Program-made: the position numbers and the translations under genes
In this document: positions 1 through 64,000 of the stretch, piece after piece
Numbering within the stretch: the stretch's first letter is position 1
Layout: the number at the start of each line of letters is the position of its first letter
From: Methylobacterium durans
GTDB lineage: Bacteria > Pseudomonadota > Alphaproteobacteria > Rhizobiales > Beijerinckiaceae
Direction: 5' to 3'
Assembly (NCBI RefSeq): GCF_003173715.1
Contig: NZ_CP029550.1
Span: 4,883,501 to 4,947,500, forward strand
DNA: 64,000 nucleotides
Notes under the pieces: model-generated
The model's database searches: none
Told to the model about the DNA's origin: nothing
What the model saw: only the letters and a program-made list of their open reading frames with translations

Positions 1-1
1 G

Positions 2-1354
2 CCAGCCCTGCAGCGGCTGCTGGCCGAGGTGCAGGCCGGCCGGATCGACGTGATCGTGGTCTACAAGGTCGACCGGCTCACCCGGGCGCTGTCGGACTTT
101 GCCAAGCTCGTCGAGCTGTTCGACCAGCACGGCGTCTCGTTCGTCTCGGTGACGCAGGCCTTCAACACCACGACCAGCATGGGCCGGCTGACGCTCAACG
201 TGCTGTTGTCGTTCGCGCAATTCGAGCGGGAGGTCACGGCCGAGCGCATCCGCGACAAGATCGCAGCCTCCAAGCGGAAAGGCCTGCGCATGGGCGGACC
301 TGTGGCGCTCGGCTACGCGGCGCGCGACAAGAAACTCGTCATCGATCCAGCCGAGGCCGAGCAGGTGAGGGGGATCTTCGCGCGCTACCTCGAACTCGGC
401 TGCCTGTCGGCACTGGCAGCGGACCTGCGCGAGCGCGGTATGCTGACGAAGTCGTCGGTGCGGCGGGACGGCACGGACCGCGGCGGCATCCCCTTCAGCA
501 AGGGCCCGCTCGCCTACCTGCTGCGCAACCGCGTCTATATCGGCGAGGTGGTGCACAAGGGTCAGCACTACCGGGGCGAGCACGAGGCGATCGTTCCGCG
601 CGAGCTGTTCGAGGCGGTGCAGGCGGCGCTCTCGGCCAAGGGACCGGCAGCTGGAGCAGGGCGGGCGAACACCGGCTCGCTGCTGAAGGGCTTGCTCTAC
701 GACGACCGGGGCAACCGGATGACGCCGAGCAGTGCGAGGAAGGGAGCGGTGCGCTACCGCTACTACGTCTCGCGTGCACTGGAGGAGGACCGGCGTGAGG
801 AGGTCGGCTCTGTTGCGCGGGTGCCTGCGCCGGAGATCGAGCAGGCGGTGCTGAGCGCGCTGTCTGGAGGCGAGGTGGGTAGTGAGTCGGCAGCCTACGA
901 TGCTGCGCGCTTGGCTACCTGCGTCAGCCGCGTCGAGGTGCATCCGAACCGGCTGATCCTCCGGCGTATGCCAATGAGTCCAGATCAGCCACCACCCGAA
1001 GACCTCATCGTGCCATGGTCTGCTAGGGCGAGCCGCTGCCGACGTGAGATGATCCCGATAGGCGGCAGCGGTGAGGCTGTGACGGTGATGCGCTCAGAGA
1101 CGCGGGCGCGGCTTGTCGAGGGTATTGCCAAGGCCCGCCTGTGGCTGGACGACCTGCTGTGTGGCCGCGTGCAGGACACGGCCGAGATTGCGCGGCAGGA
1201 GGGCTGCAGCGAGCGCTCCGTTCGCATGACGCTGAACCTGGCGTTTCTGGCTCCCGATCTGATTCGGGCAGCGGTGGCAGGCACGCTGCCAGAGGGGCAG
1301 GGGATCTCCGCGGTGACGAACGCGCCCCTGAGTTGGAGGCAGCAGTGCAGCTGA
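2..1354 (+). CDS. Large serine recombinase, 5' end outside window
   Basis: The reading frame is open to the left edge, so the catalytic serine end lies outside the window. What remains starts in the resolvase domain: the VVYKVDRLTR strand and the FAQFEREVTAERIRDK region that leads into the long E helix. The Recombinase domain follows (GGPVALGY, then GPLAYLLRNRVYIGEVVHKG). The C-terminal third resembles the zinc-ribbon/coiled-coil part of large serine integrases (DDRGNRMTPSSARKG, RYRYYVSR), but the usual cysteine pairs are not obvious. Such enzymes integrate or excise phages and ICE-type islands by site-specific recombination. IS debris follows directly, so it may be a relic of an older island. 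I am confident of the family; activity cannot be judged. Confidence 0.85.
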   Translation, partial: PALQRLLAEVQAGRIDVIVVYKVDRLTRALSDFAKLVELFDQHGVSFVSVTQAFNTTTSMGRLTLNVLLSFAQFEREVTAERIRDKIAASKRKGLRMGGPVALGYAARDKKLVIDPAEAEQVRGIFARYLELGCLSALAADLRERGMLTKSSVRRDGTDRGGIPFSKGPLAYLLRNRVYIGEVVHKGQHYRGEHEAIVPRELFEAVQAALSAKGPAAGAGRANTGSLLKGLLYDDRGNRMTPSSARKGAVRYRYYVSRALEEDRREEVGSVARVPAPEIEQAVLSALSGGEVGSESAAYDAARLATCVSRVEVHPNRLILRRMPMSPDQPPPEDLIVPWSARASRCRREMIPIGGSGEAVTVMRSETRARLVEGIAKARLWLDDLLCGRVQDTAEIARQEGCSERSVRMTLNLAFLAPDLIRAAVAGTLPEGQGISAVTNAPLSWRQQCS

Positions 1355-1420
1355 CCCTGACCCGCCAAACTGGTCCGCGCTGAGCGCGAGTTTTTCGGGC
1401 ATCCTGAACCCTGACGGAGG

Positions 1421-1696
1421 ATGGATGCCATGCCTCGCAAACGCTTCACGAACGAACAGATCGCCTTTGCCCTGCGGCAGGCGGAGAACGGTGCGACGGT
1501 GGACGAGATCTGCCGGAAGATGGGCGTGTCCGAGCCGACCTTTTACCGCTGGAAGAAGCAGTTCGTCGGCATGGGCGTGCCGGAGATCCGACGGCTGAAG
1601 CAGCTGGAGGATGAGAACAGCAAGCTCAAGCGGCTGGTCGCTGACCTGACCCTGGATCGCTCCATGCTGCAGGACGTGCTCAAGCGAAAGTGGTGA
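1421..1696 (+). CDS. IS3 family OrfA (first transposase ORF)
   Basis: A 91-aa protein with an N-terminal helix-turn-helix (KRFTNEQIAFALRQAENG, then CRKMGVSEPTFYRWKKQF) and a leucine-rich C-terminal coiled coil (LKQLEDENSKLKRLVADLTL). This is the layout of OrfA in the IS407-like branch of the IS3 family, which binds the element ends. ATG at 1421 is used; a second ATG at 1430 (MPRKRF) is equally good. Its partner OrfB begins in another frame at the OrfA stop but survives only as a stub, so this copy cannot move by itself. Confidence 0.85.
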   Translation: MDAMPRKRFTNEQIAFALRQAENGATVDEICRKMGVSEPTFYRWKKQFVGMGVPEIRRLKQLEDENSKLKRLVADLTLDRSMLQDVLKRKW

Positions 1697-1779
1697 GGCC
1701 CGTCGTGCGCCGCGAGGTCGCCGGTCATCTTCAGGTGGCCTACGGCATCAGCGAGCGACGGGCCTTGATCTTCCTCTGA
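1694..1779 (+). pseudogene. IS3 family OrfB, 5' stub cut by IS5 insertion
   Basis: Directly after OrfA, GTG at 1694 opens a frame reading VRPVVRREVAGHLQVAYGIS, the usual start of OrfB in this IS3 group. It breaks at the left inverted repeat of an IS5 element (1780). The rest of OrfB does not reappear to the right of that element, because another IS3 begins there. The catalytic DDE domain is therefore missing from this copy. Confidence 0.75.
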
Positions 1780-2698
1780 GAGCCTGTTTGAGGTCTTGTT
1801 TTCAGGCGGGATTGTTGAGGGCGTTGGCGGCCATGAGGCTGGCGACGCAGGCGAGGCGTCCCGTTGCAACGTCGAGGCGACCAGCGCGCTCACGGAGCAG
1901 GCCACCCCAGTGGCTGAGCCAGCCGAAGGTTCTCTCTACGACCCAGCGCCGCTCCAGCACGACGAAGCCCTTCTGGTCCGGCTGCTTCTCGACCACGCGG
2001 TGGCGCATGCCGTGGAGGTTGCACCATTCTTGGCAGCGCTCGGCCGTGAAGGCACCGTCGAGGAGAGCCAGACGCAGGCTGGGCCACGTCTGCTTGCCCG
2101 CATCCAGCGCCGGCAGCGTGTCGCGATCCTGCACGTTGGCGGGCACGACAGCCAGCGCCAGGACGTGCCCTTGGGCATCCACCAGAGCCACGCGTTTGCG
2201 CCCGACCAGCTTCTTGGCACCATCGTAGCCGCGCGGCCCGCGGACCCCGATGCACTTGACGCTTTGCGTGTCGATGACCGCCAGCCGTGGATCGGGCCGA
2301 CGTCCGCAACGCCGCCGCTGACGGCGCGCCAGAGCCCGCATCAGGCTCTCGAACAGGCCCTTCTCGATCCAGCGCCGGAACCAGCCATAGACCGTGCGCC
2401 AGGGCGGAAAGCCGGCCGGCAATGCCCGCCAACCTCCGCCCGTCCGCAGGTGCCAAGCGATCCCGGCCAGCACTTGACGCGCCGCTGTCGCTTCTGGACG
2501 GCCCGGCGGATCGGCTCGTTTCAGAAAACAGGCCACCTCGTCCAAGCCAGCCTGCAACACCATGTCCTTCAGGCGCGACTCATGACGCGTCCGATGTCGG
2601 TCCGTCCACATCTGCTCTCCACTCCGCCCCGCCAGGCGGAATTCATGTTGGCTCATGAGACAGATGGGGACGGCCGGCGGAGGTGCTCAAACAGGCTC
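1780..2698 (-). mobile_element. IS5 family element (IS427-like), complete
   Basis: Perfect 13-bp inverted repeats GAGCCTGTTTGAG (1780-1792) and CTCAAACAGGCTC (2686-2698) bound one transposase gene on the minus strand. TGA precedes the left end (1777-1779) and follows the right end (2699-2701), matching the TNA target duplication known for IS427-type elements. It inserted into OrfB of the preceding IS3. Confidence 0.88.
1802..2656 (-). CDS. IS5 family transposase
   Basis: A 284-aa DDE transposase filling the IS5 element. The N-terminal domain contains the DUF4096-like stretch (WHLRTGGGWRALPAGFPPW, VYGWFRRW). The catalytic part follows: LAVIDTQSVKCI carries the first Asp, LALLDGAFTAERC the second, and the C-terminal VVERTFGWLSHW segment the glutamate region. 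It is full length with no internal stop, so the enzyme may be active. ATG at 2611 (MWTDRHRTR) is a plausible alternative start. Confidence 0.85.
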   Translation of the reverse strand: MSQHEFRLAGRSGEQMWTDRHRTRHESRLKDMVLQAGLDEVACFLKRADPPGRPEATAARQVLAGIAWHLRTGGGWRALPAGFPPWRTVYGWFRRWIEKGLFESLMRALARRQRRRCGRRPDPRLAVIDTQSVKCIGVRGPRGYDGAKKLVGRKRVALVDAQGHVLALAVVPANVQDRDTLPALDAGKQTWPSLRLALLDGAFTAERCQEWCNLHGMRHRVVEKQPDQKGFVVLERRWVVERTFGWLSHWGGLLRERAGRLDVATGRLACVASLMAANALNNPA

Positions 2699-2749
2699 TG
2701 AATGAGTGGACACCTCTGCTACGCTCCTACGGGGGCTGGAAGGTGTCTG

Positions 2750-3073
2750 ATGGGGACAACGAAACGAACGTTCACGCCTGAGTTCAAGCGTGAGGCCGTG
2801 GCCCTTCTGGAGAGCAGCGGCCGGCCGCAGATGCAGATCGCAGCCGAGCTTGGCATCCAGCCCTCGATGCTGCGGGCCTGGCGCGCGAGCCTACAGGACA
2901 GCCCGCCACGTGTGGTCGGCAGTGGGCCTACGCCTGTGGCGGCTTCGCCTCTGACCTCACCGGCCGATCAGGCCGCCGAGATCGCTCGCCTGCGGCGCGA
3001 ACTCGATCGCACGCGCATGGAGCGCGACATACTAAAAAAAGCCATCGGCATCTTCGCGGAGGTGCCGAAATGA
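2750..3073 (+). CDS. IS3 family OrfA
   Basis: A 107-aa OrfA with helix-turn-helix (RTFTPEFKREAVALLESSG, then AAELGIQPSMLRAWR) and a C-terminal leucine zipper (EIARLRRELDRTRMERDILK). ATG at 2750 is preferred to 2702 because the family begins with the short KRTFTPEFK lead. The stop overlaps the OrfB start as ATGA (3070-3073). A run of seven A at 3034-3040 lies in the right phase for a -1 ribosomal slip (A AAA AAA), the usual way IS3 elements make the OrfAB fusion transposase. Confidence 0.85.
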   Translation: MGTTKRTFTPEFKREAVALLESSGRPQMQIAAELGIQPSMLRAWRASLQDSPPRVVGSGPTPVAASPLTSPADQAAEIARLRRELDRTRMERDILKKAIGIFAEVPK

Positions 3074-3932
3074 CGTTTCGCTTCATCGAGCAGCATGGAA
3101 GCATCTGGCCGGTGCGTCTCATGTGCCGCGTGCTCGGGGTCTCGGCCAGTGGGTATTATGCCTGGCGCTCCCGGCCTGAGAGCCGCCGCGCCCAGGAGAA
3201 CCGTACCTTGCTGGCGGACGTGCGACGCCTGCAGGAACAGCACAAGAGCCGCTACGGCTCACCGCGGATGCATGCCGCTCTGCGCGCGGAGGGACGCGGC
3301 GTCAGCCGAGGCCGCATCGAGCGGCTGATGCGCCGACACGGCATCCGGGCTCTGGCAGGCCGCCGCTATCGCCCGTGCACCACCGACAGCAATCATCCCC
3401 TGCCGCTCGCTCCCAACCTCCTGCAGCAGACCTTCGTGGCGGCAGCCCCAACCGCGTCTGGCTAGCCGACATCACCTACCTGGCGACTGGCGAGGGCTGG
3501 CTCTACCTCGCGGCCGTGCTGGATCTGGCCACCCGCAAGCTCGTGGGATGGGCCATGCGCGAGCACATGCGCATCGAGTTGACCCTGGCCGCGTTGATGA
3601 TGGCCACCCAGCGGCAACGGCCAGCTGCCGGGCTCATCTGTCATTCGGATCGCGGGAGCCAATACGCTGCGGCAGCTTACGGCGAGCAACTCGCCGTCGT
3701 AGGGGCGGTCGCCTCGATGAGCCGGACAGGATGCTGCTTCGACAATGCCCCGATGGAAAGCTTCTTCCACACACTCAAGGTCGAACTCGTCCATCAGCGC
3801 CGATGGGCAACCCGCGACGAGGCACGTCGCGACCTGTTCGCCTACATCGAGGGCTACTACAACCGACAGCGCCTCCACTCCGCCCTCGGCTACCATACGC
3901 CTGAGCAAGCTGAGCAGCGCTGGGCAACGTAA
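3070..3932 (+). pseudogene. IS3 family OrfB (DDE transposase), frameshifted
   Basis: The first part (MTFRFIEQHGSIWPVRLMCR to the HTH_21 region RYGSPRMHAALRAEG) is in one frame and stops at 3463-3465. The catalytic part continues in the -1 frame from about 3430: NRVWLADITYLATGEGW (first Asp), [12 protein letters not shown] (second Asp) and FDNAPMESFFHTLKVEL (Glu). Loss of one base near 3425-3445 explains the break. The DDE residues are all present, so the element decayed through this indel alone, or the read is wrong at this point. Confidence 0.82.
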
Positions 3933-3959
3933 CCTCCGTGTCCACTGAAACAGGGGAGG

Positions 3960-4742
3960 ATCAACATCGAGTACCGTGTCCGCACCCCCGCCGGTGAGGT
4001 GCGCTGGCTGCACATCCGCGGGCAGACCTTCTACGGCGTTGACGGCCAGCCCTTGAGCATGGCCGGGGTCTCCATCGACATCACCGATCGCAAGCGTAGC
4101 GATGAGCATCGGGCGCTGTTGGCCGGCGAGCTAAACCATCGGGTCAAGAACTCGATGGCGACCATGCAGTCGATCGCCTATCAGACCCTGCGCAACGCCG
4201 CCTCGCTAGACGATGCTCGTGTGACTCTGGAAGCCCGGCTGCAATCGCTCGCTGCCGCTCACGACGTGCTGACGCGCGCGAGCTGGGAGGGCGCGACGCT
4301 GGCCGAGATCGTCGACGGAGGCTTGCAGGCATTTCGCAACGGGTCGGCCGGTCGGTTTAAGGTTGGCGGTCCCAAGGTCTGGCTGACGCCGCGCCTGAGC
4401 TTAGCGTTCGTGATGGCCCTGCACGAGCTGGCGACCAACGCTGTGAAGTACGGCGCGCTGTCGAACGACAAGGGCCGGGTGATTCTCAACTGGGACATCG
4501 TCGATGGGTCCCAGCCCCCTCACCTTTGGCTGCGCTGGGAGGAGCTGGGTGGCCCGCCCGTGGTCGCGCCGACGCGGACAGGGTTCGGGACCCGCATGAT
4601 CGAGCGTGCATTGGCGTCGGAACTGGGCGGCACCGCCGAGATCGAGTATCGCCCGCGCGGCGTGGTGTTCACGTTAGAAGCCCCATTGCCAGAACGCTCC
4701 ACTCACGCGCCGGCTTCGAGTGCTTGCGCTGCGAGAGGGTAA
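3960..4742 (+). pseudogene. HWE-family sensor histidine kinase, 5' end removed by IS3
   Basis: The frame enters from the IS3 end with IEYRVRTPAGEVRWLHIRG, the second half of a PAS domain. A linker and an HWE kinase core follow: LLAGELNHRVKNSMATMQS (phospho-acceptor His in the H box), ALHELATNAVKYGALSN (N box) and GFGTRMIERALASELGG (G box). HWE kinases sense light or stress through PAS and phosphorylate receivers. The N-terminal sensor is gone, so the gene is not functional as a sensor. No receiver partner remains beside it, unlike the similar pair at 60.2-61.6 kb. Confidence 0.85.
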
Positions 4743-4756
4743 CCTCTGCCGGTTCG

Positions 4757-4796
4757 GTAACACCCAGCCAGCAAATACCCGCTTTTGAGAAGCCGT
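4757..4796 (+). repeat. Truncated copy of a dispersed intergenic repeat
   Basis: The stretch gtaacacccagccagcaaat followed by cccgcttttgagaagcc matches the start of the repeat at 61618 (gtaacgcccagtcggcgaat, then ccgctttggagatgcc). It is cut at 4797 by an IS3 end. Other copies lie at 18.2, 19.7, 31.5, 47.8 and 61.6 kb. Confidence 0.55.
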
Positions 4797-5211
4797 TGAC
4801 CTGACCGGCTGGCTTTGGACCGGGCTGATTGCGAGGATCAGCCAGGACCGGAGGAGCTGGAAATGCGGCGAGGACAGAGGCCGAGCGCGGAGCAGGTGGT
4901 GCTGACGCTGCGCCAGATCGAGGTGCAGACAGCCCAGGGCAAGAGCATCGCCATTGCCTGCAAAGAGGCGGGCATCTGCGAGCAGAGCTACGCGACGAGT
5001 GCCTGCGCCAAGAGATCTTCTACTCGCTGAAAGAAGCGCAGGCTGTGATCGGGCTTTGGCAAAACACCTGCAATCGCGTGCGGCCGCATTCGTCACTGGG
5101 CTACCAGCCGCCCGCACCCGTCAGCTTCCTGGATCTGGCCTTCCGGCTACCCATGGCCGCTACCATGCAGTAGCCTCGCAACTGGCTCGGTCCAAAATAC
5201 CGGTCAGGTCA
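4797..5211 (+). mobile_element. IS3 family deletion derivative with both ends kept
   Basis: The ends TGACCTGACCGG (4797-4808) and CCGGTCAGGTCA (5200-5211) are inverted repeats that extend inward (TTTGGACCG / CGGTCCAAAA). Inside, OrfA starts at 4863 (MRRGQRPSAEQVVLTLRQ) and breaks at about 4989 after CKEAGICEQSY. The sequence then jumps to the OrfB C-terminus (LRDECLRQEIFYSLKEAQAV, then RPHSSLGYQPP), ending at 5173. About 0.8-1 kb including the catalytic core is missing. It could be moved in trans by a full-length relative. Its right end cuts umuC. A related left end lies at 63889. Confidence 0.8.
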
Positions 5212-5381
5212 GGCTCGCCCATGCGGATGCCGAGCGCTTTGGCCTCGGCGGTGCGGGCGATGGCGCAGCCGTCGTTGTTCGAGAGCACGATGACGGGCAC
5301 GCCGGCGAGCTTCGGGTCGAACACCCGCTCGCAAGAGCGATAGAAGCTGTTGCCGTCGAGCAGGGCGATGGTGCGCGTCAT
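5212..5381 (-). pseudogene. umuC: UmuC-type Y-family polymerase, N-terminal fragment
   Basis: The fragment reads [20 protein letters not shown], then [20 protein letters not shown]. This is the start of UmuC/DinB-type translesion polymerases, with the first catalytic Asp in LLDGNSFY and the NNDG(C)AIARS-like motif. The frame is lost at 5211 where the IS3 derivative begins, so only about 56 of some 420 residues remain. Nothing downstream restores the gene. Confidence 0.85.
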
Positions 5382-5399
5382 TTACCCGCACGCGACCTC

Positions 5400-5423
5400 A
5401 GATCTAGTACTTAGATCTAGTAC
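5400..5423. promoter_or_regulatory. Tandem 11-bp repeat, possible operator
   Basis: AGATCTAGTAC occurs twice, at 5400-5410 and 5413-5423, two bases apart. Each copy holds the palindrome AGATCT. It lies 19 bp before the umuC fragment start and about 100 bp before the LuxR-type gene on the other strand, in an AT-rich stretch. The spacing would place both copies on one face of the helix. It does not look like the alphaproteobacterial LexA box. The role is unproven. Confidence 0.35.
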
Positions 5424-5526
5424 ACCACGGTTAGGTATTTGACCACAAAAGTACGGTCGGAACCATTAAAGCTTGAACTACCTTATTGCTCAAATGGATT
5501 AGAGTTTTCCATTTGAGGGGGTCAAA

Positions 5527-6215
5527 ATGTCGCATTCTATTGTTCCAACGGTAGTAGTTGCCGCAAGTTCCTTCACCCGTGAGGGTATTCGGTCTTATCT
5601 ATCAGGCTCTCGCTTCAGTGTTATGGAAATTGGAAAGACGCAGGAATGCGATACCGTAGATAACGCATCAATGATCATAACTACCGCAGACGACCTTGGA
5701 AAGTCACCATTCATTACGAGCGTTAGATCATCCCGTCCAAATGTAAAAATTGTTCTGCTGTGCCATGTCGATTCGGTCAAATATTTGGAACCAAGTGCCA
5801 TTCGTGACGTAGCGGGCATTCTTGATTGTGAGATCGACGGAAAGACGCTCATTAATGCGCTCGACTTGGTGATGGATGGCGTGCGCGTTCATTCAGCGAA
5901 GATAATGGAATTTTTGCTAGATCGGCGAACTTGCCGCGATGATTCGATATCGGCCGAGACCCCGGGGGGCAGAGTAAGAGTGAAGGGTGGGATCCAGAGC
6001 TGGATCTTTCTAAAGCTCGCTCGCTATCTCCCAGCGAGTTAAAAATTCTCAAGTGTTTGGCTGAAGGGGTTTCAAACAAAGTAATAGCTCTCCAGCATTG
6101 TCTGGCCGAAGCCACAGTAAAAATTCATGTCAAGAACATCCTTCGTAAGCTTAGTGCGCAGAATCGGACCCAGGCGGCGATCTGGGCTCGGGAAAACGGC
6201 GTCCGTCACGCCTAG
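5527..6215 (+). pseudogene. LuxR-type response regulator, frameshifted
   Basis: The receiver-like N-terminus (SHSIVPTVVVAASSFTREGI, IVLLCHVDSVKYLEP) is read in one frame from ATG 5527. The LuxR helix-turn-helix (SLSPSELKILKCLAEGVSNK, then ATVKIHVKNILRKLSAQNR) continues in the -1 frame to a TAG at 6213-6215. The switch falls between 5943 and 5990, most likely at the six-G run at 5964-5969. The receiver lacks a clear DD pair and phospho-Asp. The gene and its leader are clearly AT-richer than its neighbours, suggesting a foreign source. An IS1182 element has inserted exactly at the stop codon. It may be intact if the G run is a sequencing error. Confidence 0.75.
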
Positions 6216-7682
6216 GAGCCCGTCCGAGTAAGCGTCTCGACGACGAGGCCGCGGGATGATTCACTTGGCTCATGGCCAAGGTGTTTCGCTCCTGGGACGT
6301 CGATCAGGGCTGGCTGCTGCCGCCCTCGCTGCACGAGTTCGTGCCGCCCGGGCACAGGGCGCACTTCGTGCGCGACACGGTGCGAGAGGCGCTCGACCTC
6401 TCGGCCATTCTCGACACCTACACCGAGGAGCGCGGCTACCCGCCCTACCATCCGGGCATGATGGTGGCGCTCCTGCTCTACGGCTACAGCCGAGGCCTGT
6501 ACTCCTCGCGCCAGCTCGCCCGCGCCTGCGAGGAGCGGGTCGATGTCATGGCGGTGACCGGCCTGAACCGGCCCGACTTCCGAACCATCGCCGACTTCCG
6601 CAAGCGCCACCTCGTGGCCCTGTCGGACCTGTTCGTGCAGGTGCTGCGCCTGTGTCGGGCGGCCGGTCTCGTCGAGTTCGCTCACGTGGCGGTGGATGGC
6701 ACCAAGCTGAAGGCAAACGCCTCGCGCCACAAAGCGATGAGCTACGGGCGGATGAAGACGGCCGAGCCGGCCCTGGCGGCCGAGGTGGACGCTTGGCTGG
6801 AGCGAGCGCGCGAGGCTGACGCGGCGGAGGATCAGGCTCACGGTGCCGGCCGTCGGGGCGACGAAACGCCGGACTGGATGGCCGACAAGCAGCGACGGCT
6901 GGAAGCAATCCGCGCCGCCAAGGCCGCGCTGGAAGCGGAGGCCGCAGATCCGCCCGATCCGGAGGACGAGAACGGGCCGGGTGCCTCGTCGGGCATGCGC
7001 TGGCAGGGTCGGCCACTGCGCGGTGACGACGGCAGTCCGCCCGACCGGGCGCAGCGCAACTTCACCGACCCGGACAGCCGGATCCTGCCCACGCGCGACG
7101 GCTTCGTGCAGGGCTACAACGGTCAGATCGCGGTCGACGCCGCGCATCAGGTGATCGTCGCGCACCGCCTCGTGACCAACTCGGCCGACTACCGCGCCCT
7201 CGTGCCGCTTGTGGACGGGGTCCGCGCTCATCTCAGGCGCAAGCCGCGGGAGGTCTCGGGCGATGCCGGGTTTGCCAACGAGGCGAACCTCGTCGCGCTC
7301 AGGGAGCGGGGCATTACGGGCTACCTCGCTCCGGGCCGGGCGCGACACGGCGAGGCGGATGCGGCCGGCCGCCGGAGGCTGACCAAGATGCCGTTGATGA
7401 GCGCGATGGCCGCCCGCCTAAAACGGGCTGGCCGCCGCAGTCGCTATCGCCTCAGGAAGCAGGTCGTCGAGCCGGTGTTCGGGCAGATCAAGCAGGCCCG
7501 AGGCTTCCGACAGTTCCTGATGAGAGGGCTTGAGCAGGTCCGGGGCGAGTGGGCGATGATCTGCACGGCCCATAACCTCCTGAAGCTGGCACAGGCCGAC
7601 CGTTGAGCCCGCTGTCCGCCCTCATCGGCTCCGGTCTCGCCCCCTCTACCCAGGCCTCAAACACCGTTACTCGGACGGGCTC
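6216..7682 (+). mobile_element. IS1182 family element, complete
   Basis: Perfect inverted repeats GAGCCCGTCCGAGTAA (6216-6231) and its complement (7667-7682) are flanked by CTAG on both sides (6212-6215 and 7683-7686). A 4-bp palindromic duplication of this kind is expected for IS1182. The left CTAG contains the stop codon of the LuxR-type gene, so the insertion left that stop in place. Confidence 0.9.
6272..7606 (+). CDS. IS1182 family transposase
   Basis: A 444-aa DDE transposase. The N-terminal DUF772-type domain is clear (RGYPPYHPGMMVALLLYGYS, then YSSRQLARACEERVDVMAVT). The first catalytic Asp is in FAHVAVDGTKLKANASRHK. A charged insertion of about 100 residues follows, then the second Asp region (DGFVQGYNGQIAVDAAHQVI and REVSGDAGFANEANL), and the C-terminal EPVFGQIKQARGFRQFLMRG holding the Glu. 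It is full length with no break, so the enzyme may be active. It is the only gene in the element. Confidence 0.9.
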   Translation: MAKVFRSWDVDQGWLLPPSLHEFVPPGHRAHFVRDTVREALDLSAILDTYTEERGYPPYHPGMMVALLLYGYSRGLYSSRQLARACEERVDVMAVTGLNRPDFRTIADFRKRHLVALSDLFVQVLRLCRAAGLVEFAHVAVDGTKLKANASRHKAMSYGRMKTAEPALAAEVDAWLERAREADAAEDQAHGAGRRGDETPDWMADKQRRLEAIRAAKAALEAEAADPPDPEDENGPGASSGMRWQGRPLRGDDGSPPDRAQRNFTDPDSRILPTRDGFVQGYNGQIAVDAAHQVIVAHRLVTNSADYRALVPLVDGVRAHLRRKPREVSGDAGFANEANLVALRERGITGYLAPGRARHGEADAAGRRRLTKMPLMSAMAARLKRAGRRSRYRLRKQVVEPVFGQIKQARGFRQFLMRGLEQVRGEWAMICTAHNLLKLAQADR

Positions 7683-7686
7683 CTAG

Positions 7687-9164
7687 TACTACTGTGTCAC
7701 AAGATTGCGGTGTATGAGTGGTGATCCGACCTCGTGCGGGAGCGCGACATGGATCCCTGGAACACCCCGCTGGCCGACCCGCCGCGCTTTGCGGCCTATG
7801 TCGACACGCTCTCGGACGCCCTTGGCCATGCGGATCGGGTGGCGCCGCTGAAGGCTTACTGCACCGGTCTCCTCCTGCCGGGCGCGCGCAAGAGCATCGA
7901 GCCCATGGCAGCGCGGATCGCGCCAGCGCGTGTTCAGGCCACCCATCAGTCCCTGCACCACTTTGTGGCCAAGGGCGAATGGTCAGACACTGCTTTGCTG
8001 GCCCGGGTCCGTGCCGCTGTTCTGCCGATGATCGAGAGCCAAGGCCCAATCCAAGCCTGGATCGTCGATGACACGAGCTTCCCCAAGAAGGGCCGACACT
8101 CGGTCGGGGTGGGGCGGCAGTATTGCGGACAGGTCGGCAAGCAGGACAATTGCCAAGTGGCCGTGACGCTCTCGCTGGCTAATGCCCAGGCCAGCCTGCC
8201 GGTCGCCTATCGCCTCTACCTGCCGGAAGCCTGGGCCCTGGATCCCGAGCGGCGCAGGAAGGCTGGCGTGCCCGCGGCGATCCGCTTCCAGACCAAGCCG
8301 CAGATCGCGCTGGATCAGATCCGTGCCGCTCACGCCGACAAGCTGCCGCCCGGTCTCGTGCTGGCGGATGCCGGATACGGGATCGACACAGCCTTCCGCA
8401 CGGCCCTGACGGAGTTGGGCTTGCCCTACAGTCTCGGCATTCAGTCTTCGACCAGCCTGTGGTCACCCGGAACGACACCGCTGCCACCCAAACCCTGGAG
8501 CGGGCGCGGCCGGCCGCCGACCCGGGTGCGGCGCAGCCCCGATCACAAGCCGCTCTCGGCTGAGAAGCTGGCCCGGTCTCTGCCAGAGGAAGCTTGGCAG
8601 TGTGTCACATGGCGTGCCGGCACGAACGGGCTGTTGGTGTCGCGCTTTGCGGCAGAGCGGGTGCGTCCGGCTCATCGCGATGAGCTGCGACACGAGCCCC
8701 GTCCCGAGGAATGGGTCCTGATCGAGTGGCCGCAGGGCGAGGCCGCGCCCACCAAGTACTGGCTCTCGAGCCTGCCACCCGAGACGCCCCTGACCGAGCT
8801 CGTCAGCCAGACCAAACTGCGCTGGCGCATTGAGCGGGACTATCAAGAGCTGAAGCAGGAGATCGGATTGGGTCACTACGAGGGCCGGGGCTGGCGCGGC
8901 TTCCATCATCACGCCAGCTTGTGCATCGCTGCTTACGGGTTTCTGGTCTCTGAGCGGGGCCGGATTCCCCCCTCGGCATCCGAGTTCGTCAGGCTCCAAA
9001 CACCTGTCCTACCCGCCGATTACAGACCCCGCGGCGCCCCCGATCCGGCCCGAGCGTCACGTGCCTGACTCCATTACGACCTTGCGCCTGGGACTGACGC
9101 GCGCCCTGTTGCAATCGCTTCAGCGATGTCCCTGCTGCTATTCTCCGTTTGTGACACAGTAGTA
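7687..9164 (+). mobile_element. IS701 family element, complete, sharing a CTAG with IS1182
   Basis: Perfect 16-bp inverted repeats TACTACTGTGTCACAA (7687-7702) and TTGTGACACAGTAGTA (9149-9164) are flanked by CTAG at 7683-7686 and 9165-9168. The left CTAG is also the right target duplication of the IS1182 element. This element therefore appears to have inserted into that duplicate. Confidence 0.9.
7749..9068 (+). CDS. IS701 family transposase
   Basis: A 439-aa transposase of the IS701/IS4 superfamily (DDE nuclease 5). The N-terminal NAD-like region (LLLPGARKSIEPMAARIAP, HQSLHHFVAKGEWSD) leads to IQAWIVDDTSFPKKGRHSVG, the first catalytic Asp and a family hallmark. GLVLADAGYGIDTAFRTAL holds the second Asp. 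The YREK-like signature RIERDYQELKQEIGLGHYEG carries the Glu. ATG at 7749 is chosen because GGGAG lies seven bases upstream; GTG at 7734 is the alternative. It is full length and possibly active. Confidence 0.88.
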   Translation: MDPWNTPLADPPRFAAYVDTLSDALGHADRVAPLKAYCTGLLLPGARKSIEPMAARIAPARVQATHQSLHHFVAKGEWSDTALLARVRAAVLPMIESQGPIQAWIVDDTSFPKKGRHSVGVGRQYCGQVGKQDNCQVAVTLSLANAQASLPVAYRLYLPEAWALDPERRRKAGVPAAIRFQTKPQIALDQIRAAHADKLPPGLVLADAGYGIDTAFRTALTELGLPYSLGIQSSTSLWSPGTTPLPPKPWSGRGRPPTRVRRSPDHKPLSAEKLARSLPEEAWQCVTWRAGTNGLLVSRFAAERVRPAHRDELRHEPRPEEWVLIEWPQGEAAPTKYWLSSLPPETPLTELVSQTKLRWRIERDYQELKQEIGLGHYEGRGWRGFHHHASLCIAAYGFLVSERGRIPPSASEFVRLQTPVLPADYRPRGAPDPARASRA

Positions 9165-9168
9165 CTAG

Positions 9169-9556
9169 GTGGCGAGGTGCTGAGGCAAGTCGGCTATGCA
9201 GGCCGAAGCGGCAGCGCGAGACAGCGGCAGCGCGAGACAACTGCACGAAGAGTGCCGCGAGCCGTGAGCCTGCGGGGCCGGCCTGAGTATGTGATTGCCG
9301 GCGAAATGGCCCTGCCAGCGGAGAATCCCTGAGGGGCGCCGGCAAGGCCGTGCTGGATGGAGATGCGGCCTTCCATCCAACTCCATCAGCATGCGCACCG
9401 GTCGCGGACGACGCAGTCTGCCGCAGAGGGTTGAGCGATCAGGTGGCAGACGTCGGACTGATCTCGGAGGGCACGGAAAGGAAAAGCCCGCCACGGCGAA
9501 AGGGCGCTGGGCGGGCTACCAGTCGTTGGAACGAGGTGCATAGGCTGTGCCGCGCA
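9169..9556. other. Gene-free stretch with one hairpin
   Basis: No reading frame here has family features, a good ribosome site or conserved-looking composition. The only structure is the hairpin annotated at 9481-9517. The right part of the original IS target locus would lie here, but I cannot recognise it. Confidence 0.5.
9481..9517 (-). terminator. Terminator-like hairpin for the 9557-9805 gene
   Basis: AGCCCGCC (9485-9492) pairs with GGCGGGCT (9510-9517). Read on the minus strand the stem is followed by TTTTCC, and it lies 40 bp after the stop of the minus-strand gene. A near-identical stem core recurs at 10930-10970. Confidence 0.55.
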
Positions 9557-9805
9557 CTAGGATGACGTTACCGGCCGCGTTTGGCGCCCTGAGCGTTTCG
9601 TCTCAGCCGCGAACTTCCGAGCGAAATTGGCTGCTCTGGCTAGCGCAGCCGCCTCGTTCTCAGCGTCTCCACCCGCGTCCTCAATCATGACGGTCAGCGA
9701 GAGCCATTCTGCGAATCGGTCTGAGTGCACAGAGACGAGGTAGACCAACTCGCCGGTCTGCGGATCAGGGCCCGTGTCGACCGGCGTAACTTCCCAACGC
9801 ATCAC
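9557..9805 (-). CDS. Small hypothetical protein
   Basis: An 82-aa protein I do not recognise. It begins MMRWEVTPVDTGPDPQTGEL and continues with an alpha/beta-looking segment (VYLVSVHSDRFAEWLSLTVM) and an alanine-rich helix (ENEAAALARAANFARKFAAE). It has no signal peptide, membrane segment or cysteines. It runs towards a terminator-like hairpin and lies head-to-tail with the mucR gene upstream, 57 bp away. The composition looks coding, so I keep it as a likely real gene of unknown role. Confidence 0.5.
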   Translation of the reverse strand: MMRWEVTPVDTGPDPQTGELVYLVSVHSDRFAEWLSLTVMIEDAGGDAENEAAALARAANFARKFAAETKRSGRQTRPVTSS

Positions 9806-9862
9806 TCGCTCGTTGTAAGTGTGGGGACGCAGGCGCAGACTTCTCCTGCGCCGGCGCGCGTC

Positions 9863-10429
9863 TTACGCCCCCGGAGCTGTCTCGGCAGCCTTGCGGCGGT
9901 TCCGTGGCTTTGCGGGCGCGTCTGCCGCCTTCATCCGAGAGCCGCGGCTCTTCGGCGCCGCCACAGCGGGAGCCGGTACACTGACCTTCTCAGCCCTGGC
10001 GGATGCCTTCGACGCGGCTCTGTTGCGTTGCTGGCCGAGCCCGAGAGCTTTGGCGAGGGAGGAGCGCTGCTTTGAGTAGGATGCCGACACCATGGGGTAA
10101 TCGCGCGGAAGGCCCCACTTCTCCCGGTAGCTCTCAGGGGTAAGCCCCTGCGTCGTCAGATGACGCCGAAGCGTCTTATAGGGCTTGCCGTCGATGAAGC
10201 TGATCAGCGCATCGGGCATGATCGATTTCCTGATCTGAGCCGGTGTCAGCTTGATCTCCGGCTCGCTCGCAGGCGCACTTTGGCCCAAGCCGATCACTGC
10301 GGCATGCACGCTTGAGATCAGCGAGGCCAGATCCGAAGCAGCGACATGGTTGTTCGACAGGTATGCGGAGACGACGTCGACGGTAAGGTCAATGTGGTTG
10401 TTATTTGGTGCCTCTTCGGTGTCGGCCAT
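9863..10429 (-). CDS. mucR: MucR/Ros family transcriptional regulator (copy 1)
   Basis: A 188-aa protein with the MucR signature: HIDLTVDVVSAYLSNNHV at the N-terminus, then PDALISFIDGKPYKTLRRHL and GLTPESYREKWGLPRDYPMV. The C-terminal tail is basic and Ala/Pro/Lys rich, like a histone tail. MucR proteins silence or tune many genes by binding AT-rich DNA. The position of the zinc-finger cysteine seen in classical Ros/MucR (CLEDG) is serine here (SFIDG), so it is probably a zinc-free member like some Mesorhizobium homologs. ATG at 10429 is preferred to 10447 because GCGAGGG lies just upstream and the start then matches the paralog at 23902. Confidence 0.9.
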   Translation of the reverse strand: MADTEEAPNNNHIDLTVDVVSAYLSNNHVAASDLASLISSVHAAVIGLGQSAPASEPEIKLTPAQIRKSIMPDALISFIDGKPYKTLRRHLTTQGLTPESYREKWGLPRDYPMVSASYSKQRSSLAKALGLGQQRNRAASKASARAEKVSVPAPAVAAPKSRGSRMKAADAPAKPRNRRKAAETAPGA

Positions 10430-10592
10430 GTACAGACCCTCGCTCATTGCGCAAGTTACACACCTGCAAAATCTGCTCGCCCAAGCAATGCAACTTCAGG
10501 AAGAAAATGACTTTTCCCACAAGCATGACGATCTAGTAAGTTGTTTACCTCGTCATCCCGGAACGCCGAGCGAGGACAGGGAGAGTGCTGCG

Positions 10593-10859
10593 ATGCCACG
10601 CTTCTTCGGCCATATGCACACGCCTGCTGGGATCGAGGTCGATCGGACGGGGCTGGAGTTTCCCAGTTTCGAAGCGGCTTACCTCGCCATTTGCCAGTGC
10701 ATCATGGAGATCATGAGCGAGGCCGACGTTCGGAAGATTTTGCCGGAGCGCTGCTGGTTCGAGATCACGGACGCTGCCGGACGGTGCTTGATGAAGGTCC
10801 CGTTCGCTGAGGCGGTGGAGCAGGCCCTGCGAGCGCTGCGAGATGCTGCACGCCGGTGA
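10593..10859 (+). CDS. DUF6894-like small protein
   Basis: An 88-aa protein beginning MPRFFGHMHTPAGIEVDRTG, then LEFPSFEAAYLAICQCIMEI. This matches the pattern of DUF6894 proteins (MPRYFFH..., D..G.E.PD.EAA), which are common in Methylobacterium and have no known function. No membrane segment is visible. ATG at 10593 follows a GAGAG-type ribosome site in a leader that does not overlap mucR. It ends 70 bp before a strong hairpin. Confidence 0.7.
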   Translation: MPRFFGHMHTPAGIEVDRTGLEFPSFEAAYLAICQCIMEIMSEADVRKILPERCWFEITDAAGRCLMKVPFAEAVEQALRALRDAARR

Positions 10860-10929
10860 TCGATACGAAGCTTAATTCGCGAAAGAGGATCCCGCTCAGC
10901 TGAATAAGATGGGCTGATCAAAGCACGAC

Positions 10930-10970
10930 TGAGCCCGCCACGGCGAGGGTAAGGATGCCGGGCGGGCTCA
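10930..10970 (+). terminator. Terminator-like hairpin after the DUF6894-like gene
   Basis: TGAGCCCGCC (10930-10939) pairs perfectly with GGCGGGCTCA (10961-10970) around a 21-nt loop. No long T run follows on either strand, so termination strength is uncertain. Confidence 0.45.
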
Positions 10971-11029
10971 GGTGAAAGCGACCTTGGGAGCGCTCTCGCT
11001 GGTATGATGGCATGCCAAGCGCCAGACGC

Positions 11030-11060
11030 AAAAAGCCCCGCGCGCCAGGAGCTGCGGGGC
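11030..11060 (-). terminator. Rho-independent terminator of the Crp/Fnr gene
   Basis: On the minus strand GCCCCGC pairs with GCGGGGC and is followed by TTTTT (plus-strand positions 11030-11060). It lies 160 bp beyond the stop of the minus-strand Crp/Fnr gene. Confidence 0.65.
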
Positions 11061-11219
11061 GGAGAAGCGTGTCTGGGGATTGGCCCCGTCAGCGTCGATT
11101 GGGGGGGGTGAACCGGGGCTGACGGGGCCATGTCGGGTGTCGAGGCCGACCGGGGCACCTTCTGGTCCCTTGCCGCCAGCAGCCTTCGCAAAAGTGAAGT
11201 GCGAGGCGCACGAACGCGC

Positions 11220-11987
11220 CTACAGATCAGCGCGAGGTCTGAGATGAAGGTAGCCAGCATCGAACTCGGCCACCTCCACCAGTTCAGGCCAATGGTTGAT
11301 CGTCAGGCGGCCACCGCGCAGCGTGATCAACTCGCGACGGCGAAGTTCTTGCAGCACGCGGTTCACGTGCACATTCGTCATACCGAGGGCATCGGACAGA
11401 TCCAGTTGCGTGACCGGAAGCGCGTAGGAGTGACCATCAGCGAGCCCAACGGCCCGAAGGCGCAGGTACAGCTCGCAGAAGAGGTGAGCGAGCCGCTTGC
11501 TGGCGTCGCGCTGCCCAAGGCTTGTTATCCGCTCACAGAAGATCGCTGCGTCGATCAGCGTTTCTCGCCAGAGAGCCGCAACAAGGTTCGGGAAACGTCG
11601 GATCAGGTTGTGGATTGCCTCATGCGGGATGAAGCCCACCGTCACTCGTGAGAGGGCGCCGAGGGCGTGATCCATCTCGTCCAGGTAGAGGCTGTGCAGA
11701 TCCGGAGCGTCGCCCGGGATGTGCAGCGACAGGATCTGGCGGCGGCCTTCATGGAGCATCTTGTAGCGGTAGGCCCAGCCCTCCAGCACGAGGCAGCAGT
11801 GGGAGGTGCGCTCCTTGCCACGAACGATGTCCTGATGTGGCGGGATGACCTTGGCGGAGATCGGGAGGTTCTCGAGCGCGCGCCGCTCCTCATCCGCAAG
11901 GCTGGCGATGCTCTCGAGCCTGCGCAACAGCAGGATCGCGTTGTGCCCAGGAGTCACGACACGCCCCCCTCTCGCAAGCGGAAGCAC
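11220..11987 (-). CDS. Crp/Fnr family transcriptional regulator
   Basis: A 255-aa protein with an N-terminal cyclic-nucleotide-like beta barrel (DIVRGKERTSHCCLVLEGWA, QILSLHIPGDAPDLHSLYLD) and a C-terminal winged helix (LPVTQLDLSDALGMTNVHVN, then RVLQELRRRELI). The recognition helix reads TNVHVNR, not the ETVSR of FNR/FixK proteins, so it should not bind TTGA-type boxes. No FNR-style cysteine cluster is visible. It resembles the many Crp-like paralogs of Methylobacterium. The start is uncertain; GTG near 11957 (VTPGHNAILLL) would give the more usual length. Confidence 0.85.
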   Translation of the reverse strand: MLPLARGGRVVTPGHNAILLLRRLESIASLADEERRALENLPISAKVIPPHQDIVRGKERTSHCCLVLEGWAYRYKMLHEGRRQILSLHIPGDAPDLHSLYLDEMDHALGALSRVTVGFIPHEAIHNLIRRFPNLVAALWRETLIDAAIFCERITSLGQRDASKRLAHLFCELYLRLRAVGLADGHSYALPVTQLDLSDALGMTNVHVNRVLQELRRRELITLRGGRLTINHWPELVEVAEFDAGYLHLRPRADL

Positions 11988-12598
11988 ATGGCTCTCGTGG
12001 CCCCCGGCCCGCGCTGAGCCGAACCGCCGACTTGCTAACCTATGTCAAACGCGGCTTGGGACCAGCCTGGAGCCAGCGTACTGACGCTGAACTCGGCAGG
12101 CGCGATTTCGGGAGTGGGGTGCAGAAGAAAACCCGCCGCGGCTAACCGAGCGGGCTGAACAAAGGCGCTATGGCTCAGCCGGCGGCCGGCGGCAGATCTG
12201 ATGCTCTATCGTGGGGTGCGCCATCATAGCCCTCCGCTCAGGGCGCGCACTCCTCACTGTCCGCGGCTACGGACAGGCGTTTTCGGCCGGCATGAGCGCG
12301 AGCCCATGCGCCTTGCTCGATGGGATCGGCTTGGGTGTGACCGGTGTCTGCTATGGCAATCGCTTTAGCTTCCGCCCCAAGATGCAACTCGGTGAATTTC
12401 GGTAGATCCGGCACATTCGCACACGCAAAGATTTAAATGCCGCGCAACCGATTTGCTCGCAATACGGCGCCGATGGTAAATTTTGCTAAGGCCAAGCTGA
12501 AACCCTTCTCCTTTCACGCCATTTTCTACAGCAAACACAACATGGGTTAAGCTCGAGGCCGGAGCGTGAGGGGCTCTCACCTCCGGGACGGAGGTTCA
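11988..12598. other. Long leader region without a gene
   Basis: About 600 bp with no convincing frame. A weak hairpin (CCCGC/GCGGG at 12132-12154) and AT-rich patches (12420-12550) precede the receiver gene and probably hold its promoter. Confidence 0.45.
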
Positions 12599-13144
12599 AT
12601 GCGCCACGCCAGCTCTCTGCTGCCCTCTCGTGCCGGCCCCATCGCAGCCGTTACCCATGGCGTCGCTCATGGCCTTGCTGACAGATGCGAGCTTCCTGGC
12701 GGGGACCTGCCGTCGCGCCTGCAGGAGCTTGTGCATCTTCTGCGAGAGCAGGAGGTGCCCAAACCCACAAGGCTCGTCTTGATCGTCGAGGACGATCCCG
12801 AGGTTCGCAACTTGGCCGTGGCTCTCCTGGAGGAGACGGTTCTTGATGTGGTCACATGCGAGAGCGGCGAGGCAGCCGTTCAGTTGCTCAAGGATCGCGC
12901 CGAGGACATCGCGATGCTCTTCACGGACGTGCAACTAGCCGGATCGATGGACGGCATCGAACTCGCGAAGGCTGTAAATGGCCTGTGGCCGAACATTCGT
13001 CGCGTTGTAACCTCAGGTCATGCCGACGCTCAGATCGACGACTTGTCGGATGAGGGCGTCTTCATGGCCAAGCCCTGGCTGGCGCTGGATGTGCTCAAAG
13101 AGGTCGATCACGCCGTTCGGCATCCGGAACTACCAGTCAGATGA
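12599..13144 (+). CDS. Response regulator receiver protein without output domain
   Basis: A 181-aa protein with an unstructured-looking first 55 residues followed by a receiver domain. LVLIVEDDPEVRNLAVALLE gives the acidic pair, MLFTDVQLAG the phospho-acceptor Asp110, RVVTSGHAD the Thr/Ser switch and VFMAKPW the conserved Lys158. Such proteins serve HWE kinases in Methylobacterium, but no kinase is adjacent. ATG at 12599 is chosen because GGACGGAGG lies seven bases upstream; starts further upstream lack this. Confidence 0.85.
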   Translation: MRHASSLLPSRAGPIAAVTHGVAHGLADRCELPGGDLPSRLQELVHLLREQEVPKPTRLVLIVEDDPEVRNLAVALLEETVLDVVTCESGEAAVQLLKDRAEDIAMLFTDVQLAGSMDGIELAKAVNGLWPNIRRVVTSGHADAQIDDLSDEGVFMAKPWLALDVLKEVDHAVRHPELPVR

Positions 13145-13547
13145 CATACCAGAAGGCATCGCGCGGTCCTGTGTCTCGTCGATTAGTTGGCCTCATTTCA
13201 TTGGCGCCTTCTGGCAGGCGGGCTTGGTTCAGGCGATCGCCCTGCGTCGAGCCTCCCTAAGCACGCCGTGAATAAATGCTTCTCGCACTTGGTCTTTGCC
13301 TCAAGTGGACCCGAGCGCGCAGGTTGACGATCCGTTCCGAGCGCCCGGCGAGAGAGACGGGCCGAGATGTGGCAAGAGACGACAACAGGAGCCTTGTCAG
13401 CTCTGCTGCGGCTTCAACCAGGTGCTTGGCTTGGCGGCTCCGCTCGGTATGCTCAGGCACTCAGGAAGACACCGACCTCGGAGCGTCGGAGGTTTCGCTG
13501 TGCGTGTCGTCAGCTTGCTTCATCTGGTTTTCGGCTGAGGTGCAGGC
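13145..13547. other. Gene-free stretch before the sigma factor
   Basis: Overlapping frames occur on both strands, but none has a recognisable domain or ribosome site. It probably holds the promoter of the sigma/anti-sigma operon. Confidence 0.4.
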
Positions 13548-14117
13548 GTGAGATGGCGTCGACCTCCGGAGTCTGCGGCGTCCCCGGAGGACAGCCGAGC
13601 GAGCTTCGAACAGGTCGTGCTCCCCAATCTCGACGCGGCCTACAACCTCGCGCGTTGGATTGTGCGCGACACGCACCTGGCGGACGATGTTGTGCAGGAC
13701 GCAGTGGTCCGAGGCCTGACCTACTTCGCTTCGTTCCGCGGGGGCGACGCGCGCGCTTGGCTCATGCGCATCGTGCGCAACACTGCCCATTCAGCGCTCG
13801 CAGACCGTCAGCGGGTGCTCCGGCACTTGGACACGCGGGACGGTGCAGACGAAGTGGTCCTGAGCATCCCCGACCCGGGAGCGAGCCCAGAGGCCGCGCT
13901 CTCCAGCGTGCAGGACGCGGAGCGCCTAGCGAAGGTCCTCGCTGCGCTGCCGCCGGAGCTGCGCGAGTGCCTCGTGCTCAAGGAACTGGAGGAGCTCTCC
14001 TACAAGGAGATCGCGCAGGTCACGGGTGTGCCGGTCGGTACGGTGATGTCCCGCTTGTGGCGTGCCCGGCAGATGCTGTTTGGTTCGGCCGTCCAGGAGG
14101 ACGATCATGAGTCCTGA
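13548..14117 (+). CDS. ECF RNA polymerase sigma factor
   Basis: A 189-aa ECF sigma factor. Region 2 reads LDAAYNLARWIVRDTHLADD, then VVQDAVVRGLTYFASFRGGD; region 4 reads LPPELRECLVLKELEELSYK, then EIAQVTGVPVGTVMSRLWRA. It directs RNA polymerase to stress promoters and should be held inactive by the anti-sigma protein encoded next, whose start overlaps its last codons by 11 bp. The start is GTG at 13548. I cannot name the inducing signal from the sequence. Confidence 0.88.
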   Translation: MRWRRPPESAASPEDSRASFEQVVLPNLDAAYNLARWIVRDTHLADDVVQDAVVRGLTYFASFRGGDARAWLMRIVRNTAHSALADRQRVLRHLDTRDGADEVVLSIPDPGASPEAALSSVQDAERLAKVLAALPPELRECLVLKELEELSYKEIAQVTGVPVGTVMSRLWRARQMLFGSAVQEDDHES

Positions 14118-14841
14118 GCCTTGCGAGGTCATGCATCTCCTGATCCAGGCCGACGTCGACGGCGAACTGGAACCGGCCGAGGCCGCGCGGGTCGCCGCAC
14201 ACCTGGACGCCTGCCCAGCCTGCACGCGCATGCAGACGCGCCTTCTCGACTTGTCATCACGGGTGCGGGCGATGCCGCGTCACCCTGCGCCCGCACCGTT
14301 GCGGGCTGCGGTCCGAGCGAAGATTGCAGGTAGTTCTGCCCATTACGGCCTCGCGGCGAGGCATTGGCGCCCAACCTTGGGCGCCACGGGCCTAGCGCTT
14401 GCCGCAAGCTTGGCGGTGTTTGCCGTCCTGCCCCGAGGCGACACGATGCCGGATTGGATCGTGGCTGCGCACATCCGGGCGCTCCAGCCCAATCACCTGA
14501 CGGACGTGGTCTCGAGCGAACAGCACACGGTCAAGCCGTGGTTCGGGGGACGTCTGCCCTTCGCTCCACCCGTCAAGGATCTCGCAGGTGACGGCTTTCC
14601 ACTCGTGGGCGGACGTCTCGATTACTTGCCGGGCAACCCGGCGGCGGCCCTCGTCTACAAGCGCCGCCAGCACGTGATCGACCTCTTCATCTGGCCCGCA
14701 GGCGAGGAGGATTACGCCAGCGGAGCCGGCGCGCGCGATGGCTACAACTACGTGCGTTGGCAGGGGAACGGCATGGCGTTCTGGGCCGTGTCCGACCTAA
14801 ACCCCAAGGAACTCGGTGAGTTCGCCACCCTGTGGCGCTGA
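14107..14841 (+). CDS. Anti-sigma factor with zinc-binding ZAS motif
   Basis: A 244-aa membrane-anchored anti-sigma factor. The N-terminal zinc-finger region reads EVMHLLIQADVDGELEPAEA, then HLDACPACTRM, giving the H-x3-C-x2-C of ZAS domains. One membrane helix follows (GATGLALAASLAVFAVLP). The remaining 150 residues are periplasmic and carry the sensor-like part (HTVKPWFGGRLPFAPPVKDL), similar to ChrR/RsiW-type relatives seen in rhizobia. It is translationally coupled to the ECF sigma gene by an 11-bp overlap and should sequester that sigma at the membrane. Confidence 0.87.
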   Translation: MSPEPCEVMHLLIQADVDGELEPAEAARVAAHLDACPACTRMQTRLLDLSSRVRAMPRHPAPAPLRAAVRAKIAGSSAHYGLAARHWRPTLGATGLALAASLAVFAVLPRGDTMPDWIVAAHIRALQPNHLTDVVSSEQHTVKPWFGGRLPFAPPVKDLAGDGFPLVGGRLDYLPGNPAAALVYKRRQHVIDLFIWPAGEEDYASGAGARDGYNYVRWQGNGMAFWAVSDLNPKELGEFATLWR

Positions 14842-14989
14842 GAACCGTCACGCCGACGGCAGCTCCGATCGCCCTCGTGGCTAAAAAGTTGTCGGCCCGT
14901 GAATAAACGAGGGCTCCCGCAGGTCTCCTGAATACGACCGGCTGCCGCATTGCCGTGTTCGATGTGCCAGCCTGCCGATGGAGGCATCC

Positions 14990-15163
14990 ATGCGAAAGAC
15001 ATCCATATTCGCAGCGGCATTCGCTCTAGCGGCCGCCGCTTTCACGATGACGATGCTCACAAAGCCGCCAGTGAGCGAAGCACAGCCGGCTGCTCACATT
15101 GACACCTACGCTCTCACGATCAAAGCAGAGCCACTGGGGACTTCAGCCTTCGACGCGCACTGA
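14990..15163 (+). CDS. Small exported protein downstream of the anti-sigma gene
   Basis: A 57-aa protein with a clear signal peptide (MRKTSIFAAAFALAAAAFTM) and a short mature part (PPVSEAQPAAHIDTYALTIK). ATG at 14990 has GGAGG six bases upstream, which favours it over 14978. It follows the sigma/anti-sigma pair by 150 bp and may belong to that regulon. Function unknown. Confidence 0.55.
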   Translation: MRKTSIFAAAFALAAAAFTMTMLTKPPVSEAQPAAHIDTYALTIKAEPLGTSAFDAH

Positions 15164-15501
15164 AGAGGATCGACCACGCGCCGGGCGCTTGTCGGTCCAG
15201 GCAGACATGCGGCTGGGTGTGCTGCGCTCAATCTCCAGTTTGCGCGACACGCCCGCTGCTCGATCTCACCCCTGCCAGCGTAGCTGGGAACGAAACTCAC
15301 GAGCCGATCTGTGGCGATCTGTGCGTGCTTGATCCAGACGAAGCTTGCGGGTCCCAGGAATTTGCCGCGGGGACTGGCGAAGTCAGTTGGCCAATCAGGC
15401 TCACCCGCGGATTGGCGGACCGAACGGCTGCGTAGCGCCCGATCAGCGAGCGGCGAGTCAATCCTGCTCAAGCCCAACTCCGCAGCGGAGAGGGGCGAGG
15501 T
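15164..15501. other. Intergenic region, nothing recognised
   Basis: Open frames here are short and overlap on both strands without domain features. The last 60 bp must hold the promoter of the DUF3768 gene; GAGGGGCGAGG sits just before its ATG. Confidence 0.4.
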
Positions 15502-15876
15502 ATGAGCAACGTCGTCTTCTTCGACACGGCCGCCAAGCGGCGAGTCGAGCCGGCGCGTTCGGTGACGATCCGCACGTTCAACGATGCTTTCCGGCGCAGC
15601 TTCATCGGCGGCATCGTGGTCGAGACAGCGGCTGTGCTTGCCCTCTCCGAACCAGATCGCATGGCCCTGATCCGGGCGGTGCGCCGCTTCGAGCGCTTCC
15701 ACGCCGGCAACGATCCTCGGGGCGAGCGCGATTTCGGGGCTGTCGAGGCCGCAGGCGAGCGTTGGTTTTGGAAGATCGACGCCTACGACCGCACGATGCG
15801 CAGCTATTCACCAGACCCCACCGATCCAGGCGTCACAATACGTGTGCTCACCGTTATGCGAGCCGACGAGTACTGA
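15502..15876 (+). CDS. DUF3768 family protein
   Basis: A 124-aa protein matching DUF3768: IRTFNDAFRRSFIGGIVVET, then VRRFERFHAGNDPRGERDFG, FWKIDAYDRTM and SPDPTDPGVTIRVLTVMRAD. This family is widespread on alphaproteobacterial plasmids and islands and has no assigned function. It looks full length, soluble and monocistronic. ATG 15502 follows a strong purine-rich ribosome site. Confidence 0.8.
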   Translation: MSNVVFFDTAAKRRVEPARSVTIRTFNDAFRRSFIGGIVVETAAVLALSEPDRMALIRAVRRFERFHAGNDPRGERDFGAVEAAGERWFWKIDAYDRTMRSYSPDPTDPGVTIRVLTVMRADEY

Positions 15877-16536
15877 TTAGACCGCGCGGGACTCTGTCGT
15901 GCTAGTTATTACTGCTGATGAGCGATTTAAACGTTGTCTCGACAGTCGAGTGGCAGGCAGGGCAACCTCGATGTCGAGTTCGCTGACCCTGTGTGTGGCT
16001 CGAGGATATCCCTCCAAACGTCTGTTGCATGTTATCAGCGCCTACCGATCCAAATGACTGTTGCTCGCCCAAGGCGGAACGGCGGCATACGGGCGGCCCG
16101 CTGGGCTAGGTAACCGTTCAAGTTTGGCTTGCAATATACCTGATCACGTTCACGTCCTTGCGAGCGCCGTTTCACCGGGTTCTGAAACGTCAGCGGGTCC
16201 TCCGTTCCAGAATGCCGGACGACGTGTGCGGGACGAGGCATATCAGATCGCGAACCGTTCCGTTGAGCGAATCTCAATTGAAACACAAAGTCCGTCAATG
16301 TCCGCCCAGATTAAATTTGCTACGGCCTGCGTCCAAATTTTAACTCAAATATTCGGTCGAGATTCATGTTGACCTGAGCGTTTGATCTCATCCTTCGGCA
16401 GCGCTCCGATGTGACTGGCTGCCTTGCGCCTTGATAGCTATCGGTCTACCAGAGGGCGCCCCACCGGAGTACTTCCTAACCATGTGATCACCGCCCGAAC
16501 CTGCTTTCCATTCAAGCCTGTTTCGGGAACAGATCC
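15877..16536. other. 660-bp intergenic region
   Basis: No supportable gene. It contains AT-rich tracts at 16300-16350 and 16380-16420 that may be promoter for the ABC-F gene. No repeat or hairpin of note was found. Confidence 0.45.
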
Positions 16537-18129
16537 ATGTCCGCGTTCATCACGCTTTCGCGCCTGTGCTGGTCGACGCCAGATGGCCGCCCGCTCTTCT
16601 CCGACATCGACCTCGCCCTCGGCTCCGAGCGAGCTGGACTGATCGGACGCAACGGTGCGGGCAAATCGACACTCCTCCGCTTGATCGCGGGCGAACTCCG
16701 GCCAAGCTCCGGGTCGGTCTCGTTGCGTGGTCGGTTGGGCGTCATGCGCCAGATCGTCCATGTGGACGCGTCCGAGTGCATCGCCGATCTGTTCGGCGTC
16801 CGGGACGATCTCGTGCTGCTGCGTTGCGCCGAGCGGGGAGAGGCCGGCGCGGATGATCTGGCCCACGCCGATTGGACGCTCGAAGCGCGGCTTGAGGCCG
16901 CGCTCACCCGCCTTGCGCTAGCGATTGCACCCGACACGCCGCTCGCCAGCCTGTCAGGCGGGCAGCGCACCCGCGCCGCACTTGCTGCCTTGGTTTTCGC
17001 TCGGCCAGACTTCCTGTTGCTCGATGAGCCCACGAATAATCTCGATCGGGAGGGCTGGAACGCGGTCGTTGCGTTTCTCGCCGATTGGCACGGCGGAGCG
17101 CTCGTCGTCAGCCATGATCGGGCACTCCTTGAGAGTATGGACACGATCGTGGAGCTCACGACATCGGGCGTAAGCCGCTACGGCGGCGGCTGGAGCGCGT
17201 ACCGGGCGCAGAAGGATCTGAAGCTCGCAGCCGCCGAGCACGATCTGGCTGATGCCGAGAAGCAGCTCGCCGCCGCCGCCCGTGCCGCACAGGTCGCTGC
17301 CGAGCGAAAGGCTCGCAAGGATAGCGTCGGCGCGCGCGCTGCCGCCAGGGGCGACGCGCCCCGCATCCTGCTCGGCGCGCGGAAAAACCGCAGCGAGGCG
17401 ACCGGTGGCGTCCAAGCCCGCCTCGCCGATCGGCGACTGACCGAGGCCGACGCCAGCGCCGCCGCCGCGCGCAAACAGGTCGAGACGCTGCGGAAGCTGC
17501 GGGTAGCGCTCGCGCCAACGGGCCTATCAGCCAATCGGCGGGTCCTCACCCTGGCGCAGGTAACCGCGGGTTATGCTCCAGATACGCCTGTCCTCCGCGA
17601 TACGTCTCTAGAGATCTTTGGGCCAGAGCGCGTGGCACTCGTCGGGTCGAATGGATCGGGAAAATCGACGCTTCTGCGCCTTCTCACAGGTGCATTGAAA
17701 GCTTGGTCGGGTGAGGTCGCCGTGCATGTTCCTTTTGCCATGCTGGATCAGCGGGTCAGTCTGCTTGATCCGAGCACGACGATCGTGGACAACTTCAGGC
17801 GGCTCAATCCAACCGAGGGCGAGAATGGCTGCCGAGCAGCGCTCGCCCGGTTCCAGTTCCGAGCGAATGCTGCGCTGCAGCACGTGCATAGTTTGAGCGG
17901 TGGACAGATCCTCCGCGCCGGTCTCGCCTGTGTGCTGGGCGGCCAGACTCCGCCACCCCTGCTCATCCTCGACGAGCCGACAAATTATCTCGACATCGAC
18001 TCGATTGAGGCGGTCGAGGCGGGGCTCGCCGCATACGACGGTGCCCTTCTCGTCGTCAGCCATGATGAGCCATTTCTCGAAGCGATCAAAATAGAGCGAC
18101 GCCTCACGCTAACTCAGACGTTTGACTGA
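16537..18129 (+). CDS. ABC-F family ATPase
   Basis: A 530-aa protein with two ATP-binding cassettes and no membrane segments, the ABC-F layout. Cassette 1 has GRNGAGKST (Walker A), LSGGQRTR (signature) and FLLLDEPTNNLD (Walker B). A charged, Ala/Lys-rich linker of about 100 residues follows. Cassette 2 has GSNGSGKST, LSGGQILRAGLA and LLILDEPTNYLD. ABC-F proteins act on ribosomes, either in translation quality control (Uup/EttA) or in antibiotic target protection; which applies here cannot be decided. It is monocistronic, with 260 bp of downstream spacer holding a dispersed-repeat copy. Confidence 0.88.
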   Translation: MSAFITLSRLCWSTPDGRPLFSDIDLALGSERAGLIGRNGAGKSTLLRLIAGELRPSSGSVSLRGRLGVMRQIVHVDASECIADLFGVRDDLVLLRCAERGEAGADDLAHADWTLEARLEAALTRLALAIAPDTPLASLSGGQRTRAALAALVFARPDFLLLDEPTNNLDREGWNAVVAFLADWHGGALVVSHDRALLESMDTIVELTTSGVSRYGGGWSAYRAQKDLKLAAAEHDLADAEKQLAAAARAAQVAAERKARKDSVGARAAARGDAPRILLGARKNRSEATGGVQARLADRRLTEADASAAAARKQVETLRKLRVALAPTGLSANRRVLTLAQVTAGYAPDTPVLRDTSLEIFGPERVALVGSNGSGKSTLLRLLTGALKAWSGEVAVHVPFAMLDQRVSLLDPSTTIVDNFRRLNPTEGENGCRAALARFQFRANAALQHVHSLSGGQILRAGLACVLGGQTPPPLLILDEPTNYLDIDSIEAVEAGLAAYDGALLVVSHDEPFLEAIKIERRLTLTQTFD

Positions 18130-18182
18130 CGTCCGCTCCCCAGAGTTGCGTAAACTGCCATTATGAGGAGGTTGGGCCGAAC

Positions 18183-18265
18183 TGCTTCATAATGCCCAGT
18201 CGGCGAATAACCGCCTTTGAGACGCCATCCGGATCGGCTAAATTGCGGCAATGGGCGAGAAGTAG
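18183..18265 (+). repeat. Dispersed intergenic repeat copy
   Basis: The core ataatgcccagtcggcgaat (from 18191), followed by accgcctttgagacgcc and gcaatgggcga, aligns with the copy at 61618 and, reversed, with 47755-47795. Confidence 0.6.
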
Positions 18266-18392
18266 CCATCCAGAGATGGCCGCAAGCAGCACGCGATGAG
18301 ATGTGTACGCTGTCGGCCGGTTCCAACATGATGGTCTAGACAGCGTAGGAAAGGCGGAGCAGGCTGTCCCAAAATAGATGCGCGAGGACGCC

Positions 18393-19610
18393 ATGTGGCA
18401 GCGGCTTTTTTCTGCAATCGTGCTCGGCATCTTCATATCCAACGCTGCGACAGCGCAAACACGAGTCAAGCTCGGCATATTAGGCGATCAATCTGGCGCT
18501 TATTCTGCCATCGGCGGTCAGGGCTCAGTCGTCGCTGCGCGGATGGCAGTCGAAGACTTCAAACCATCCGAGCGCGGCCTCAAGGTGGAGGTCGTCTCTG
18601 GCGACCACCAGAACAAGCCCGAGATCGGCGTGGCGCTCGCCCGCCAGTGGTTCGAGCGGGACGGTGTTGAAGCCATCTTCGACGTGCCGTCCTCCTCCGT
18701 GGCTCTGGCGGTCAGTGACGTCGCGAAGGAGAAGAATAAGGCCTTGATTATCACGGGAGCCGGGACTGCCGATCTGACAGGCCCGAAATGCAGCCCCAAC
18801 ACCGTCCACTGGGCCTACGATACGGTGGCGCTCGCCAACGGCACCGGCAGTACGATGGTCAAGCGAGGCGGTGACACGTGGTTCTTCATCGCCGCTGATT
18901 ACGTCTTCGGCCAGACACTCCAGCGGGATACCGCCGCAGTCGTGGAGAAGAACGGCGGCAAGGTGATCGGCTCGATCAAGGCGCCATTCCCTACCGCTGA
19001 TTTTTCCTCCTACCTACAACAAGCTCGGGACTCCGGCGCCAAGGTGATCGGACTGGCGAACTCTGGAGCCGACACCATCAATGCGGTCAAGCAGGCGGGT
19101 GAGCAGGGCATTAGTTCCAAGGGGCAGGCGCTCGCGGCGCTCCTCATCTACTCGTCAGACGTGCACACATTGGGAACGAAGGCGGCGCAGGGCCTCGTCC
19201 TGACCGAGCCGTTCTACTGGGACCTCAACGCAGCCACGCGGGCCTTCTCGGATCGCTTCGCCCACCAGTTTGGCGGCAAGAAGCCGACCTCGAACCAAGC
19301 CGCCGTGTATGTGGGCGTGATGCACTACTTAAAGGCGGTGGAAGCTCTGAAATCGGCGTCCGATGGAGTAGCGACAGTCGCCAAGATGAAGGAGATACCA
19401 GCCGATGATCCGCTCTTCGGCAAGGGCGAGATCCGACAGGACGGACGCAAGATCCACGACATGTACCTGTTCGAGGTCAAGCAGCCATCTGAGTCCAAAG
19501 GCGAGTGGGACCTCTACAAGTTGCTGTCCACCATACCTGGAAAAGAAGCGTTTCGCCCGGTCGCCGAGGGCGGCTGCCCGCTGGTGAAAGGACAGGAGGC
19601 AAAGCCCTAA
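18393..19610 (+). CDS. Periplasmic binding protein, branched-chain amino acid ABC type, orphan
   Basis: A 405-aa Leu/Ile/Val-binding-type (peripla_BP_6) protein. The signal peptide (MWQRLFSAIVLGIFISNAAT) is followed by VKLGILGDQSGAYSAIGGQG, the typical first strand and ligand loop. FDVPSSSVALAVSDVAKEKN and FFIAADYVFGQTLQRD fit the two-lobe fold. No permease or ATPase gene is nearby, so it must use a distant transporter or act as a sensor protein. In methylotrophs such orphans often bind urea-, amide- or aromatic-type ligands, but the ligand cannot be read here. ATG 18393 has GCGAGGA upstream; 18378 is the alternative. Confidence 0.85.
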   Translation: MWQRLFSAIVLGIFISNAATAQTRVKLGILGDQSGAYSAIGGQGSVVAARMAVEDFKPSERGLKVEVVSGDHQNKPEIGVALARQWFERDGVEAIFDVPSSSVALAVSDVAKEKNKALIITGAGTADLTGPKCSPNTVHWAYDTVALANGTGSTMVKRGGDTWFFIAADYVFGQTLQRDTAAVVEKNGGKVIGSIKAPFPTADFSSYLQQARDSGAKVIGLANSGADTINAVKQAGEQGISSKGQALAALLIYSSDVHTLGTKAAQGLVLTEPFYWDLNAATRAFSDRFAHQFGGKKPTSNQAAVYVGVMHYLKAVEALKSASDGVATVAKMKEIPADDPLFGKGEIRQDGRKIHDMYLFEVKQPSESKGEWDLYKLLSTIPGKEAFRPVAEGGCPLVKGQEAKP

Positions 19611-19656
19611 GATGTCCGGGCGATGTCCAGCGCTTGAGGCTTTGTAGCTCAGCGCG

Positions 19657-19735
19657 AGCATGTCCGCTTTTGGGTAAGATCATTTCCGGCTCGGATGGCC
19701 GGATTGGGCGCAGTCCAGCCCAGCATGATGGGCTC
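19657..19735 (+). repeat. Dispersed repeat, partial copy
   Basis: Begins atgtccgcttttgggtaaga and continues ggccggattgggcgcag. It shares the TGTCCGCTTT end and the GGCCGGaatTGGGCGCA core with the copies at 31503 and 61618. Confidence 0.5.
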
Positions 19736-19765
19736 GCCGATGACGCTGTCGACGAGCCCAGACCA

Positions 19766-20401
19766 TCAGATCTCAGTGCCCTCAGCGAGGACGAGGGCAT
19801 CCTCAACGTCGACGCCAAGATAGCGTACTGTGCTCTCAATCTTCGTGTGACCCAGCAGAATCTGCACCGCCCGTAGGTTGCCAGTCCGCTTGTAGATCAG
19901 TGACGCCTTCGTCCGACGCAGCGAATGCGTCCCGTAGTCCTCTCGCGGTAAGCCAATTCCGGAAACCCACTCGTCCACCAGCCGCGCGTACTGCCGAGTG
20001 CTGATATGCGCTGTATGATCCGGCCGGCTCGGGAACGCATAGTCGACGAGTGTACCGCCGCGGCACTCCAGCCACGCGCAGATGCTGACGCGGGTTGGTT
20101 CGAGGAGTTCGAACTGCACCGGGTGCCGAGTCTTGCGCTGCACGACGATGGCGCGGGCGCGGACACATCCGCCGCTCACGAGATCTCCGATCTTCAGCCT
20201 GACGAGGTCACAACCGCGCAGCTTGCTGTCGATGGCGAGATCGAACAGCGCGCGGTCGCGCACGCGCCGCTCGCGGTCAAGCCAGATGCGAATGGCCCAG
20301 ACTTGCTGCGGTTTGAGGGCCCGCTTGGCACCGAGCTTACGCCCAGCGTTCCACGACCGACGCTCGCTGAAGGCTGGATCGTGTTCAGAATGTCCCATCA
20401 T
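19766..20401 (-). CDS. Tyrosine recombinase / integrase
   Basis: A 211-aa site-specific recombinase. The catalytic residues fit the family: first Arg in IDSKLRGCDLVRLKIGDLV, the H-x-x-R motif in GTHSLRRTKASLIYKRTGNL, a late His in VQILLGHTKIESTVRY, and the nucleophile Tyr in that same RYLGVD stretch. The short N-terminus (FSERRSWNAGRKLGAKRALK) is typical of a common rhizobial integrase group often found beside mobile regions. Starts at 20401, 20398 and 20452 are possible. No attachment site was found beside it. Confidence 0.87.
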   Translation of the reverse strand: MMGHSEHDPAFSERRSWNAGRKLGAKRALKPQQVWAIRIWLDRERRVRDRALFDLAIDSKLRGCDLVRLKIGDLVSGGCVRARAIVVQRKTRHPVQFELLEPTRVSICAWLECRGGTLVDYAFPSRPDHTAHISTRQYARLVDEWVSGIGLPREDYGTHSLRRTKASLIYKRTGNLRAVQILLGHTKIESTVRYLGVDVEDALVLAEGTEI

Positions 20402-20793
20402 CGTTCTCCCTACCGGCCTGTGCCGGCAGAGCGGGAAGAACGAGAGGAGCATCTCCGATGAAGAATATGGCCGAGAGCGGAACGGCGGCTTAAGGCGAGC
20501 ACTGGACTAAGAGGACATCCCACTCGGACCAATGCCGCTCCCGGCCAGGTCTGCGCGCACAATTCTTAGAGGCGCCTTGATGGCCAGGTATCTCGGCACC
20601 TTGCTGAAGACCTGCTGCGATCGTCTCATCGCGCCAAGTCAGCCTCAACTTGTCGCACTGATCGCTACCGTTCGGACACTGATCACGGTCCCCAATGCCT
20701 TTCGGTAGAGACGGAACGTCACGGCAAGGCGCTTGGCCGGTAAGGCAGTTGCTCATCTAGCTCGAATCAAATCCCTGCGAGGCCACCACAGTC
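20402..20793. other. Intergenic region, nothing recognised
   Basis: No frame here shows domain features, and no inverted repeats or tRNA were seen. It separates the integrase from the next minus-strand frame. Confidence 0.4.
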
Positions 20794-21144
20794 TCACGAC
20801 TCGCATGGCACCTTGCTCTTCCGCCATCTCGGCAGCACCTTCGTTCCACCCCGCTGTGCAAGCCCATGCCGTGCTAGCGACTCGCAAATTCGCACGGCGA
20901 TCTCAGCGCGGGAACGTGTTGGTAGCTTGGCAGCTCGCGCGATTTGCCGAGCGGTCTGAAATTCGTCGGTCAGAACATCACGCACACGGCGCGCAGCATG
21001 TGGGGAGTAACGACTCGCAGGCCCTTGCCCTGCTTCGGAGGAGCACGCCCGCCTCCGCTCTTCTTCTCGCCGTAGCGTGTTGATCTGCATGGCTGAAATG
21101 ATAGTGGCCGGAATAGCGTTGTGCTGTGCTTCTCTCTTCGACAT
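20794..21144 (-). CDS. Hypothetical protein, possible winged helix
   Basis: A 116-aa basic protein I cannot place. The C-terminal half reads like a winged helix-turn-helix (VRDVLTDEFQTARQIARAAK, then AEIAVRICESLARHGLAQR). The N-terminus (MSKREAQHNAIPATIISAMQ) looks less convincing, so the true start may be internal, for example at 21087 (MQINTL). No partner gene is nearby. Confidence 0.45.
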   Translation of the reverse strand: MSKREAQHNAIPATIISAMQINTLRREEERRRACSSEAGQGPASRYSPHAARRVRDVLTDEFQTARQIARAAKLPTRSRAEIAVRICESLARHGLAQRGGTKVLPRWRKSKVPCES

Positions 21145-21496
21145 CGGTCTTGGTTACCTCCACGACCCCGCGATTGCTATGGGAGTGGCATATGGCACTT
21201 CAAATTCAATGCGTCGTCCCCTCGGATGGCCTCTTCGAGTACAACAACTTGCGAGAGAAGAGAAATGCGATGGGTATGGCTCATACTGTCGGAGAGGCGG
21301 ACTTCAGAGTAAGCTCGGGCGGCAAAGGTGAAACACTAATTCGATAATAAGTTGTCCTCATCGATTATTTATTCTCACAGCATTTTAGAGGTTTTTCGTG
21401 TTCAGCAAGTCCGTCATTAGGCAAGAATTAACCACAGCGCCATCATTACAGCAACAATTGGCCATGGATTCTCTGTAATCATGGTAATATTTATGA
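21145..21496. other. AT-rich intergenic region
   Basis: No gene is supportable. The stretch 21340-21490 is clearly AT-richer than the surroundings, suggesting a boundary between DNA of different origin. Confidence 0.4.
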
Positions 21497-21530
21497 AAAC
21501 GGCCCCGCCATACAAGACACAGTGGGGCCG
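21497..21530 (-). terminator. Terminator-like hairpin after the TRAP binding-protein gene
   Basis: GGCCCC (21501-21506) pairs with GGGGCC (21524-21529). On the minus strand the stem is followed by GTTTTCATAAA, just beyond the stop of the truncated binding protein. Confidence 0.55.
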
Positions 21531-21539
21531 CTGTATGGT

Positions 21540-22100
<561 letters not shown>

Positions 22101-22175
22101 TCAGCGCTCCTGAGACACATCGAGGCCCTTCACGAACGGAGGATGGCTGGTTCATCGTAGTCCTGAGGCACGACG

Positions 22176-22550
22176 ATGAAGCAGACATCCGGACTGGCAC
22201 GCAAGCCGGCAGACGCGGTGATCAAAGACATCCGCCGGGCCACCCGCCGGCAGTTCTCGGCCGAGGAGAAGATCCGCATCGTGCTGGAGGGCCTGCGCGG
22301 CGAGGACAGTATCGCCGAGCTGTGTCGGCGCGAGGGCATCGCCAGCTCGATGTACTACGGCTGGTCCAAGGAGTTCCTGGAAGCCGGTAAGAAGCGGCTG
22401 GCGGGCGACACGGCGCGGGCGGCGACAGCAGACGAAGTCAAGGAGCTGCGCCGCGAGGCGGGCGCGCTGAAGGAGGTTGTGGCCGATCTCCTCCTGGAGA
22501 ACCGCCTGCTCAAAAAAAGCATGAGCGGGGCTGGGGACGACGAGGCATGA
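22176..22550 (+). CDS. IS3 family OrfA
   Basis: A 124-aa protein. The helix-turn-helix (RRQFSAEEKIRIVLEGLRGE, ELCRREGIASSMYYGWSKEF) is followed by a coiled coil (EVKELRREAGALKEVVADLL). It ends in ATGA overlap with OrfB. A seven-A run (22512-22518) near the end could support a -1 slip, though its phase fits the classic heptamer less well than the one at 3034. Confidence 0.85.
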   Translation: MKQTSGLARKPADAVIKDIRRATRRQFSAEEKIRIVLEGLRGEDSIAELCRREGIASSMYYGWSKEFLEAGKKRLAGDTARAATADEVKELRREAGALKEVVADLLLENRLLKKSMSGAGDDEA

Positions 22551-23527
22551 GGTACCCAGCCCCTGAGAAGCTGGAGATCATCCGGCTGGTTGAGCAATCC
22601 CACCTGCCGGTGCGCCGCACCCTGGAGAAGCTCGGCATCACCCGATCGACGTTCTACCGCTGGTACGACGCCTACCTGAGAGGCGGTCCCGAGGCATTGG
22701 CTGACCGACCATCCCGGCCCAGCCGGGTCTGGAACCGTCTACCGACAGAGATCCGCGAGCAGATCGTCGCCCTCGCGCTGGAGGAGCCGGAACTCAGCCC
22801 ACGCGAACTGGCGGTGCGCTTCACCGACGAGCGGCGCTACTTCGTCTCGGAAGCCAGCGTCTACCGCCTGCTCAAGGCCCAGGACCTGATCACCAGCCCC
22901 GCTTACATCGTCGTCAAGGCCGCCGACGCGTTCCGCGACAAGACCACGGCGCCCAACCAGCTCTGGCAGACCGACTTCACCTACCTGAAGGTTGTCGGCT
23001 GGGGCTGGTACTACCTGTCGACGGTGCTGGACGACTTCTCGCGCTTCATCGTGGCCTGGAAGCTCTGCGCCACGATGCAGGCCAGCGACGTCACCGCCAC
23101 GCTCGATCTGGCGCTGACCGCGGCCGGGCTCGATCAGGTGCCGGTGGCGCATCGCCCGCGGCTGCTGACCGACAACGGATCGAGCTACGTCGCGGGTGAC
23201 TTGGCGACATGGCTTGGCAGCCGAGGCATGACCCACATCCGCGGTGCGCCGCGCCATCCCCAGACGCAGGGCAAGATCGAGCGCTGGCACCAGACGCTCA
23301 AGAACCGCATCCTGCTCGAACACGCCTACCTGCCGGGCGAGTTGGAGGCCCGGGTTGCCGCCTTCGTGGAGCACTACAACCACGTCCGAGCTCACGAGAG
23401 CCTGGGCAATCTCACCCCCGCTGACGTCTATCTCGGCCGCGGCGAGGGCATCCTGCGCGAGCGGGCGCAGATCAAGCGTCAGACCCTCATCGACCGCCGC
23501 TTGCGCCACCACGCGCGGGCTGCCTAA
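22547..23527 (+). CDS. IS3 family OrfB (DDE transposase)
   Basis: A 326-aa transposase with an N-terminal helix-turn-helix (VRRTLEKLGITRSTFYRWYD) and an rve integrase core. LWQTDFTYLKVVGWGWYYLS has the first Asp, RPRLLTDNGSSYVAGDLATW the second, and HPQTQGKIERWHQTLKNRIL the Glu. The length is normal and no break is present, so it may be active. It depends on OrfA for end recognition. Confidence 0.88.
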   Translation: MRYPAPEKLEIIRLVEQSHLPVRRTLEKLGITRSTFYRWYDAYLRGGPEALADRPSRPSRVWNRLPTEIREQIVALALEEPELSPRELAVRFTDERRYFVSEASVYRLLKAQDLITSPAYIVVKAADAFRDKTTAPNQLWQTDFTYLKVVGWGWYYLSTVLDDFSRFIVAWKLCATMQASDVTATLDLALTAAGLDQVPVAHRPRLLTDNGSSYVAGDLATWLGSRGMTHIRGAPRHPQTQGKIERWHQTLKNRILLEHAYLPGELEARVAAFVEHYNHVRAHESLGNLTPADVYLGRGEGILRERAQIKRQTLIDRRLRHHARAA

Positions 23528-23601
23528 CCTCTCAACCCAGGTGGACCAGAGCCTCCGTTCCTGAGCGTCCCAGATCGTCTCAAATCATCTGACGACGGAC
23601 A

Positions 23602-23901
23602 CTATCGGAAAGCGATGAGGCTTTCAGGAACGACCGGCTTGGGCGCCAAGCGGAAGGTCTGCATATAGAAGGAACGAGCGCCCGTACCGAAGCAAGCGGC
23701 GAGAGCGAGCGGCAGCTCGATGATGATCAGAACCGGAGGCCTTTGGTCAGACCACAGAGAACGCCCCCCTGCGGTTACGCTGACGTTAAGCAGAGTAGAA
23801 AGATCAACTTATCTGTGGGAAAGCTCGCCATCTTGTCGGATTGCAATTGCCGATACGCAGCAGACGCGCAGGTATGGGCGAGAAGCAGAGAGGGCCTCAT
23901 T
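23602..23901. other. Leader of the second mucR gene
   Basis: No gene is supportable. The region between the IS3 end and the mucR start should hold the mucR promoter; GAGAGGG lies just before the GTG start. Confidence 0.4.
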
Positions 23902-24465
23902 GTGTCCGACACCGTTGAAGAAGCAAACAATAACCACATCGATCTGACGGTCGACATCGTCTCCGCCTACCTGTCCAACAATCACGCATCCGTGGCCGAC
24001 CTTCCGAGGCTGATCGCGAGCGTGCATGCCGCCGTGTCAGGTCTGACCCACACCCCGGAGATCAGCGAGCCGCAGGTCAAGCTCAGCCCGGCGCAAATCA
24101 AGAAGTCGATCACGCAGGACGCGCTGATCAGCTTCGAGGATGACAAGCCCTACAAGACCTTGCGCCGCCATCTCTCGATCCGCGGCCTAACACCCGAGAG
24201 CTACCGGGAGAAGTGGGGCCTGCCGCACGACTATCCGATGGTGTCGGCCTCCTACTCGGAGGCGCGCTCCTCGCTCGCCAAGAGCCTCGGTCTCGGGCAA
24301 CAACGCAAAAAGGCGGCGACGAAGGCCTCTACGTCGGCCGAGACGGTGAGCGCGCCGGCACCTGCCGTTGAGGCGCCGAAGGGCCGCGGCACCCGCAAGA
24401 AGGCTGCGGCTCCCGCCAAGCCGCGCACCCGGCGCAAGGCTGCCGAGCCTGCTCTCGCAGAGTAG
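23902..24465 (+). CDS. mucR: MucR/Ros family transcriptional regulator (copy 2)
   Basis: A 187-aa paralog of the 9863-10429 protein and very similar along its length: HIDLTVDIVSAYLSNNHASV, QDALISFEDDKPYKTLRRHL, GLTPESYREKWGLPHDYPMV, ending in a basic Lys/Ala/Pro tail. As in copy 1, the zinc-finger cysteine is replaced by serine. GTG at 23902 is chosen because the resulting start (SDTVEEANNNHID) lines up with the start of copy 1 and AGAGGG lies upstream. It probably acts as a nucleoid-type repressor; two copies within 14 kb suggest regulation of the island itself. Confidence 0.88.
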   Translation: MSDTVEEANNNHIDLTVDIVSAYLSNNHASVADLPRLIASVHAAVSGLTHTPEISEPQVKLSPAQIKKSITQDALISFEDDKPYKTLRRHLSIRGLTPESYREKWGLPHDYPMVSASYSEARSSLAKSLGLGQQRKKAATKASTSAETVSAPAPAVEAPKGRGTRKKAAAPAKPRTRRKAAEPALAE

Positions 24466-24529
24466 GGCGCGGGGCCGGCACAGGTGAGGCTTGTGCCGGC
24501 ACCTCCGACCTGAGAGCGAGCGTGCTGCG

Positions 24530-24613
24530 TCAGTCGCTGTCTGCAGCCGCGATTGAGAAGAGCGCTGCCAGCGCGAAGTTCCCGGCCACCAGGAGGGTGA
24601 GCAGGGTCAGCAT
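24530..24613 (-). CDS. 27-residue hydrophobic membrane peptide
   Basis: MLTLLTLLVAGNFALAALFS, then IAAADSD and a stop. It is nearly all membrane-spanning, with an acidic tail. It starts 11 bp after the stop of the 59-residue gene, with GAGGCGAGC just upstream, so the two probably form an operon. Tiny single-helix proteins often tune membrane complexes; no function can be given here. Confidence 0.45.
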   Translation of the reverse strand: MLTLLTLLVAGNFALAALFSIAAADSD

Positions 24614-24624
24614 CGTCGCTCGCC

Positions 24625-24804
24625 TCAAGCTGCGCAGGTCCGGATGACCGCGGCCCACTGCGGCGGGCACGCACGCGTCGACTTGGACATGCTCGAGTGT
24701 TTGGCGACCTGAGGCACGGCATACGCCGAGGTCAGTGCCGGCAGATGCGCCGTGCCGACCATGAGAACGCCGGAGATAATCAAGCGAAGAACGATATCGA
24801 GCAT
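24625..24804 (-). CDS. 59-residue secreted protein with two cysteines
   Basis: The first 29 residues form a signal peptide (MLDIVLRLIISGVLMVGTAH, then LPALTSAYA). The mature part is about 30 residues, basic, with two cysteines (TRACPPQWAAVIRTCAA) that could form a disulfide. GTAGGAC precedes the ATG. It forms a probable operon with the 27-residue peptide. I do not recognise a family. It is too short for usual gene calling. Confidence 0.5.
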   Translation of the reverse strand: MLDIVLRLIISGVLMVGTAHLPALTSAYAVPQVAKHSSMSKSTRACPPQWAAVIRTCAA

Positions 24805-25084
24805 TGTCCTACCCCTCGTGCGGCCGTTGGTGGCCGTCTCTGAGCCAGGGCGTAGAAGCTTTGCCTTTCCTCGGTATTGCGTAGTTTGTTGCGTGGTTGG
24901 CCAAGCCTTCCCTCGGTCAACTCAGAGTGCGCAGCGCAGGCCAGAATCATCTCATCCGGCAGCGGCCTTTGCAGCTGCAGAGCCCTTTGATCGGTGCTTA
25001 GAGCCAGGTGCGCCAATCGTCCTCGGTGGTCAGCAGAACCGGCGTCGCCCTGGGTGCACAGCTCCAGCGCAGTGATGGGAATGC

Positions 25085-25786
25085 TCAGGCCTCAGAGTCC
25101 TCGCGGAGAGCCAGCTCGTGCGGCTCGCCGATAATCTCGATCAGCTCGACCGGCCCGCCCGGCATATCGTCATCGAACACGCCGACCACGAGCCGGCCGG
25201 TGTACCAAGCGAAGGTGTCGAGGTTGGTCCGGCCGGCATAGAGCTTGGGCCCTTCGGCGAACTGATGATGGCCATGGACCACGTGAAGGTCACCGTGGCC
25301 TCCCACGAACCCGTCCGGGTAGAGCATCCAGAGGCACTTCTGCTCGCTCTGCAGGTCCAGGGCGACCAGGGGGTCAACGCCGGCATGGACGAAGAGGCGG
25401 CGACCATCCCGAAGAACGATCGGGAGGCAGTCAAGCCAGTCGAGATGCATTTGGGGAACGATCGACACCTCGACGTTCCCGGCCATGGGATGGCCGTAGG
25501 AGAGCAGGGTCTGGGCGCCCCCGTTCTCCATCCACCATTGGACCGAGGCCCGTCCTCGGCAGACGCTCACCATCATGTCTTCGTGGTTGCCCTTGAGGGC
25601 GATCCATTCCTGGCCCGCTGGCGGGCCTTGCATGAGCGCGTCGATGATCTGCCGGCTCTCCGGACCGCGATCGATATAGTCACCCGTGAACACGACCGTG
25701 CCGCCGCCGCGTTCCGTGATAGTAGCGATCGCCATCGTGAAGAGGTCGAAGCGGCCATGCAGGTCTGCGATGGCGTAGGTTGGCAT
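25085..25786 (-). CDS. PPP-family serine/threonine (or bis-nucleoside) phosphatase
   Basis: A 233-aa metallophosphatase. The metal-binding motifs appear in order: ADLHGRFD (D-x-H-G), VVFTGDYIDRGPESR (G-D-x-x-D-R-G), ALKGNHEDM (G-N-H-E), then RLFVHAGVDP and VVHGHHQ (late histidines). This is the layout of bacterial PrpA/ApaH-like PPP enzymes, which remove phosphate from proteins or cleave dinucleoside polyphosphates. It is cytosolic, full length and apparently monocistronic. Substrate unknown. Confidence 0.88.
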   Translation of the reverse strand: MPTYAIADLHGRFDLFTMAIATITERGGGTVVFTGDYIDRGPESRQIIDALMQGPPAGQEWIALKGNHEDMMVSVCRGRASVQWWMENGGAQTLLSYGHPMAGNVEVSIVPQMHLDWLDCLPIVLRDGRRLFVHAGVDPLVALDLQSEQKCLWMLYPDGFVGGHGDLHVVHGHHQFAEGPKLYAGRTNLDTFAWYTGRLVVGVFDDDMPGGPVELIEIIGEPHELALREDSEA

Positions 25787-26272
25787 GGCGACGATCCTCG
25801 ATGCCCGATGTGAGCCTCAGCCAACGCGCGCCACGGCAATACTCTGCCCGTGCGACGGCAAGGCGGCGACCTGCGCTGAGCACGATGATGATGGAGCTGC
25901 TATCGGAGTTGACGCTGGCGGCACCAACGGCTGACGGAGTAGCCGAGAAAGAAAGCCCGACGATCTAAAAGACTTCGATCCGTCTGCTCTGTGTCTCTTC
26001 GTCGCTGGAAGAGTCATGTGGTCACTTTGGCACGAAGCTGAACGGTGAGGGCGCACACATTGATGTGGTCACGACTTCCCAGCCGTAACCGCTGATCAGC
26101 GTGCGTGGGAGCGTTGATGTCGTTCCTCTTTTCCTGGGCGTGACGCTTCTGCGCTCCGCCGGTATGGGCACGAGCCTCCATCTCCTTCGGCCCTGCGATG
26201 GAGCCAGGTGAGCCGCCGCACGGGGATCGGCCGTACCACCACATTGCGGAATCAAACACCGAGCGTCTCATT
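25787..26272. other. Intergenic region, nothing recognised
   Basis: Frames on both strands overlap without any recognisable domain. The 100 bp next to 25787 should contain the phosphatase promoter. Confidence 0.4.
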
Positions 26273-26488
26273 TCACGGCCCCTGCCGGAGCGCGCCCAGC
26301 AAATCGTACCCGCTTGCATCGGTGTGGTCGAAGGTCAGGCTGTCGATCGTGACGAAGACGAGCGTCACCGCCACGAGCGTGGCGAACAATGCACGCGTCA
26401 CACGGTCCGCATGCTCGCGCAGTGCGTGGATCAGCGCGCAACCCACCGTGAAGGCTGCAGCCTCTATAACTCCGGGTGAAGGTGTCAT
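26273..26488 (-). CDS. Small two-helix membrane protein (paralog of 41988-42212)
   Basis: A 71-aa protein: VIEAAAFTVGCALIHALREH, then a helix (LFATLVAVTLVFVTIDSL). The core FTVGCALIHALREHADRVT closely matches FTAGCVSIHALRRHADAVT in the protein at 41988-42212, so the two form a family. ATG at 26488 is preferred; a longer form would start at 26539. It lies outside the FNR-box region, unlike its paralog. Function unknown. Confidence 0.6.
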   Translation of the reverse strand: MTPSPGVIEAAAFTVGCALIHALREHADRVTRALFATLVAVTLVFVTIDSLTFDHTDASGYDLLGALRQGP

Positions 26489-26644
26489 CGCGCCCCTCGC
26501 TCGAATCGACCCGGACCATTGTTGCAGTGCGCCACGCACGGTCCATCGTCCATTTGGGGGAGGCTCGACCGGCTTCAGGAGGCAGGCGCATAGCGCCGGT
26601 GAACTCGAGCGCCGACAGGGAAGCTTTGACAGTCGCGGGCTGAT

Positions 26645-26887
26645 TTAGAGGCGGCGCTCGCTGATCAGGACACCCTCGCGATCGAAGATGCCTTCCCACG
26701 CCGCCGTAACCACCCTGATCGTGATGCGTGAGCGGCCCTCGTCTTCATCTCGGCCTGGATCCAAGCGGCTGGTGACATGCCCGAGGGACATCTGGCGCTT
26801 GAGGTAGGCCACCGAGATGCCCAGTCGGGCCGCAAGATCTCGGGGATCGACCAGCCAGGAACCACGAAGGTCGAGATCAAGGCGCAT
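26645..26887 (-). CDS. DUF6522-like small protein
   Basis: An 80-aa protein: LRGSWLVDPRDLAARLGISV, then GRDEDEGRSRITIRVVTAAW. The pattern (short helix-turn-helix-like segment, then D-E-D-x-G-x-x-R-x-T) resembles DUF6522 proteins, which occur in Methylobacterium and Bradyrhizobium near respiratory or stress genes. It is cytosolic, with no metal motif seen. ATG 26887 has GGAGG upstream. Confidence 0.55.
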   Translation of the reverse strand: MRLDLDLRGSWLVDPRDLAARLGISVAYLKRQMSLGHVTSRLDPGRDEDEGRSRITIRVVTAAWEGIFDREGVLISERRL

Positions 26888-27083
26888 GGAGCGGCCTCCT
26901 GACAGTTCGATGATGGGCGCGGGCGAAGGTCGTGCCTAGCACATCCAGACCAGACTGAGTTGGTACGCATTCAGGCTCGCGAGGGACGATGCGGATTGAT
27001 CAAACATCCCCGCGGACGGAGCGGACACTCCCAGTGCCCGCGTTCGCTTCGTCCGCAATCGCGATCGAAGCGACGGCGCGCGA

Positions 27084-27536
27084 TTAGCCAGCTGGCGGCG
27101 TCAGGGTCAATTTGCCCTTGAAGGGCGCATCCTGGTTCTTGGTGCTCGTGCAGGCGTACTCTTGGCTACCCGCCTTCATCGTTCGCAGGCGCAGCGTTCC
27201 CTTGCCGTTCTGCTTCACCAAGTAGCCCTTCTCGCTCATCACGTGGACGAGATCGCCGTCGGCGTGCAGCACGCGGCCGTTCTCGAACTGCTCGCCCATG
27301 GTGATCGTGATCGGCGCGTTTGCCTGACTGACAACGTGGAGCTCCACGTTAGTGTCGGCCGGGAGCAACACCTCGGCCGGAGCACAAACCGGCTTGCCGT
27401 TGTCCATGTTGATCGTCAGCTCGACCGGCGGCATGGCGTTGCTGGCGGGAGGCGGCAGCGGCTTGCCCTCGGCCCAGGCGGGGCCGATCGAGAGGAGGGC
27501 ACTGACCGCAAGGGCGAGCAGAGGGATTCGCGCCAT
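27084..27536 (-). CDS. Exported cupredoxin-like protein without obvious copper site
   Basis: A 150-aa protein with a clean signal peptide (MARIPLLALAVSALLSIGPA, ending WAEG). The mature part is a beta-rich domain: LPADTNVELHVVSQANAPIT, then GYLVKQNGKGTLRLRTMKAG and EYACTSTKNQDAPFKGKLTL. This layout resembles small cupredoxin-fold proteins, but the His and Met expected for copper are not in place; only one Cys is near the C-terminus. It may be a structural relative. It is monocistronic. The name rests on fold-like resemblance only. Confidence 0.55.
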   Translation of the reverse strand: MARIPLLALAVSALLSIGPAWAEGKPLPPPASNAMPPVELTINMDNGKPVCAPAEVLLPADTNVELHVVSQANAPITITMGEQFENGRVLHADGDLVHVMSEKGYLVKQNGKGTLRLRTMKAGSQEYACTSTKNQDAPFKGKLTLTPPAG

Positions 27537-27643
27537 CGTCGATCTCCATGGCATCCGAAGGGATATCCGGGCCAAGGAAGTCGGCGGGTTGAGAGTTCCG
27601 GGACGCGACTCCCGGCCGCTGGCTCTCCGTCGGAGGCACGCCG

Positions 27644-27900
27644 ATGACGCCAGCTGAGCGCGCAGCCCTGAAGCAGGAACTCGCGGCCTGCCTAACCAAG
27701 GCGTCAGCGATCGCAGCGGTGCGGTCGAGCGCTCCCGCCGCTCCGGTTGACGCCTTCAGGCCATTCGCGAAGGCAGCGCACGCCTGGGGCCTCATCGGCG
27801 ATGCCGCTCGCAAGAAGGCCAAGCGTCTAGCGCACGACTATCCGCAGCGGATGACCAAGCGTGGCGGCCGATGGCCGTGCACAGGGATGCAGGGCAGTAA
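27644..27900 (+). CDS. Hypothetical protein, probable frameshift at the 3' end
   Basis: The first 75 residues look coding (TPAERAALKQELAACLTKAS, then FAKAAHAWGLIGDAARKKAK). After that the original frame runs on to 28489 straight through the antisense of another gene, which is unlikely to be real. A +1 shift near 27868 would end it at the TAA at 27898-27900. Unknown function. Confidence 0.35.
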
Positions 27901-27910
27901 TGAGCTTCGC

Positions 27911-28126
27911 TCAGAGGCTATCCGCCAAGCGCCGCAGAGCCTTCGGGATGCCCCCGTTCGAACGGCCTACATTGGGCTCGTCTGCCGCGGTCACGAGCAG
28001 GTACACGAGCTTGCCTCGGTCAAGCGCTTCCCGGTCCGAGAGGCCGTTCACGATCACTTGGAGGGCGCGCTCGATGGCGACGATGCGCGCCTCGAGATCC
28101 CGCGGCTTCATTTCTATCCCGATCAC
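27911..28126 (-). CDS. Small hypothetical protein
   Basis: A 71-aa soluble protein: MIGIEMKPRDLEARIVAIER, then ALDRGKLVYLLVTAADEPNV. The mix of helical segments looks like real coding sequence. No family is recognised. It converges on the preceding plus-strand frame. Confidence 0.45.
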   Translation of the reverse strand: MIGIEMKPRDLEARIVAIERALQVIVNGLSDREALDRGKLVYLLVTAADEPNVGRSNGGIPKALRRLADSL

Positions 28127-28507
28127 CGTCTTCTTGTTGCGGCGAGGGACAACCGGCTTGGCGCTAGCGAGATCCTAGTTGCTGCTGAACAAGTTGCTGG
28201 CGGTCACGGCGCACTGACGATGCCACGCTCCTCATCCCACCAGCGAGGTCGAGGCAATCAGGAGCGCAAGGCCAGAGCTGATAGCGATGAGTTTGGCAGC
28301 GCCAGCGTGTGTTCCGCTCGGCGTTCTGATGCCGTCCAGGCGATGAAGATCACCGATCTTGACCATGACGCTTCCTCCACCAGCGTGAACTTGGCTTTGC
28401 TGCTGGTCATTCAGCGGGCGGAGAGCTTATTCTTGAAAACTGCAGCCGAGCAAGATCCTCGCCGCTGCGACTTCAAAAGTTTTGGCTGAGGCAGTCCACT
28501 GACGCTG

Positions 28508-28696
28508 TCATTGCACCCGACCTGCATACATGGACCAGGCGTTCGGCGCGTAAGGGCCCGGCGCCTCTTGGGGGGCCTGACGCTTGGCCGTCTCGCGCTC
28601 CACGTCCTCAATGGCATGGGCGATGACCGCGCGAGGGTCTTGGCCCTCGGTGAGGATGACGCGGAGAGCGGCGAGAAGCTGTTCGCGAGCGGCCAT
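28508..28696 (-). CDS. Small hypothetical protein
   Basis: A 62-aa soluble protein from ATG 28696: MAAREQLLAALRVILTEGQD, then PRAVIAHAIEDVERETAKRQ. The first 40 residues are strongly helical. GGAGGCACC precedes the ATG, which favours it over the longer frame from 28762. Family unknown. Confidence 0.5.
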   Translation of the reverse strand: MAAREQLLAALRVILTEGQDPRAVIAHAIEDVERETAKRQAPQEAPGPYAPNAWSMYAGRVQ

Positions 28697-28805
28697 GGGT
28701 GCCTCCGTAGTGGCAGGCGGCCATGTAACTGCTGACGGGCGCACAGGACTGTGAGCCGGCACACACAGCGGTGAACCAGCTCAGGCCCCGCGGTGAGGGG
28801 GAGCA

Positions 28806-28919
28806 CTATCTCGTGTCGTCGTCCCGCATCGATGGGCCCTTGCCCGCCTTCATGAACTTGCCGAGCAGCAGGCCGGAAACGACAGAGAGCGCGAACCATC
28901 GGCCGAAAAATCTGAGCAA
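28806..28919 (-). CDS. 37-residue membrane protein, TTG start
   Basis: From TTG 28919 the frame reads LLRFFGRWFALSVVSGLLLG, then KFMKAGKGPSMRDDDTR. One membrane helix is followed by a basic then acidic cytoplasmic tail. AAGAGGGCGCC lies directly before the TTG. The size and layout resemble small membrane proteins often missed in annotation. Confidence is limited by its length. Confidence 0.4.
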   Translation of the reverse strand: MLRFFGRWFALSVVSGLLLGKFMKAGKGPSMRDDDTR

Positions 28920-28963
28920 GGCGCCCTCTTATGTTCTCTGTGCAGGTGATCGAGGCCCAAGCC

Positions 28964-29281
28964 TCACGCGCCCTGCTGTTCGTTCAGCGCTTCCGCCGCA
29001 GCCAGCAGCGACACACCAACGAAGTCGCCACGACGCCATGCACGTTGAACGCGGCAGGTGAGATTGCGGCCGGCGATCGTGAGCATGAACGTCTCAGGCA
29101 ATTGATAGCGTCTCGCCACACCGAGCTTCGCGCCAGACACCGACATGTCCCTGATCATACACGGGATCTGCTCGCCATCCTCCAGGATGATGGTCGCCAG
29201 CCGCATCGTCTCGTGACGCTCGCCACCGATCCGCTTCTCCGTTGCCGCCGGTGTGGCGGCGACGCCATCGAGTTGTGTCAT
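28964..29281 (-). CDS. PilZ domain protein
   Basis: A 105-aa protein fitting a single PilZ domain: EKRIGGERHETMRLATIILE, IPCMIRDMSVSGAKLGVARR (the D-x-S-x-x-G motif), and LTIAGRNLTCRVQRAWRRGD, then FVGVSL. PilZ domains bind cyclic di-GMP to control motility, exopolysaccharide or other outputs. The usual R-x-x-x-R that precedes the beta strands is loosely matched (R-H-E-T-M-R), so ligand binding is probable but not certain. Monocistronic. Confidence 0.72.
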   Translation of the reverse strand: MTQLDGVAATPAATEKRIGGERHETMRLATIILEDGEQIPCMIRDMSVSGAKLGVARRYQLPETFMLTIAGRNLTCRVQRAWRRGDFVGVSLLAAAEALNEQQGA

Positions 29282-29405
29282 CGGGGCGACGGGACAGAGT
29301 GGGTGAGGTCGACCTCTCGCGATCTATCGCAGTCTGATTTCCGAACCATGAAGGTGTTGCCCTTTCGTTCTAGCCAAGCTTGGCCGTTGGGGCGATAAGG
29401 CGGGC

Positions 29406-29765
29406 ATGCGGCTAATGCTCTCCCTTCTCGTCTTGCTCGTGGCTTGGTCGCCTTCAGCGGCGGAAGAGAAGGCAGCTGCTGGCCTGAGCAGCCTTGAAGA
29501 GCGCTGGCACGGCTGCGTCCGCGATGTATACGATCGCGAGCGCTCCAGCCAAAGCAAAGCGGCCTCACAGCTCAGCGCCCTCGACGCGTGCAAGGAGCAC
29601 GAGGACGCCTATGTGGCTGCGATCCTCGTGGAGCAGGCAGCCGAGGAGAAGTGGGATCGGCGCGAGGGCCGAACCCTTACGGCGCGAGCGAAGGCGTGGG
29701 CTGTCTCTGTCCTTGGCTACGTCGTCGATCCGGTGTCGTCCTGGCTCGGCGCCGTGACGCGCTGA
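29406..29765 (+). CDS. Exported hypothetical protein
   Basis: A 119-aa protein with a signal peptide (MRLMLSLLVLLVAWSPSAAE). The mature part is helical and holds two cysteines (HGCVRDVYDRERSS and LSALDACKEHEDAYVAAILV) about 33 residues apart. It ends with a hydrophobic stretch (AWAVSVLGYVVDPVSSWLGA) that may be membrane-associated. ATG follows GGCGGGC. Family not recognised. Confidence 0.6.
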   Translation: MRLMLSLLVLLVAWSPSAAEEKAAAGLSSLEERWHGCVRDVYDRERSSQSKAASQLSALDACKEHEDAYVAAILVEQAAEEKWDRREGRTLTARAKAWAVSVLGYVVDPVSSWLGAVTR

Positions 29766-29966
29766 GACGCTTCAGGCGGCCTTGCGGCGATGCGGAGCGC
29801 TCTCAGAGCCAGCCATCGCGCCAGGGCGTCCAGGGCCGATCGCCTTAGCAAGCTCAGAGTCTTCTTGGCGCAGACGCGTCAGAAGCTTGCCTCTGACCTT
29901 CAGGGGAGGAGTGCCATAGGAGGTCGCTGAACCGCACCGGGTTTCCCGGAGGCTGTTTGGTTTGGA

Positions 29967-31195
<1,229 letters not shown>

Positions 31196-31502
31196 GGCTC
31201 CAGTCTCTCAAGAGTTGGAGCCTCCGAAAATCCCGGAGCGGTTCACGCGACCTCCACGTCCGGCAAGTTCCGACCGAGCACCACGACGTCGTCCCAAGTC
31301 ATACGACGGCCTCCTCGCGGGGATCGTTACAGCTTGACCAGCGAGCTTGCCAATCAGGCGGCAGCCTCCTCGCGGCGCATCCTGACGACAGCAACGACGG
31401 TCGTCAGCCCGAGTCGGATGTCGAAAGGGGAGCAGCAATTTCGCCGCGCGAGCTCAACCACTCAGTCGGCAGCGTTCGGATCGCCCATCTGCTGGGTCGG
31501 CG

Positions 31503-31757
31503 TGTCCGCTTTTCAGTTTCGGCAGAACAGCCCTTTTCGTCCACAATGGGCGCAATCCCGAATGGCTGCTCCTGGCCGATTGTGTTGAAAAACTCCGTTT
31601 GCCCCCCTTTCGAGGACATCAACCTACAACACCTGGGTTCGTATCGAGCGACAAATACTAGCTATAGAGGACTTTGATCGCGCCGCGGAGTTTTTCAACA
31701 CAATCGGCCGAGATCGGCCCGTTCGCTTCGGAGCTCAAGCTGCGGGAAGCGGACATT
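31503..31757 (+). repeat. Dispersed repeat copy, interrupted by a MITE
   Basis: The copy begins TGTCCGCTTTTCAG (31503) and ends GGGAAGCGGACA (to 31757), so its own ends are inverted repeats. The inner part gggcgcaatcccgaatggct matches 61686-61700 (gggcgcaatgccgaatggct). The right part cccgttcgcttcggagctca matches 61717 on (cccgtccgcttcgtgggtca). Removing the 128-bp insert restores an uninterrupted copy. Confidence 0.65.
31578..31705. mobile_element. 128-bp MITE-like element with 20-bp inverted ends
   Basis: GATTGTGTTGAAAAACTCCG (31578-31597) is repeated as a perfect inverted copy at 31686-31705, and GGCC flanks both sides (31574-31577, 31706-31709). The 88-bp interior has no gene. The related repeat copy at 61.7 kb has a single GGCC at this place, which supports a 4-bp target duplication. 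It must be moved by a transposase encoded elsewhere. Confidence 0.75.
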
Positions 31758-31835
31758 CTGCGCAGGTCAGATGAGGTGCCGGTGCCAGCGGCGGCACAAC
31801 GCCATGGTACCTCCGACTTGGCTGCGGGCATTTCA

Positions 31836-32696
31836 TCAATGCGCCAGGAACAATGGCACACCACTCCGCGCGAGCAACGCCTGCGTCACGCCTCCGAGGA
31901 ACCATTCGCGCATGCGCGAGTGCCGGTAGGCACCAATCACGACCATGTCGGCCCTGAACTGCTCGGCCGACCGGCGCAGGGTCTCAGCTATGTCGACTTC
32001 GACCGGGCGGTCATCGACCGTGATCTCGACGCCGTGGCACGCCAGATGCGGGGCGAACTCCGCGCCAGGAACGGACGACAGCAACCTCTCGGTGTCGCCG
32101 ACGCACACGAGCACGTCCGCCTCCGCCGCGCGCAGGAAGGGCATGGCGTCGTTCGCGGCGCGCGCCGCCTGCGTGCCGCCGTCCCAGGCGACGATAATCC
32201 GGTGCGCGCGAAAGGTGTCCCAGCCCGGTGGCACCACGATGACAGGTCGCCCGCTCCGGAAGAGCCCCCCCTCCATCAGTTCGCGGTCTGGCATCACCGC
32301 GAACGGCTCGGCGTCGAGGATTGTCAGGTCGTGCAGGCGGGCCCGGGCCGAGAGCCGGGCGACGAGCTCGTGGTGCATGAGGCTCGGCGCCTCGGTTGTG
32401 CAGATGACGCCTACCCCGGCCGCGTCTCTCGCGACCCTCTCCGCCGCGTGCCGCGCAAGGGACGCCAAGCGGCAATTCTCGGCAACGACGAGCTCGTCGG
32501 CGAACCCGCAGAGTGGCATCGCGGTGGTCATGAGCCTGGGCGCCGCGGACTGCACAGTGAGGTGGGCGCCCGCGTCACGCGCCAGCGTCAAGCCGTAGCC
32601 GAGGGAGGCCGCGGCCTCGTCGCCGCGGCCCTCCTCCGTGATGCCGACCAAGATGTCGCGAATGCCCGCAAGAGGAAGTGAGGACGGGCGTGGCAT
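31836..32696 (-). CDS. Tandem-domain universal stress protein (family A, copy 1)
   Basis: A 286-aa protein with two USP folds. Domain 1 runs from SLPLAGIRDILVGITEEGRG to about residue 150; domain 2 starts at [20 protein letters not shown] and ends FRADMVVIGAYRHSRMREWF, then LGGVTQALLARSGVPLFLAH. The last stretch is the G-x-x-H-S-x-x-R-E-W-x-x-G-G-V-T nucleotide-binding loop. USP proteins help survive starvation, hypoxia and oxidative stress. An FNR box lies 55 bp before ATG 32696 and is shared with the divergent ATPase gene. Two near-copies occur at 36664 and 43426. Confidence 0.88.
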   Translation of the reverse strand: MPRPSSLPLAGIRDILVGITEEGRGDEAAASLGYGLTLARDAGAHLTVQSAAPRLMTTAMPLCGFADELVVAENCRLASLARHAAERVARDAAGVGVICTTEAPSLMHHELVARLSARARLHDLTILDAEPFAVMPDRELMEGGLFRSGRPVIVVPPGWDTFRAHRIIVAWDGGTQAARAANDAMPFLRAAEADVLVCVGDTERLLSSVPGAEFAPHLACHGVEITVDDRPVEVDIAETLRRSAEQFRADMVVIGAYRHSRMREWFLGGVTQALLARSGVPLFLAH

Positions 32697-32751
32697 GGGG
32701 AGCTCCCTGCAGCTTCTTCGCGCCATTCTCCCCCGGTACCACGGCCGCGCG

Positions 32752-32765
32752 TTGATCCAGCGCAA
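32752..32765. promoter_or_regulatory. FNR/FixK box, divergent promoter
   Basis: TTGATCCAGCGCAA lies 55 bp from the USP start (minus strand) and 58 bp from the ATPase start (plus strand), nearly midway between them. Confidence 0.7.
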
Positions 32766-32823
32766 GGCCCCACGGCCGGGACGGGCGCACTTCGGAGGCG
32801 CGCAACGACCGGAGCCGACCCCG

Positions 32824-34848
32824 ATGACGACGACGACGACCATGGGTTCAACCGAGACTGACCGGCCGGCGGTGGCCAGCTGGATGCCGGGGCTGCGGGG
32901 ATGGCTGGCGGTCGTGCCGCTGGTCGGCCTGTGCGCAGGGCTGTCGGCACAGGCACTTGGACTGCCCGAGATCGCGGCGTGGGCCTTCACGCTCCCGACG
33001 CTCGCGGTCCTCGCCGTCCTCGCGGCTCAGGTTGCGACCAGCCTATCGCGGGGCGACGTCGGGCTCGACCTTATCGCCCTGCTCTCGATGGGCGGCGCGC
33101 TCTCCCTGTCGCAGCCGTTGGCCGGCGCCGTCATCGCCCTGATGTATTCAGGCGGCCAGTCGCTCGAGGCCTACGCGGCCGGCCGCGCGGGCCAGGCGAT
33201 GACGGCGCTGCTCGCGCGCCAGCCGCGCACCGCCCTGCGGGAGGAAGGCGGCGGCGTCCTGGAGGTGCCCATCGCGGCTCTGGCTCCGGGAGACCGCATC
33301 CTGGTGCGGGTCGGCGACATTCTACCGGTTGACGGGCGGGTCGCCGCGGGCCGCACCGCGCTCGACCAGTCGAGCCTCACCGGCGAGGCGCTGCCGGTCG
33401 CCGTCGAGACGGGCGCGCCCGTGTTGAGTGGCTCGGTGAACGTCGGCATGCCCTTCACGCTGCTCGCAGAGCGTCCCGCGGCCGAGAGCACCTACGCGGG
33501 CATCGTCCGGCTGGTCGAGGCGGCCCGGTCGCGCAAGGCGCCTATGGCGCGCATGGCCGACCGCTACGGCCTCGCCTTCCTCGGCGTGACACTTCTTCTG
33601 GCCGGAAGCGCCTGGGGCGTCACGGGCGACCCGCTTCGCGCGCTCGCCGTGCTGGTCGTCGCTACGCCCTGCCCGCTAATCCTGGCCGTGCCCGTCGCCC
33701 TCGTCTCCGGCCTCTCACGCGCCGCCGGCATCGGCGTCCTGATCAAGGGGGGCGGCGCGTTGGAGACCTTGGCCAAGGTGCGCGTGCTGGTGGTCGACAA
33801 GACCGGCACCCTCACCCAAGGCACGGCCCGGCTGGCCGCGGCGCGGACCCTCGCCCCCTTCGACGAAGCGGAGGCGGTGGGGCTGGCCGCTTCCCTCGAC
33901 CAAGCCTCCGGTCACCCGATAGCGCGGGCTCTGGTCGATGAAGCGCGCCGGCGTGGCTTGACGCTCTCACAACCAACGAAGGTCACGGAGATGCCAGGCG
34001 AAGGCGTGACTGGCCTAGTGGAGGGGCGGCACGTCCTTGTCGGAGGACCGCGCCTGATGCGGATCCACGGCGTCCCCGTCCCGCCGGCGGACGGCGTTCA
34101 ACACGTCGCCGCGGCGGCGGCGACGGTGCTGGTCGCCGTGGACGGAGCGCCCGCCGCTGTCTTGGAATTCGCGGACCCGGTGCGGGCCGATGGCGGCCGG
34201 ACGCTCGCGGCGCTGCGCGCCTGCGGCATCGAGCGGGTGGTGCTCGCGACTGGCGACCGGCGCGGCATCGCGGAGGCGCTCGTCGCGGGCCTGCCCGTCG
34301 ATGCCGTGGCGGCGGATCTCGACCCGGCCGCCAAGACGGACACCGTGCTCGCCGAACGGCGAAACGGCCCCGTGATGATGGTGGGCGACGGGGTCAACGA
34401 CGCCCCTGCGCTCGCGGCCGCCGATCTCGGCGTGGCGCTTGGTGCCCGCGGCGCGGCCGCGGCGGCCGAAGCGGCGGACGTCGTGCTGCTGGTCGATAGC
34501 CTCGCGCCGCTACCCAGCGCCATCCGCATCGCCAGGCGGGCCCGCGCCATCGCCCTGCAGAGCGTGCTCGCCGGCATCGGGCTGTCGCTCGCCGGCATGG
34601 TCGCAGCGGCTTTGGGCCACCTCACTCCGCTCCAGGGAGCGCTGCTCCAGGAGGCCATCGACGTCGCCGTCATCCTCAACGCCATGCGCGTGCTCGGCGG
34701 TACGAGGACCGCTCACGAGTCCCAGGCAGCTTGCGCTGGATCAAGGTGGGCCGTCCCGCCCGAGGCCAAGCTTCCCCGGTCGGAACCTAAGCACGACGGA
34801 GGTGGTCATGGACTACGCGAACATCCTCGTTTCCGCCGACCTCGGTGA
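32824..34848 (+). CDS. P1B-type heavy-metal ATPase without N-terminal metal-binding domain
   Basis: A 674-aa P-type ATPase. The motifs appear in order: SLTGEALP (actuator), ATPCPLILAVPVALVSGLSR (transmembrane metal site, TPCP near residue 281), VVDKTGTLTQG (phospho-Asp325), SGHPIARALV (HP motif of P1B pumps) and MMVGDGVNDAPALAAADLGV. This fits heavy-metal export, but the CPx-type site reads C-P-L, and no CxxC or His-rich N-terminus exists. Substrate not clear. ATG 32824 is 58 bp from the FNR box. The C-terminal 40 residues run through the next FNR box and overlap the following USP start by 41 bp, so the true family end is probably near residue 630. Confidence 0.85.
   Translation: MTTTTTMGSTETDRPAVASWMPGLRGWLAVVPLVGLCAGLSAQALGLPEIAAWAFTLPTLAVLAVLAAQVATSLSRGDVGLDLIALLSMGGALSLSQPLAGAVIALMYSGGQSLEAYAAGRAGQAMTALLARQPRTALREEGGGVLEVPIAALAPGDRILVRVGDILPVDGRVAAGRTALDQSSLTGEALPVAVETGAPVLSGSVNVGMPFTLLAERPAAESTYAGIVRLVEAARSRKAPMARMADRYGLAFLGVTLLLAGSAWGVTGDPLRALAVLVVATPCPLILAVPVALVSGLSRAAGIGVLIKGGGALETLAKVRVLVVDKTGTLTQGTARLAAARTLAPFDEAEAVGLAASLDQASGHPIARALVDEARRRGLTLSQPTKVTEMPGEGVTGLVEGRHVLVGGPRLMRIHGVPVPPADGVQHVAAAAATVLVAVDGAPAAVLEFADPVRADGGRTLAALRACGIERVVLATGDRRGIAEALVAGLPVDAVAADLDPAAKTDTVLAERRNGPVMMVGDGVNDAPALAAADLGVALGARGAAAAAEAADVVLLVDSLAPLPSAIRIARRARAIALQSVLAGIGLSLAGMVAAALGHLTPLQGALLQEAIDVAVILNAMRVLGGTRTAHESQAACAGSRWAVPPEAKLPRSEPKHDGGGHGLREHPRFRRPR
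34731..34744. promoter_or_regulatory. FNR/FixK box before the USP-cytochrome-BLUF unit
   Basis: TTGCGCTGGATCAA lies 63 bp before the USP start at 34808. It is inside the 3' coding end of the ATPase gene. Confidence 0.65.
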
Positions 34849-35620
34849 CGCGGCACCCGACCGCATACGGCTGGCCGCCGGCCTAGTCCGGCGCTTCGAG
34901 GCTACTCTTACCGGCGCGGCCGCCCACAAGATGCGTACGCCCATCCTGGTGCGCGACATTTACGACGCCGTCGAGCAGGAGAAGCGCAACGAGGCGCAGG
35001 TGCGCGAACTCCTCGAACAGGCGCGCGCTCTGTTCGAGCGCAGCGCGGGCGACGACATTCGCACGGAGTGGTACGCCGCCTTCGCCGGGCCCACCACGCA
35101 CCTCGTCGAGCAGGCGCGCACCGCCGACCTCGTCGTCGTGGGCCGGCGCGGGTCGGAGGACGAGGATCCCGGCCCACTCGGCGTGTCGCCCGGGCCGGTG
35201 CTTATGGAGGCGGGCCGGCCCGTCCTCGTCGTGCCACCGCGGATCGTGCACCTGAAGGCAGCCCGGATCGTCGTCGCCTGGAAGGACGGCCCGGAGGCGC
35301 GGCGAGCGGTAACGGCGGCGCTGCCCTTCATCCACGGCGCGGATCAGGTCTTTGTCGCGACGGTCGGGGCCGACGCTCTGCACGAGGGAGCTGAGGCCGT
35401 GGCCGGTCACCTCGCGCGACACGGCGCCCACGTCACCACCCATCTCCTGCGGGTGGTTGGAGCCGAGGGCAGGGAGATCCTGGACTTCGCTATGCGCCAG
35501 GACGCCGACCTCATCGTGATGGGTGCCTACGGCCATTCTCGGCTGCGGGAGTGGGTCTTTGGGGGCGTCACGCGAGACCTCCTGGGCCGCTCGCCGGTCT
35601 GCTGCCTGATGAGCCACTGA
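34808..35620 (+). CDS. Tandem-domain universal stress protein (family B, copy 1)
   Basis: A 270-aa protein with two USP domains. It starts MDYANILVSADLGDAAPDRI and has a central dimer/ligand segment (TADLVVVGRRGSEDEDPGPL). Domain 2 is KAARIVVAWKDGPEARRAVT; the end is ADLIVMGAYGHSRLREWVFG, then GVTRDLLGRSPVCCLMSH. The C-terminal CCLMSH with two cysteines also occurs in copies 2 (frame-corrected) and 3. GGAGG precedes ATG 34808. Its stop overlaps the cytochrome c start as TGATG, so the two are translated together, an arrangement repeated at 52471. Confidence 0.9.
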   Translation: MDYANILVSADLGDAAPDRIRLAAGLVRRFEATLTGAAAHKMRTPILVRDIYDAVEQEKRNEAQVRELLEQARALFERSAGDDIRTEWYAAFAGPTTHLVEQARTADLVVVGRRGSEDEDPGPLGVSPGPVLMEAGRPVLVVPPRIVHLKAARIVVAWKDGPEARRAVTAALPFIHGADQVFVATVGADALHEGAEAVAGHLARHGAHVTTHLLRVVGAEGREILDFAMRQDADLIVMGAYGHSRLREWVFGGVTRDLLGRSPVCCLMSH

Positions 35621-35949
35621 TGCGCCCGTGCGGCCTAACCGTCGGCATCGTCCTCACTCTGGGCCTGCTCGTCGCCTCGCGCGCCGCGGCCCGGGACGCC
35701 TCGGCGGAGCAGGGACGGACCTTCGCCCGAGAGAACTGCACGCGCTGCCATGCGGTCGGCTCACGTGGCGCGACCCCGATGCGTGCGGCACCGCCCTTCC
35801 GTACGCTCGCCAAACGCTTTCCCATGGACGACCTCGCGGATGTCTTGGTCGAGGGCGTCGAGCGGCGCCATCCGGCCATGCCCGATTTCCGGCTCGGCCC
35901 GGGCGACGCCGCCGACCTCTCGGCCTACCTCAAGGCGCTGGGACGGTGA
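35620..35949 (+). CDS. Small c-type cytochrome, coupled to USP
   Basis: A 109-aa exported protein: signal peptide to about residue 24 (VGIVLTLGLLVASRAAARDA), heme site CTRCH at residues 40-44, and axial Met likely in HPAMPDFRL. It ends YLKALGR, the usual last helix of class I cytochromes c. Close in size and sequence to the one at 52471 (APPFR.L.KR.P.DDL). It should sit in the periplasm and carry electrons for low-oxygen respiration or a repair enzyme. It is coupled to USP copy B1 by TGATG. Confidence 0.87.
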   Translation: MRPCGLTVGIVLTLGLLVASRAAARDASAEQGRTFARENCTRCHAVGSRGATPMRAAPPFRTLAKRFPMDDLADVLVEGVERRHPAMPDFRLGPGDAADLSAYLKALGR

Positions 35950-35988
35950 CCGGCGGAAAGGGACTGGTGGCCGCGAGGAGGTCAGCCC

Positions 35989-36390
35989 ATGGACGCGTCA
36001 CCGCTGTACGTGAGCCGACGGGTGGCCACCGACGCCGACGTCCATGACATGTCGAGACGTCGCAGGCCAGGAACGCCCGACTCCGGGCCACGGGCGCGCT
36101 CCTCGCGCCGCGCAGCCGGTTCGCGCAGATCCTTGATAAGCCGCGCGCAGGGTGGACGCGCTCATGGGTAACGTCCTTCGCGGCCGGCGCCATACGTGGG
36201 TCGAGGTGCTGCTGAACGACGACATCAAGCGGCGCCGGTTCCCCAGCTGGACGCCAGCCTATTCCGGCGCCTCCGTCTTCCTCGACGGGCTGATCCGGGC
36301 CCTGACCGGACGAGGCGCCCTCGGCCGCATCCATTCGACCTGCGCCGCATGATCCACGCCATCGAGGGGCAGGCGCGAGCCCGGCTTTAA
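35989..36390 (+). pseudogene. BLUF blue-light sensor, degraded by several frameshifts
   Basis: Pieces of a BLUF domain appear in order but in different frames. ATG 35989 starts with SPLYVSRRVATDADVHDM. The next frame carries ARNARLRATGALLAPRSRFA, then QILDKPRA. The third carries VDALMGNVLRGRRHTWVEVL, then RRRFPSWTPAYSG. The R-N-A-R-L-x-x-T-G-x-L-L, F-x-Q-x-L-x-x-x and R-R-F-x-x-W segments are BLUF hallmarks. At least two indels are needed, so it is a true pseudogene. It follows the USP-cytochrome pair by 39 bp and had GAGGAGG before its start. Confidence 0.72.
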
Positions 36391-36433
36391 TGGCCGGGCT
36401 ATATCGAGGCGCCACGACGCACGCGCGGGCCCG

Positions 36434-36646
36434 TCACTCGACAAACCCCCAGCCGGCTTCCAGGGCGCCCATCTCCTCCTCGTTCAGCGGGTCCGGCCAG
36501 TCCATCCTGTTCGGTGCACGCTCCCGGGCTTCCACTGCGCTGGGGCCCGGCCTTTCCGGGACAGATGTGGGCGTCCGACGCGGGAGATTGCGCTTGCGTG
36601 CCACCTGGGTGGTCGCGGTGGTTCCGAAGGATCTCTGTTTGCGCAT
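36434..36646 (-). CDS. Small hypothetical protein
   Basis: A 70-aa basic protein: MRKQRSFGTTATTQVARKRN, with an acidic C-terminus (DPLNEEEMGALEAGWGFVE). Mostly unstructured in appearance. It lies just downstream of USP copy A2 on the same strand only if transcription reads through. No family recognised. Confidence 0.4.
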   Translation of the reverse strand: MRKQRSFGTTATTQVARKRNLPRRTPTSVPERPGPSAVEARERAPNRMDWPDPLNEEEMGALEAGWGFVE

Positions 36647-36663
36647 CGCCGGCCTCCCCGGAC

Positions 36664-37524
36664 TCAGTGCGAGAGGAATAGCGGGGCCGGGCTGACCCTC
36701 AGGAGCGAACGGGTCACGCCGCCGAAGAAGAACTCCCGCGCGCGGGAGTGCCGGTAGGCGCCCATCACGATCATGTCGGCCCGGAACAGCCCGGCCTGGG
36801 TGCGGAGCGTGTCCGCAATACCCCTACCCTTCGGCAGGTCGTTGACGGAGACGTTCACCCCGTGGCGGGTGAGGTGGGGCGCGAACTCGGCCCCGGGCAC
36901 CTCGGCATGGATTTCCGACTCGTCGCCGCACGACACGATCTCGACCGCCTCGGCCGCGCGCAGGAACGGTAACGCGTCGTTGGCGGCCCGCGCCGCCTGC
37001 GCGCTGCCGTCCCAGGCGACGATGATCCGCCGCGCAGCGAAGGCGTCGTGTCCCGGCGGGACGGCGATGACCGGCCGTCCGCTGAGGAACAGCGCCTTCT
37101 CGATCGTCTCGCGGTCGAGGTCGTAGGTCCGCGGTCCCGCGTCCAGCACGGTGAGGTCGTGCAGGCGCGCCAGAGCCGCCAGCCGGCTCACCACCTCCGG
37201 GTAGGGCAGGCTCGGCGTCTCGGTGGTGCAGGCGACGCCGGCCAGCGCCGCCTCGCCCGCCGTGTTGCCGGCAACGGCGCGGGCCATCTCGTCGAGACGC
37301 CGGTCGATGACCGCGACGCCCTCGTTGTCGAAGTCGCCGAGCCAGGCGTCGTCGCCCGAGAGGCGCCAGGAGGCCGACTGCACGGTGAGGTGGGCGCCGG
37401 CGGCCTTGGCCAGCGTCAGGCCATACCCGATGGCCGAGGAGGTAGGGTCGCTTTCGCCCTCGACGGTGGTGCCCACGAGAACGTCGCGGATGGCGGCGAG
37501 CGGGGATGAAGAGCTGTTGGACAT
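36664..37524 (-). CDS. Tandem-domain universal stress protein (family A, copy 2)
   Basis: A 286-aa protein, the same length as copy A1: [40 protein letters not shown], then [20 protein letters not shown] and [12 protein letters not shown]. Both USP domains look complete. An FNR box lies 53 bp before its start, in the region shared with fixL. It is transcribed away from fixL. Confidence 0.9.
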
Positions 37525-37577
37525 GGGTCGTCTCCGGTCCGGAGCCCCATGGTTTGCTCCCTCTCGGGCGACCGACC

Positions 37578-37591
37578 TTGATCCAGCTCAA
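37578..37591. promoter_or_regulatory. FNR/FixK box between USP A2 and fixL
   Basis: TTGATCCAGCTCAA lies 53 bp from the USP start (minus) and 177 bp from fixL (plus). By distance it serves the USP gene first. Confidence 0.7.
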
Positions 37592-37768
37592 GGGGCATCC
37601 CGGTCGGGCAACTATTCGTGGTCCTTAACATGGAGTAGCTTCGCAAGTGCGAAGTCGAGGCGCCGTGCGGGACTTAAGGCTCCGCTCTTCCGCGACGGTG
37701 CGTCGGTCACGCCGCGGCAGATACCTCGGCCGGAGCGGCTTGGAGTTGTTGCTCCAGAGGTGTGCACG

Positions 37769-39319
37769 ATGACGAGCCCCATCGACGCGCCAGGCATGGA
37801 CCGTGTTGGCGATGGCACATCGACCATTGAAGAGCTCCGGCAGACCCTCGACGAGGTCGGCATCTGCATCTGGTCGCTGGACATCCCGACCGGCCGGGCC
37901 ACGGTCTCCCCGACCTGCGCCCGCCTCTTCGGCGTGCCAGCCGAGCAACTGACCTCCTTCGCCGCCTCCCAGGCGCTCGTGCATCCGGAGGACCGCCGAA
38001 CCCGGGCGGAAGCAATCCGGCGGGTATTGCGGGAGGGCGGCAGCTACGAGGTCGACTACCGCGTCGTGCGGCCCGACGGGCATGTCTGCTGGCTGCGCTC
38101 ACGCGGCCGGGTGCAACTCGACCCGGAGGGCCAGCCCTTCCGGCATCGCGGGGTCGTGCTCAGCATCGACGAGCAGAAGCGGGCCGAGGTGGATCTCCGC
38201 GCCCGCGAGGCGCACCTGCAGTCCATCCTCGACACCGTGCCCGAGGCCATGGTCGTCATCGACGAGGCCGGACTCATCCACTCGTTCAGCGCGGCGGCCG
38301 AACGCCTCTTCGGCTACGCGGCCGCCGAGGCGGTCGGGGAAAACGTCCGGATCCTGATGCCCGAGCCGATGCGGGGCGAGCACGACGGCTACCTCGACCG
38401 CTACCGGCGGACGCGGGAGCGGCGCATCATCGGTACCAACAGGGTCGTGACGGGCCAGCGGCGGGACGGCTCGACCTTCCCGATGGAGCTTGCCATCGGC
38501 GAGATGCGCTCGGGCGAGCAGGTTTACTTCACCGGCTTCATCAACGACCTGACCGAACGTCAGCACACCCAGGCCCGTCTTCAGGAGCTCCAGTCCGAGC
38601 TCGTGCACGTCTCCCGGCTGAGTGCGATGGGCGAGATGGCCTCGACGCTCGCCCACGAGCTGAACCAGCCGCTCGGCGCCATCGCCAACTACGCCAAGGG
38701 CTGCCGCCGCATGCTCGACGGGACTGACCCAGCGGCCATCCCGAGAGTGAAGGACGTTCTTGACAAGACGGCCGAGCAGGCGCTGCGGGCCGGTCAGATC
38801 ATCCGGCGGCTGCGCGAGTTCGTCGCCCGCGGCGAGACGGAGAAGCGGGTGGAGCCGGTCGCGCGGCTGATCGAGGAGGCCAGCGCCCTCGCCCTCGTTG
38901 GCGCCCGCGAGCAGGGAGTCACGGCGCGTGTCGCGCTCGCCCCGAACACAAACTCGGTCCTGGCCGACCGGGTGCAGGTGCAACAGGTCCTGGTCAACCT
39001 GATGCGCAACGCCCGCGAGGCCATGCAGCACAGCGAGCGGAGGGACCTGACCGTCGAGGCGCGGCCGGTCTCGCCGGACTTCACAGAGATCACGGTGTCG
39101 GACACGGGGCCGGGCATCGCAGAGGCGGTGGCGGAGCGGCTGTTCCAGCCCTTCGTGACCACCAAGCAGAGCGGAATGGGCGTCGGGCTCTCGATCTGCC
39201 GGACCATCGTCGAGGCGCATGGCGGCCGCCTGTGGGTCGAGCGCAACGACGCCGGCGGGGCAACCTTCCGGCTGACGCTGCCAGCCGCGCACAACGGAGA
39301 CCTGAACCATGGCGGCTAG
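37769..39319 (+). CDS. fixL: Oxygen-sensing histidine kinase FixL
   Basis: A 516-aa cytosolic sensor. PAS 1 spans about residues 21-140 (without heme motifs). PAS 2, about 150-265, is the heme domain: [20 protein letters not shown], then a heme-ligand His205 in [10 protein letters not shown], and R225 in [20 protein letters not shown], equivalent to the Arg that senses bound O2 in rhizobial FixL. The kinase follows: [20 protein letters not shown] (His296), [10 protein letters not shown] (N box), DTGPGIAEA and [13 protein letters not shown]. No membrane helix is present, as in Bradyrhizobium FixL. Low oxygen should switch on phosphorylation of FixJ, encoded next with an 11-bp overlap. Confidence 0.93.
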
Positions 39320-39917
39320 CCTCGTGCATGTGGTGGACGACGACCCCGCAATGCGGGACTCGATCGCCTTCCTCCTCGACACGGCCGGCTTCGACGTGCG
39401 GGTCTACGAGGCCGGGACAGACCTGCTCGACCGGCTCCCGAAGCCGGCATCGGGATGCGTCCTGACTGACATCCGGATGCCCGGCATCGACGGGCTGGAA
39501 CTGCTCCGCCGCTGGCGGGCGGCGGGCCACACGCTACCGGTGGTGGTGATGACCGGCCACGGAGACGTGCCGCTCGCGGTGGAGGCGATGAAGCTCGGCG
39601 CCTGCGACTTCATCGAGAAGCCGTTCGACGACGAGGCACTTCTTCAGGCTCTCCGGTCGGCCCTGAAACGCAGCGGCGCGGCCCAGGCCGCGGACCCGAC
39701 GCTGCGAGATTTCGTGCGCCGGGTCGGCACCCTGAGCGAGCGCGAACGACAGGTGCTGGACCAACTGGTCGCCGGCGGCACCAGTAAGGAAATCGGGCGC
39801 GCGCTCAACATCAGCCCGCGCACGGTCGAGATCTACCGGGCGAAGCTCATGGCCAAGACGCAGGCCGGCAACCTGCAGGAACTGGTTCGTTGGGCGGTGT
39901 TGGCTGGCATTGCGTGA
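39309..39917 (+). CDS. fixJ: Response regulator FixJ
   Basis: A 202-aa regulator. Receiver: [20 protein letters not shown] (acidic triad), [19 protein letters not shown] (phospho-Asp54), [10 protein letters not shown], and the conserved Lys in [13 protein letters not shown] LuxR-type helix-turn-helix closes it: [20 protein letters not shown], then [23 protein letters not shown] 39309 overlaps the fixL stop. Phosphorylated FixJ is known to activate fixK genes, and a FixJ-like box lies before fixK at 42228. Confidence 0.93.
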
Positions 39918-39925
39918 GGCGGGCT

Positions 39926-39939
39926 TGAGGTAGGTCAAG
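39926..39939. promoter_or_regulatory. FNR/FixK box before the single-domain receiver gene
   Basis: TTGAGGTAGGTCAA lies 68 bp before the start of the receiver gene at 40008 and directly after the fixJ stop. Confidence 0.65.
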
Positions 39940-40007
39940 GCGACAGCCGGAGGCTTCCTGCAACATGACGGCATCCAACCTTTGAGTACCGCGCCCCGGC
40001 GACCGTC

Positions 40008-40469
40008 ATGCCGTCAGCCCCTTCGAACCTCATCTACGTCGTGGACGACGACCTGGCCGTCCTGCACTCCACCCGCTTCCTGTTTGAGAGCGAGGGCCAT
40101 CGCGTCGAGACCTTCGCGGGCGGACAGGAGCTGCTTGCGGCCTTCCCCGGTCCGGCCCCGGCCTTCGTGCTGCTCGACCAGGTCATGCCCGGCATGGAAG
40201 GGCTGGAGGTATACGCCCGGCTGCGAGACCTCGATGCCCATGTCCCGGTGGTCCTCATCACCGGTCATCCTGACCCGAGCATCCGGACGCGGGCTCGCGC
40301 CGCCGGCGTTCCCCTGGTCGAGAAGCCGCTCGCATTCGACGCGCTGCTCGGCATGCTCGCCAGCGACGGAGCCGCTACAGGGTTCATCCCTTCAGGCTTG
40401 AGGAACAGCCCGCCGCGGGACTTCGCGGGCGCGGCGGCTCGCGCGGATCGGCCCCGGGGCGCTCCGTAA
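40008..40469 (+). CDS. Single-domain FixJ-like receiver
   Basis: A 153-aa protein that is only a receiver plus a tail. NLIYVVDDDLAVLHSTRFLF gives the acidic triad, FVLLDQVMPGMEGLEVYARL the phospho-Asp57, VVLITGHPDPS the switch Thr and LVEKPLAFDALL the Lys. It lacks the LuxR output of FixJ. In rhizobia a comparable stand-alone receiver (FixT-like in effect, though not homologous) can dampen FixLJ. Here it may act as a phosphate sink for FixL. The FNR box suggests a negative feedback loop. This role is inference. Confidence 0.85.
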   Translation: MPSAPSNLIYVVDDDLAVLHSTRFLFESEGHRVETFAGGQELLAAFPGPAPAFVLLDQVMPGMEGLEVYARLRDLDAHVPVVLITGHPDPSIRTRARAAGVPLVEKPLAFDALLGMLASDGAATGFIPSGLRNSPPRDFAGAAARADRPRGAP

Positions 40470-40566
40470 GGGGTATGGCGTGCGCCTTCCCCGGTCCGGC
40501 TGAGCCGAGATGCTGACAGGCGGGGCGACCGCGGCCTTGATCTGGCTCCACCCGAACGAGGCCACA

Positions 40567-40839
40567 TCAGGCCCAGTGCCGGGAATATTTCGGCGCCAGG
40601 GTCTCGCAGGGATGGTGGAAGAGGTAGTAGCCGAACGCCGCGGTGGCCTCCCGCGCCGGGGCAGGCTGAAAGCCGAACGGTAGACTCTCGTCCTCGCGCA
40701 CGCTCGCGCCGAAATCCCACGCGCCCGGTCGGACGAAGTACGGGACCAGCATAGTGTCGCGGACGGCGCAGCATACCCCCGGCTGAAGCCGGTGCTGGAA
40801 CACTCGGTAGAGGGTCGGTGGAGGCCGGTTGAACGGCAT
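40567..40839 (-). CDS. Hypothetical protein
   Basis: A 90-aa protein from ATG 40839: MPFNRPPPTLYRVFQHRLQP, then GVCCAVRDTMLVPYFVRPGA and FGYYLFHHPCETLAPKYSRH. It has aromatic-rich sections and three Cys. No family recognised; composition looks coding. No FNR box is close upstream. Confidence 0.5.
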   Translation of the reverse strand: MPFNRPPPTLYRVFQHRLQPGVCCAVRDTMLVPYFVRPGAWDFGASVREDESLPFGFQPAPAREATAAFGYYLFHHPCETLAPKYSRHWA

Positions 40840-40919
40840 CGGGCCTGTCCTGGAATCGCCGTGTCGGGTTCTATCGTGAGGCGGGAGCCGGGGCCGTAAT
40901 CGGTCTTGGCGAGGAGGCG

Positions 40920-41234
40920 TCAGGCCGCCTGGGCGAAGGCCATTTCGGTGACGTCGTGCGACAGGGTCGTCGCCTCCTGGTAATCGGCCACGCCCTTGGT
41001 CAGGAAGGCGACCTGGAGCTCGACGGCGTCCATGAGCGAGCCGCACCCGGCAAGGGCCGCGAGATGGTCCGCCTGGGCCTGAAGGCGGTGGCCCGTGAAC
41101 CGTAACGTCTCCGCGGCGAGGCGCAGCGGCAGGTCGACCGCGAAAGCGCGCCAGGTGCCGATACCGGTCTTGATGGCCTCGGTCGGGTTGGTGGGGGCTG
41201 AGGCTTGGATATGCGTCGTGCGCTCGGAATGCAT
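40920..41234 (-). CDS. Phasin family protein
   Basis: A 104-aa helical protein that fits phasins: GIGTWRAFAVDLPLRLAAET, then LMDAVELQVAFLTKGVADYQ. Phasins coat polyhydroxybutyrate granules and can act as general chaperones. It is shorter at the N-terminus than many. An FNR-type box lies 55 bp before ATG 41234. Storage polymer proteins under oxygen control are known in rhizobia. Confidence 0.75.
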   Translation of the reverse strand: MHSERTTHIQASAPTNPTEAIKTGIGTWRAFAVDLPLRLAAETLRFTGHRLQAQADHLAALAGCGSLMDAVELQVAFLTKGVADYQEATTLSHDVTEMAFAQAA

Positions 41235-41289
41235 GGGGATCCCCTCTCTCCGAATGCAGGAATCAAAGAACGCTGCGGATTGCTCGGCC

Positions 41290-41303
41290 TTGATCCAGAT
41301 AAA
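41290..41303. promoter_or_regulatory. FNR/FixK box, imperfect, before the phasin gene
   Basis: TTGATCCAGATAAA lies 55 bp before the phasin start. The right half is imperfect (ATAAA in place of ATCAA), with ATCAA four bases further. Confidence 0.5.
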
Positions 41304-41400
41304 TCAAGCAAATGTGCGGGTCAGTACACAAATATTACAAGTATCTCAGTAAATTGCCAAGCCAGCTCAAGCAAGGAGCGTGGTGACGCGCTCGAACGTC

Positions 41401-41414
41401 TTGAGCCAGATCAA
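41401..41414. promoter_or_regulatory. FNR/FixK box before the SPW protein
   Basis: TTGAGCCAGATCAA, a near-perfect inverted repeat, lies 116 bp before ATG 41531. Confidence 0.7.
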
Positions 41415-41530
41415 TGCTCCGCTCTCCAGGTACGGAATCTTGGCCCATCGAAGGCGGCAGGCCGTCTGCTGCTCAAGCCTGGCGCCCGGTGCTTCCAGCC
41501 TCCGGGCCCTCCGCACGTAAGGAGATGCCG

Positions 41531-41899
41531 ATGCGCACCATCGAGAACCGGACCGAGGACATGGTCCTGAACGGCCTCAACATCATCCTCGGCCTCATCC
41601 TGTTCGTGACGCCCTGGTACCTGGAGCTCGGCAGCGAAGCCGCCGCAACGCGCAACGCCCTCGTCTGCGGCGGGACCATCGCGCTCATAGCCCTACTGGC
41701 GATTAGCAAGTCCTACGACTGGGAGGAGTACCTCAACCTCGCCATCGGCCTCTGGGTGGCGGCCGCCCCCTGGGTGCTCGGCTTCGCGACCATCCAGTAC
41801 GCCATGTGGATCCACGTCGCGGTCGGGCTCGCCGTGGCCGCCCTGGCCGCGTACGAGCTCTGGCGGCTCTACGTGTCGCCTGAGGCTCGCTCCGTCTGA
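41531..41899 (+). CDS. SPW-repeat-like membrane protein
   Basis: A 122-aa membrane protein with four helices: MVLNGLNIILGLILFVTPWY, LVCGGTIALIALLAISKSYD, YLNLAIGLWVAAAPWVLGFA and IHVAVGLAVAALAAYELWRL. The (T/S/A)-PW-x-L repeat after helices 1 and 3 (FVTPWYLEL and AAPWVLGF) is the SPW signature. Function unknown. GGAG lies six bases before ATG 41531, which favours it over 41525. Confidence 0.78.
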   Translation: MRTIENRTEDMVLNGLNIILGLILFVTPWYLELGSEAAATRNALVCGGTIALIALLAISKSYDWEEYLNLAIGLWVAAAPWVLGFATIQYAMWIHVAVGLAVAALAAYELWRLYVSPEARSV

Positions 41900-41987
41900 G
41901 GCGCCATCCACCGCCAGTGCGGCCGCGCCGGAGCCTTGTCCGGCGCGGCTTTCCCGGGGCTGCCATGCCCATATCCGGAGCGGCGCC

Positions 41988-42212
41988 ATGCCCTTCGACC
42001 CCGTCGCGCTCGCCGTCGCCGCGTCGTTCACCGCCGGCTGCGTGTCTATCCATGCCCTGCGTCGCCATGCCGATGCCGTCACGCTCGTCCTCGGTCTCCT
42101 GGCGTACGGGCTCGCCACCGCGCTGGGCTCGCTGCTCGCCGGCCACCATGGTCTCGTCGTACTGCCCGACCCCGTGCACACGTGGGGGCTCGTGGCGGCC
42201 GCGAACATCTGA
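41988..42212 (+). CDS. Small two-helix membrane protein (paralog of 26273-26488)
   Basis: A 74-aa protein with two helices (VALAVAASFTAGCVSIHALR and LVLGLLAYGLATALGSLLAG). It shares FTAGCVSIHALRRHADAVT with the paralog at 26273-26488. It lies downstream of the SPW gene on the same strand and may share its promoter. Function unknown. Confidence 0.65.
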   Translation: MPFDPVALAVAASFTAGCVSIHALRRHADAVTLVLGLLAYGLATALGSLLAGHHGLVVLPDPVHTWGLVAAANI

Positions 42213-42227
42213 GCGCCGGGGCGTCCA

Positions 42228-42245
42228 TACGTAGTTGCCCTTACG
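42228..42245 (+). promoter_or_regulatory. FixJ-like binding site before fixK
   Basis: TACGTAGTTGCCCTTACG resembles the FixJ site of rhizobial fixK promoters (TACGTAGTTTCCC type). It lies about 90 bp before ATG 42334, a place where activators sit. No TTGA-N6-TCAA box is present here, so fixK itself seems under FixJ rather than its own control. Confidence 0.6.
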
Positions 42246-42333
42246 CGGATCTACTTAAGAGAACGCCCGGAATTTCGCGGCCTGCTCAGCGCGGCCAGTC
42301 TCCCTTCATCCAGTACGGGTGAGGAGCGAAGCG

Positions 42334-43026
42334 ATGACCACCGGGTTCTCCGAACCGAATTTCTCGCACGTCGCGGCTGGCCATGCCGTTCCTGTCCAGG
42401 GCCCACTCGGGAGCGTCCTGTTCGCGGGGTGTCCCGACCTGATCGGCACGCCCTTCTCCTACGCTCGGGAGGAGGAGATCTACGGCGAGGGCGAGGACGC
42501 CGAGTTCGTCTATAAGGTCGTCAGCGGCGCGGTGCGCACACACAAGGTCCTGAGCGACGGCCGCCGCCAGATCACCGGCTTCCACCTGCCCGGTGACCTG
42601 TTCGGGTTCGAGCAGGACGAGACCCACCGGCACTCCGCCGAGGCCCTCTCCGACACCAAGCTGCTGATCTTCCGGCGGCGCCAGGTCGAGCGCGCCGCCA
42701 ACCACCGGGCCGAGGTCGCCTGCCAGCTCTGGGGCATGGCCACGAAGAGCCTGCGCCTCGCCCAAGACCTCACGCTCCTGCTCGGGCGCCGTTCGGCCCA
42801 GGAGCGCGTCGCCTCCTTTCTGATGGAGGTCGACGAGCGTCTCGGGGGCAACGGGACCTTCACCTTGCCCATGACCCGGCGCGACATCGCCGACTATCTC
42901 GGGCTGACCATCGAGACCGTGTCGCGCACCCTCTCGCAACTGTCGGATGAGGGGGCTCTGCAGCGTGTCGGCGGTCGGCAAATCAGCCTGCGCCGCGCTC
43001 ACCTCCGCCGCTTGGTCGAGGACTGA
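42334..43026 (+). CDS. fixK: Crp/Fnr-family regulator FixK
   Basis: A 230-aa Crp/Fnr protein with the FixK layout. The nucleotide-binding-like barrel (AEFVYKVVSGAVRTHKVLSD, then ITGFHLPGDLFGFEQDETHR) lacks the FNR N-terminal cysteine cluster. The HTH reads MTRRDIADYLGLTIETVSRT, whose E-x-x-S-R is the set that reads TTGAT half-sites in FNR/FixK proteins. ATG 42334 has GGAGCGAAG upstream; GTG 42319 is an alternative. It is very likely the regulator of the fifteen TTGA-type boxes in this region. Confidence 0.88.
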   Translation: MTTGFSEPNFSHVAAGHAVPVQGPLGSVLFAGCPDLIGTPFSYAREEEIYGEGEDAEFVYKVVSGAVRTHKVLSDGRRQITGFHLPGDLFGFEQDETHRHSAEALSDTKLLIFRRRQVERAANHRAEVACQLWGMATKSLRLAQDLTLLLGRRSAQERVASFLMEVDERLGGNGTFTLPMTRRDIADYLGLTIETVSRTLSQLSDEGALQRVGGRQISLRRAHLRRLVED

Positions 43027-43146
43027 GCCGGCCCCGCCCTGCCTTCGCGTCAACCACGCTTCCCTGACGATCTAGTGAGCATCGCAGGACCGGGCGGCGA
43101 GCGACGGCTCACGCGCAAGGACGGAAGCCCTACTGAGGAGCCTCCG

Positions 43147-43350
43147 ATGCCCCATGTCACCGCAGCCTTGCTGGTGCTGTGCGCTCCGGCCTGGGCGGCC
43201 CCGGCGCATCGCCAGCCCACGCCCGATTCCGTCCAGTCAGGGACAGAGACCGCGCCTGCCGGACGCGCGGACGCAGCGACCGACCCAACCAAGCCGAACA
43301 AGGGCGCAGGGGCAGCGACGTGCGGAGCCGGGACTGGGACCGGAAAGTGA
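43147..43350 (+). CDS. Small exported protein
   Basis: A 67-aa protein with a short signal peptide (MPHVTAALLVLCAPAWAAPA) and a Pro/Thr/Gly/Ala-rich mature part. GAGGAGCCTCC precedes ATG 43147. It lies between fixK and USP A3. Low sequence complexity; family unknown. Confidence 0.4.
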   Translation: MPHVTAALLVLCAPAWAAPAHRQPTPDSVQSGTETAPAGRADAATDPTKPNKGAGAATCGAGTGTGK

Positions 43351-43425
43351 AGAAGTCGCTCGGCGGCGTCTGCAGAGGCTGCTGAGGGGATGTTCCTGTG
43401 CCGTGATGCTTCTGCGGCCCCGTGG

Positions 43426-44285
43426 TCAGTGGGCGAGGAACAGCGGCACCGCACTCCGGACCAGGAGCGACTGGGTCACACCGCCGAGGAACCATTCCTG
43501 AAGGCGGGAATGTCGGTAGGCGCCCATCACCAACATGTCTGCGCGGAACAGGCTGACCTGGTTCCTGAGCGTCTCCGCGACGTCCCCGACGACGGAAATG
43601 TCGTTCACCGACACGTTCACGCCGTGGCGCGCAAGGTGCGGCGCGAACTCGGCTCCGGCGACCGACCTCGACAGGTCCTTCTCGCCGACCACCGACACGA
43701 TTTCGATCGCCTCGGCCGCGCGCAGGAACGGCAGCGCATCGTTGGTGGCCCGCGCCGCCTGCGCGCTGCCGTCCCAGGCGACGATGATCCGCCGCGCAGC
43801 GAAGGCGTCGTGTCCCGGTGGGACCACGATGAGCGGTCGCCCGCTCCGGAAGAGGACCCCGTCGATCAGGTCTCGATCGAGGTCGACCTCGCGCGCTTCC
43901 GCATCCAGGATGGTGAGGTCGGCGAGCCGTGCGCGTGCGGTGAGCCGCCCGATCAGGTCCGCATAGGCCAGCATTGGCGCCTCGGTCGTGCAGGTCACGC
44001 CGGCGCTGGCGGCATCCGCCGCGGCGCGTTCGGCGGCGATCTGCGCGAGCCCGCGCAAGCGCCGGTTCTCGTCCGCGACGAGGTCATTGATGAACCCCAG
44101 GCCGCGCCGGCGACCACAGTCAGGCGCCGGGCCGCGGATTGGACGGTCAGGTGTGAGCCGGCCGTGCCGGCGAGCGCCAAGCTGTAGGCAAGCGCACTCG
44201 CGGCTTCGTCGTCGCGTCCCTCCTCGGTGATGCCGACGAAGATGTCGCTGATCGCAGCCAGCGGGGCTGAGGACGGGCTGGTCAT
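43426..44285 (-). pseudogene. Tandem-domain universal stress protein (family A, copy 3), one-base deletion
   Basis: The N-terminal part from ATG 44285 reads SSAPLAAISDIFVGITEEGR up to LTVVAGAAW. The rest, from LGFINDLVADENRRLRGLAQ to SLLVRSAVPLFLAH, is in another frame. The switch is near 44100-44120. The span is 860 bp, exactly one base shorter than the intact 861-bp copies A1 and A2, so one base was lost. An FNR box lies 56 bp upstream. It is either a young pseudogene or a sequencing error. Confidence 0.85.
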
Positions 44286-44341
44286 GGAGGGCTCCAGATG
44301 GCTCTGCTGGCCCCAGTCTCGCGTCGCGGGAGCCGCACGCG

Positions 44342-44355
44342 TTGATCCAGCGCAA
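44342..44355. promoter_or_regulatory. FNR/FixK box before USP A3
   Basis: TTGATCCAGCGCAA, identical to the box at 32752, lies 56 bp before ATG 44285. Confidence 0.7.
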
Positions 44356-44450
44356 GTCCGCTGCAGGCGGACGATGGGCTTCGTTTGCAGATCCGGCCGC
44401 GCGACCGGCCTGGCGTGCGGAGCGAGCACAATCCCCGTCGTGGGCTGCCG

Positions 44451-47138
44451 TCAGGCCTGCCTGGCCCGATTGCGTGCGTCTGTGGCCATCGCCGCGAGCT
44501 GGACGACCAAGACCGGTGCGAAGCTCGCGGAGAGGATTAGAACCCACATGCCCATGTCCGGGGAGACGAGGCCGAGCACGGCGCCGACCGGAGGCGCGTA
44601 GGCCGGCCCGACGAGCAGCACCGTGCACAGGAGCAGGGCGGCCCAGACCCAGGGATTTTGCGTGACCTCGTTGCGGAAGGGCTTCGAGCCGGAGGCGCGC
44701 ATATTGAAGACCTGCCAGAGCTGGGCGAAGGCGAGCGTCAGGAACGCGACCGTCACGACGGATGCGCGGTCGAGGGCGAGCCAGGACTCGGCAACAGCCA
44801 AGGCCCCGAAGGTGGCCATTGTCATGATGGCCGCGTGCAGGGCGATCCGGGCCCATAGCGGGCGCCCAAGGATGGGCTCCCTCGGATCGCGCGGCGGTCG
44901 TTCGAGGATGTCGTCCCGCCCTTCCCCCATTGCCAGCGCGAAGGCCGGGAACACGTCGGTGACGACGTTCAGGTAGAGGATCTGCAACGGCAGGATAGGC
45001 AGGGGCAGTGCCGACAGGATCGCGAGCCCGACGACCATCACCTCGCTCAGGTTGCAGGCCAGGAGGTAGGCGACGAAGCGGCGGATGTTGTCGAAGATGA
45101 TCCGCCCCTCGCGGATCGCGCCGACGATGGTCGGGAAGGCGTCGTCGAGGAGGACCATGGCGGCCGCCTCGCGCGCGACGTCCGTTCCCCGCCGGCCCAT
45201 CGCGACGCCGATGTCCGCCTGCTTCAGAGCCGGGGCGTCGTTGACGCCGTCGCCCGTCATGGCGACGACCTCGCCCCTCTGCTGATACGCCCGGACGAGC
45301 GACAGCTTCTCGGCCGGGCTCACTCGCGCGAAGACCGCGATATCCTCAAGCCCGTCCCGCAAGTCGCTGGGAGCGCCCTCCGCGACGCGGTCCCCTGAAC
45401 CGGCGAGCCCGACTGCGCGGGCGATGCTGCAGGCCGTGACGGCGTGGTCGCCGGTGACCATGATTACGCGGATGCCCGCGTCGCGGCAGGCCGCCACCGC
45501 CTCCGGCACGTCCTCCCGGGCGGGGTCCTCCAGCCCGATTAGACCGAGGAACGTGAGCTCCTCGAAGGGATGGCTTCCCGCCTCGTCCACCATCCTCTCC
45601 GCACAGGCGATGACCCGCAGGCCCCGCGCGCCCAGGTCCTCGACGCGACATCGCCATAGGTCGCGGGTGGCATCGTCGAGCGGCCGGTCGCGCTCACCGT
45701 CGCCGGCGCGCCGCGAGGCTGCGAGAACCGCCTCCGGGGCGCCCTTGACCGCGACCAGGTAGCGCGGTCCGAACGCGTGGATGGTGGCCATCATGCGGGT
45801 GGCCACGTCGAAGGCATGCTTCCGCACAAGCGGCTGGTCGCGCACGATCTCCGCGCGCTCCAGCCCGGCGGTCCGGCCTGCTCGCAGCAGCGCCTGTTCC
45901 ATAGGGTCGCCGCTGCCCTCGCCCGGGCCTCTTCCGAGTGAGGCGTCGTTGCAGAGCACCGCGACGCGGAGCAGGCGTTCGGCCTCAGGAGCGGCGCCGG
46001 AGCCTTGCTCAGTGAAGTCTTCCTCACCAGAGGGCAGCGACAATCGTCGCACCGTCATCCGGTTCTCGGTGAGCGTGCCCGTCTTGTCGGTCAGGATGAC
46101 CGTCGTGGCGCCGAGCGTCTCGACGGCCGACAGGCGCTCGATGAGCGCGTTCTTCCGGACCATCCGCCACATTCCGCGCGCGAGCGTCAGGGTCGCGACT
46201 ATCGGCAAGCCTTCCGGGATGGCCGCGACTGCCAGCGCGATGCTCGCCTCGGTCATGAGGCGGAGGTCCTTGCCGGTCGCCACGCCGAGGCCGGCGAGAA
46301 GGGCGGCCAACGTCAGGACCACCCAGACCATTTGGCCGGACAGGCGTTTCAGGCGGCGCTCCAGGGGCGAAGTGTCCGGCTCGGCCTGCTCGACGAGCCG
46401 CGAGACGCCTCCGAGTTCGGTTCCCGAGCCGGTCGCGACGACGACGCCGGTGGCGCTCCCGCGGGTGACCAGCGTGCCTCGGAACAGCATCGACGAGCGT
46501 TCGGCGAGGCGCGCGTCCGAGGCGACCGGGTCCGCCGACTTGTCGACCGGCACGGACTCGCCCGTGAGCGTGGACTCGGCCACGCCGAGGTTGGACGCCT
46601 CGACCAGCCGGATGTCGGCAGGGACCGCATCGCCGCCCTCGACCAGCACGATGTCGCCCGGGACGAGATCCTCTGCGGCAAGCACCCGCCTGTGCCCGTC
46701 GCGGCGAACGCGGGCCGAGCGCGTCCCAAGCGCCCGCAATCCCTCGACGGACCGGGCCGCCCGCAGTTCGGTGAAGAAGCCGAGGCCGGTATTGACGGCC
46801 AGAACTGCGAAGACCGCGACCGCCTCCTGCCAATCGCCGAAGTAGAGCGACAGGGCACAGGCTGCCGCGAGCAGGTAGACGACGGGGCTCGCAAGCTGGT
46901 GTAGGAGCAGGGCGAGCGCGCCAGTTTGCTCCTTCCTGGCGATTACGTTCGGTCCGACCGGCGCGAGGCGTTGCCGAGCCTCCGCATCCGTTAGGCCCGC
47001 ATGCAGGGAAGTCCCGAGGCGCCTCGGAACGTCCTCAGTCGGCAGGGCATGAACGAGCTCCATGCCCGGCATGGCACGGCCGGGCGCCACCCGCGGATCG
47101 GACGACGCAGGTTCGATGGCCAGTCCCGGTTCAAGCAT
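44451..47138 (-). CDS. P2-type cation-transporting ATPase
   Basis: An 895-aa P-type ATPase: N-terminal cation-ATPase region (RRLGTSLHAGLTDAEARQRL), TLTGESVPVDKSADP (actuator), AIPEGLPIVATLTLARGMWR (ion site motif of Ca/Na-type pumps), ILTDKTGTLTENRM (phospho-Asp351), and MTGDGVNDAPALKQADIGVA. The C-terminal four helices (LALAMGEGRDDILERPPRDP) are also P2-like. It probably moves Ca, Mg or monovalent cations; the exact ion is not clear. ATG 47138 overlaps the stop of the upstream DUF6455 gene by 8 bp, so they form an operon under the box at 47637. Confidence 0.88.
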   Translation of the reverse strand: MLEPGLAIEPASSDPRVAPGRAMPGMELVHALPTEDVPRRLGTSLHAGLTDAEARQRLAPVGPNVIARKEQTGALALLLHQLASPVVYLLAAACALSLYFGDWQEAVAVFAVLAVNTGLGFFTELRAARSVEGLRALGTRSARVRRDGHRRVLAAEDLVPGDIVLVEGGDAVPADIRLVEASNLGVAESTLTGESVPVDKSADPVASDARLAERSSMLFRGTLVTRGSATGVVVATGSGTELGGVSRLVEQAEPDTSPLERRLKRLSGQMVWVVLTLAALLAGLGVATGKDLRLMTEASIALAVAAIPEGLPIVATLTLARGMWRMVRKNALIERLSAVETLGATTVILTDKTGTLTENRMTVRRLSLPSGEEDFTEQGSGAAPEAERLLRVAVLCNDASLGRGPGEGSGDPMEQALLRAGRTAGLERAEIVRDQPLVRKHAFDVATRMMATIHAFGPRYLVAVKGAPEAVLAASRRAGDGERDRPLDDATRDLWRCRVEDLGARGLRVIACAERMVDEAGSHPFEELTFLGLIGLEDPAREDVPEAVAACRDAGIRVIMVTGDHAVTACSIARAVGLAGSGDRVAEGAPSDLRDGLEDIAVFARVSPAEKLSLVRAYQQRGEVVAMTGDGVNDAPALKQADIGVAMGRRGTDVAREAAAMVLLDDAFPTIVGAIREGRIIFDNIRRFVAYLLACNLSEVMVVGLAILSALPLPILPLQILYLNVVTDVFPAFALAMGEGRDDILERPPRDPREPILGRPLWARIALHAAIMTMATFGALAVAESWLALDRASVVTVAFLTLAFAQLWQVFNMRASGSKPFRNEVTQNPWVWAALLLCTVLLVGPAYAPPVGAVLGLVSPDMGMWVLILSASFAPVLVVQLAAMATDARNRARQA

Positions 47139-47532
47139 GGCGCAACTGGTCGAGGCGCGCGGCGTTCGGGCAGAATTCCGGGTAGGCGTCGGCGGCGGTC
47201 CCGGCCCAGAGCTCGCGCGCGCAGCGGCCGCGTTGCGTGCAGCGCAGGCAGGCCGCCTCAAGCTCCCGCATGGCCTCCGGGGCACGCCGTCGGATGGCCT
47301 CTACGTCGAGGTTCAGGCTTCGCATGAGGTTCGCGATGCTGCGGACGTTCGCGACGGCGTCCGGGCCCACGGGTGCGAGACCGGCCGCGCTCGCCTCCAG
47401 CATCGTCGCCATCATCTCCCCGTCGACTTCCCTCAGTTCCCGCGCCGCCTTCAGCAGGCAGCACCACTCGCCCATCGAGGCGATGACGCCGAAGGGGTCG
47501 AACGGGTCGGGTGTGTCGGCAGGATCGGACAT
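47131..47532 (-). CDS. DUF6455-like protein
   Basis: A 133-aa protein. Its last third has a four-Cys pattern: LEAACLRCTQRGRCARELWA and AYPEFCPNAARLDQL. This C-x2-C-x4-5-C...C-P-N-A layout is typical of DUF6455. The cysteines could bind a metal or cluster. It is the first gene of the operon with the P2-type ATPase and has a TGA-TCTGGA-TCA box 104 bp upstream. Confidence 0.72.
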   Translation of the reverse strand: MSDPADTPDPFDPFGVIASMGEWCCLLKAARELREVDGEMMATMLEASAAGLAPVGPDAVANVRSIANLMRSLNLDVEAIRRRAPEAMRELEAACLRCTQRGRCARELWAGTAADAYPEFCPNAARLDQLRHA

Positions 47533-47636
47533 CGCGGCCTCCGATGGGCTCCGTGTGCCACCGCAAGGGGCGTCGGCATCGCGGGCGCCGGGCTGTCGGG
47601 CATGTCGCGAGGGTGTCGCGCCCGTTGGGCGAGGCC

Positions 47637-47650
47637 ATGATCTGGATCAA
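47637..47650. promoter_or_regulatory. FNR/FixK box before the DUF6455-ATPase operon
   Basis: ATGATCTGGATCAA lies 104 bp before ATG 47532. The core TGATCTGGATCA is a near-perfect palindrome; the first T of the left half is A. Confidence 0.6.
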
Positions 47651-47754
47651 AGCCCGCGGCTTTCGGTGTTTCGCGCCACCGCGGATGGGCGAGCCCGCCA
47701 CGTCTCGGAAAACGAGCCGCGGGCGATGGTAGCTCAGCCGTGCGAGCGCGCCAG

Positions 47755-47795
47755 CCTCGCAATAGCCATTCGCCGACTGGGCATTATGGAAGCGG
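47755..47795 (-). repeat. Dispersed repeat, short inverted copy
   Basis: ATTCGCCGACTGGGCATTAT (47768-47787) is the reverse complement of ATAATGCCCAGTCGGCGAAT in the 18.2-kb copy. Confidence 0.6.
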
Positions 47796-47879
47796 GCACT
47801 TCGGGGTGCAGGGGCCCCGGAGGTGTCGAGGCGCATGCGTGAGGATCAGCCCTGGCGGCCTTTGACGCCTCGCAGACAG

Positions 47880-48311
47880 TCAGCGGTAAATCAAGACGGG
47901 CACTTTGGAATGCGTGAGAACCTTCATGGTCTCGCTGCCAATGACGAGGGCGGAAAGGCCCCGACGGCCATGCGAGGCCATGACGATGAGGTCACAGCCG
48001 CGGGCCCCGGCAGTTTCGATAATGGCTTCGTACGGTTGCCGGTCCTCGACTTTCACGACCTCGCAAGGGACACCACCCCGCTTGGCCTCCTGCTCGGCCT
48101 CGGTGAGCCTACGCTCGGCGTCGGCATGGGCACGTCGACTGAACTCATCCGCGTACGGGTACGACGGCCCCAACCCCAATGTCGGGAGCCGGTGGACGAC
48201 CGTGAGCACTGTCACCATCGCCCCGACAGTTTTGGCGAGCGACACGGCTTCCTTTACGGCCGAGGCGGAAAGGGACGTCCCGTCGGTAGGGACGAGAATG
48301 TGCCGGTACAT
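47880..48311 (-). CDS. Single-domain universal stress protein (UspA type)
   Basis: A 143-aa classical USP. MYRHILVPTDGTSLSASAVK opens the fold, and GCDLIVMASHGRRGLSALVI, then GSETMKVLTHSKVPVLIY gives the ATP-binding G-x-x-G-x9-G-S motif. Unlike the tandem USPs here it has no FNR box in the 100 bp before it. It is a likely ATP-binding dimer for stress survival. Confidence 0.9.
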   Translation of the reverse strand: MYRHILVPTDGTSLSASAVKEAVSLAKTVGAMVTVLTVVHRLPTLGLGPSYPYADEFSRRAHADAERRLTEAEQEAKRGGVPCEVVKVEDRQPYEAIIETAGARGCDLIVMASHGRRGLSALVIGSETMKVLTHSKVPVLIYR

Positions 48312-48741
48312 CGGGATCTCTCCCAGCAGCCGCGAGTCACGCTCGCGTGGTCGTTCGGGGCCGACCCGGAGGGCCCGTTCCGGTTTATAGCAGTAGGACC
48401 TGCTGAGTTGTAGGACTGAGCGGAACCGAAAAGCGGCCCTCCGGGCAGTGTTCGGAAGCTCAAATTCGCGCCGTTTGGACTGCGGCGGTCGAGGCTCAGT
48501 CTATCGGCCTTCCGTGGGGCCTCGCAGGCGCGCCATTTTATTGCGGAATTCTGGGCGCCGGCCGTGCCCCGGTTCAGAGGACCGCTGGCATTCGGTGTTA
48601 AACTCCGTTTCATAATGGGCTGTGCAGCTTAGCTGTTGGATGAGCGGCGAGCATCGCGGCCGTTGGGAGAGTGTCTGACGCTCACCCTGTCCCCCATGTG
48701 GACGACCGCCGCCCGCGCCGCGCTTGCGCGCGAGAGCCTAC
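48312..48741. other. Intergenic region, nothing recognised
   Basis: About 430 bp. No FNR box, no gene and no strong hairpin. It may hold the UspA promoter at its left end. Confidence 0.4.
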
Positions 48742-48976
48742 CCTATGCAACCTGACTGAGTGGTGCGGAATGGGCCTGGGTCGCGTCGCTGATGCCCACC
48801 CCCGCCACGACGGGCCGCCCCTAACGCCTGGCCGCTGCGCTCGACGGCAGCATCTACGTCCTGCGCACCGGCTGCGCCTGGCGGCATCTGCCCCTGGACT
48901 TCCCGCCGTGGGGCACCGTGCACCGCTGGTTCTTGCGCCTGTCCCAGGACGGCGTATTCGAGCGGCTTGCCCATGC
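48742..48976 (+). pseudogene. IS5 family transposase, N-terminal fragment
   Basis: [20 protein letters not shown], then [20 protein letters not shown] and ERLAHA match the N-terminal DUF4096-type domain of IS5 transposases. The upstream part (from 48742) is too degraded to align. The frame ends at about 48976 where phosphoketolase sequence on the other strand begins, so this relic marks the break that truncated xfp. Confidence 0.75.
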
Positions 48977-49535
48977 CTGTCAGGGCGGCGCCGAAGGCGT
49001 GCGCAAGCGCGTAGCCGAGTTCGCCGCCCTCGTGGATCGAGCCCGGCAGCTCGGGCGCGGCGTGGATCGGGATGCCGCCCGGAAACGAGAACTGCCGGAA
49101 CAGCCGGGCTATGCCGTCGAGGTCGCGCGCCACATCCGGGTAGATCTCGCTGTAGGTACCCTCCAAGTAGGCGTTCACCACGAGCCCGGGCGCCCCATGC
49201 CCTGGTCCCCAGACCGCGATCATGTCGAGGTCGCGCTCGCGGACGATCCGGTTCATGCGGGCGTAGATGAAGTTGAGGCCCGGCGTCGTGCCTCGGTGGC
49301 CGAGGAGCCGCGGTTTGAGGTGTTCAGGCTTCAGCGGCTCGCGCAGCAGCGGGTTGGCCATGAGGTAGATCTAGCTGACCGACAGGTAGTTCGCGTCGCG
49401 CCAGTAGGCGTCGATGCGCTTGAGGCTGTCCGATCCGAGCGGCCCGGGCACGAAGGTGAGACCCTGTCCGTCATCCCGGGGGCTGTCGTCGCGGCGGCTC
49501 TCGCAGCGGTTCCTCGGTTCGCGCCCCGCGTCCAT
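48977..49535 (-). pseudogene. xfp: Phosphoketolase, N-terminal fragment with a nonsense codon
   Basis: From ATG 49535 (GGGAGG upstream) the frame gives GLTFVPGPLGSDSLKRIDAY, WRDANYLSVS, a TAG stop where homologs have Gln, then [40 protein letters not shown] and [20 protein letters not shown]. These are xylulose-5-phosphate/fructose-6-phosphate phosphoketolase motifs. Only about 185 of some 790 residues remain before the IS5 relic. Phosphoketolase genes are often grouped with low-oxygen genes; the box at 49598 is 62 bp from this start. Confidence 0.83.
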
Positions 49536-49597
49536 GTCGGCCTCCCGGCGGATGCGGATACTGGGAGCGACCGTGCCGGAGCCCAGGGCAGGCGGCG

Positions 49598-49611
49598 TTG
49601 AGGTGGATCAA
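49598..49611. promoter_or_regulatory. FNR/FixK box, divergent promoter
   Basis: TTGAGGTGGATCAA lies 62 bp from the xfp start (minus) and 57 bp from the small gene at 49669 (plus). Confidence 0.7.
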
Positions 49612-49668
49612 AGCGCACCCGAAGCGGCACGGCAGGATGGCCCTCGTCAGGCAAGACGGGAGTGAGCA

Positions 49669-49869
49669 ATGGCCCTGGTTCTTCGATCCACCTTCGTCAT
49701 GACGGTCCGCCGCGCGCGGATGCCAATCATGCTGGCACCGTTGAACGACGCCGGCCTCCGAGTCGTCACGAACGCCGCGCGCTATCGGAGCATCGGCAGC
49801 CTGCAGGCGCTGGCGCTTGCCATCGCCGCCTCGGTGGTGACGCCGACGCTGCTCTGGCTCGCCCTCTGA
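49669..49869 (+). CDS. Small membrane protein at the head of the BON-alcohol dehydrogenase unit
   Basis: A 66-aa protein with one C-terminal helix (IGSLQALALAIAASVVTPTL). GGGAGTGAGC precedes ATG 49669. It is the first frame after the FNR box and lies 29 bp before the BON gene, so they probably share a transcript. Unknown function. Confidence 0.5.
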   Translation: MALVLRSTFVMTVRRARMPIMLAPLNDAGLRVVTNAARYRSIGSLQALALAIAASVVTPTLLWLAL

Positions 49870-49898
49870 GCTCCCCAACCGAACCGAGGAGACCGGCG

Positions 49899-50546
49899 AT
49901 GGACGACATCACCGTGCGCCAGCAGGTGCTGGACGAGCTGGAATACGCCCCGATGGTCGACGCGGCGCTAATTGGTGTCACGGTCGAAAACGGCGTCGTG
50001 ACCCTTTCGGGCCACGTCCGGAACTACGCGGAGAAATGCATTGCCGAACGGGTCGCGCTCCGCATCCGCGGCGTGCGCGCCGTGGTCGAGCAGATCGAGG
50101 TCCGCTACCCGGAGAATCCTCGGCTCGGCGACGAGGCGCTGGCCGACCGCTGCGCCCGGGTGTTGGAATGGGACGTGCGCATCCCGGAGCGGTCGGTCTC
50201 GCTCAAGGTCGAGAAGGGCTGCGTCACGCTCCAGGGCTGCGTGCCGTACTACCACCAGAAGGCGGCCGTCGATAAGGCGCTGCGCCGCCTCGCCGGCGTC
50301 ACCGACATCGTCAACCTCGTCGCCGTGACGCCGCCCATCCAACCGACCGAGGTCAAGGACAGGATCCTCGCTGCGCTGAAGCGCAGTGCCAAGGATCCCG
50401 ATACCATTCGGGTGAAGGTCGAAGGCGACAAGGTGATCCTCGACGGACGCGTCGACGTGTGGCGCGAGCGGGAACTAGCCGAGCGCGCCGCCTGGTCCGC
50501 GCCCGGCGTGCGCGCTGTGGAGGACAACCTGACGCTCGCGTGGTGA
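49899..50546 (+). CDS. Triple BON-domain protein
   Basis: A 215-aa protein with three BON domains: DDITVRQQVLDELEYAPMVD, then VTLSGHVRNYAEKCIAERVA; VSLKVEKGCVTLQGCVPYYH; IRVKVEGDKVILDGRVDVWR. BON domains bind membranes or other proteins and often protect against osmotic stress. No signal peptide is seen, so it may act in the cytoplasm. GAGGAG precedes ATG 49899. A paralog, 1 bp shorter, is at 55419-56065. It is followed 10 bp later by an alcohol dehydrogenase gene. Confidence 0.87.
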   Translation: MDDITVRQQVLDELEYAPMVDAALIGVTVENGVVTLSGHVRNYAEKCIAERVALRIRGVRAVVEQIEVRYPENPRLGDEALADRCARVLEWDVRIPERSVSLKVEKGCVTLQGCVPYYHQKAAVDKALRRLAGVTDIVNLVAVTPPIQPTEVKDRILAALKRSAKDPDTIRVKVEGDKVILDGRVDVWRERELAERAAWSAPGVRAVEDNLTLAW

Positions 50547-50556
50547 GGTCGGCCCG

Positions 50557-51540
50557 ATGCTGGCGATGGTCATGCGGCAAGTCGGCGGTCCCCTCGTGCT
50601 GGAGCACCGGCCCGACCCGGAGCCCTGTCCCGGCGAGGTCCGCATCCGGGTCGAGGCCTGCGCGGTCTGCCGCACGGACCTTCACATCATCGACGGAGAT
50701 CTACCCCAGGCGGTCTACCCCCTCGTGCCCGGACACGAGGTCGTCGGAAGGGTGGAAGCGGTCGGCGCAGGGGTGGCAGGGCCGCGACCGGACACCCGTG
50801 TGGGCGTGCCCTGGCTCGGTCATGCCTGCGGGCACTGCGTCTACTGCGGGACCGGTCGCGAAAACCTCTGCGACGCGCCTGGCTTCACCGGCTGCACGCG
50901 CGATGGAGGATTCGCCAGCCACCTCCTGGCCGAGGCCGCCTTCACCATACCGCTCGACGCGAGCCTCGACCCAGTCGCGACCGCGCCGCTGCTGTGCGCC
51001 GGGCTGATCGGCTGGCGCACACTGCGGATGGCCGGCGAGGCCGTGATCGTAGGTCTCTACGGCTTCGGGGCTGCAGCCCACATCGTGGCGCAAGTCTGCC
51101 GCTGGCAGGGCCGGCGCGTGTTCGCGGTTACCCGCCCCGGCGATGGGGAGGCCCAGAGCTTCGCCCGCTCGCTCGGGGCGGAATGGGCGGGCGGCTCGGA
51201 CGAGGCCCTGCCCGAGCCGCTGGACGCCGCCCTCATCTTCGCGCCGGACGGGCGGCTGGTGCCGACCGCGCTCGCGGCGGTGCGCAAAGGCGGCCGGGTG
51301 GTCTGCGGCGGCATCCACATGAGCGACATCCCCCGGTTCCCCTATGACCTGCTTTGGGGCGAGCGCGCGGTGCTCTCCGTGGCGAACCTGACCCGCGAGG
51401 ACGCCCGCACCTTCTTCGAGATCGTACCGCAAGCCGGAATCGTCACCCACACGCGCGCCTATCCGCTTGCCCAGGCCAATGCGGCCATCGCGGACCACCG
51501 ATCCGGGACCCTGCAGGGCGCGGCCGTGCTCGTGCCTTGA
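50557..51540 (+). CDS. Zinc-dependent alcohol dehydrogenase (AdhA-like)
   Basis: A 327-aa medium-chain dehydrogenase. The catalytic zinc residues lie in EACAVCRTDLHIIDGDLPQ (Cys) and PLVPGHEVVGRVEAVGAGV (His-Glu); the structural zinc in HACGHCVYCGTGRENLCDAP (four Cys). The cofactor fold is VGLYGFGAAAHIVAQVCRWQ. It should convert alcohols and aldehydes with NAD(P), probably for fermentation-like redox balance at low oxygen. It is in a unit with the BON protein under the box at 49598. Confidence 0.87.
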   Translation: MLAMVMRQVGGPLVLEHRPDPEPCPGEVRIRVEACAVCRTDLHIIDGDLPQAVYPLVPGHEVVGRVEAVGAGVAGPRPDTRVGVPWLGHACGHCVYCGTGRENLCDAPGFTGCTRDGGFASHLLAEAAFTIPLDASLDPVATAPLLCAGLIGWRTLRMAGEAVIVGLYGFGAAAHIVAQVCRWQGRRVFAVTRPGDGEAQSFARSLGAEWAGGSDEALPEPLDAALIFAPDGRLVPTALAAVRKGGRVVCGGIHMSDIPRFPYDLLWGERAVLSVANLTREDARTFFEIVPQAGIVTHTRAYPLAQANAAIADHRSGTLQGAAVLVP

Positions 51541-51575
51541 GGCCGGTTGCTGGGCGGCCTCTCGCCGCCCACCCC

Positions 51576-51589
51576 TTGAGGTGGATCAA
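51576..51589. promoter_or_regulatory. FNR/FixK box before the second USP-cytochrome unit
   Basis: TTGAGGTGGATCAA, identical to that at 49598, lies 67 bp before GTG 51657. Confidence 0.7.
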
Positions 51590-51656
51590 GGTTCGGGTCG
51601 CGCATGCGAGCGAGGATGCCTCCGTCACACCGTCAGGTCGCGCATGGGAGGCACAC

Positions 51657-52471
51657 GTGAAGAGCTCCAACATCATGGTCTCTGTAGACCTCGGGGCCGC
51701 GGCTGCGGACCGCGTCCAGCTCGCCGCCAACATTGCCGAGTCCTTCTGGGCGAAACTGACCGGCGTCGCCGCACGCAGGTGCCCTGCCTTCGTGCCGGCC
51801 GGCGACATGCTGGAGGTGGAGCGTGCCTACGAGGCCGAGGCGCGTCGGGCGGACGAGCAACTCGCGGAGGCCAAAGCCCTCTTCGAACGCGAGGCCGAAC
51901 CGGCTCCCAGGAGGGATTGGCGCTCCGCGCTGGCCGAGCCCTTGGCCTACCTCGTTGAGCAGGCCCGGACCGCAGATCTCGTAGTAGTGGGCCGGCAAGG
52001 ACCGGCAGACGGAGACCCAGGGCCCTTGGGTGTTTCGGCCGGCGCGCTGCTGATGGAGGTTGGCCGTCCCGTGCTCGTGGCGCCTCCCGGTATCGAACGC
52101 CTCCTGGCCAAACGGGCCGTCGTGGCCTGGAAAGATACGCGTGAAGCGCGCAGGGCCCTTTATGACGCCCTGCCATTCCTCAGCGGGGCTGAGCGAGTCC
52201 ATGTCGTGGCCGTGGGCCCGGACGCGCACCACGAAGGAGCCGAGGGTGCGGCCGAGTACCTTTCGGGCCACGGTATCGCCGCCGTCACGCACCTGCTGCC
52301 GCGCCCAACCATCGGCGCCGCGGACGAGCTGCTCCGGTTTGCCCAGGGCGAGGAAGCCGACCTGATCGTGATGGGCGCCTACGGCCATAGTCGCCTGCGC
52401 GAGTGGATCTTTGGGGCGCCACCCGCGACATCCTGCAGACGACACCCGTCTGCTGCCTGATGAGCCACTGA
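51657..52471 (+). pseudogene. Tandem-domain universal stress protein (family B, copy 2), one-base deletion near the 3' end
   Basis: From GTG 51657 (GGGAGG upstream) the frame gives SSNIMVSVDLGAAAADRVQL up to ADLIVMGAYGHSRLREWIFG, then goes wrong at TTTGGGGCGCC (about 52412). In the other frame the family end is kept: ATRDILQTTPVCCLMSH, stop 52469-52471. A single G lost in the G run explains it. The stop overlaps the cytochrome start (TGATG), as in copy 1. Because only the last 17 residues are changed, a partly working protein is possible. Confidence 0.85.
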
Positions 52472-52803
52472 TGCGCGCGGCGGCCACGATCATGGGCAGC
52501 GCCCTCGCGCTCGTGCCCTTCCTGTTCGCCGCTCCGGCGGCATCCTGGGACCGGCAGGTGCAGCAGGGCGAGACCCTTGCGCGGACCAACTGTGCCCGGT
52601 GCCATGCCGTCGGGCGCATTGGGGCCAGCCCGTTGCGCGAGGCTCCGCCCTTTCGCGAGCTCCACAAGCGCTACCCCGTCGATGATCTCGGCGAGGCCCT
52701 CACCGAGGGCATCCGCACAGGCCATCCGAGCATGCCCGAATTCCGGTTCGAGCCCGATCAGGCGGAAGCCCTCATCGCCTACCTGAAGTCGCTGGAGCGT
52801 TGA
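52471..52803 (+). CDS. Small c-type cytochrome, coupled to USP
   Basis: A 110-aa exported cytochrome. Signal peptide (IMGSALALVPFLFAAPAAS), heme site CARCH at residues 41-45, axial Met likely in HPSMPEFRF, and a C-terminal YLKSLER helix. It is similar to the cytochrome at 35620, and the start overlaps the USP stop in the same TGATG way. It also runs into the USP gene at 52818 with only 14 bp between, giving a USP-cytochrome-USP unit. Confidence 0.88.
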   Translation: MRAAATIMGSALALVPFLFAAPAASWDRQVQQGETLARTNCARCHAVGRIGASPLREAPPFRELHKRYPVDDLGEALTEGIRTGHPSMPEFRFEPDQAEALIAYLKSLER

Positions 52804-52817
52804 GCAAGGAGATCCCG

Positions 52818-53678
52818 ATGTACCTCCGCTGTCTCCTCGTTCCGACCGCCCCGGGTATCGACCCGACCTGCCGTCTGGATGCCGCCCTGCGCCTGAGCCG
52901 GCGCCTGCACGCCCATATCGGCGTCAGCTTCATGGCGCCCGGGCCGGAGCACGTGCTCGCTGGCATGGCGAGCCTCGTGCCGATAGGCTGCGCGACCATC
53001 GAGGCCATTGAGCAGGGCGTGCGGGAGGCAGCCGCTGAAGGCAAGGCGGCCCTCCAGGCCTGGTGCGAGCGCGAGGCGGTGCCGTTCATGCCGGCCGGGG
53101 AGCGCCTCGACGCCACCTTCGCGACCTGGACCGAACTTTCCGGGGAGGTTGAGCCTCTCCTGACGCTCGCGGGCCGCGTCAACGACCTGGTCGTCATCGG
53201 CTGGCCCGACCCGGAGGTTCCGTTCACCGGTCGCGCGCTCGATACCGCCCTGTTCTCGGTCGGCCGACCGACACTGATGGTCGGCGAGACCGTTCCTCAC
53301 GACCTGCTGGACCACGTCATCATCGCCTGGAACGGCAGCCTGGAGGCGACGCGCCTGATCGGCCAATCCGTCACGCTGCTGCACGAGGCCACCCGGGTCA
53401 CGGTCGTGTATGCGCGGACCGAGCGCTTCGAAGAGGCGCAGGCCGCGGACCTGTGCGGCTACCTGCGCTGGCACGGGATCGTGGCGGAGGCCGTGACCCT
53501 GCCAGTTCAGGACGGGACCCCGGTCGGCGCGGCGCTCCTGGCCGAGGCCGAGCGGCGGAACGCCTCGATGCTGGCGCTTGGCGCCTACACCCACAGCCGC
53601 GTGCGCGAGTTCCTGCTCGGCGGCGTCACCCGGCACGTCATCGAGAACGCCCGCATCCCGGTCCTCATGGCTCACTGA
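52818..53678 (+). CDS. Tandem-domain universal stress protein (family C)
   Basis: A 286-aa protein with two USP domains: MYLRCLLVPTAPGIDPTCRL, VNDLVVIGWPDPEVPFTGRA, HVIIAWNGSLEATRLIGQSV, and SMLALGAYTHSRVREFLLGG, then VTRHVIENARIPVLMAH. More distant from families A and B. AAGGAG lies eight bases before ATG 52818. It is the last gene of the unit that starts at 51657. Confidence 0.9.
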   Translation: MYLRCLLVPTAPGIDPTCRLDAALRLSRRLHAHIGVSFMAPGPEHVLAGMASLVPIGCATIEAIEQGVREAAAEGKAALQAWCEREAVPFMPAGERLDATFATWTELSGEVEPLLTLAGRVNDLVVIGWPDPEVPFTGRALDTALFSVGRPTLMVGETVPHDLLDHVIIAWNGSLEATRLIGQSVTLLHEATRVTVVYARTERFEEAQAADLCGYLRWHGIVAEAVTLPVQDGTPVGAALLAEAERRNASMLALGAYTHSRVREFLLGGVTRHVIENARIPVLMAH

Positions 53679-53765
53679 CGAACGGGCGGAGGTGCCGCAT
53701 CTTGAGCGGCGCGGAGGCGATATGGTTGCGCCCGTGCCGTAGATTATAATAATTCCATCTCCAAG

Positions 53766-54044
53766 ATGGTGGCGCCGAAAGTCCTGTCCTGGAGGATGCT
53801 CACGCCGGGGCAGCGCGCGCTCCTGCAACGGATGCGAAGGGAAGGGGCCCTGCTCTCGGTGCGTCCATGGGAGATGACCACGGTCCGGTCGCTGCTGGCA
53901 CGCGGGCTCGTCAGACCACGGGCTCGTAGGAGGGCCGGCGATAACCAGCGCGGCCTCTGGTTCCTGACTGCCAGGGGCACACGGATTATTCCGGCATCCT
54001 TCCTCCGAACTGGGTCCGGCGAGGAGGGCCAGAGCCGCCAATGA
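53766..54044 (+). CDS. Hypothetical protein, winged-helix-like
   Basis: A 92-aa basic protein: MLTPGQRALLQRMRREGALL, then MTTVRSLLARGLVRPRARRR and GLWFLTARGTRIIPAS. This looks like a small winged helix in which a LWFLT-x-x-G wing follows the helices. No partner is known. ATG 53796 is an alternative start. Its stop overlaps the next gene as ATGA (54041-54044). An AT-rich stretch at 53740-53760 could be its promoter. Confidence 0.5.
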   Translation: MVAPKVLSWRMLTPGQRALLQRMRREGALLSVRPWEMTTVRSLLARGLVRPRARRRAGDNQRGLWFLTARGTRIIPASFLRTGSGEEGQSRQ

Positions 54045-54205
54045 CCATGAACTGGCTCATCGACCGACTCCTGGTGCTCGGGCTCGTCGCCATCATCGCT
54101 GGGGCTGTCGTCAGTCTGTCCGCGGTCGGTTTCCGGTACGTCGGCGAGACCTGCGGGATCGCAGCCCTCGTGGCGAGCCTCGCCACTGCTTGGTTGCGCC
54201 GTTGA
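54041..54205 (+). CDS. 54-residue two-helix membrane protein
   Basis: MTMNWLIDRLLVLGLVAIIA, GAVVSLSAVGFRYVGETCGI, then AALVASLATAWLRR. Two membrane helices flank a short loop with one Cys. It overlaps the stop of the preceding gene by ATGA, so it is translationally coupled. Function unknown. Confidence 0.55.
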   Translation: MTMNWLIDRLLVLGLVAIIAGAVVSLSAVGFRYVGETCGIAALVASLATAWLRR

Positions 54206-54246
54206 GCACGTTTTGAGGCTGGGCCTTCGCTAACGACGTCCTGCCC

Positions 54247-54522
54247 TCACCGCTGCGGGTCGTGGCAGTGCATGTGCGGCGGCGCCGTCCCGCAGTCCAA
54301 GCTACAGGTCTGGTGTGGCTTGCAGAACCACTGCAGGGTTCCGCTTTTCAGGCAGGAGCCCGAGCAGTGCCGATGGGGCGTGTTCGCCGGCTCGACGAAG
54401 GTTCCGGTCGCGTCGGGCGAGCCAGCCCTCTGTCCCGCGCGGGTTGGCGACGCGCTCGTCGCGACCGCGGCGAGGATTAGGAGGGCCGCGCGTGCCGCGG
54501 CGGCCCGCTCGGTGTCTGACAT
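54247..54522 (-). CDS. Exported Cys/His-rich protein, coupled to USP
   Basis: A 91-aa protein with a signal peptide (ALLILAAVATSASPTRAGQR) and a Cys/His-rich end: HRHCSGSCLKSGTLQWFCKP, then HQTCSLDCGTAPPHMHCHDP. It has six Cys and five or more His in about 45 residues, suggesting a periplasmic metal site or disulfide knot. Its ATG overlaps the USP stop (TGATG), the same place a cytochrome takes in the two sister units. Family unknown. Confidence 0.65.
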   Translation of the reverse strand: MSDTERAAAARAALLILAAVATSASPTRAGQRAGSPDATGTFVEPANTPHRHCSGSCLKSGTLQWFCKPHQTCSLDCGTAPPHMHCHDPQR

Positions 54523-55334
54523 CAGTGGCTCATCAGGCAGCAGATGGGGGCATAGGCCAGAAGGTCCCGGGTCACGCCTCCGAAGGCCCACTCGCGGAAG
54601 CGACCGTGGCCGTAGGCGCCGGTGACGAGGAGGTCCGCGGCCTGCTCGGAAGCGGCGTCGATGAGCGCCTCGGAGGCCGCTGCGCCGTCGGTGTCCCTCC
54701 GGACGGCTGTGGCGTAGACGTCATGGGCCTGCAGGAAGCCGACGATGTCCTGCGGGTCGGCCGCACTGTCCCGGTCGTCGACGGAGATCACGACGACCTG
54801 TGACGCCCGCTTCAGGAACGGCAGCGCGTCCTGCACGGCGCGGCGCGCCTCGCGGGTGTTCTTCCACCCGACCGCGACGCGCTTGGCGTCGAGGTGGTCG
54901 ACCCCGGGCGGCACCACCAAGACCGGCCGCCCGAGATGCATGACGAGATCCCCGGGATTGACCGAGAACAGCATGGGCCCGGGCTCGGTCTTTCGCCCCA
55001 CCACGACGAGATCTGCGGCCGCGGACTGCGCGACGAGGAAGGGCAGCGGGAAATCGAGGTTCGAGCGCCACTCCACGCGGCTGCGCCCGCCGGCCGCTTC
55101 TTCGAAGGCTGCGTGGGCCTGCCTGAGGTCGTTCAGCACGATCTCGTTCGAGGCGGCCAGCGCGTAGGCGCTCGCCGGCGTCGGCCCCACCGGCGGAACG
55201 GCGTAGGCCGGGGTTTCGGCTGCCACGCCGATCAGCCGGGCGCGAAAGTCGTCGGCGAGATGGCCGGCCAAGCGAACGCGGTCCGGCGCCTGAGGCGTCA
55301 GGTCCATCGCCACCATCATGCTCGCGTAGGTCAT
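54522..55334 (-). CDS. Tandem-domain universal stress protein (family B, copy 3)
   Basis: A 270-aa protein matching copy 1 in length: MTYASMMVAMDLTPQAPDRV, DAKRVAVGWKNTREARRAVQ, ADLLVTGAYGHGRFREWAFG, then GVTRDLLAYAPICCLMSH. Two USP domains look complete. It follows the BON gene by about 85 bp and may share its promoter and FNR box at 56138. Confidence 0.9.
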   Translation of the reverse strand: MTYASMMVAMDLTPQAPDRVRLAGHLADDFRARLIGVAAETPAYAVPPVGPTPASAYALAASNEIVLNDLRQAHAAFEEAAGGRSRVEWRSNLDFPLPFLVAQSAAADLVVVGRKTEPGPMLFSVNPGDLVMHLGRPVLVVPPGVDHLDAKRVAVGWKNTREARRAVQDALPFLKRASQVVVISVDDRDSAADPQDIVGFLQAHDVYATAVRRDTDGAAASEALIDAASEQAADLLVTGAYGHGRFREWAFGGVTRDLLAYAPICCLMSH

Positions 55335-55418
55335 GGACGATCTCCGGGTCGGAGGGCCGCGGAATGTGAGGGCTTGCCGGATGGGCGTGGCTGGCAACCT
55401 CACCCATCCTGCCGGGGC

Positions 55419-56065
55419 TCAGGCCAGCGTGAGGTGGTCCTCGACGGCGCGCACGCCCGGGCCGACCAGGCGGCGTTCTCGGCAAGCAGGCGCTCGTACC
55501 AGGCGCTCACCTTGCCCTCCAGGACGACCTTGGCGTCCTGCACCGTCACCTTGATCGCGTCCGCCTCAAGCTCGGCGTTGCGCTTGAGCGCCGCCATGAT
55601 CTTCGCGCGCACGTCGGGTGCGCTCGCCTTCGGGGTCACCTCGATCAAGTTCATGATGCCGGCGACGCCCGCGAGGCGTCGAAGCGCGCGGTAGGCCTCC
55701 TCCTTCTGATATTGCCAGTCGACTTGGCCGGTCAGCGTCACCCAGCCGTTCTGGACCTTCACCTGCACGGCATTCTTCGGCACGGTGACCGACCAGTCGA
55801 GCATCTGCACCGCGCGCTGGGCCAAGTCCTCGTCGCGCGGCGGCGTCTCGCCGCCGAAGCGCACCTTGATCTCCTCGACCACGCCGCGCACGCCGCGTAC
55901 CTTCTGGGCCGCCTTCTCGGCGGCGACGCGCTCCGTGTAGCTGCCGACGTGCCCGGTGAGCGTGACGATGCCGTTCTCCACGGCGACGCCGATGTGGGCC
56001 GCGCCGATGCTGGGGTCGAAGTCGAGCTCGTCGATGACGTTCTGGCGGATCAGCTTGTCGCCCAT
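55419..56065 (-). pseudogene. Triple BON-domain protein, one-base deletion at the 3' end
   Basis: MGDKLIRQNVIDELDFDPSI, VTLTGHVGSYTERVAAEKAA, VQVKVQNGWVTLTGQVDWQY and VVLEGKVSAWYERLLAENAA show three BON domains. The end goes out of frame after AAWSA. In the other frame it reads GVRAVEDHLTLA and stops at 55419-55421, as in the intact paralog (GVRAVEDNLTLAW). The span is 647 bp, one less than the 648-bp paralog. All three domains are almost whole, so a working protein with a foreign tail ending at 55400 is possible. Confidence 0.83.
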
Positions 56066-56113
56066 CGGTCGCCTCCTCGATGAAGTCCAGGTCGCGCCTG
56101 GCCGAACCCGACG

Positions 56114-56577
56114 CTAGACGCGGCAGGCGGCCGGACATTGATCCAGCGCAAGGTTTTCGCCCGCCGCGATCCGGTGCAGCATCGGACACCTCCGGGTGCC
56201 GTCACGGCAGCCCGGAAACGCGCCGAGGACGGCCACGGCGGCGACCATCTCCCCGGCGTCGAAAATCCGGTCGAACACCGGTACGTCCGAGAAGGCGCAC
56301 GGCACCCGGGCGTTGCCGGCAATCAGCGCGAAGGGGATGCCCCGTCGGCGCAAGGTGCAGGCGAGCGGGAAGCAGGGACCGTGGTTCAGGTCGATGCTGA
56401 CGACTGCGAAGTCCGGGGCGTCTCGTCCAGGCACTCCGTGGCATCGCCACAGGTGCCGTAGGGACCGCTGACCGCGCAACCGGCGTCAACGAGGACATCC
56501 TCCAGCCACATGCCCGGCAGCGCCTGCGGCTCGGCCACGAGAACGACGGGCCGTCTGTCTCCTCCACCTGCCTGCAT
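56114..56577 (-). pseudogene. Receiver-like protein, one-base deletion
   Basis: ATG 56577 starts QAGGGDRRPVVLVAEPQALP, then GMWLEDVLVDAGCAVSGPYG. A shift near 56430 moves to a second frame with DAPDFAVVSIDLNHGPCFPL (Asp at the phospho site), RGIPFALIAGN and FDRIFDAGEMVAAVAV. This is a receiver fold. The span of 464 bp is one short of a multiple of three. An FNR box lies 60 bp upstream. Confidence 0.65.
56138..56151. promoter_or_regulatory. FNR/FixK box before the BON-USP unit
   Basis: TTGATCCAGCGCAA lies 72 bp before the BON start at 56065. It overlaps the 3' end of the receiver-like gene. Confidence 0.68.
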
Positions 56578-56637
56578 CGCTCGATTCCCGCTCCCGGTTG
56601 CGATGTTGCCAGGATGGGCCGGGCAGGCCGGCCCGCG

Positions 56638-56651
56638 TTGCGCTAGATCAA
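56638..56651. promoter_or_regulatory. FNR/FixK box before the receiver-like gene
   Basis: TTGCGCTAGATCAA lies 60 bp before ATG 56577 and overlaps the stop of the transporter gene. Confidence 0.65.
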
Positions 56652-57983
56652 GGGAAGCGCGGCCGTCGCCAGCATGGCGAGGACGGCGAGCAGCATGCAC
56701 GCCGTGGCGGTCCAGCCGAGCAGCTTGAGCGGCCCGCTCACCGCGAAGGCGCCCATGATGTCGTGCCGGGCGGCCGCCAGCATCATCACGGCCATGACCG
56801 GCACCGCGATGACGCCGTTGACGACTGCGCTCCAGTAGAGCGCCCGGATCGGGTCGACCGCGCCCAGGCTGATGACCATGCCGACCAGCGTGGCGAGCGC
56901 CACCGTCCCGTAGAAGGCGCGCGCCTCCAGAAGGCGCCGGCCGAAGCCCACGGGCCAGCGCCGCGCCTCGCCGACCGCATAGGCTGCGGAGCCCGCGAGC
57001 ACCGGCACCGCCAGGAGCCCGGTCCCGACGATGCCGAGCGCGAAGACCGTCGCTGAGAACGGACCGGCCAGCGGGCGCAATGCCTCCGCGGCCTGGGCGG
57101 AGGTCTGAATGTCGGTGATGCCGCGCGGATGCAGCACGGCGGCGGTGGTGACCATGATGGCAAGCGCTACTAGGTTCGAGAAGGCCATGCCCACGAGGGT
57201 ATCCATCCCGATGCGGTGGAGCGCGGCGCGGCCCTGCTCGGGCGCGTCCAGGAGGTCGCGCCGGCGCGGAAAGGCGTGCAGGTCCTCAGCCTCCTCGGCC
57301 GCCTGCCAGAAGAACAGGTACGGGCTGATCGTCGTCCCGAAGAGCGCGACGAGCGTGGTCAGCCCCGTGTCGCTGAGGTCGAGCTTCGGAATGGCCAGTG
57401 CCGTGCCGAGGTCCCACCAGGAGACACGGGCGAAGATCACCACGCCCAGATAGGCGAACAGGCTCAGCGTCAGCCATTTCAGGACGGCGACGTAGCGCGT
57501 GTACTGAAGGACGAGTTGCATGAAGGCGCAGATGCCGGCGAAGAGGACGACGTAGAGCCAGCGCGGGCCCGGCAGCAGGAGGTCGAGGGCGTCTGCCATC
57601 GCGCCGAGGTCGGCCCCGAGGTTCAGGATGTTGGCTGCCAGCAGAAGAAGCACGACGGACTGCAGCAGGCCATTCGGGTAGTGTTCGCGCAGCACGCCGG
57701 CGATGCCGTGGCCGGTAGTGCGCCCGATCCGGGCCGAAACCATCTGCACCGCCGCCATAAGTGGCAGGGTGTACAGCATGGTCCAGCACAGGCCGTAGCC
57801 GAGTTGAGCCCCAGCCTGACCGTAGGTGGCGATGCCGCTCGGGTCGTCGTCCGAGGCGCCGGTGATCAGGCCGGGGCCGAGGACGCGCAGCCAGCGCGGC
57901 TTCGAGAGCCCGGCGGCGGCCCCTGGGCCTTCCGGATCGTCGTCGTCGGCCTCATCGGCCGCGGGCAGGACCGATGTGCTCAT
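56643..57983 (-). CDS. NRAMP-family divalent metal transporter with variant metal-site motifs
   Basis: A 446-aa membrane protein with about 11 helices. The helix-1 region is LGPGLITGASDDDPSGIATY, where classical Mn/Fe transporters have D-P-G-N. The helix-6 region is LFGTTISPYLFFWQAAEEAE, where they have M-P-H. These changes are seen in NRAMP relatives thought to move other ions such as Mg. RIGRTTGHGIAGVLREHYPN is the cytoplasmic loop. ATG 57983 overlaps the stop of the upstream small gene (ATGA). It belongs to an operon under the box at 58508. Confidence 0.85.
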   Translation of the reverse strand: MSTSVLPAADEADDDDPEGPGAAAGLSKPRWLRVLGPGLITGASDDDPSGIATYGQAGAQLGYGLCWTMLYTLPLMAAVQMVSARIGRTTGHGIAGVLREHYPNGLLQSVVLLLLAANILNLGADLGAMADALDLLLPGPRWLYVVLFAGICAFMQLVLQYTRYVAVLKWLTLSLFAYLGVVIFARVSWWDLGTALAIPKLDLSDTGLTTLVALFGTTISPYLFFWQAAEEAEDLHAFPRRRDLLDAPEQGRAALHRIGMDTLVGMAFSNLVALAIMVTTAAVLHPRGITDIQTSAQAAEALRPLAGPFSATVFALGIVGTGLLAVPVLAGSAAYAVGEARRWPVGFGRRLLEARAFYGTVALATLVGMVISLGAVDPIRALYWSAVVNGVIAVPVMAVMMLAAARHDIMGAFAVSGPLKLLGWTATACMLLAVLAMLATAALPLI

Positions 57984-58237
57984 GCCGCCGACTTCGAAGC
58001 CGCAGTGTCCGCTCCGGGGCGCATCGTGCGCGCCACCCTCACGGCGGCGGCCAGGTCGTCGCAGTCGGTGCCGTAGCGGCGGCAGAGTTCGTCCAGCCAC
58101 TGCGGCCGGGCGTCAGCTGCATCGGGGATGTCGGAGTACGGGACGTGGTACATGCCGTCGAGCGCCTCGATGCCGTAGCCGGTGACGGCCCACTGCCGTC
58201 CCTGCCAATGCACGGGTTCGGTGAGTTCGTGGCTCAT
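57980..58237 (-). CDS. Small hypothetical protein coupled to the NRAMP gene
   Basis: An 85-aa soluble protein: MSHELTEPVHWQGRQWAVTG, then YGIEALDGMYHVPYSDIPDA and PQWLDELCRRYGTDCDDLAA. Acidic, with two Cys. Its stop overlaps the transporter start as ATGA. It could be an accessory or regulatory partner. Family not recognised. Confidence 0.6.
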   Translation of the reverse strand: MSHELTEPVHWQGRQWAVTGYGIEALDGMYHVPYSDIPDAADARPQWLDELCRRYGTDCDDLAAAVRVARTMRPGADTAASKSAA

Positions 58238-58247
58238 GGTGGCCTCC

Positions 58248-58454
58248 TCAGACGACGAGCTCGGTGATCTCGCAGGCGTCGGCGCGCAGCCGCCAATCGA
58301 CGATGCCGGCGGCCTCGCAGAACATCGTCTTGGCGACCTCGACGGCGGTCACGTCCGAGGTGGCCGTGACGACGACTTGCCGCTGCAGCGTGCAGCGGTC
58401 GTAGCCCGTGGCGTCCGAGACGACCTTGTGGAAGGCAATGAGATACCTGAGCAT
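58248..58454 (-). CDS. Small hypothetical protein, first gene of the NRAMP operon
   Basis: A 68-aa protein from ATG 58454: MLRYLIAFHKVVSDATGYDR, then CTLQRQVVVTATSDVTAVEV and WRLRADACEITELVV. It looks like a small alpha/beta ferredoxin-like fold. No metal motif is clear. Its start is 53 bp from an FNR box, and it ends 10 bp before the next gene. Confidence 0.6.
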   Translation of the reverse strand: MLRYLIAFHKVVSDATGYDRCTLQRQVVVTATSDVTAVEVAKTMFCEAAGIVDWRLRADACEITELVV

Positions 58455-58507
58455 CGCTCGTCTCCGCTTGCGGGGACCGACCTTCGCGCCCGACGAAGGC
58501 AGCAGCC

Positions 58508-58521
58508 TTGATCCAGCGCAA
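58508..58521. promoter_or_regulatory. FNR/FixK box before the NRAMP operon
   Basis: TTGATCCAGCGCAA lies 53 bp before ATG 58454. It is identical to the boxes at 32752, 44342 and 56138. Confidence 0.7.
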
Positions 58522-58533
58522 AGGCGCCGGCCC

Positions 58534-59052
58534 TCAGGGACCGGCCGTCGGCGGGACGAGGCGTTCGCGACCCGGCTCGTCGTCCGCAGGATGTCGGGAC
58601 CTCGCGGCGCGGTGGGCATGCGCCTTCCCGTGCAGCGGCCAGTAGCGCTCCATCGCGAGATAGGTGAACGAGGCCGACCAGCCGATCAGGAGCAGGCCGT
58701 TCAGCGCCTCGACGCCCGTGAGAAGGCGGGCGTGGCCGACGGGAGCGTGATCGCCGTAGCCGAGCGAGGAGTAGGCGACCACTGAGACGAACAGGCAATC
58801 CTCGAAGGTCTCGATGGGCACGCCCGAGAAGGCGCCGAGCCCGAGCCGCAGGACGAGGAGCCAGTAGGCGCCCGCGTAGACCCAAACCGCGACGGTGTGG
58901 CCCGCGAAGGCGGCGAGCACCACCGCGATGATGCGCCAGCGCGGCGGCACCGGGAGCTCGGCGAGGTGCTCCGAGGTGAGGCGCAGCGTCTCGTAGAGCA
59001 CCAGGATGGTGATCATCACGAGAACGACGCTGGCGACCAGGATGACGAGCAT
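58534..59052 (-). CDS. Two-TM potassium channel protein
   Basis: A 172-aa protein with several membrane helices: MLVILVASVVLVMITILVLY, IIAVVLAAFAGHTVAVWVYA, then a pore: FEDCLFVSVVAYSSLGYGDH. S-L-G-Y-G-D is the potassium selectivity filter, and EALNGLLLIGWSASFTYLAM the last helix. It is a small ion channel with no regulatory domain. ATG 59052 is chosen; a TTG at 59130 would add 26 residues. The FNR box at 59174 is 121 bp away. Confidence 0.83.
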   Translation of the reverse strand: MLVILVASVVLVMITILVLYETLRLTSEHLAELPVPPRWRIIAVVLAAFAGHTVAVWVYAGAYWLLVLRLGLGAFSGVPIETFEDCLFVSVVAYSSLGYGDHAPVGHARLLTGVEALNGLLLIGWSASFTYLAMERYWPLHGKAHAHRAARSRHPADDEPGRERLVPPTAGP

Positions 59053-59173
59053 AGCTTTCAGTCCCGAGGGATGGCTCAAGGCCAGCCTGCCCACGCGTCC
59101 AGCCAGTTCATTGACCTGCCTCAAGACCAAATACTGGTTCTTCGGGGGCCATGAGGGCCATGCCCGTCATGCC

Positions 59174-59187
59174 GTGATCCAGATCAA
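59174..59187. promoter_or_regulatory. FNR/FixK box, divergent promoter
   Basis: GTGATCCAGATCAA lies 72 bp before the lipoyl-like gene (plus) and 121 bp before the channel gene (minus). The core TGATCCAGATCA is nearly palindromic. Confidence 0.65.
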
Positions 59188-59259
59188 CGCGGCCCTCGAC
59201 TCGATGGCGTTCGATGTTTCTCAGCGCCCCTGTTGGGCGCCCCAAGCCAGGAGGCGATC

Positions 59260-59499
59260 ATGGCAGATATCCACGTAGCCGAGGATCTCTGGTCCACGGG
59301 CATGTTGCCCGAGGGCGTCCTCGAGCGATGGCTCGTCTCGGACGGAGCGAGCGTGCGGGCCGGCGAGGCCGTGGCCGCCGTGCGGATCGGCGAGGCCCTC
59401 CACGACATCGTCTCGCCGGCCAGCGGGCGCCTGGAGGTGCTGGCGCCGGCGAGCGAGGTGGTCGACCCCGGCTGCATCATCGCCGAGATCCATGCCTGA
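59260..59499 (+). CDS. Biotin/lipoyl-like domain protein lacking the attachment lysine
   Basis: A 79-aa protein with the fold of a lipoyl domain: HVAEDLWSTGMLPEGVLERW, VSDGASVRAGEAVAAVRIGE and DIVSPASGRLEVLAPASEVV. In working lipoyl or biotin domains the turn reads D-K-A or M-K-M. Here it reads R-I-G-E-A-L, so no lysine can be modified. It may be a binding or scaffold domain. ATG 59260 is used; the box is 72 bp away. A cytochrome gene follows 47 bp later. Confidence 0.78.
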   Translation: MADIHVAEDLWSTGMLPEGVLERWLVSDGASVRAGEAVAAVRIGEALHDIVSPASGRLEVLAPASEVVDPGCIIAEIHA

Positions 59500-59546
59500 G
59501 GCCCAGCCGCGGGCGTGCGGCCGCCCCGGCATCCTGGAGGTTCGTC

Positions 59547-59903
59547 ATGTCCCGGACGAGAGTCCATGTCCTGCGCGCTTTGACCATCGGCTGCCTGCTT
59601 GCGGCCTCCATCGCCCGTCCGGCCGCGGATCCCGCCGAGGACCACCGTGTCCGGGGCTGGACCATCGCCACGCAGCTCTGCATCCAGTGCCACGTCATCG
59701 GTCGCGGGCCGCAAGCGGGCGAGTTTGTCGGCCCTGCCTTCCTGCGGGTCGCCAACATGCCCTCGACGACCGGCATGTCCCTCAACGTCTTCCTGCAGAG
59801 CCACCACCAGCGGATGCCGAGTCTGCGGCTCGACCGCGACGAGATGGACGCCGTCATCGCCTACATCCTCAGCCTCAAGGGCACTGGGCCCGCACGACCT
59901 TGA
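59547..59903 (+). CDS. c-type cytochrome
   Basis: A 118-aa exported cytochrome. Signal peptide (MSRTRVHVLRALTIGCLLAA), heme site CIQCH at residues 45-49, and axial Met likely in HHQRMPSLRL. A different subtype from the two USP-linked cytochromes: it has a longer middle loop (GPAFLRVANMPSTTGMSLNV) and a C-terminal VIAYILSLKG. GGAGG precedes ATG 59547. It shares a unit with the lipoyl-like gene. Confidence 0.85.
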   Translation: MSRTRVHVLRALTIGCLLAASIARPAADPAEDHRVRGWTIATQLCIQCHVIGRGPQAGEFVGPAFLRVANMPSTTGMSLNVFLQSHHQRMPSLRLDRDEMDAVIAYILSLKGTGPARP

Positions 59904-59930
59904 GACGCGACAAATTCCGGAGTGGCCACG

Positions 59931-60200
59931 ATGAACGAGCTGACGCTTCTGTCCACCGACTCGCTTCCCGCTCTCCAGACCGTCCTGGACGGCCTCGGGA
60001 CGGGGCAGGCCCTGCGGCTAACGAACACGGATTGCGACCGTCTCTTCGGCGTCAACGACGCGCGCATGGGCCGGGTACGGAACTTTGCACGCGGCCACAA
60101 CTGCATCGCGCTCTGGGACGACGATGGCCTGACCTTCTGCCGGCAGCCGCCGGCCGCCGCACGTTGGCGGCCCCCTCCCGCCGGTGAGCCTCGCACCTAG
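59931..60200 (+). CDS. Hypothetical protein
   Basis: An 89-aa soluble protein from ATG 59931: MNELTLLSTDSLPALQTVLD, then GTGQALRLTNTDCDRLFGVN and RVRNFARGHNCIALWDDDGL. Two Cys. Family not recognised. It lies 27 bp after the cytochrome and may be the last gene of that unit. Its end overlaps the start of the broken kinase gene. Confidence 0.5.
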   Translation: MNELTLLSTDSLPALQTVLDGLGTGQALRLTNTDCDRLFGVNDARMGRVRNFARGHNCIALWDDDGLTFCRQPPAAARWRPPPAGEPRT

Positions 60201-61238
60201 GCCGCTGCTCTCGCGGCGGAGCTCCTTCGTCCGCGAGAGCGAGGCGCGCCAGCGGGCGTTGATCGAGGGTGTGCCGCAGCTCGTTTGGCGAGCCACAGCC
60301 GGCGGCAAGTGGACGTGGGTCAGCCCGCAATGGTGCGCCCACACCGGTCTCTCGGAGGAGCAGCGTCGGGATCTTGGCTGGCTGGAAGCGGTCGAGCCCG
60401 ACGACCGCGAAGCCGCCATGGCTGCTTGGGCCGAGGCTCAGCACACCGGTCGCTTCGACGTCGAGTTCCGGCTCTGCCACGGCCAGGAGCAGCGCTACCG
60501 CTGGTTTACCGCCCGCGCGACGCCGGTGCGCGACGAGCAGGGTCGGATCATCGAGTGGCTGGGCACCTCCACCGAAATCGACGAGCTGCGCCAGCTCCAG
60601 GAAAGACAGAAAGTGTTGGTGGCCGAGTTGCAGCACCGCACCCGCAACCTGCTCGGCGTGGTGCGCTCGATCGCACAGCAGACCATGGCGCAGACCGGCC
60701 CGACGTAGCGCTTCCGCGAGCAGTCCACCGACCGGCTGTCTGCCCTCTCGCGCGTCCAGGGCTTGCTCTCGCACGCGGCGAAGAGCCGATCACCATTCGC
60801 GCTCTGATCCAGACGGAACTCGATGCCCTCGGAGCTGCCGCCATGCAGGAGCGCATTCTGCTCGACGGGCCGTCAGTTCGTCTGCGCAAGGCGACGGTGC
60901 AGACCCTCGCGCTGGCACTGCACGAACTCGCGACCAACGCCCGCAAGTATGGTGCCCTCACGACAGAGCATGGGCAGATCCGGGTGACGTGGCGGACCTA
61001 CGCGGCTGACGGCGAGGGCCCACGGCTCGCTTTGGCTTGGGTCGAGGAAGGCCTCGATCGTTCGCGCGAGCAACAAAGCCCGATGTCGGCCCATCGCGGC
61101 TATGGACGCGAGCTGATCGAGCGGGCTCTCACTTACGTTCTGCGAGCCAAGACGAGCTACGAACTCGGCGAGACGGCGCTGCGATGCTCCATCGAGCTGC
61201 CGCTTACCGAGGCAGACAAGGCAAGGAGCAGAGCATGA
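60184..61238 (+). pseudogene. PAS-HWE sensor histidine kinase, broken by a stop and a frameshift
   Basis: A PAS domain (GVPQLVWRATAGGKWTWVSP, then GLSEEQRRDLGWLEAVEPDD and RWFTARATPVRDEQG) leads to the HWE core VAELQHRTRNLLGVVRSIAQ (phospho-His). A TAG at 60706-60708 ends it after AQTGPT. After the stop the frame continues with RFREQSTDRLSALSRVQGLL, shifts near 60780, and goes on as TLALALHELATNARKYGALT and GYGRELIERALTYVL. It is therefore dead by two lesions. Its stop overlaps the receiver start (ATGA). Confidence 0.85.
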
Positions 61239-61600
61239 CCTCAGCCACGGATCCGCTCGCCAGCTGCCGTGTGCTCGTGGTGGAGGACGACTACTTCCTC
61301 GCCACCGACATGCGGCGCGAGTTCGAGGCGAGCGGACCGGAGGTGCTGGGTCCGGTGCCGCGCGTCGAGGAGGCGCTGGCGCTGATTGCGGCCACGCCTC
61401 GGATTGACGGGGCGGTGCTGGACGTGAACCTGCAGGAGGAGATGGTCTACCCCGTGGCCGATGCCCTGCAGGCGCGTGGCGTGCCCTTCGTCTTCGCCAC
61501 GGGCTACGAGAAGACGGTGATCCCGGACCGCTATGCTGGCGTGAAGCATTGCGAGAAGCCACTTGAGGCCGCTCAGGTCGCCAAGGCGCTGTTCGCCTGA
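61235..61600 (+). CDS. Single-domain response regulator
   Basis: A 121-aa receiver: CRVLVVEDDYFLATDMRREF (acidic pair), IDGAVLDVNLQEEMVYPVAD (phospho-Asp63), FVFATGYEKTVIPDRY and HCEKPLEAAQVA (Lys). This short type is the usual partner of HWE kinases. GCAAGGAGCA precedes ATG 61235. Its kinase partner directly upstream is broken, so it may now be served by another kinase or be idle. Confidence 0.88.
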   Translation: MTSATDPLASCRVLVVEDDYFLATDMRREFEASGPEVLGPVPRVEEALALIAATPRIDGAVLDVNLQEEMVYPVADALQARGVPFVFATGYEKTVIPDRYAGVKHCEKPLEAAQVAKALFA

Positions 61601-61617
61601 GCGCCGTCGAGGACGTT

Positions 61618-61790
61618 CCGTAACGCCCAGTCGGCGAATGACCGCTTTGGAGATGCCGGGCGGATCTGCTGAACGGCCGGAATGGGCGCAATGCCGAATG
61701 GCTGATCCTGGCCGGAAGGAGCCCGTCCGCTTCGTGGGTCAAGCCGCGGGTAAACAGATGAGGTGGATGCCTCCCGCCCCCGGCATCTGA
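61618..61790 (+). repeat. Dispersed intergenic repeat, fullest uninterrupted copy
   Basis: gtaacgcccagtcggcgaat, then gaccgctttggagatgcc, gggcgcaatgccgaatggct, gatcctggccgg and cccgtccgcttcgtgggtca. It aligns in part with 4757, 18183, 19657, 31503 and (reversed) 47755. It has no MITE insert at the GGCC where the 31.5-kb copy has one. Confidence 0.65.
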
Positions 61791-61842
61791 GTGCCACGTT
61801 GGGTTGGCTGCCAGGCGAACCCGAACGAAGCAGCCATCCGCT

Positions 61843-62690
61843 ATGCAGGTTACCACTGTTGGCCTCGATCTGGCCAAGCGCATCTTCCAGGTCCATGCCG
61901 TCGAGGCCTCCGGGCACATTATCATACGCAAGGCGCTGCGCCGGACTCATGTGCTACCGTTCTTCGCCAAGGTGCCGGCCTGCCTCATCGGCATCGACGC
62001 CTGTGGCACGTCACACTACCGGGCACGGGAACTGACGAAGCTCGGCCACAATGTGCGGTCGATGCCACCGGCCTACGTCAAGCCGTATCTGAAGCGCGGC
62101 AAGAAGGACGCGGTCGATGCCGAAGCGATCTGCGAGGCAGTGATGCGCCCGAGTATGCGCTTCGTGGCGGCAAGGTCCGCCGAGCAGCAAGCCGCCTTGT
62201 CGCTCCACCGCACGCGCGATCTCCTCGTCAAACAGCGCACGCAGCTCGTGAACATGATCCGCGGCCTCTTGGCCGAGTTCGGCATCGACGTCCCGGACGG
62301 GGTCGAACGAGCGCTTGGATTGGCGCGCCGGATCGCCGCGAAGGAAGCCGCGCCCGACGTGCCGGCCACCGCGATGCAGGTCCTCGACCTCCTGTCCGAG
62401 CAGGTCCTCGACACGCAGGCCCGGCTTCAGGTGATTGACCGCTCGTTGCTGGCCTTGCGACGCAGCGACGACGTCGCTTGCCCGACAGGCGAGACACAAG
62501 CCGGAGACGGCGGACCCAGGCCTTGTTGCCCTGCTCGCACGCAAGCCTGTGCGCGTGGCAAGTGTGGCCATGGCGAACAAGATGGCACGCGTTGTCTGGG
62601 CGATCATGGCCCGGCGCGCGGTCTATTAGGCTCGCCATGTCCCGACGTTGGCGGCATGAGAGGCTGAGACCACCAAGAGCCACACGCTGA
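61843..62690 (+). pseudogene. IS110 family transposase with internal deletion
   Basis: The N-terminal DEDD domain is whole: MQVTTVGLDLAKRIFQVHAV (first Asp), ACLIGIDACGTSHYRARELT (Glu/Asp region), GKKDAVDAEAICEAVMRPSM (D-x-x-D). After LLALRRSDDVA the Transposase_20 part is missing. The end of the family reappears in another frame as GLVALLARKPVRVASVAMAN, then RVVWAIMARRAVYRL. About 100 residues with the catalytic Ser are lost, so the element is dead. Confidence 0.82.
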
Positions 62691-62804
62691 GAGTTCGAGC
62701 TGAGCCACCTATTGGTCGGCTCCAGGAGGTTGTGAGAGCGACGCGATGTGATGGCGATACCGGTCAGGCCGGGAGCAGGGACACCCTATGGAACGTCCGA
62801 GGCG

Positions 62805-62978
62805 TCATAGCCTGATAAGCAGATTGAGACCCTGCTCGCCGACCCCATCAAGGCCAGCAGCTTCGAACGGCTGCATCAACAGGCCGGACAGACGACTGCA
62901 CCCGACCTCTGCGCTGTAACGTCGAATCTCCTCTTGCAACGCGGGAGTCATCCACAGAGGACGTTCGGCGAGCCTCAT
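62805..62978 (-). CDS. Small hypothetical protein coupled to the TauE/SafE gene
   Basis: A 57-aa protein: MRLAERPLWMTPALQEEIRR, then YSAEVGCSRLSGLLMQPFEA. Its ATG overlaps the permease stop as ATGA (62975-62978), which is the main reason to keep it. No family recognised, and only short. Confidence 0.35.
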   Translation of the reverse strand: MRLAERPLWMTPALQEEIRRYSAEVGCSRLSGLLMQPFEAAGLDGVGEQGLNLLIRL

Positions 62979-63754
62979 CTGAATGCCACGAACCCGCTGA
63001 GAGCCTGCAGGCCGCTCATCACCGCTATAGTTGCAAGCAAGAAGAGCGAGATTGCGCGATGGCGTGAAGCCGAACTTCTTTTGAACAGCTGCTCCCCCGC
63101 CCAGCTTCCCAACAGCATCAACGGCAGGCCAATCAAAATTGACGGTAGCATATCGAAGTGGATCATTCCGGCAATAACAAGACTTGCGGCGCTCGTCAGA
63201 GAGCAAGCAAGAAAAAATATCAGCAATGAGGCTCGTATCTGTGCGACTGTTAGAGGCATCGCCAGATAGTACGCGACAACAGGCGGCCCAGGCATTGCGG
63301 CAAGACCGTTGAACAGACCGGCTGCAAAGCCAACCCACCCACTATGATGGCCACTGGGAACTCTCGGGAAATTGAAGCCCCTAGCCAAGGCAAGCGTGCC
63401 GACCATGCACGCGAGGGCAATTGCGAGGCGTGCAGCGGCGGGAGAGGCGATCGCAAGTACGAGCACACCGATTGGCGATCCGATCATGGCTCCGGCGATG
63501 AGCCACTTCAACGAGGGCCAGTGCCCGGAGCGGTGAGCGTATCGCAAATCGGCGAGGCCTCCACAGAGTTGGAGACCGACGGCAAGAGGTACTGCATGAC
63601 TTGGCGGCAAGAAAAATCCTAGAAGCGGAACTGCCGCGAGAGCGAAACCGAAGCCAGCGAAGCCGCGGATCAGGGCGGCCACTAGGATCGCGAGTGCTGC
63701 GCCGAGTTGAACGTCGGCTTGGAGCGCCGAGTAGACAGAACCCACAGTCGCCAT
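62975..63754 (-). CDS. TauE/SafE family permease
   Basis: A 259-aa membrane protein with about eight helices. AILVAALIRGFAGFGFALAA and AVPLAVGLQLCGGLADLRYA form the first repeat; LIAGAMIGSPIGVLVLAIAS carries the G-x-x-x-G-x-x-x-G pattern; HHSGWVGFAAGLFNGLAAMP and GPPVVAYYLA form the second repeat. The TauE/SafE family exports or imports small sulfur-containing or organic anions such as sulfoacetate. No neighbouring metabolic gene shows the substrate. Confidence 0.87.
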   Translation of the reverse strand: MATVGSVYSALQADVQLGAALAILVAALIRGFAGFGFALAAVPLLGFFLPPSHAVPLAVGLQLCGGLADLRYAHRSGHWPSLKWLIAGAMIGSPIGVLVLAIASPAAARLAIALACMVGTLALARGFNFPRVPSGHHSGWVGFAAGLFNGLAAMPGPPVVAYYLAMPLTVAQIRASLLIFFLACSLTSAASLVIAGMIHFDMLPSILIGLPLMLLGSWAGEQLFKRSSASRHRAISLFLLATIAVMSGLQALSGFVAFR

Positions 63755-63888
63755 CCTTCATCGACTGCAGAGTTACTGCCCGAGTCGAGCTGTGCCGGAC
63801 CTCTGATCGGCCCGCACGAGGGGGCCTCTTTCGAAGTTAGGGCAGAGTGGGTCTCCGCTCCAAGGGTTGCTTGGCTGACCGAGCCGAC

Positions 63889-64000
63889 CGACCTGACCGG
63901 CTGGCTTTGGACCAGGCAGAATGAGAGGATCAGCCAGGACCGGAGGAGCTGGAGATGAGAGAACGACAGAGGCTGAGCGCGGAGTAGGTCGTGCTGAGGC
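63889..64000 (+). mobile_element. Left end of an IS3 family element related to that at 4797
   Basis: ACCTGACCGGCTGGCTTTGG (63891-63910), then atcagccaggaccggaggag match 4801 on almost base for base. OrfA starts at 63955 (MRERQRLSAE) but has TAG where the 4.8-kb copy has CAG. The element runs past the window end. Both copies point the same way. Confidence 0.75.

Follow-up and report, generated by a model that had tools for sequence, protein, structure and literature searches.

A FixLJ-FixK gene block with fifteen FixK-type boxes as a likely self-contained low-oxygen regulon of Methylobacterium durans

Why should a 27.8-kb block of the Methylobacterium durans genome, lying within the 64,000-nt stretch of DNA analysed here (the window), carry fifteen copies of one short motif, and which regulator would read them? 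The initial annotation had announced fifteen FixK boxes while giving 14 coordinates; all 14 sites are found in the sequence, one of them at 39925 instead of 39926, and an overlooked perfect box at 59111 brings the total to fifteen. As for their form, 11 of the 14 match TTG(A/C)-N6-(T/G)CAA and have one half or both perfect, and those at 41290, 47637 and 59174 have one mismatch in an outer half. The boxes are given below with their candidate targets and the relatives whose orthologues are also preceded by a box; gene starts are those of our own gene caller, with g37, g51 and g66 in doubt (USP, universal stress protein).

32752..32765, no strand assigned: FixK box TTGATCCAGCGCAA, common to USP g36 (-) and metal P-type ATPase g37 (+); relatives 14/14 for g36, 9/10 for g37
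34731..34744, +: FixK box, USP g38 and cytochrome c g39; overlaps the 3′ end of g37 as called; relatives 9/11
37578..37591, -: FixK box, USP g42, relatives 15/15; also 184 bp upstream of fixL, where 7/17 relatives have a box
39925..39938, +: FixK box, single-domain receiver g45; relatives 16/16
41290..41303, -: FixK box with one mismatch, TTGATCCAGATAAA, phasin g47; strict box upstream in 5/5 relatives
41401..41414, +: FixK box, SPW-repeat protein g48, then g49 and fixK; relatives 8/8
44342..44355, -: FixK box, USP g51 (start codon not placed); relatives 15/15
47637..47650, -: FixK box with one mismatch, ATGATCTGGATCAA, DUF6455 protein g53 (and cation ATPase g52 if an operon); strict box in 4/6 relatives
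49598..49611, no strand assigned: FixK box common to the broken phosphoketolase g56/g55 (-), relatives 9/9, and to g57, BON protein g58 and alcohol dehydrogenase g59 (+), relatives 8/8
51576..51589, +: FixK box, USP g60, cytochrome c g61 and USP g62; relatives 11/12
56138..56151, -: FixK box, BON protein g65 and USP g64; within g66 as called; relatives 9/9
56638..56651, no strand assigned: FixK box, target perhaps g66, not placed
58508..58521, -: FixK box, small protein g69, g68 and NRAMP g67; relatives 3/3
59111..59124, -: perfect FixK box, TTGACCTGCCTCAA, ion channel g70; relatives 5/6
59174..59187, +: FixK box with one mismatch, GTGATCCAGATCAA, g71 and cytochrome c g72; strict box in 4/4 relatives

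Sixteen boxed gene starts are supported, where at least 17 had been proposed; the target of the box at 56638 could not be placed, even with a one-frame translation of 56100-56660 in which stops were marked. A homologue search with the small protein g69 returned 5 proteins, the query included.

The block also encodes the regulators that would be expected to act on such boxes:

37769..39319, +: fixL, two PAS domains (the second haem-type) and a histidine kinase
39309..39917, +: fixJ, response regulator adjoining fixL
40008..40469, +: g45, boxed single-domain receiver (FixJ-like)
42228..42243, +: FixJ-type site TACGTAGTTGCCCTTA upstream of fixK
42268..42275, +: CGGAATTT, match to the fixK promoter element CSNAATWT
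42334..43026, +: fixK, CRP/FNR activator with an ETVSR helix

The best PDB matches of FixL are FixL chains or FixL chimeras, and a His and an Arg of its PAS domain, which we take to be the proximal His and the Arg of the haem-PAS domain, align with the FixL structure sequences. Its best NCBIfam model is FixL, at a score of 704.5, under the cut-off of 850; FixJ passes the FixJ model (287.4 against a cut-off of 255). The receiver g45 lacks the four-Cys motif of Caulobacter FixT, as does S. meliloti FixT. FixK contains the ETVSR recognition helix previously reported for it, and the FNR-like (Fe-S) cysteine cluster is absent from the protein. FixK2 is its best PDB match (E 1.9e-64) and the Caulobacter FixK model its top NCBIfam match, at 220, under the cut-off of 300. 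No Cys was found at FixK2 position 183; the window FixK has a Thr aligned to residue 183 of chain 4i2o, where Ser stands, and the parts of PMC9104804 consulted describe the 4i2o crystal as C183S FixK2.

How might fixK itself be controlled? The FixJ-type site shares 13/16 positions with the S. meliloti FixJ site, an identity that is modest taken alone because 2 of 20 background loci, each 20 kb long, contain matches of 12/16. Within 2 mismatches, the window site has three matches in the genome, two of which precede fixK genes. A FixK box before fixK was found in 0/21 relatives and none at the window fixK, and autoactivation of FixK through a box of its own was rejected on this count; the box at 41401 could act on fixK by way of g48 and g49.

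The boxes have been retained across related species. Across 22 related regions, orthologues of the 16 boxed genes are still preceded by a box in 144 of 151 cases, and those of the block's unboxed genes in 11 of 148, counts that are not independent trials since the regions were picked for holding fixK and orthologues share ancestry. The regions include two each from genomes G035, Leaf123 and UNC378MF, and the count omitted L012 (which overlaps G011), L020 (which overlaps G035a) and all hits with less than 55% identity, a start after residue 30 (60 for g37), coverage under 35% or less than 150 bp upstream. Box conservation, class II geometry (below) and the FixJ-type site before fixK together support activation, and with it the earlier reading of these genes as low-oxygen FixK targets, as far as sequence can indicate. 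The FixL-FixJ-FixK-box cascade is, on these grounds, a strongly supported prediction, and the block very likely represents a self-contained low-oxygen regulon running from FixL through FixJ and FixK to boxes at about sixteen starts. Counting against this reading, no close box of their own was found for g54, g40 and fixLJ.

The window FixK need not be the sole reader of the boxes. The same genome holds a second FixLJ-FixK island at 493-534 kb (island II), with an intact FixK paralogue at 496490 (52%) and an intact FnrN-type paralogue at 495112 (45%). Both carry E-x-x-S-R helices and could read the same boxes. The box of the window also occurs in islands II and III, where 12 of 13 box-gene pairs have the G at +8.5. 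One may thus suppose that the boxes are true FNR/FixK-type sites read chiefly by one of these two proteins, the window FixK being secondary. We regard this as unlikely, though worth keeping in mind: across the genus, box counts track the window-type FixK, with a median of 15 directional boxes in genomes that have it and 2.5 in those that do not (13 versus 24 genomes, P 2.5e-6), and the boxes persist in G017, G025 and G027, where no second-FixK or FnrN match at E≤1e-20 was found, the FnrN query matching the island FixK alone at that threshold. The outlier in this genus-wide comparison, G031, carries another FixK-type gene, and the contig that holds it also bears the island BON gene of that genome. 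A plasmid-borne FixK of Methylobacterium oryzae was considered as a mobile copy of the island and rejected; an SPW protein and a receiver adjoin it, and most annotated neighbours differ.

Could the boxes serve another signal, or repression? An NO-responsive DNR/NnrR-type regulator might bind them, or they might be repressor sites, so that the block would not be a low-oxygen regulon at all; according to PMC2908626, the DNA-binding sequences of FNR, FixK and DNR can be indistinguishable. We find this very improbable, given that fixLJ and fixK lie within the block with a FixJ-type site and that the promoters have a -11/-7 pair and a G at activator spacing. As had been claimed, boxes stand 53-72 bp from the start when measured from the box edge (60-79 bp from its centre) at 12 of 16 boxed starts; the centre-to-start exceptions are g71 (52 bp), g48 (117 bp) and g53 (111 bp), together with g51, whose start is not placeable. 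After six of 159 promoter rows off their family's usual distance were dropped, the G at +8.5 from the box centre, gene-oriented, is present in 150 of 153, and in single-direction families 87/89 have it on the side facing the gene, compared with 35/89 on the opposite side. The A-N3-T pair (-11/-7) at 29.5/33.5 or 30.5/34.5 has a family mean of 0.66, whereas at offsets differing by more than 2 bp the median is 0.03 and the maximum 0.15. Of the 14 strict-box promoters in the window, 11 have the pair and three do not. The G is not shown to be general, because outside Methylobacterium it is present in 6 of 11 box-gene pairs on three rhizobial plasmids and in 2 of 5 in L021 and L022 (read by eye; unused directions included). 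In sequence, the boxes are placed relative to their genes as those of a class II activator would be.

The boxes are real, and their number greatly exceeds what chance would give. The window has 6 copies of TTGA-N6-TCAA where shuffles predict 0.24; for TTGATCCAGCGCAA, allowing up to 2 mismatches, the figures are 10 and 0.45, with one of the ten at 8305, inside the first 31 kb. The density comparison proposed in the initial annotation gave 12 strict boxes in the 27.8-kb block (8 intergenic, 4 within called genes) against 6 (4 intergenic) in an evenly spaced 400-kb sample of the same genome. Its remark that the first 31 kb hold no boxes stands for strict ones (0 in the first 31.5 kb) and fails for one-mismatch sites, which occur at 6039, 17794 and 25593. 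That the boxes are chance matches or dispersed-repeat copies can be practically dismissed: five are an identical 14-mer and two others lie one base away, as repeats might, but shuffles and the genome sample rule out chance or GC bias, promoter flanks that differ save for a few columns rule out a dispersed repeat, and the box is retained before each gene across species. FixK boxes also cluster elsewhere in the genome, in which TTGATBYNNNKCAA has 46 distinct sites: 10 in this block, 16 at 493-534 kb, 3 at 734-738 kb and 17 elsewhere.

The low-oxygen FixK regulon would then work as follows. The cascade genes, the FixJ-type site and the boxes with their conservation and geometry can be read from the sequence, while oxygen dependence, FixK binding, the sign of regulation and the feedback are what we infer. 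At low oxygen, the haem-PAS kinase FixL would phosphorylate FixJ, which would turn on fixK through the site at 42228-42243. FixK dimers would occupy the boxes, whose centres would fall near -41.5/-40.5, and bring RNA polymerase, in the manner of a class II activator, to some sixteen gene starts, probably switching on the block genes together as oxygen falls: universal stress proteins, small cytochromes c, metal and cation P-type ATPases, NRAMP, an ion channel, BON proteins, alcohol dehydrogenase and phasin. The boxed receiver g45 may act back on FixL in a FixT-like manner. A more tentative idea, towards which we lean less than away, is that the cell runs two FixLJ-FixK circuits separately, each having a FixJ-type site and a cluster of boxes to itself. 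One would serve high-affinity respiration and nitrate use; the other, described here, would be a transferable plug-in survival regulon in which sensor, relay, feedback receiver, promoters and targets come as a unit.

Methylobacterium species are mostly known as aerobic methylotrophs, and the block offers a testable low-oxygen regulon for them, together with a promoter model precise enough to specify the box, a G at about -33, an A at -11 and a T at -7. Because the same cell has two FixLJ-FixK islands, one can ask directly whether duplicate oxygen circuits are insulated from each other or cross-talk.

The closest known counterpart is the FixLJ-FixK2 regulon of Bradyrhizobium diazoefficiens, which has the same cascade and the same fixL-fixJ-receiver-fixK order. 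Among the genes induced there under micro-oxia, in likeness to the boxed genes here, are those for USPs, phosphoketolase, alcohol dehydrogenase and a response regulator, bll2758. According to PMC5582078, the FixK2 consensus is TTG(A/C)-N6-(T/G)CAA, which the window boxes fit, and TTGATCCAGCGCAA is the box needed at nosR, centred 40.5 bp from a start. Unlike that regulon, the M. durans block lacks fixNOQP and nap (such genes are in island II), has a Thr where FixK2 has the oxidisable Cys183, and keeps its targets nearly contiguous. The Bradyrhizobium septentrionale plasmid pBs162S2a carries a module with a histidine kinase, two response regulators, a FixK-like protein, a USP, cytochromes c, phosphoketolase and a Mg P-type ATPase, as here, with five strict boxes in 30.6 kb; it differs in a sensor annotated with a CHASE3 domain, in having fewer boxes and in its location on a conjugative plasmid. 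The regulator and binding site of the Mycobacterium tuberculosis DosR system are not known to be related to FixK and its box. Its dormancy regulon, going by the part of PMC6127331 consulted, shares with the block a richness in USPs and a link to hypoxia. The Burkholderia cenocepacia lxa locus was compared by gene content as published: it is likewise a contiguous cluster of low-oxygen genes, among them six for USPs and one each for a BON protein and cytochrome c. The proposed regulator is the CRP protein BCAM0049, whose B. dolosa homologue is FixK under FixLJ, and the regulators lie outside the locus (BCAM0275-BCAM0323), whereas those of the window island lie inside. To judge from titles, the beginnings of abstracts and a few passages, none of the papers listed by the literature searches describes the island. 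The type of switch is well known and this kind of system has precedents in the FixK2 regulon and the Burkholderia lxa locus; this compact Methylobacterium island adds to them, and the point of interest is its packaging in a single block.

The block of about 27 kb around fixL, fixJ and fixK is dense in FixK boxes, and the clustering described in the initial annotation is confirmed with small corrections. All 14 boxes listed there are present in the sequence, one with a coordinate off by one and three as one-mismatch variants, and the list was not complete: a fifteenth, perfect box at 59111 had been overlooked. Strict boxes were counted as the published FixK2 consensus TTG(A/C)-N6-(T/G)CAA (PMC5582078) with at least one perfect half, against a systematic 400-kb sample of the same genome (a single contig of 6,788,375 bases, of which the window is bases 4883501-4947500). 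The comparison of box density with the rest of the genome, proposed with the annotation as its check, came out in its favour: 12 strict boxes lie in the 27.8-kb block, eight of them intergenic by our gene calls, versus 6 in the 400-kb sample, at whose rate 0.42 would be expected (Poisson P 4e-14). That no boxes were noticed in the first 31 kb holds for strict boxes (none in the first 31.5 kb) but not for looser matches; in the window outside the block, one-mismatch sites lie at 6039, 17794 and 25593, and the repeated 14-mer recurs with two mismatches at 8305. Genome-wide, 10 of the 46 distinct TTGATBYNNNKCAA sites are inside the block, whose GC content is 69.6% versus 63.7% in the first 31.5 kb. 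The gene set consists of our own calls on the window, with block genes named by Pfam and ten of them also by NCBIfam:

37769-39319, plus strand: fixL
39309-39917, plus strand: fixJ
42334-43026, plus strand: fixK
29967-31195 and 61843-62667: transposase-like genes flanking the block (our reading of translations)
43426-44058: USP g51, with no usable in-frame start close to the conserved box position
48738-49535: remnant of a phosphoketolase, its open frame cut into two pieces by a stop; its box is still conserved, and relatives' matches end at about residue 127-138 of the second piece's 207
58248-58454: small protein g69, without a Pfam match

Window-type FixK (E<=1e-60) was found in 13 of the 61 genomes searched, own genome included, all within the genus (13/37 there), and its closest named relatives in the homologue search are from Methylobacterium and Methylorubrum. 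Across 22 fixK regions without shared sequence, 144 of 151 orthologues of boxed genes retain a box; for unboxed block genes, 11 of 148 orthologues have a box no more than 190 bp away, and seven of these 11 are fixL, which shares the box of USP g42. These are non-independent trials, given common ancestry and the choice of regions for holding fixK. Spacing is also kept, at 63-64 bp for g57 (9/9) and 64-66 bp for USP g38 in the 10 regions having a box, window included. One relative (G002) seemingly carries two island copies (C3:437003-475752 and 2727266-2783444).

The aligned promoters have a direction. Counting from the box centre toward the gene, the most informative columns outside the box are +8.5 (1.31 bits, G 96%), +30.5, +9.5 and +34.5 (mean of 16 promoter families), and the top column beyond +20 reaches 0.57 bits versus no more than 0.44 when the families were shifted at random 500 times. 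An A with a T four bases further on (29.5/33.5 or 30.5/34.5) is present in 66% (family mean) and in 11 of the 14 strict-box promoters of the window; at offsets more than 2 bp away the pair has a median of 3% and a maximum of 15%. Bases -11 and -7 are the key bases of the sigma-70 -10 element, and the pair would coincide with them if the box centre lay at -40.5 or -41.5. A centre at -40.5 is reported for nosR (PMC5582078). In the eight families with a single direction, all 89 rows have TCAA as the half nearer the gene, and 37 of 89 have the C variant in the distal half; G at +8.5 is found on the gene side in 87/89 versus 35/89 on the other. Among divergent boxes, the exception is that of metal P-type ATPase g37, which reads the variant half in 10/10. 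The G recurs in 12 of 13 box-gene pairs of the own genome's other clusters, in 6 of 11 in three rhizobial plasmids and in 2 of 5 in two further loci (L021 and L022). The block holds 10 of the 21 genome-wide sites of the directional pattern TTGMNNYRGATCAANG, and two other clusters hold 8 more; since the pattern was derived from aligned boxes, this concentration is partly by construction, which does not affect the genus comparison or the reversed control pattern, for which the count was zero.

Evidence on the cascade itself supports, at the sequence level, the interpretation as a predicted FixLJ-FixK low-oxygen regulon. Structures of FixL and of FixL chimeras jointly match residues 21-510 of the 516 in the window FixL, and its PAS His and Arg align to those of the structures. 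FixJ scores above its NCBIfam cut-off; the best NCBIfam models for FixL and FixK are Fix models, with scores below cut-off. The window FixK has FixK2 as its closest match and carries Thr at the position of Cys183 of FixK2. Upstream of fixK, a FixK box is absent in all 21 relatives. A TACGTAG-like element is common there to the window and 20 aligned relatives, and in most of them CCTTA and (C)TTAAG come next; by eye, CSNAATWT fits in 18 of 21, failing in G018 and both G035 copies. These elements resemble the description of FixJ-controlled fixK promoters (PMC4999443). The predicted FixJ site before the window fixK matches the S. meliloti site at 13 of 16 bases, 12 being reached by 2 of 20 background loci. 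Allowing up to two mismatches to the window's site, the genome has three sites: before the window fixK, before the fixK of a second cluster (island II), and at 4377816. The last (4377816-4377831) is close to a kinase matching FixL at 4379291.

Which regulator reads the boxes? In island II (493-534 kb), Pfam gives matches to FixO, FixP and FixG, to an oxidase subunit I and a heavy-metal P-type ATPase, to a molybdopterin oxidoreductase, to HemN-like and aminotransferase proteins, and to NnrS, CcmE and a globin. Its regulators are a second FixJ-like regulator, a receiver, a FixK and a protein of FnrN type that bears a cysteine cluster near its N terminus; we assigned the names fix, nap, hem and fnrN from domains and sequence. 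Its fixL (499861-501143) is split between two frames, and the window fixL may be the genome's only intact one, unless the split is a sequencing error. We read the translations of the small island III (734-738 kb) as two USPs, one cytochrome c and an fnrN-like gene that contains an internal TAG. Small proteins like g69, each with an upstream box, occur in islands II (529037) and III (734707); few homologues of g69 were obtained by search. Cross-regulation by these additional regulators may occur in this genome, but the island's own FixK is favoured as predicted reader, because three island-bearing genomes with no FnrN or second FixK match at E<=1e-20 still have 9-18 strict boxes within the 40-60 kb that were read. 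Directional boxes number 5-27 (median 15) in the 13 genus members with window-type FixK and 0-19 (median 2.5) in the 24 without it. The one box-rich genome of the latter, G031, carries another FixK-type gene (49%), located on the contig that also holds its island BON gene.

In the literature consulted, which was searched for the island itself, we found no published description of this Methylobacterium island. The kind of system is already known from precedents in B. diazoefficiens, Burkholderia and the Rhizobiales. Micro-oxia-induced proteins of B. diazoefficiens, some of them FixK2 targets, include USPs, phosphoketolase, an alcohol dehydrogenase and response regulator bll2758 (PMC6515984). 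In Burkholderia, the lxa locus forms a low-oxygen cluster, contiguous and rich in USPs, for which a FixLJ-FixK link has been proposed (PMC6127331), and a comparative study predicted a well-conserved FixK regulon in a Rhizobiales group including Methylobacterium (PMC2908626). A like module is carried by a conjugative Bradyrhizobium septentrionale plasmid, where the annotation gives the sensor a CHASE3 domain.
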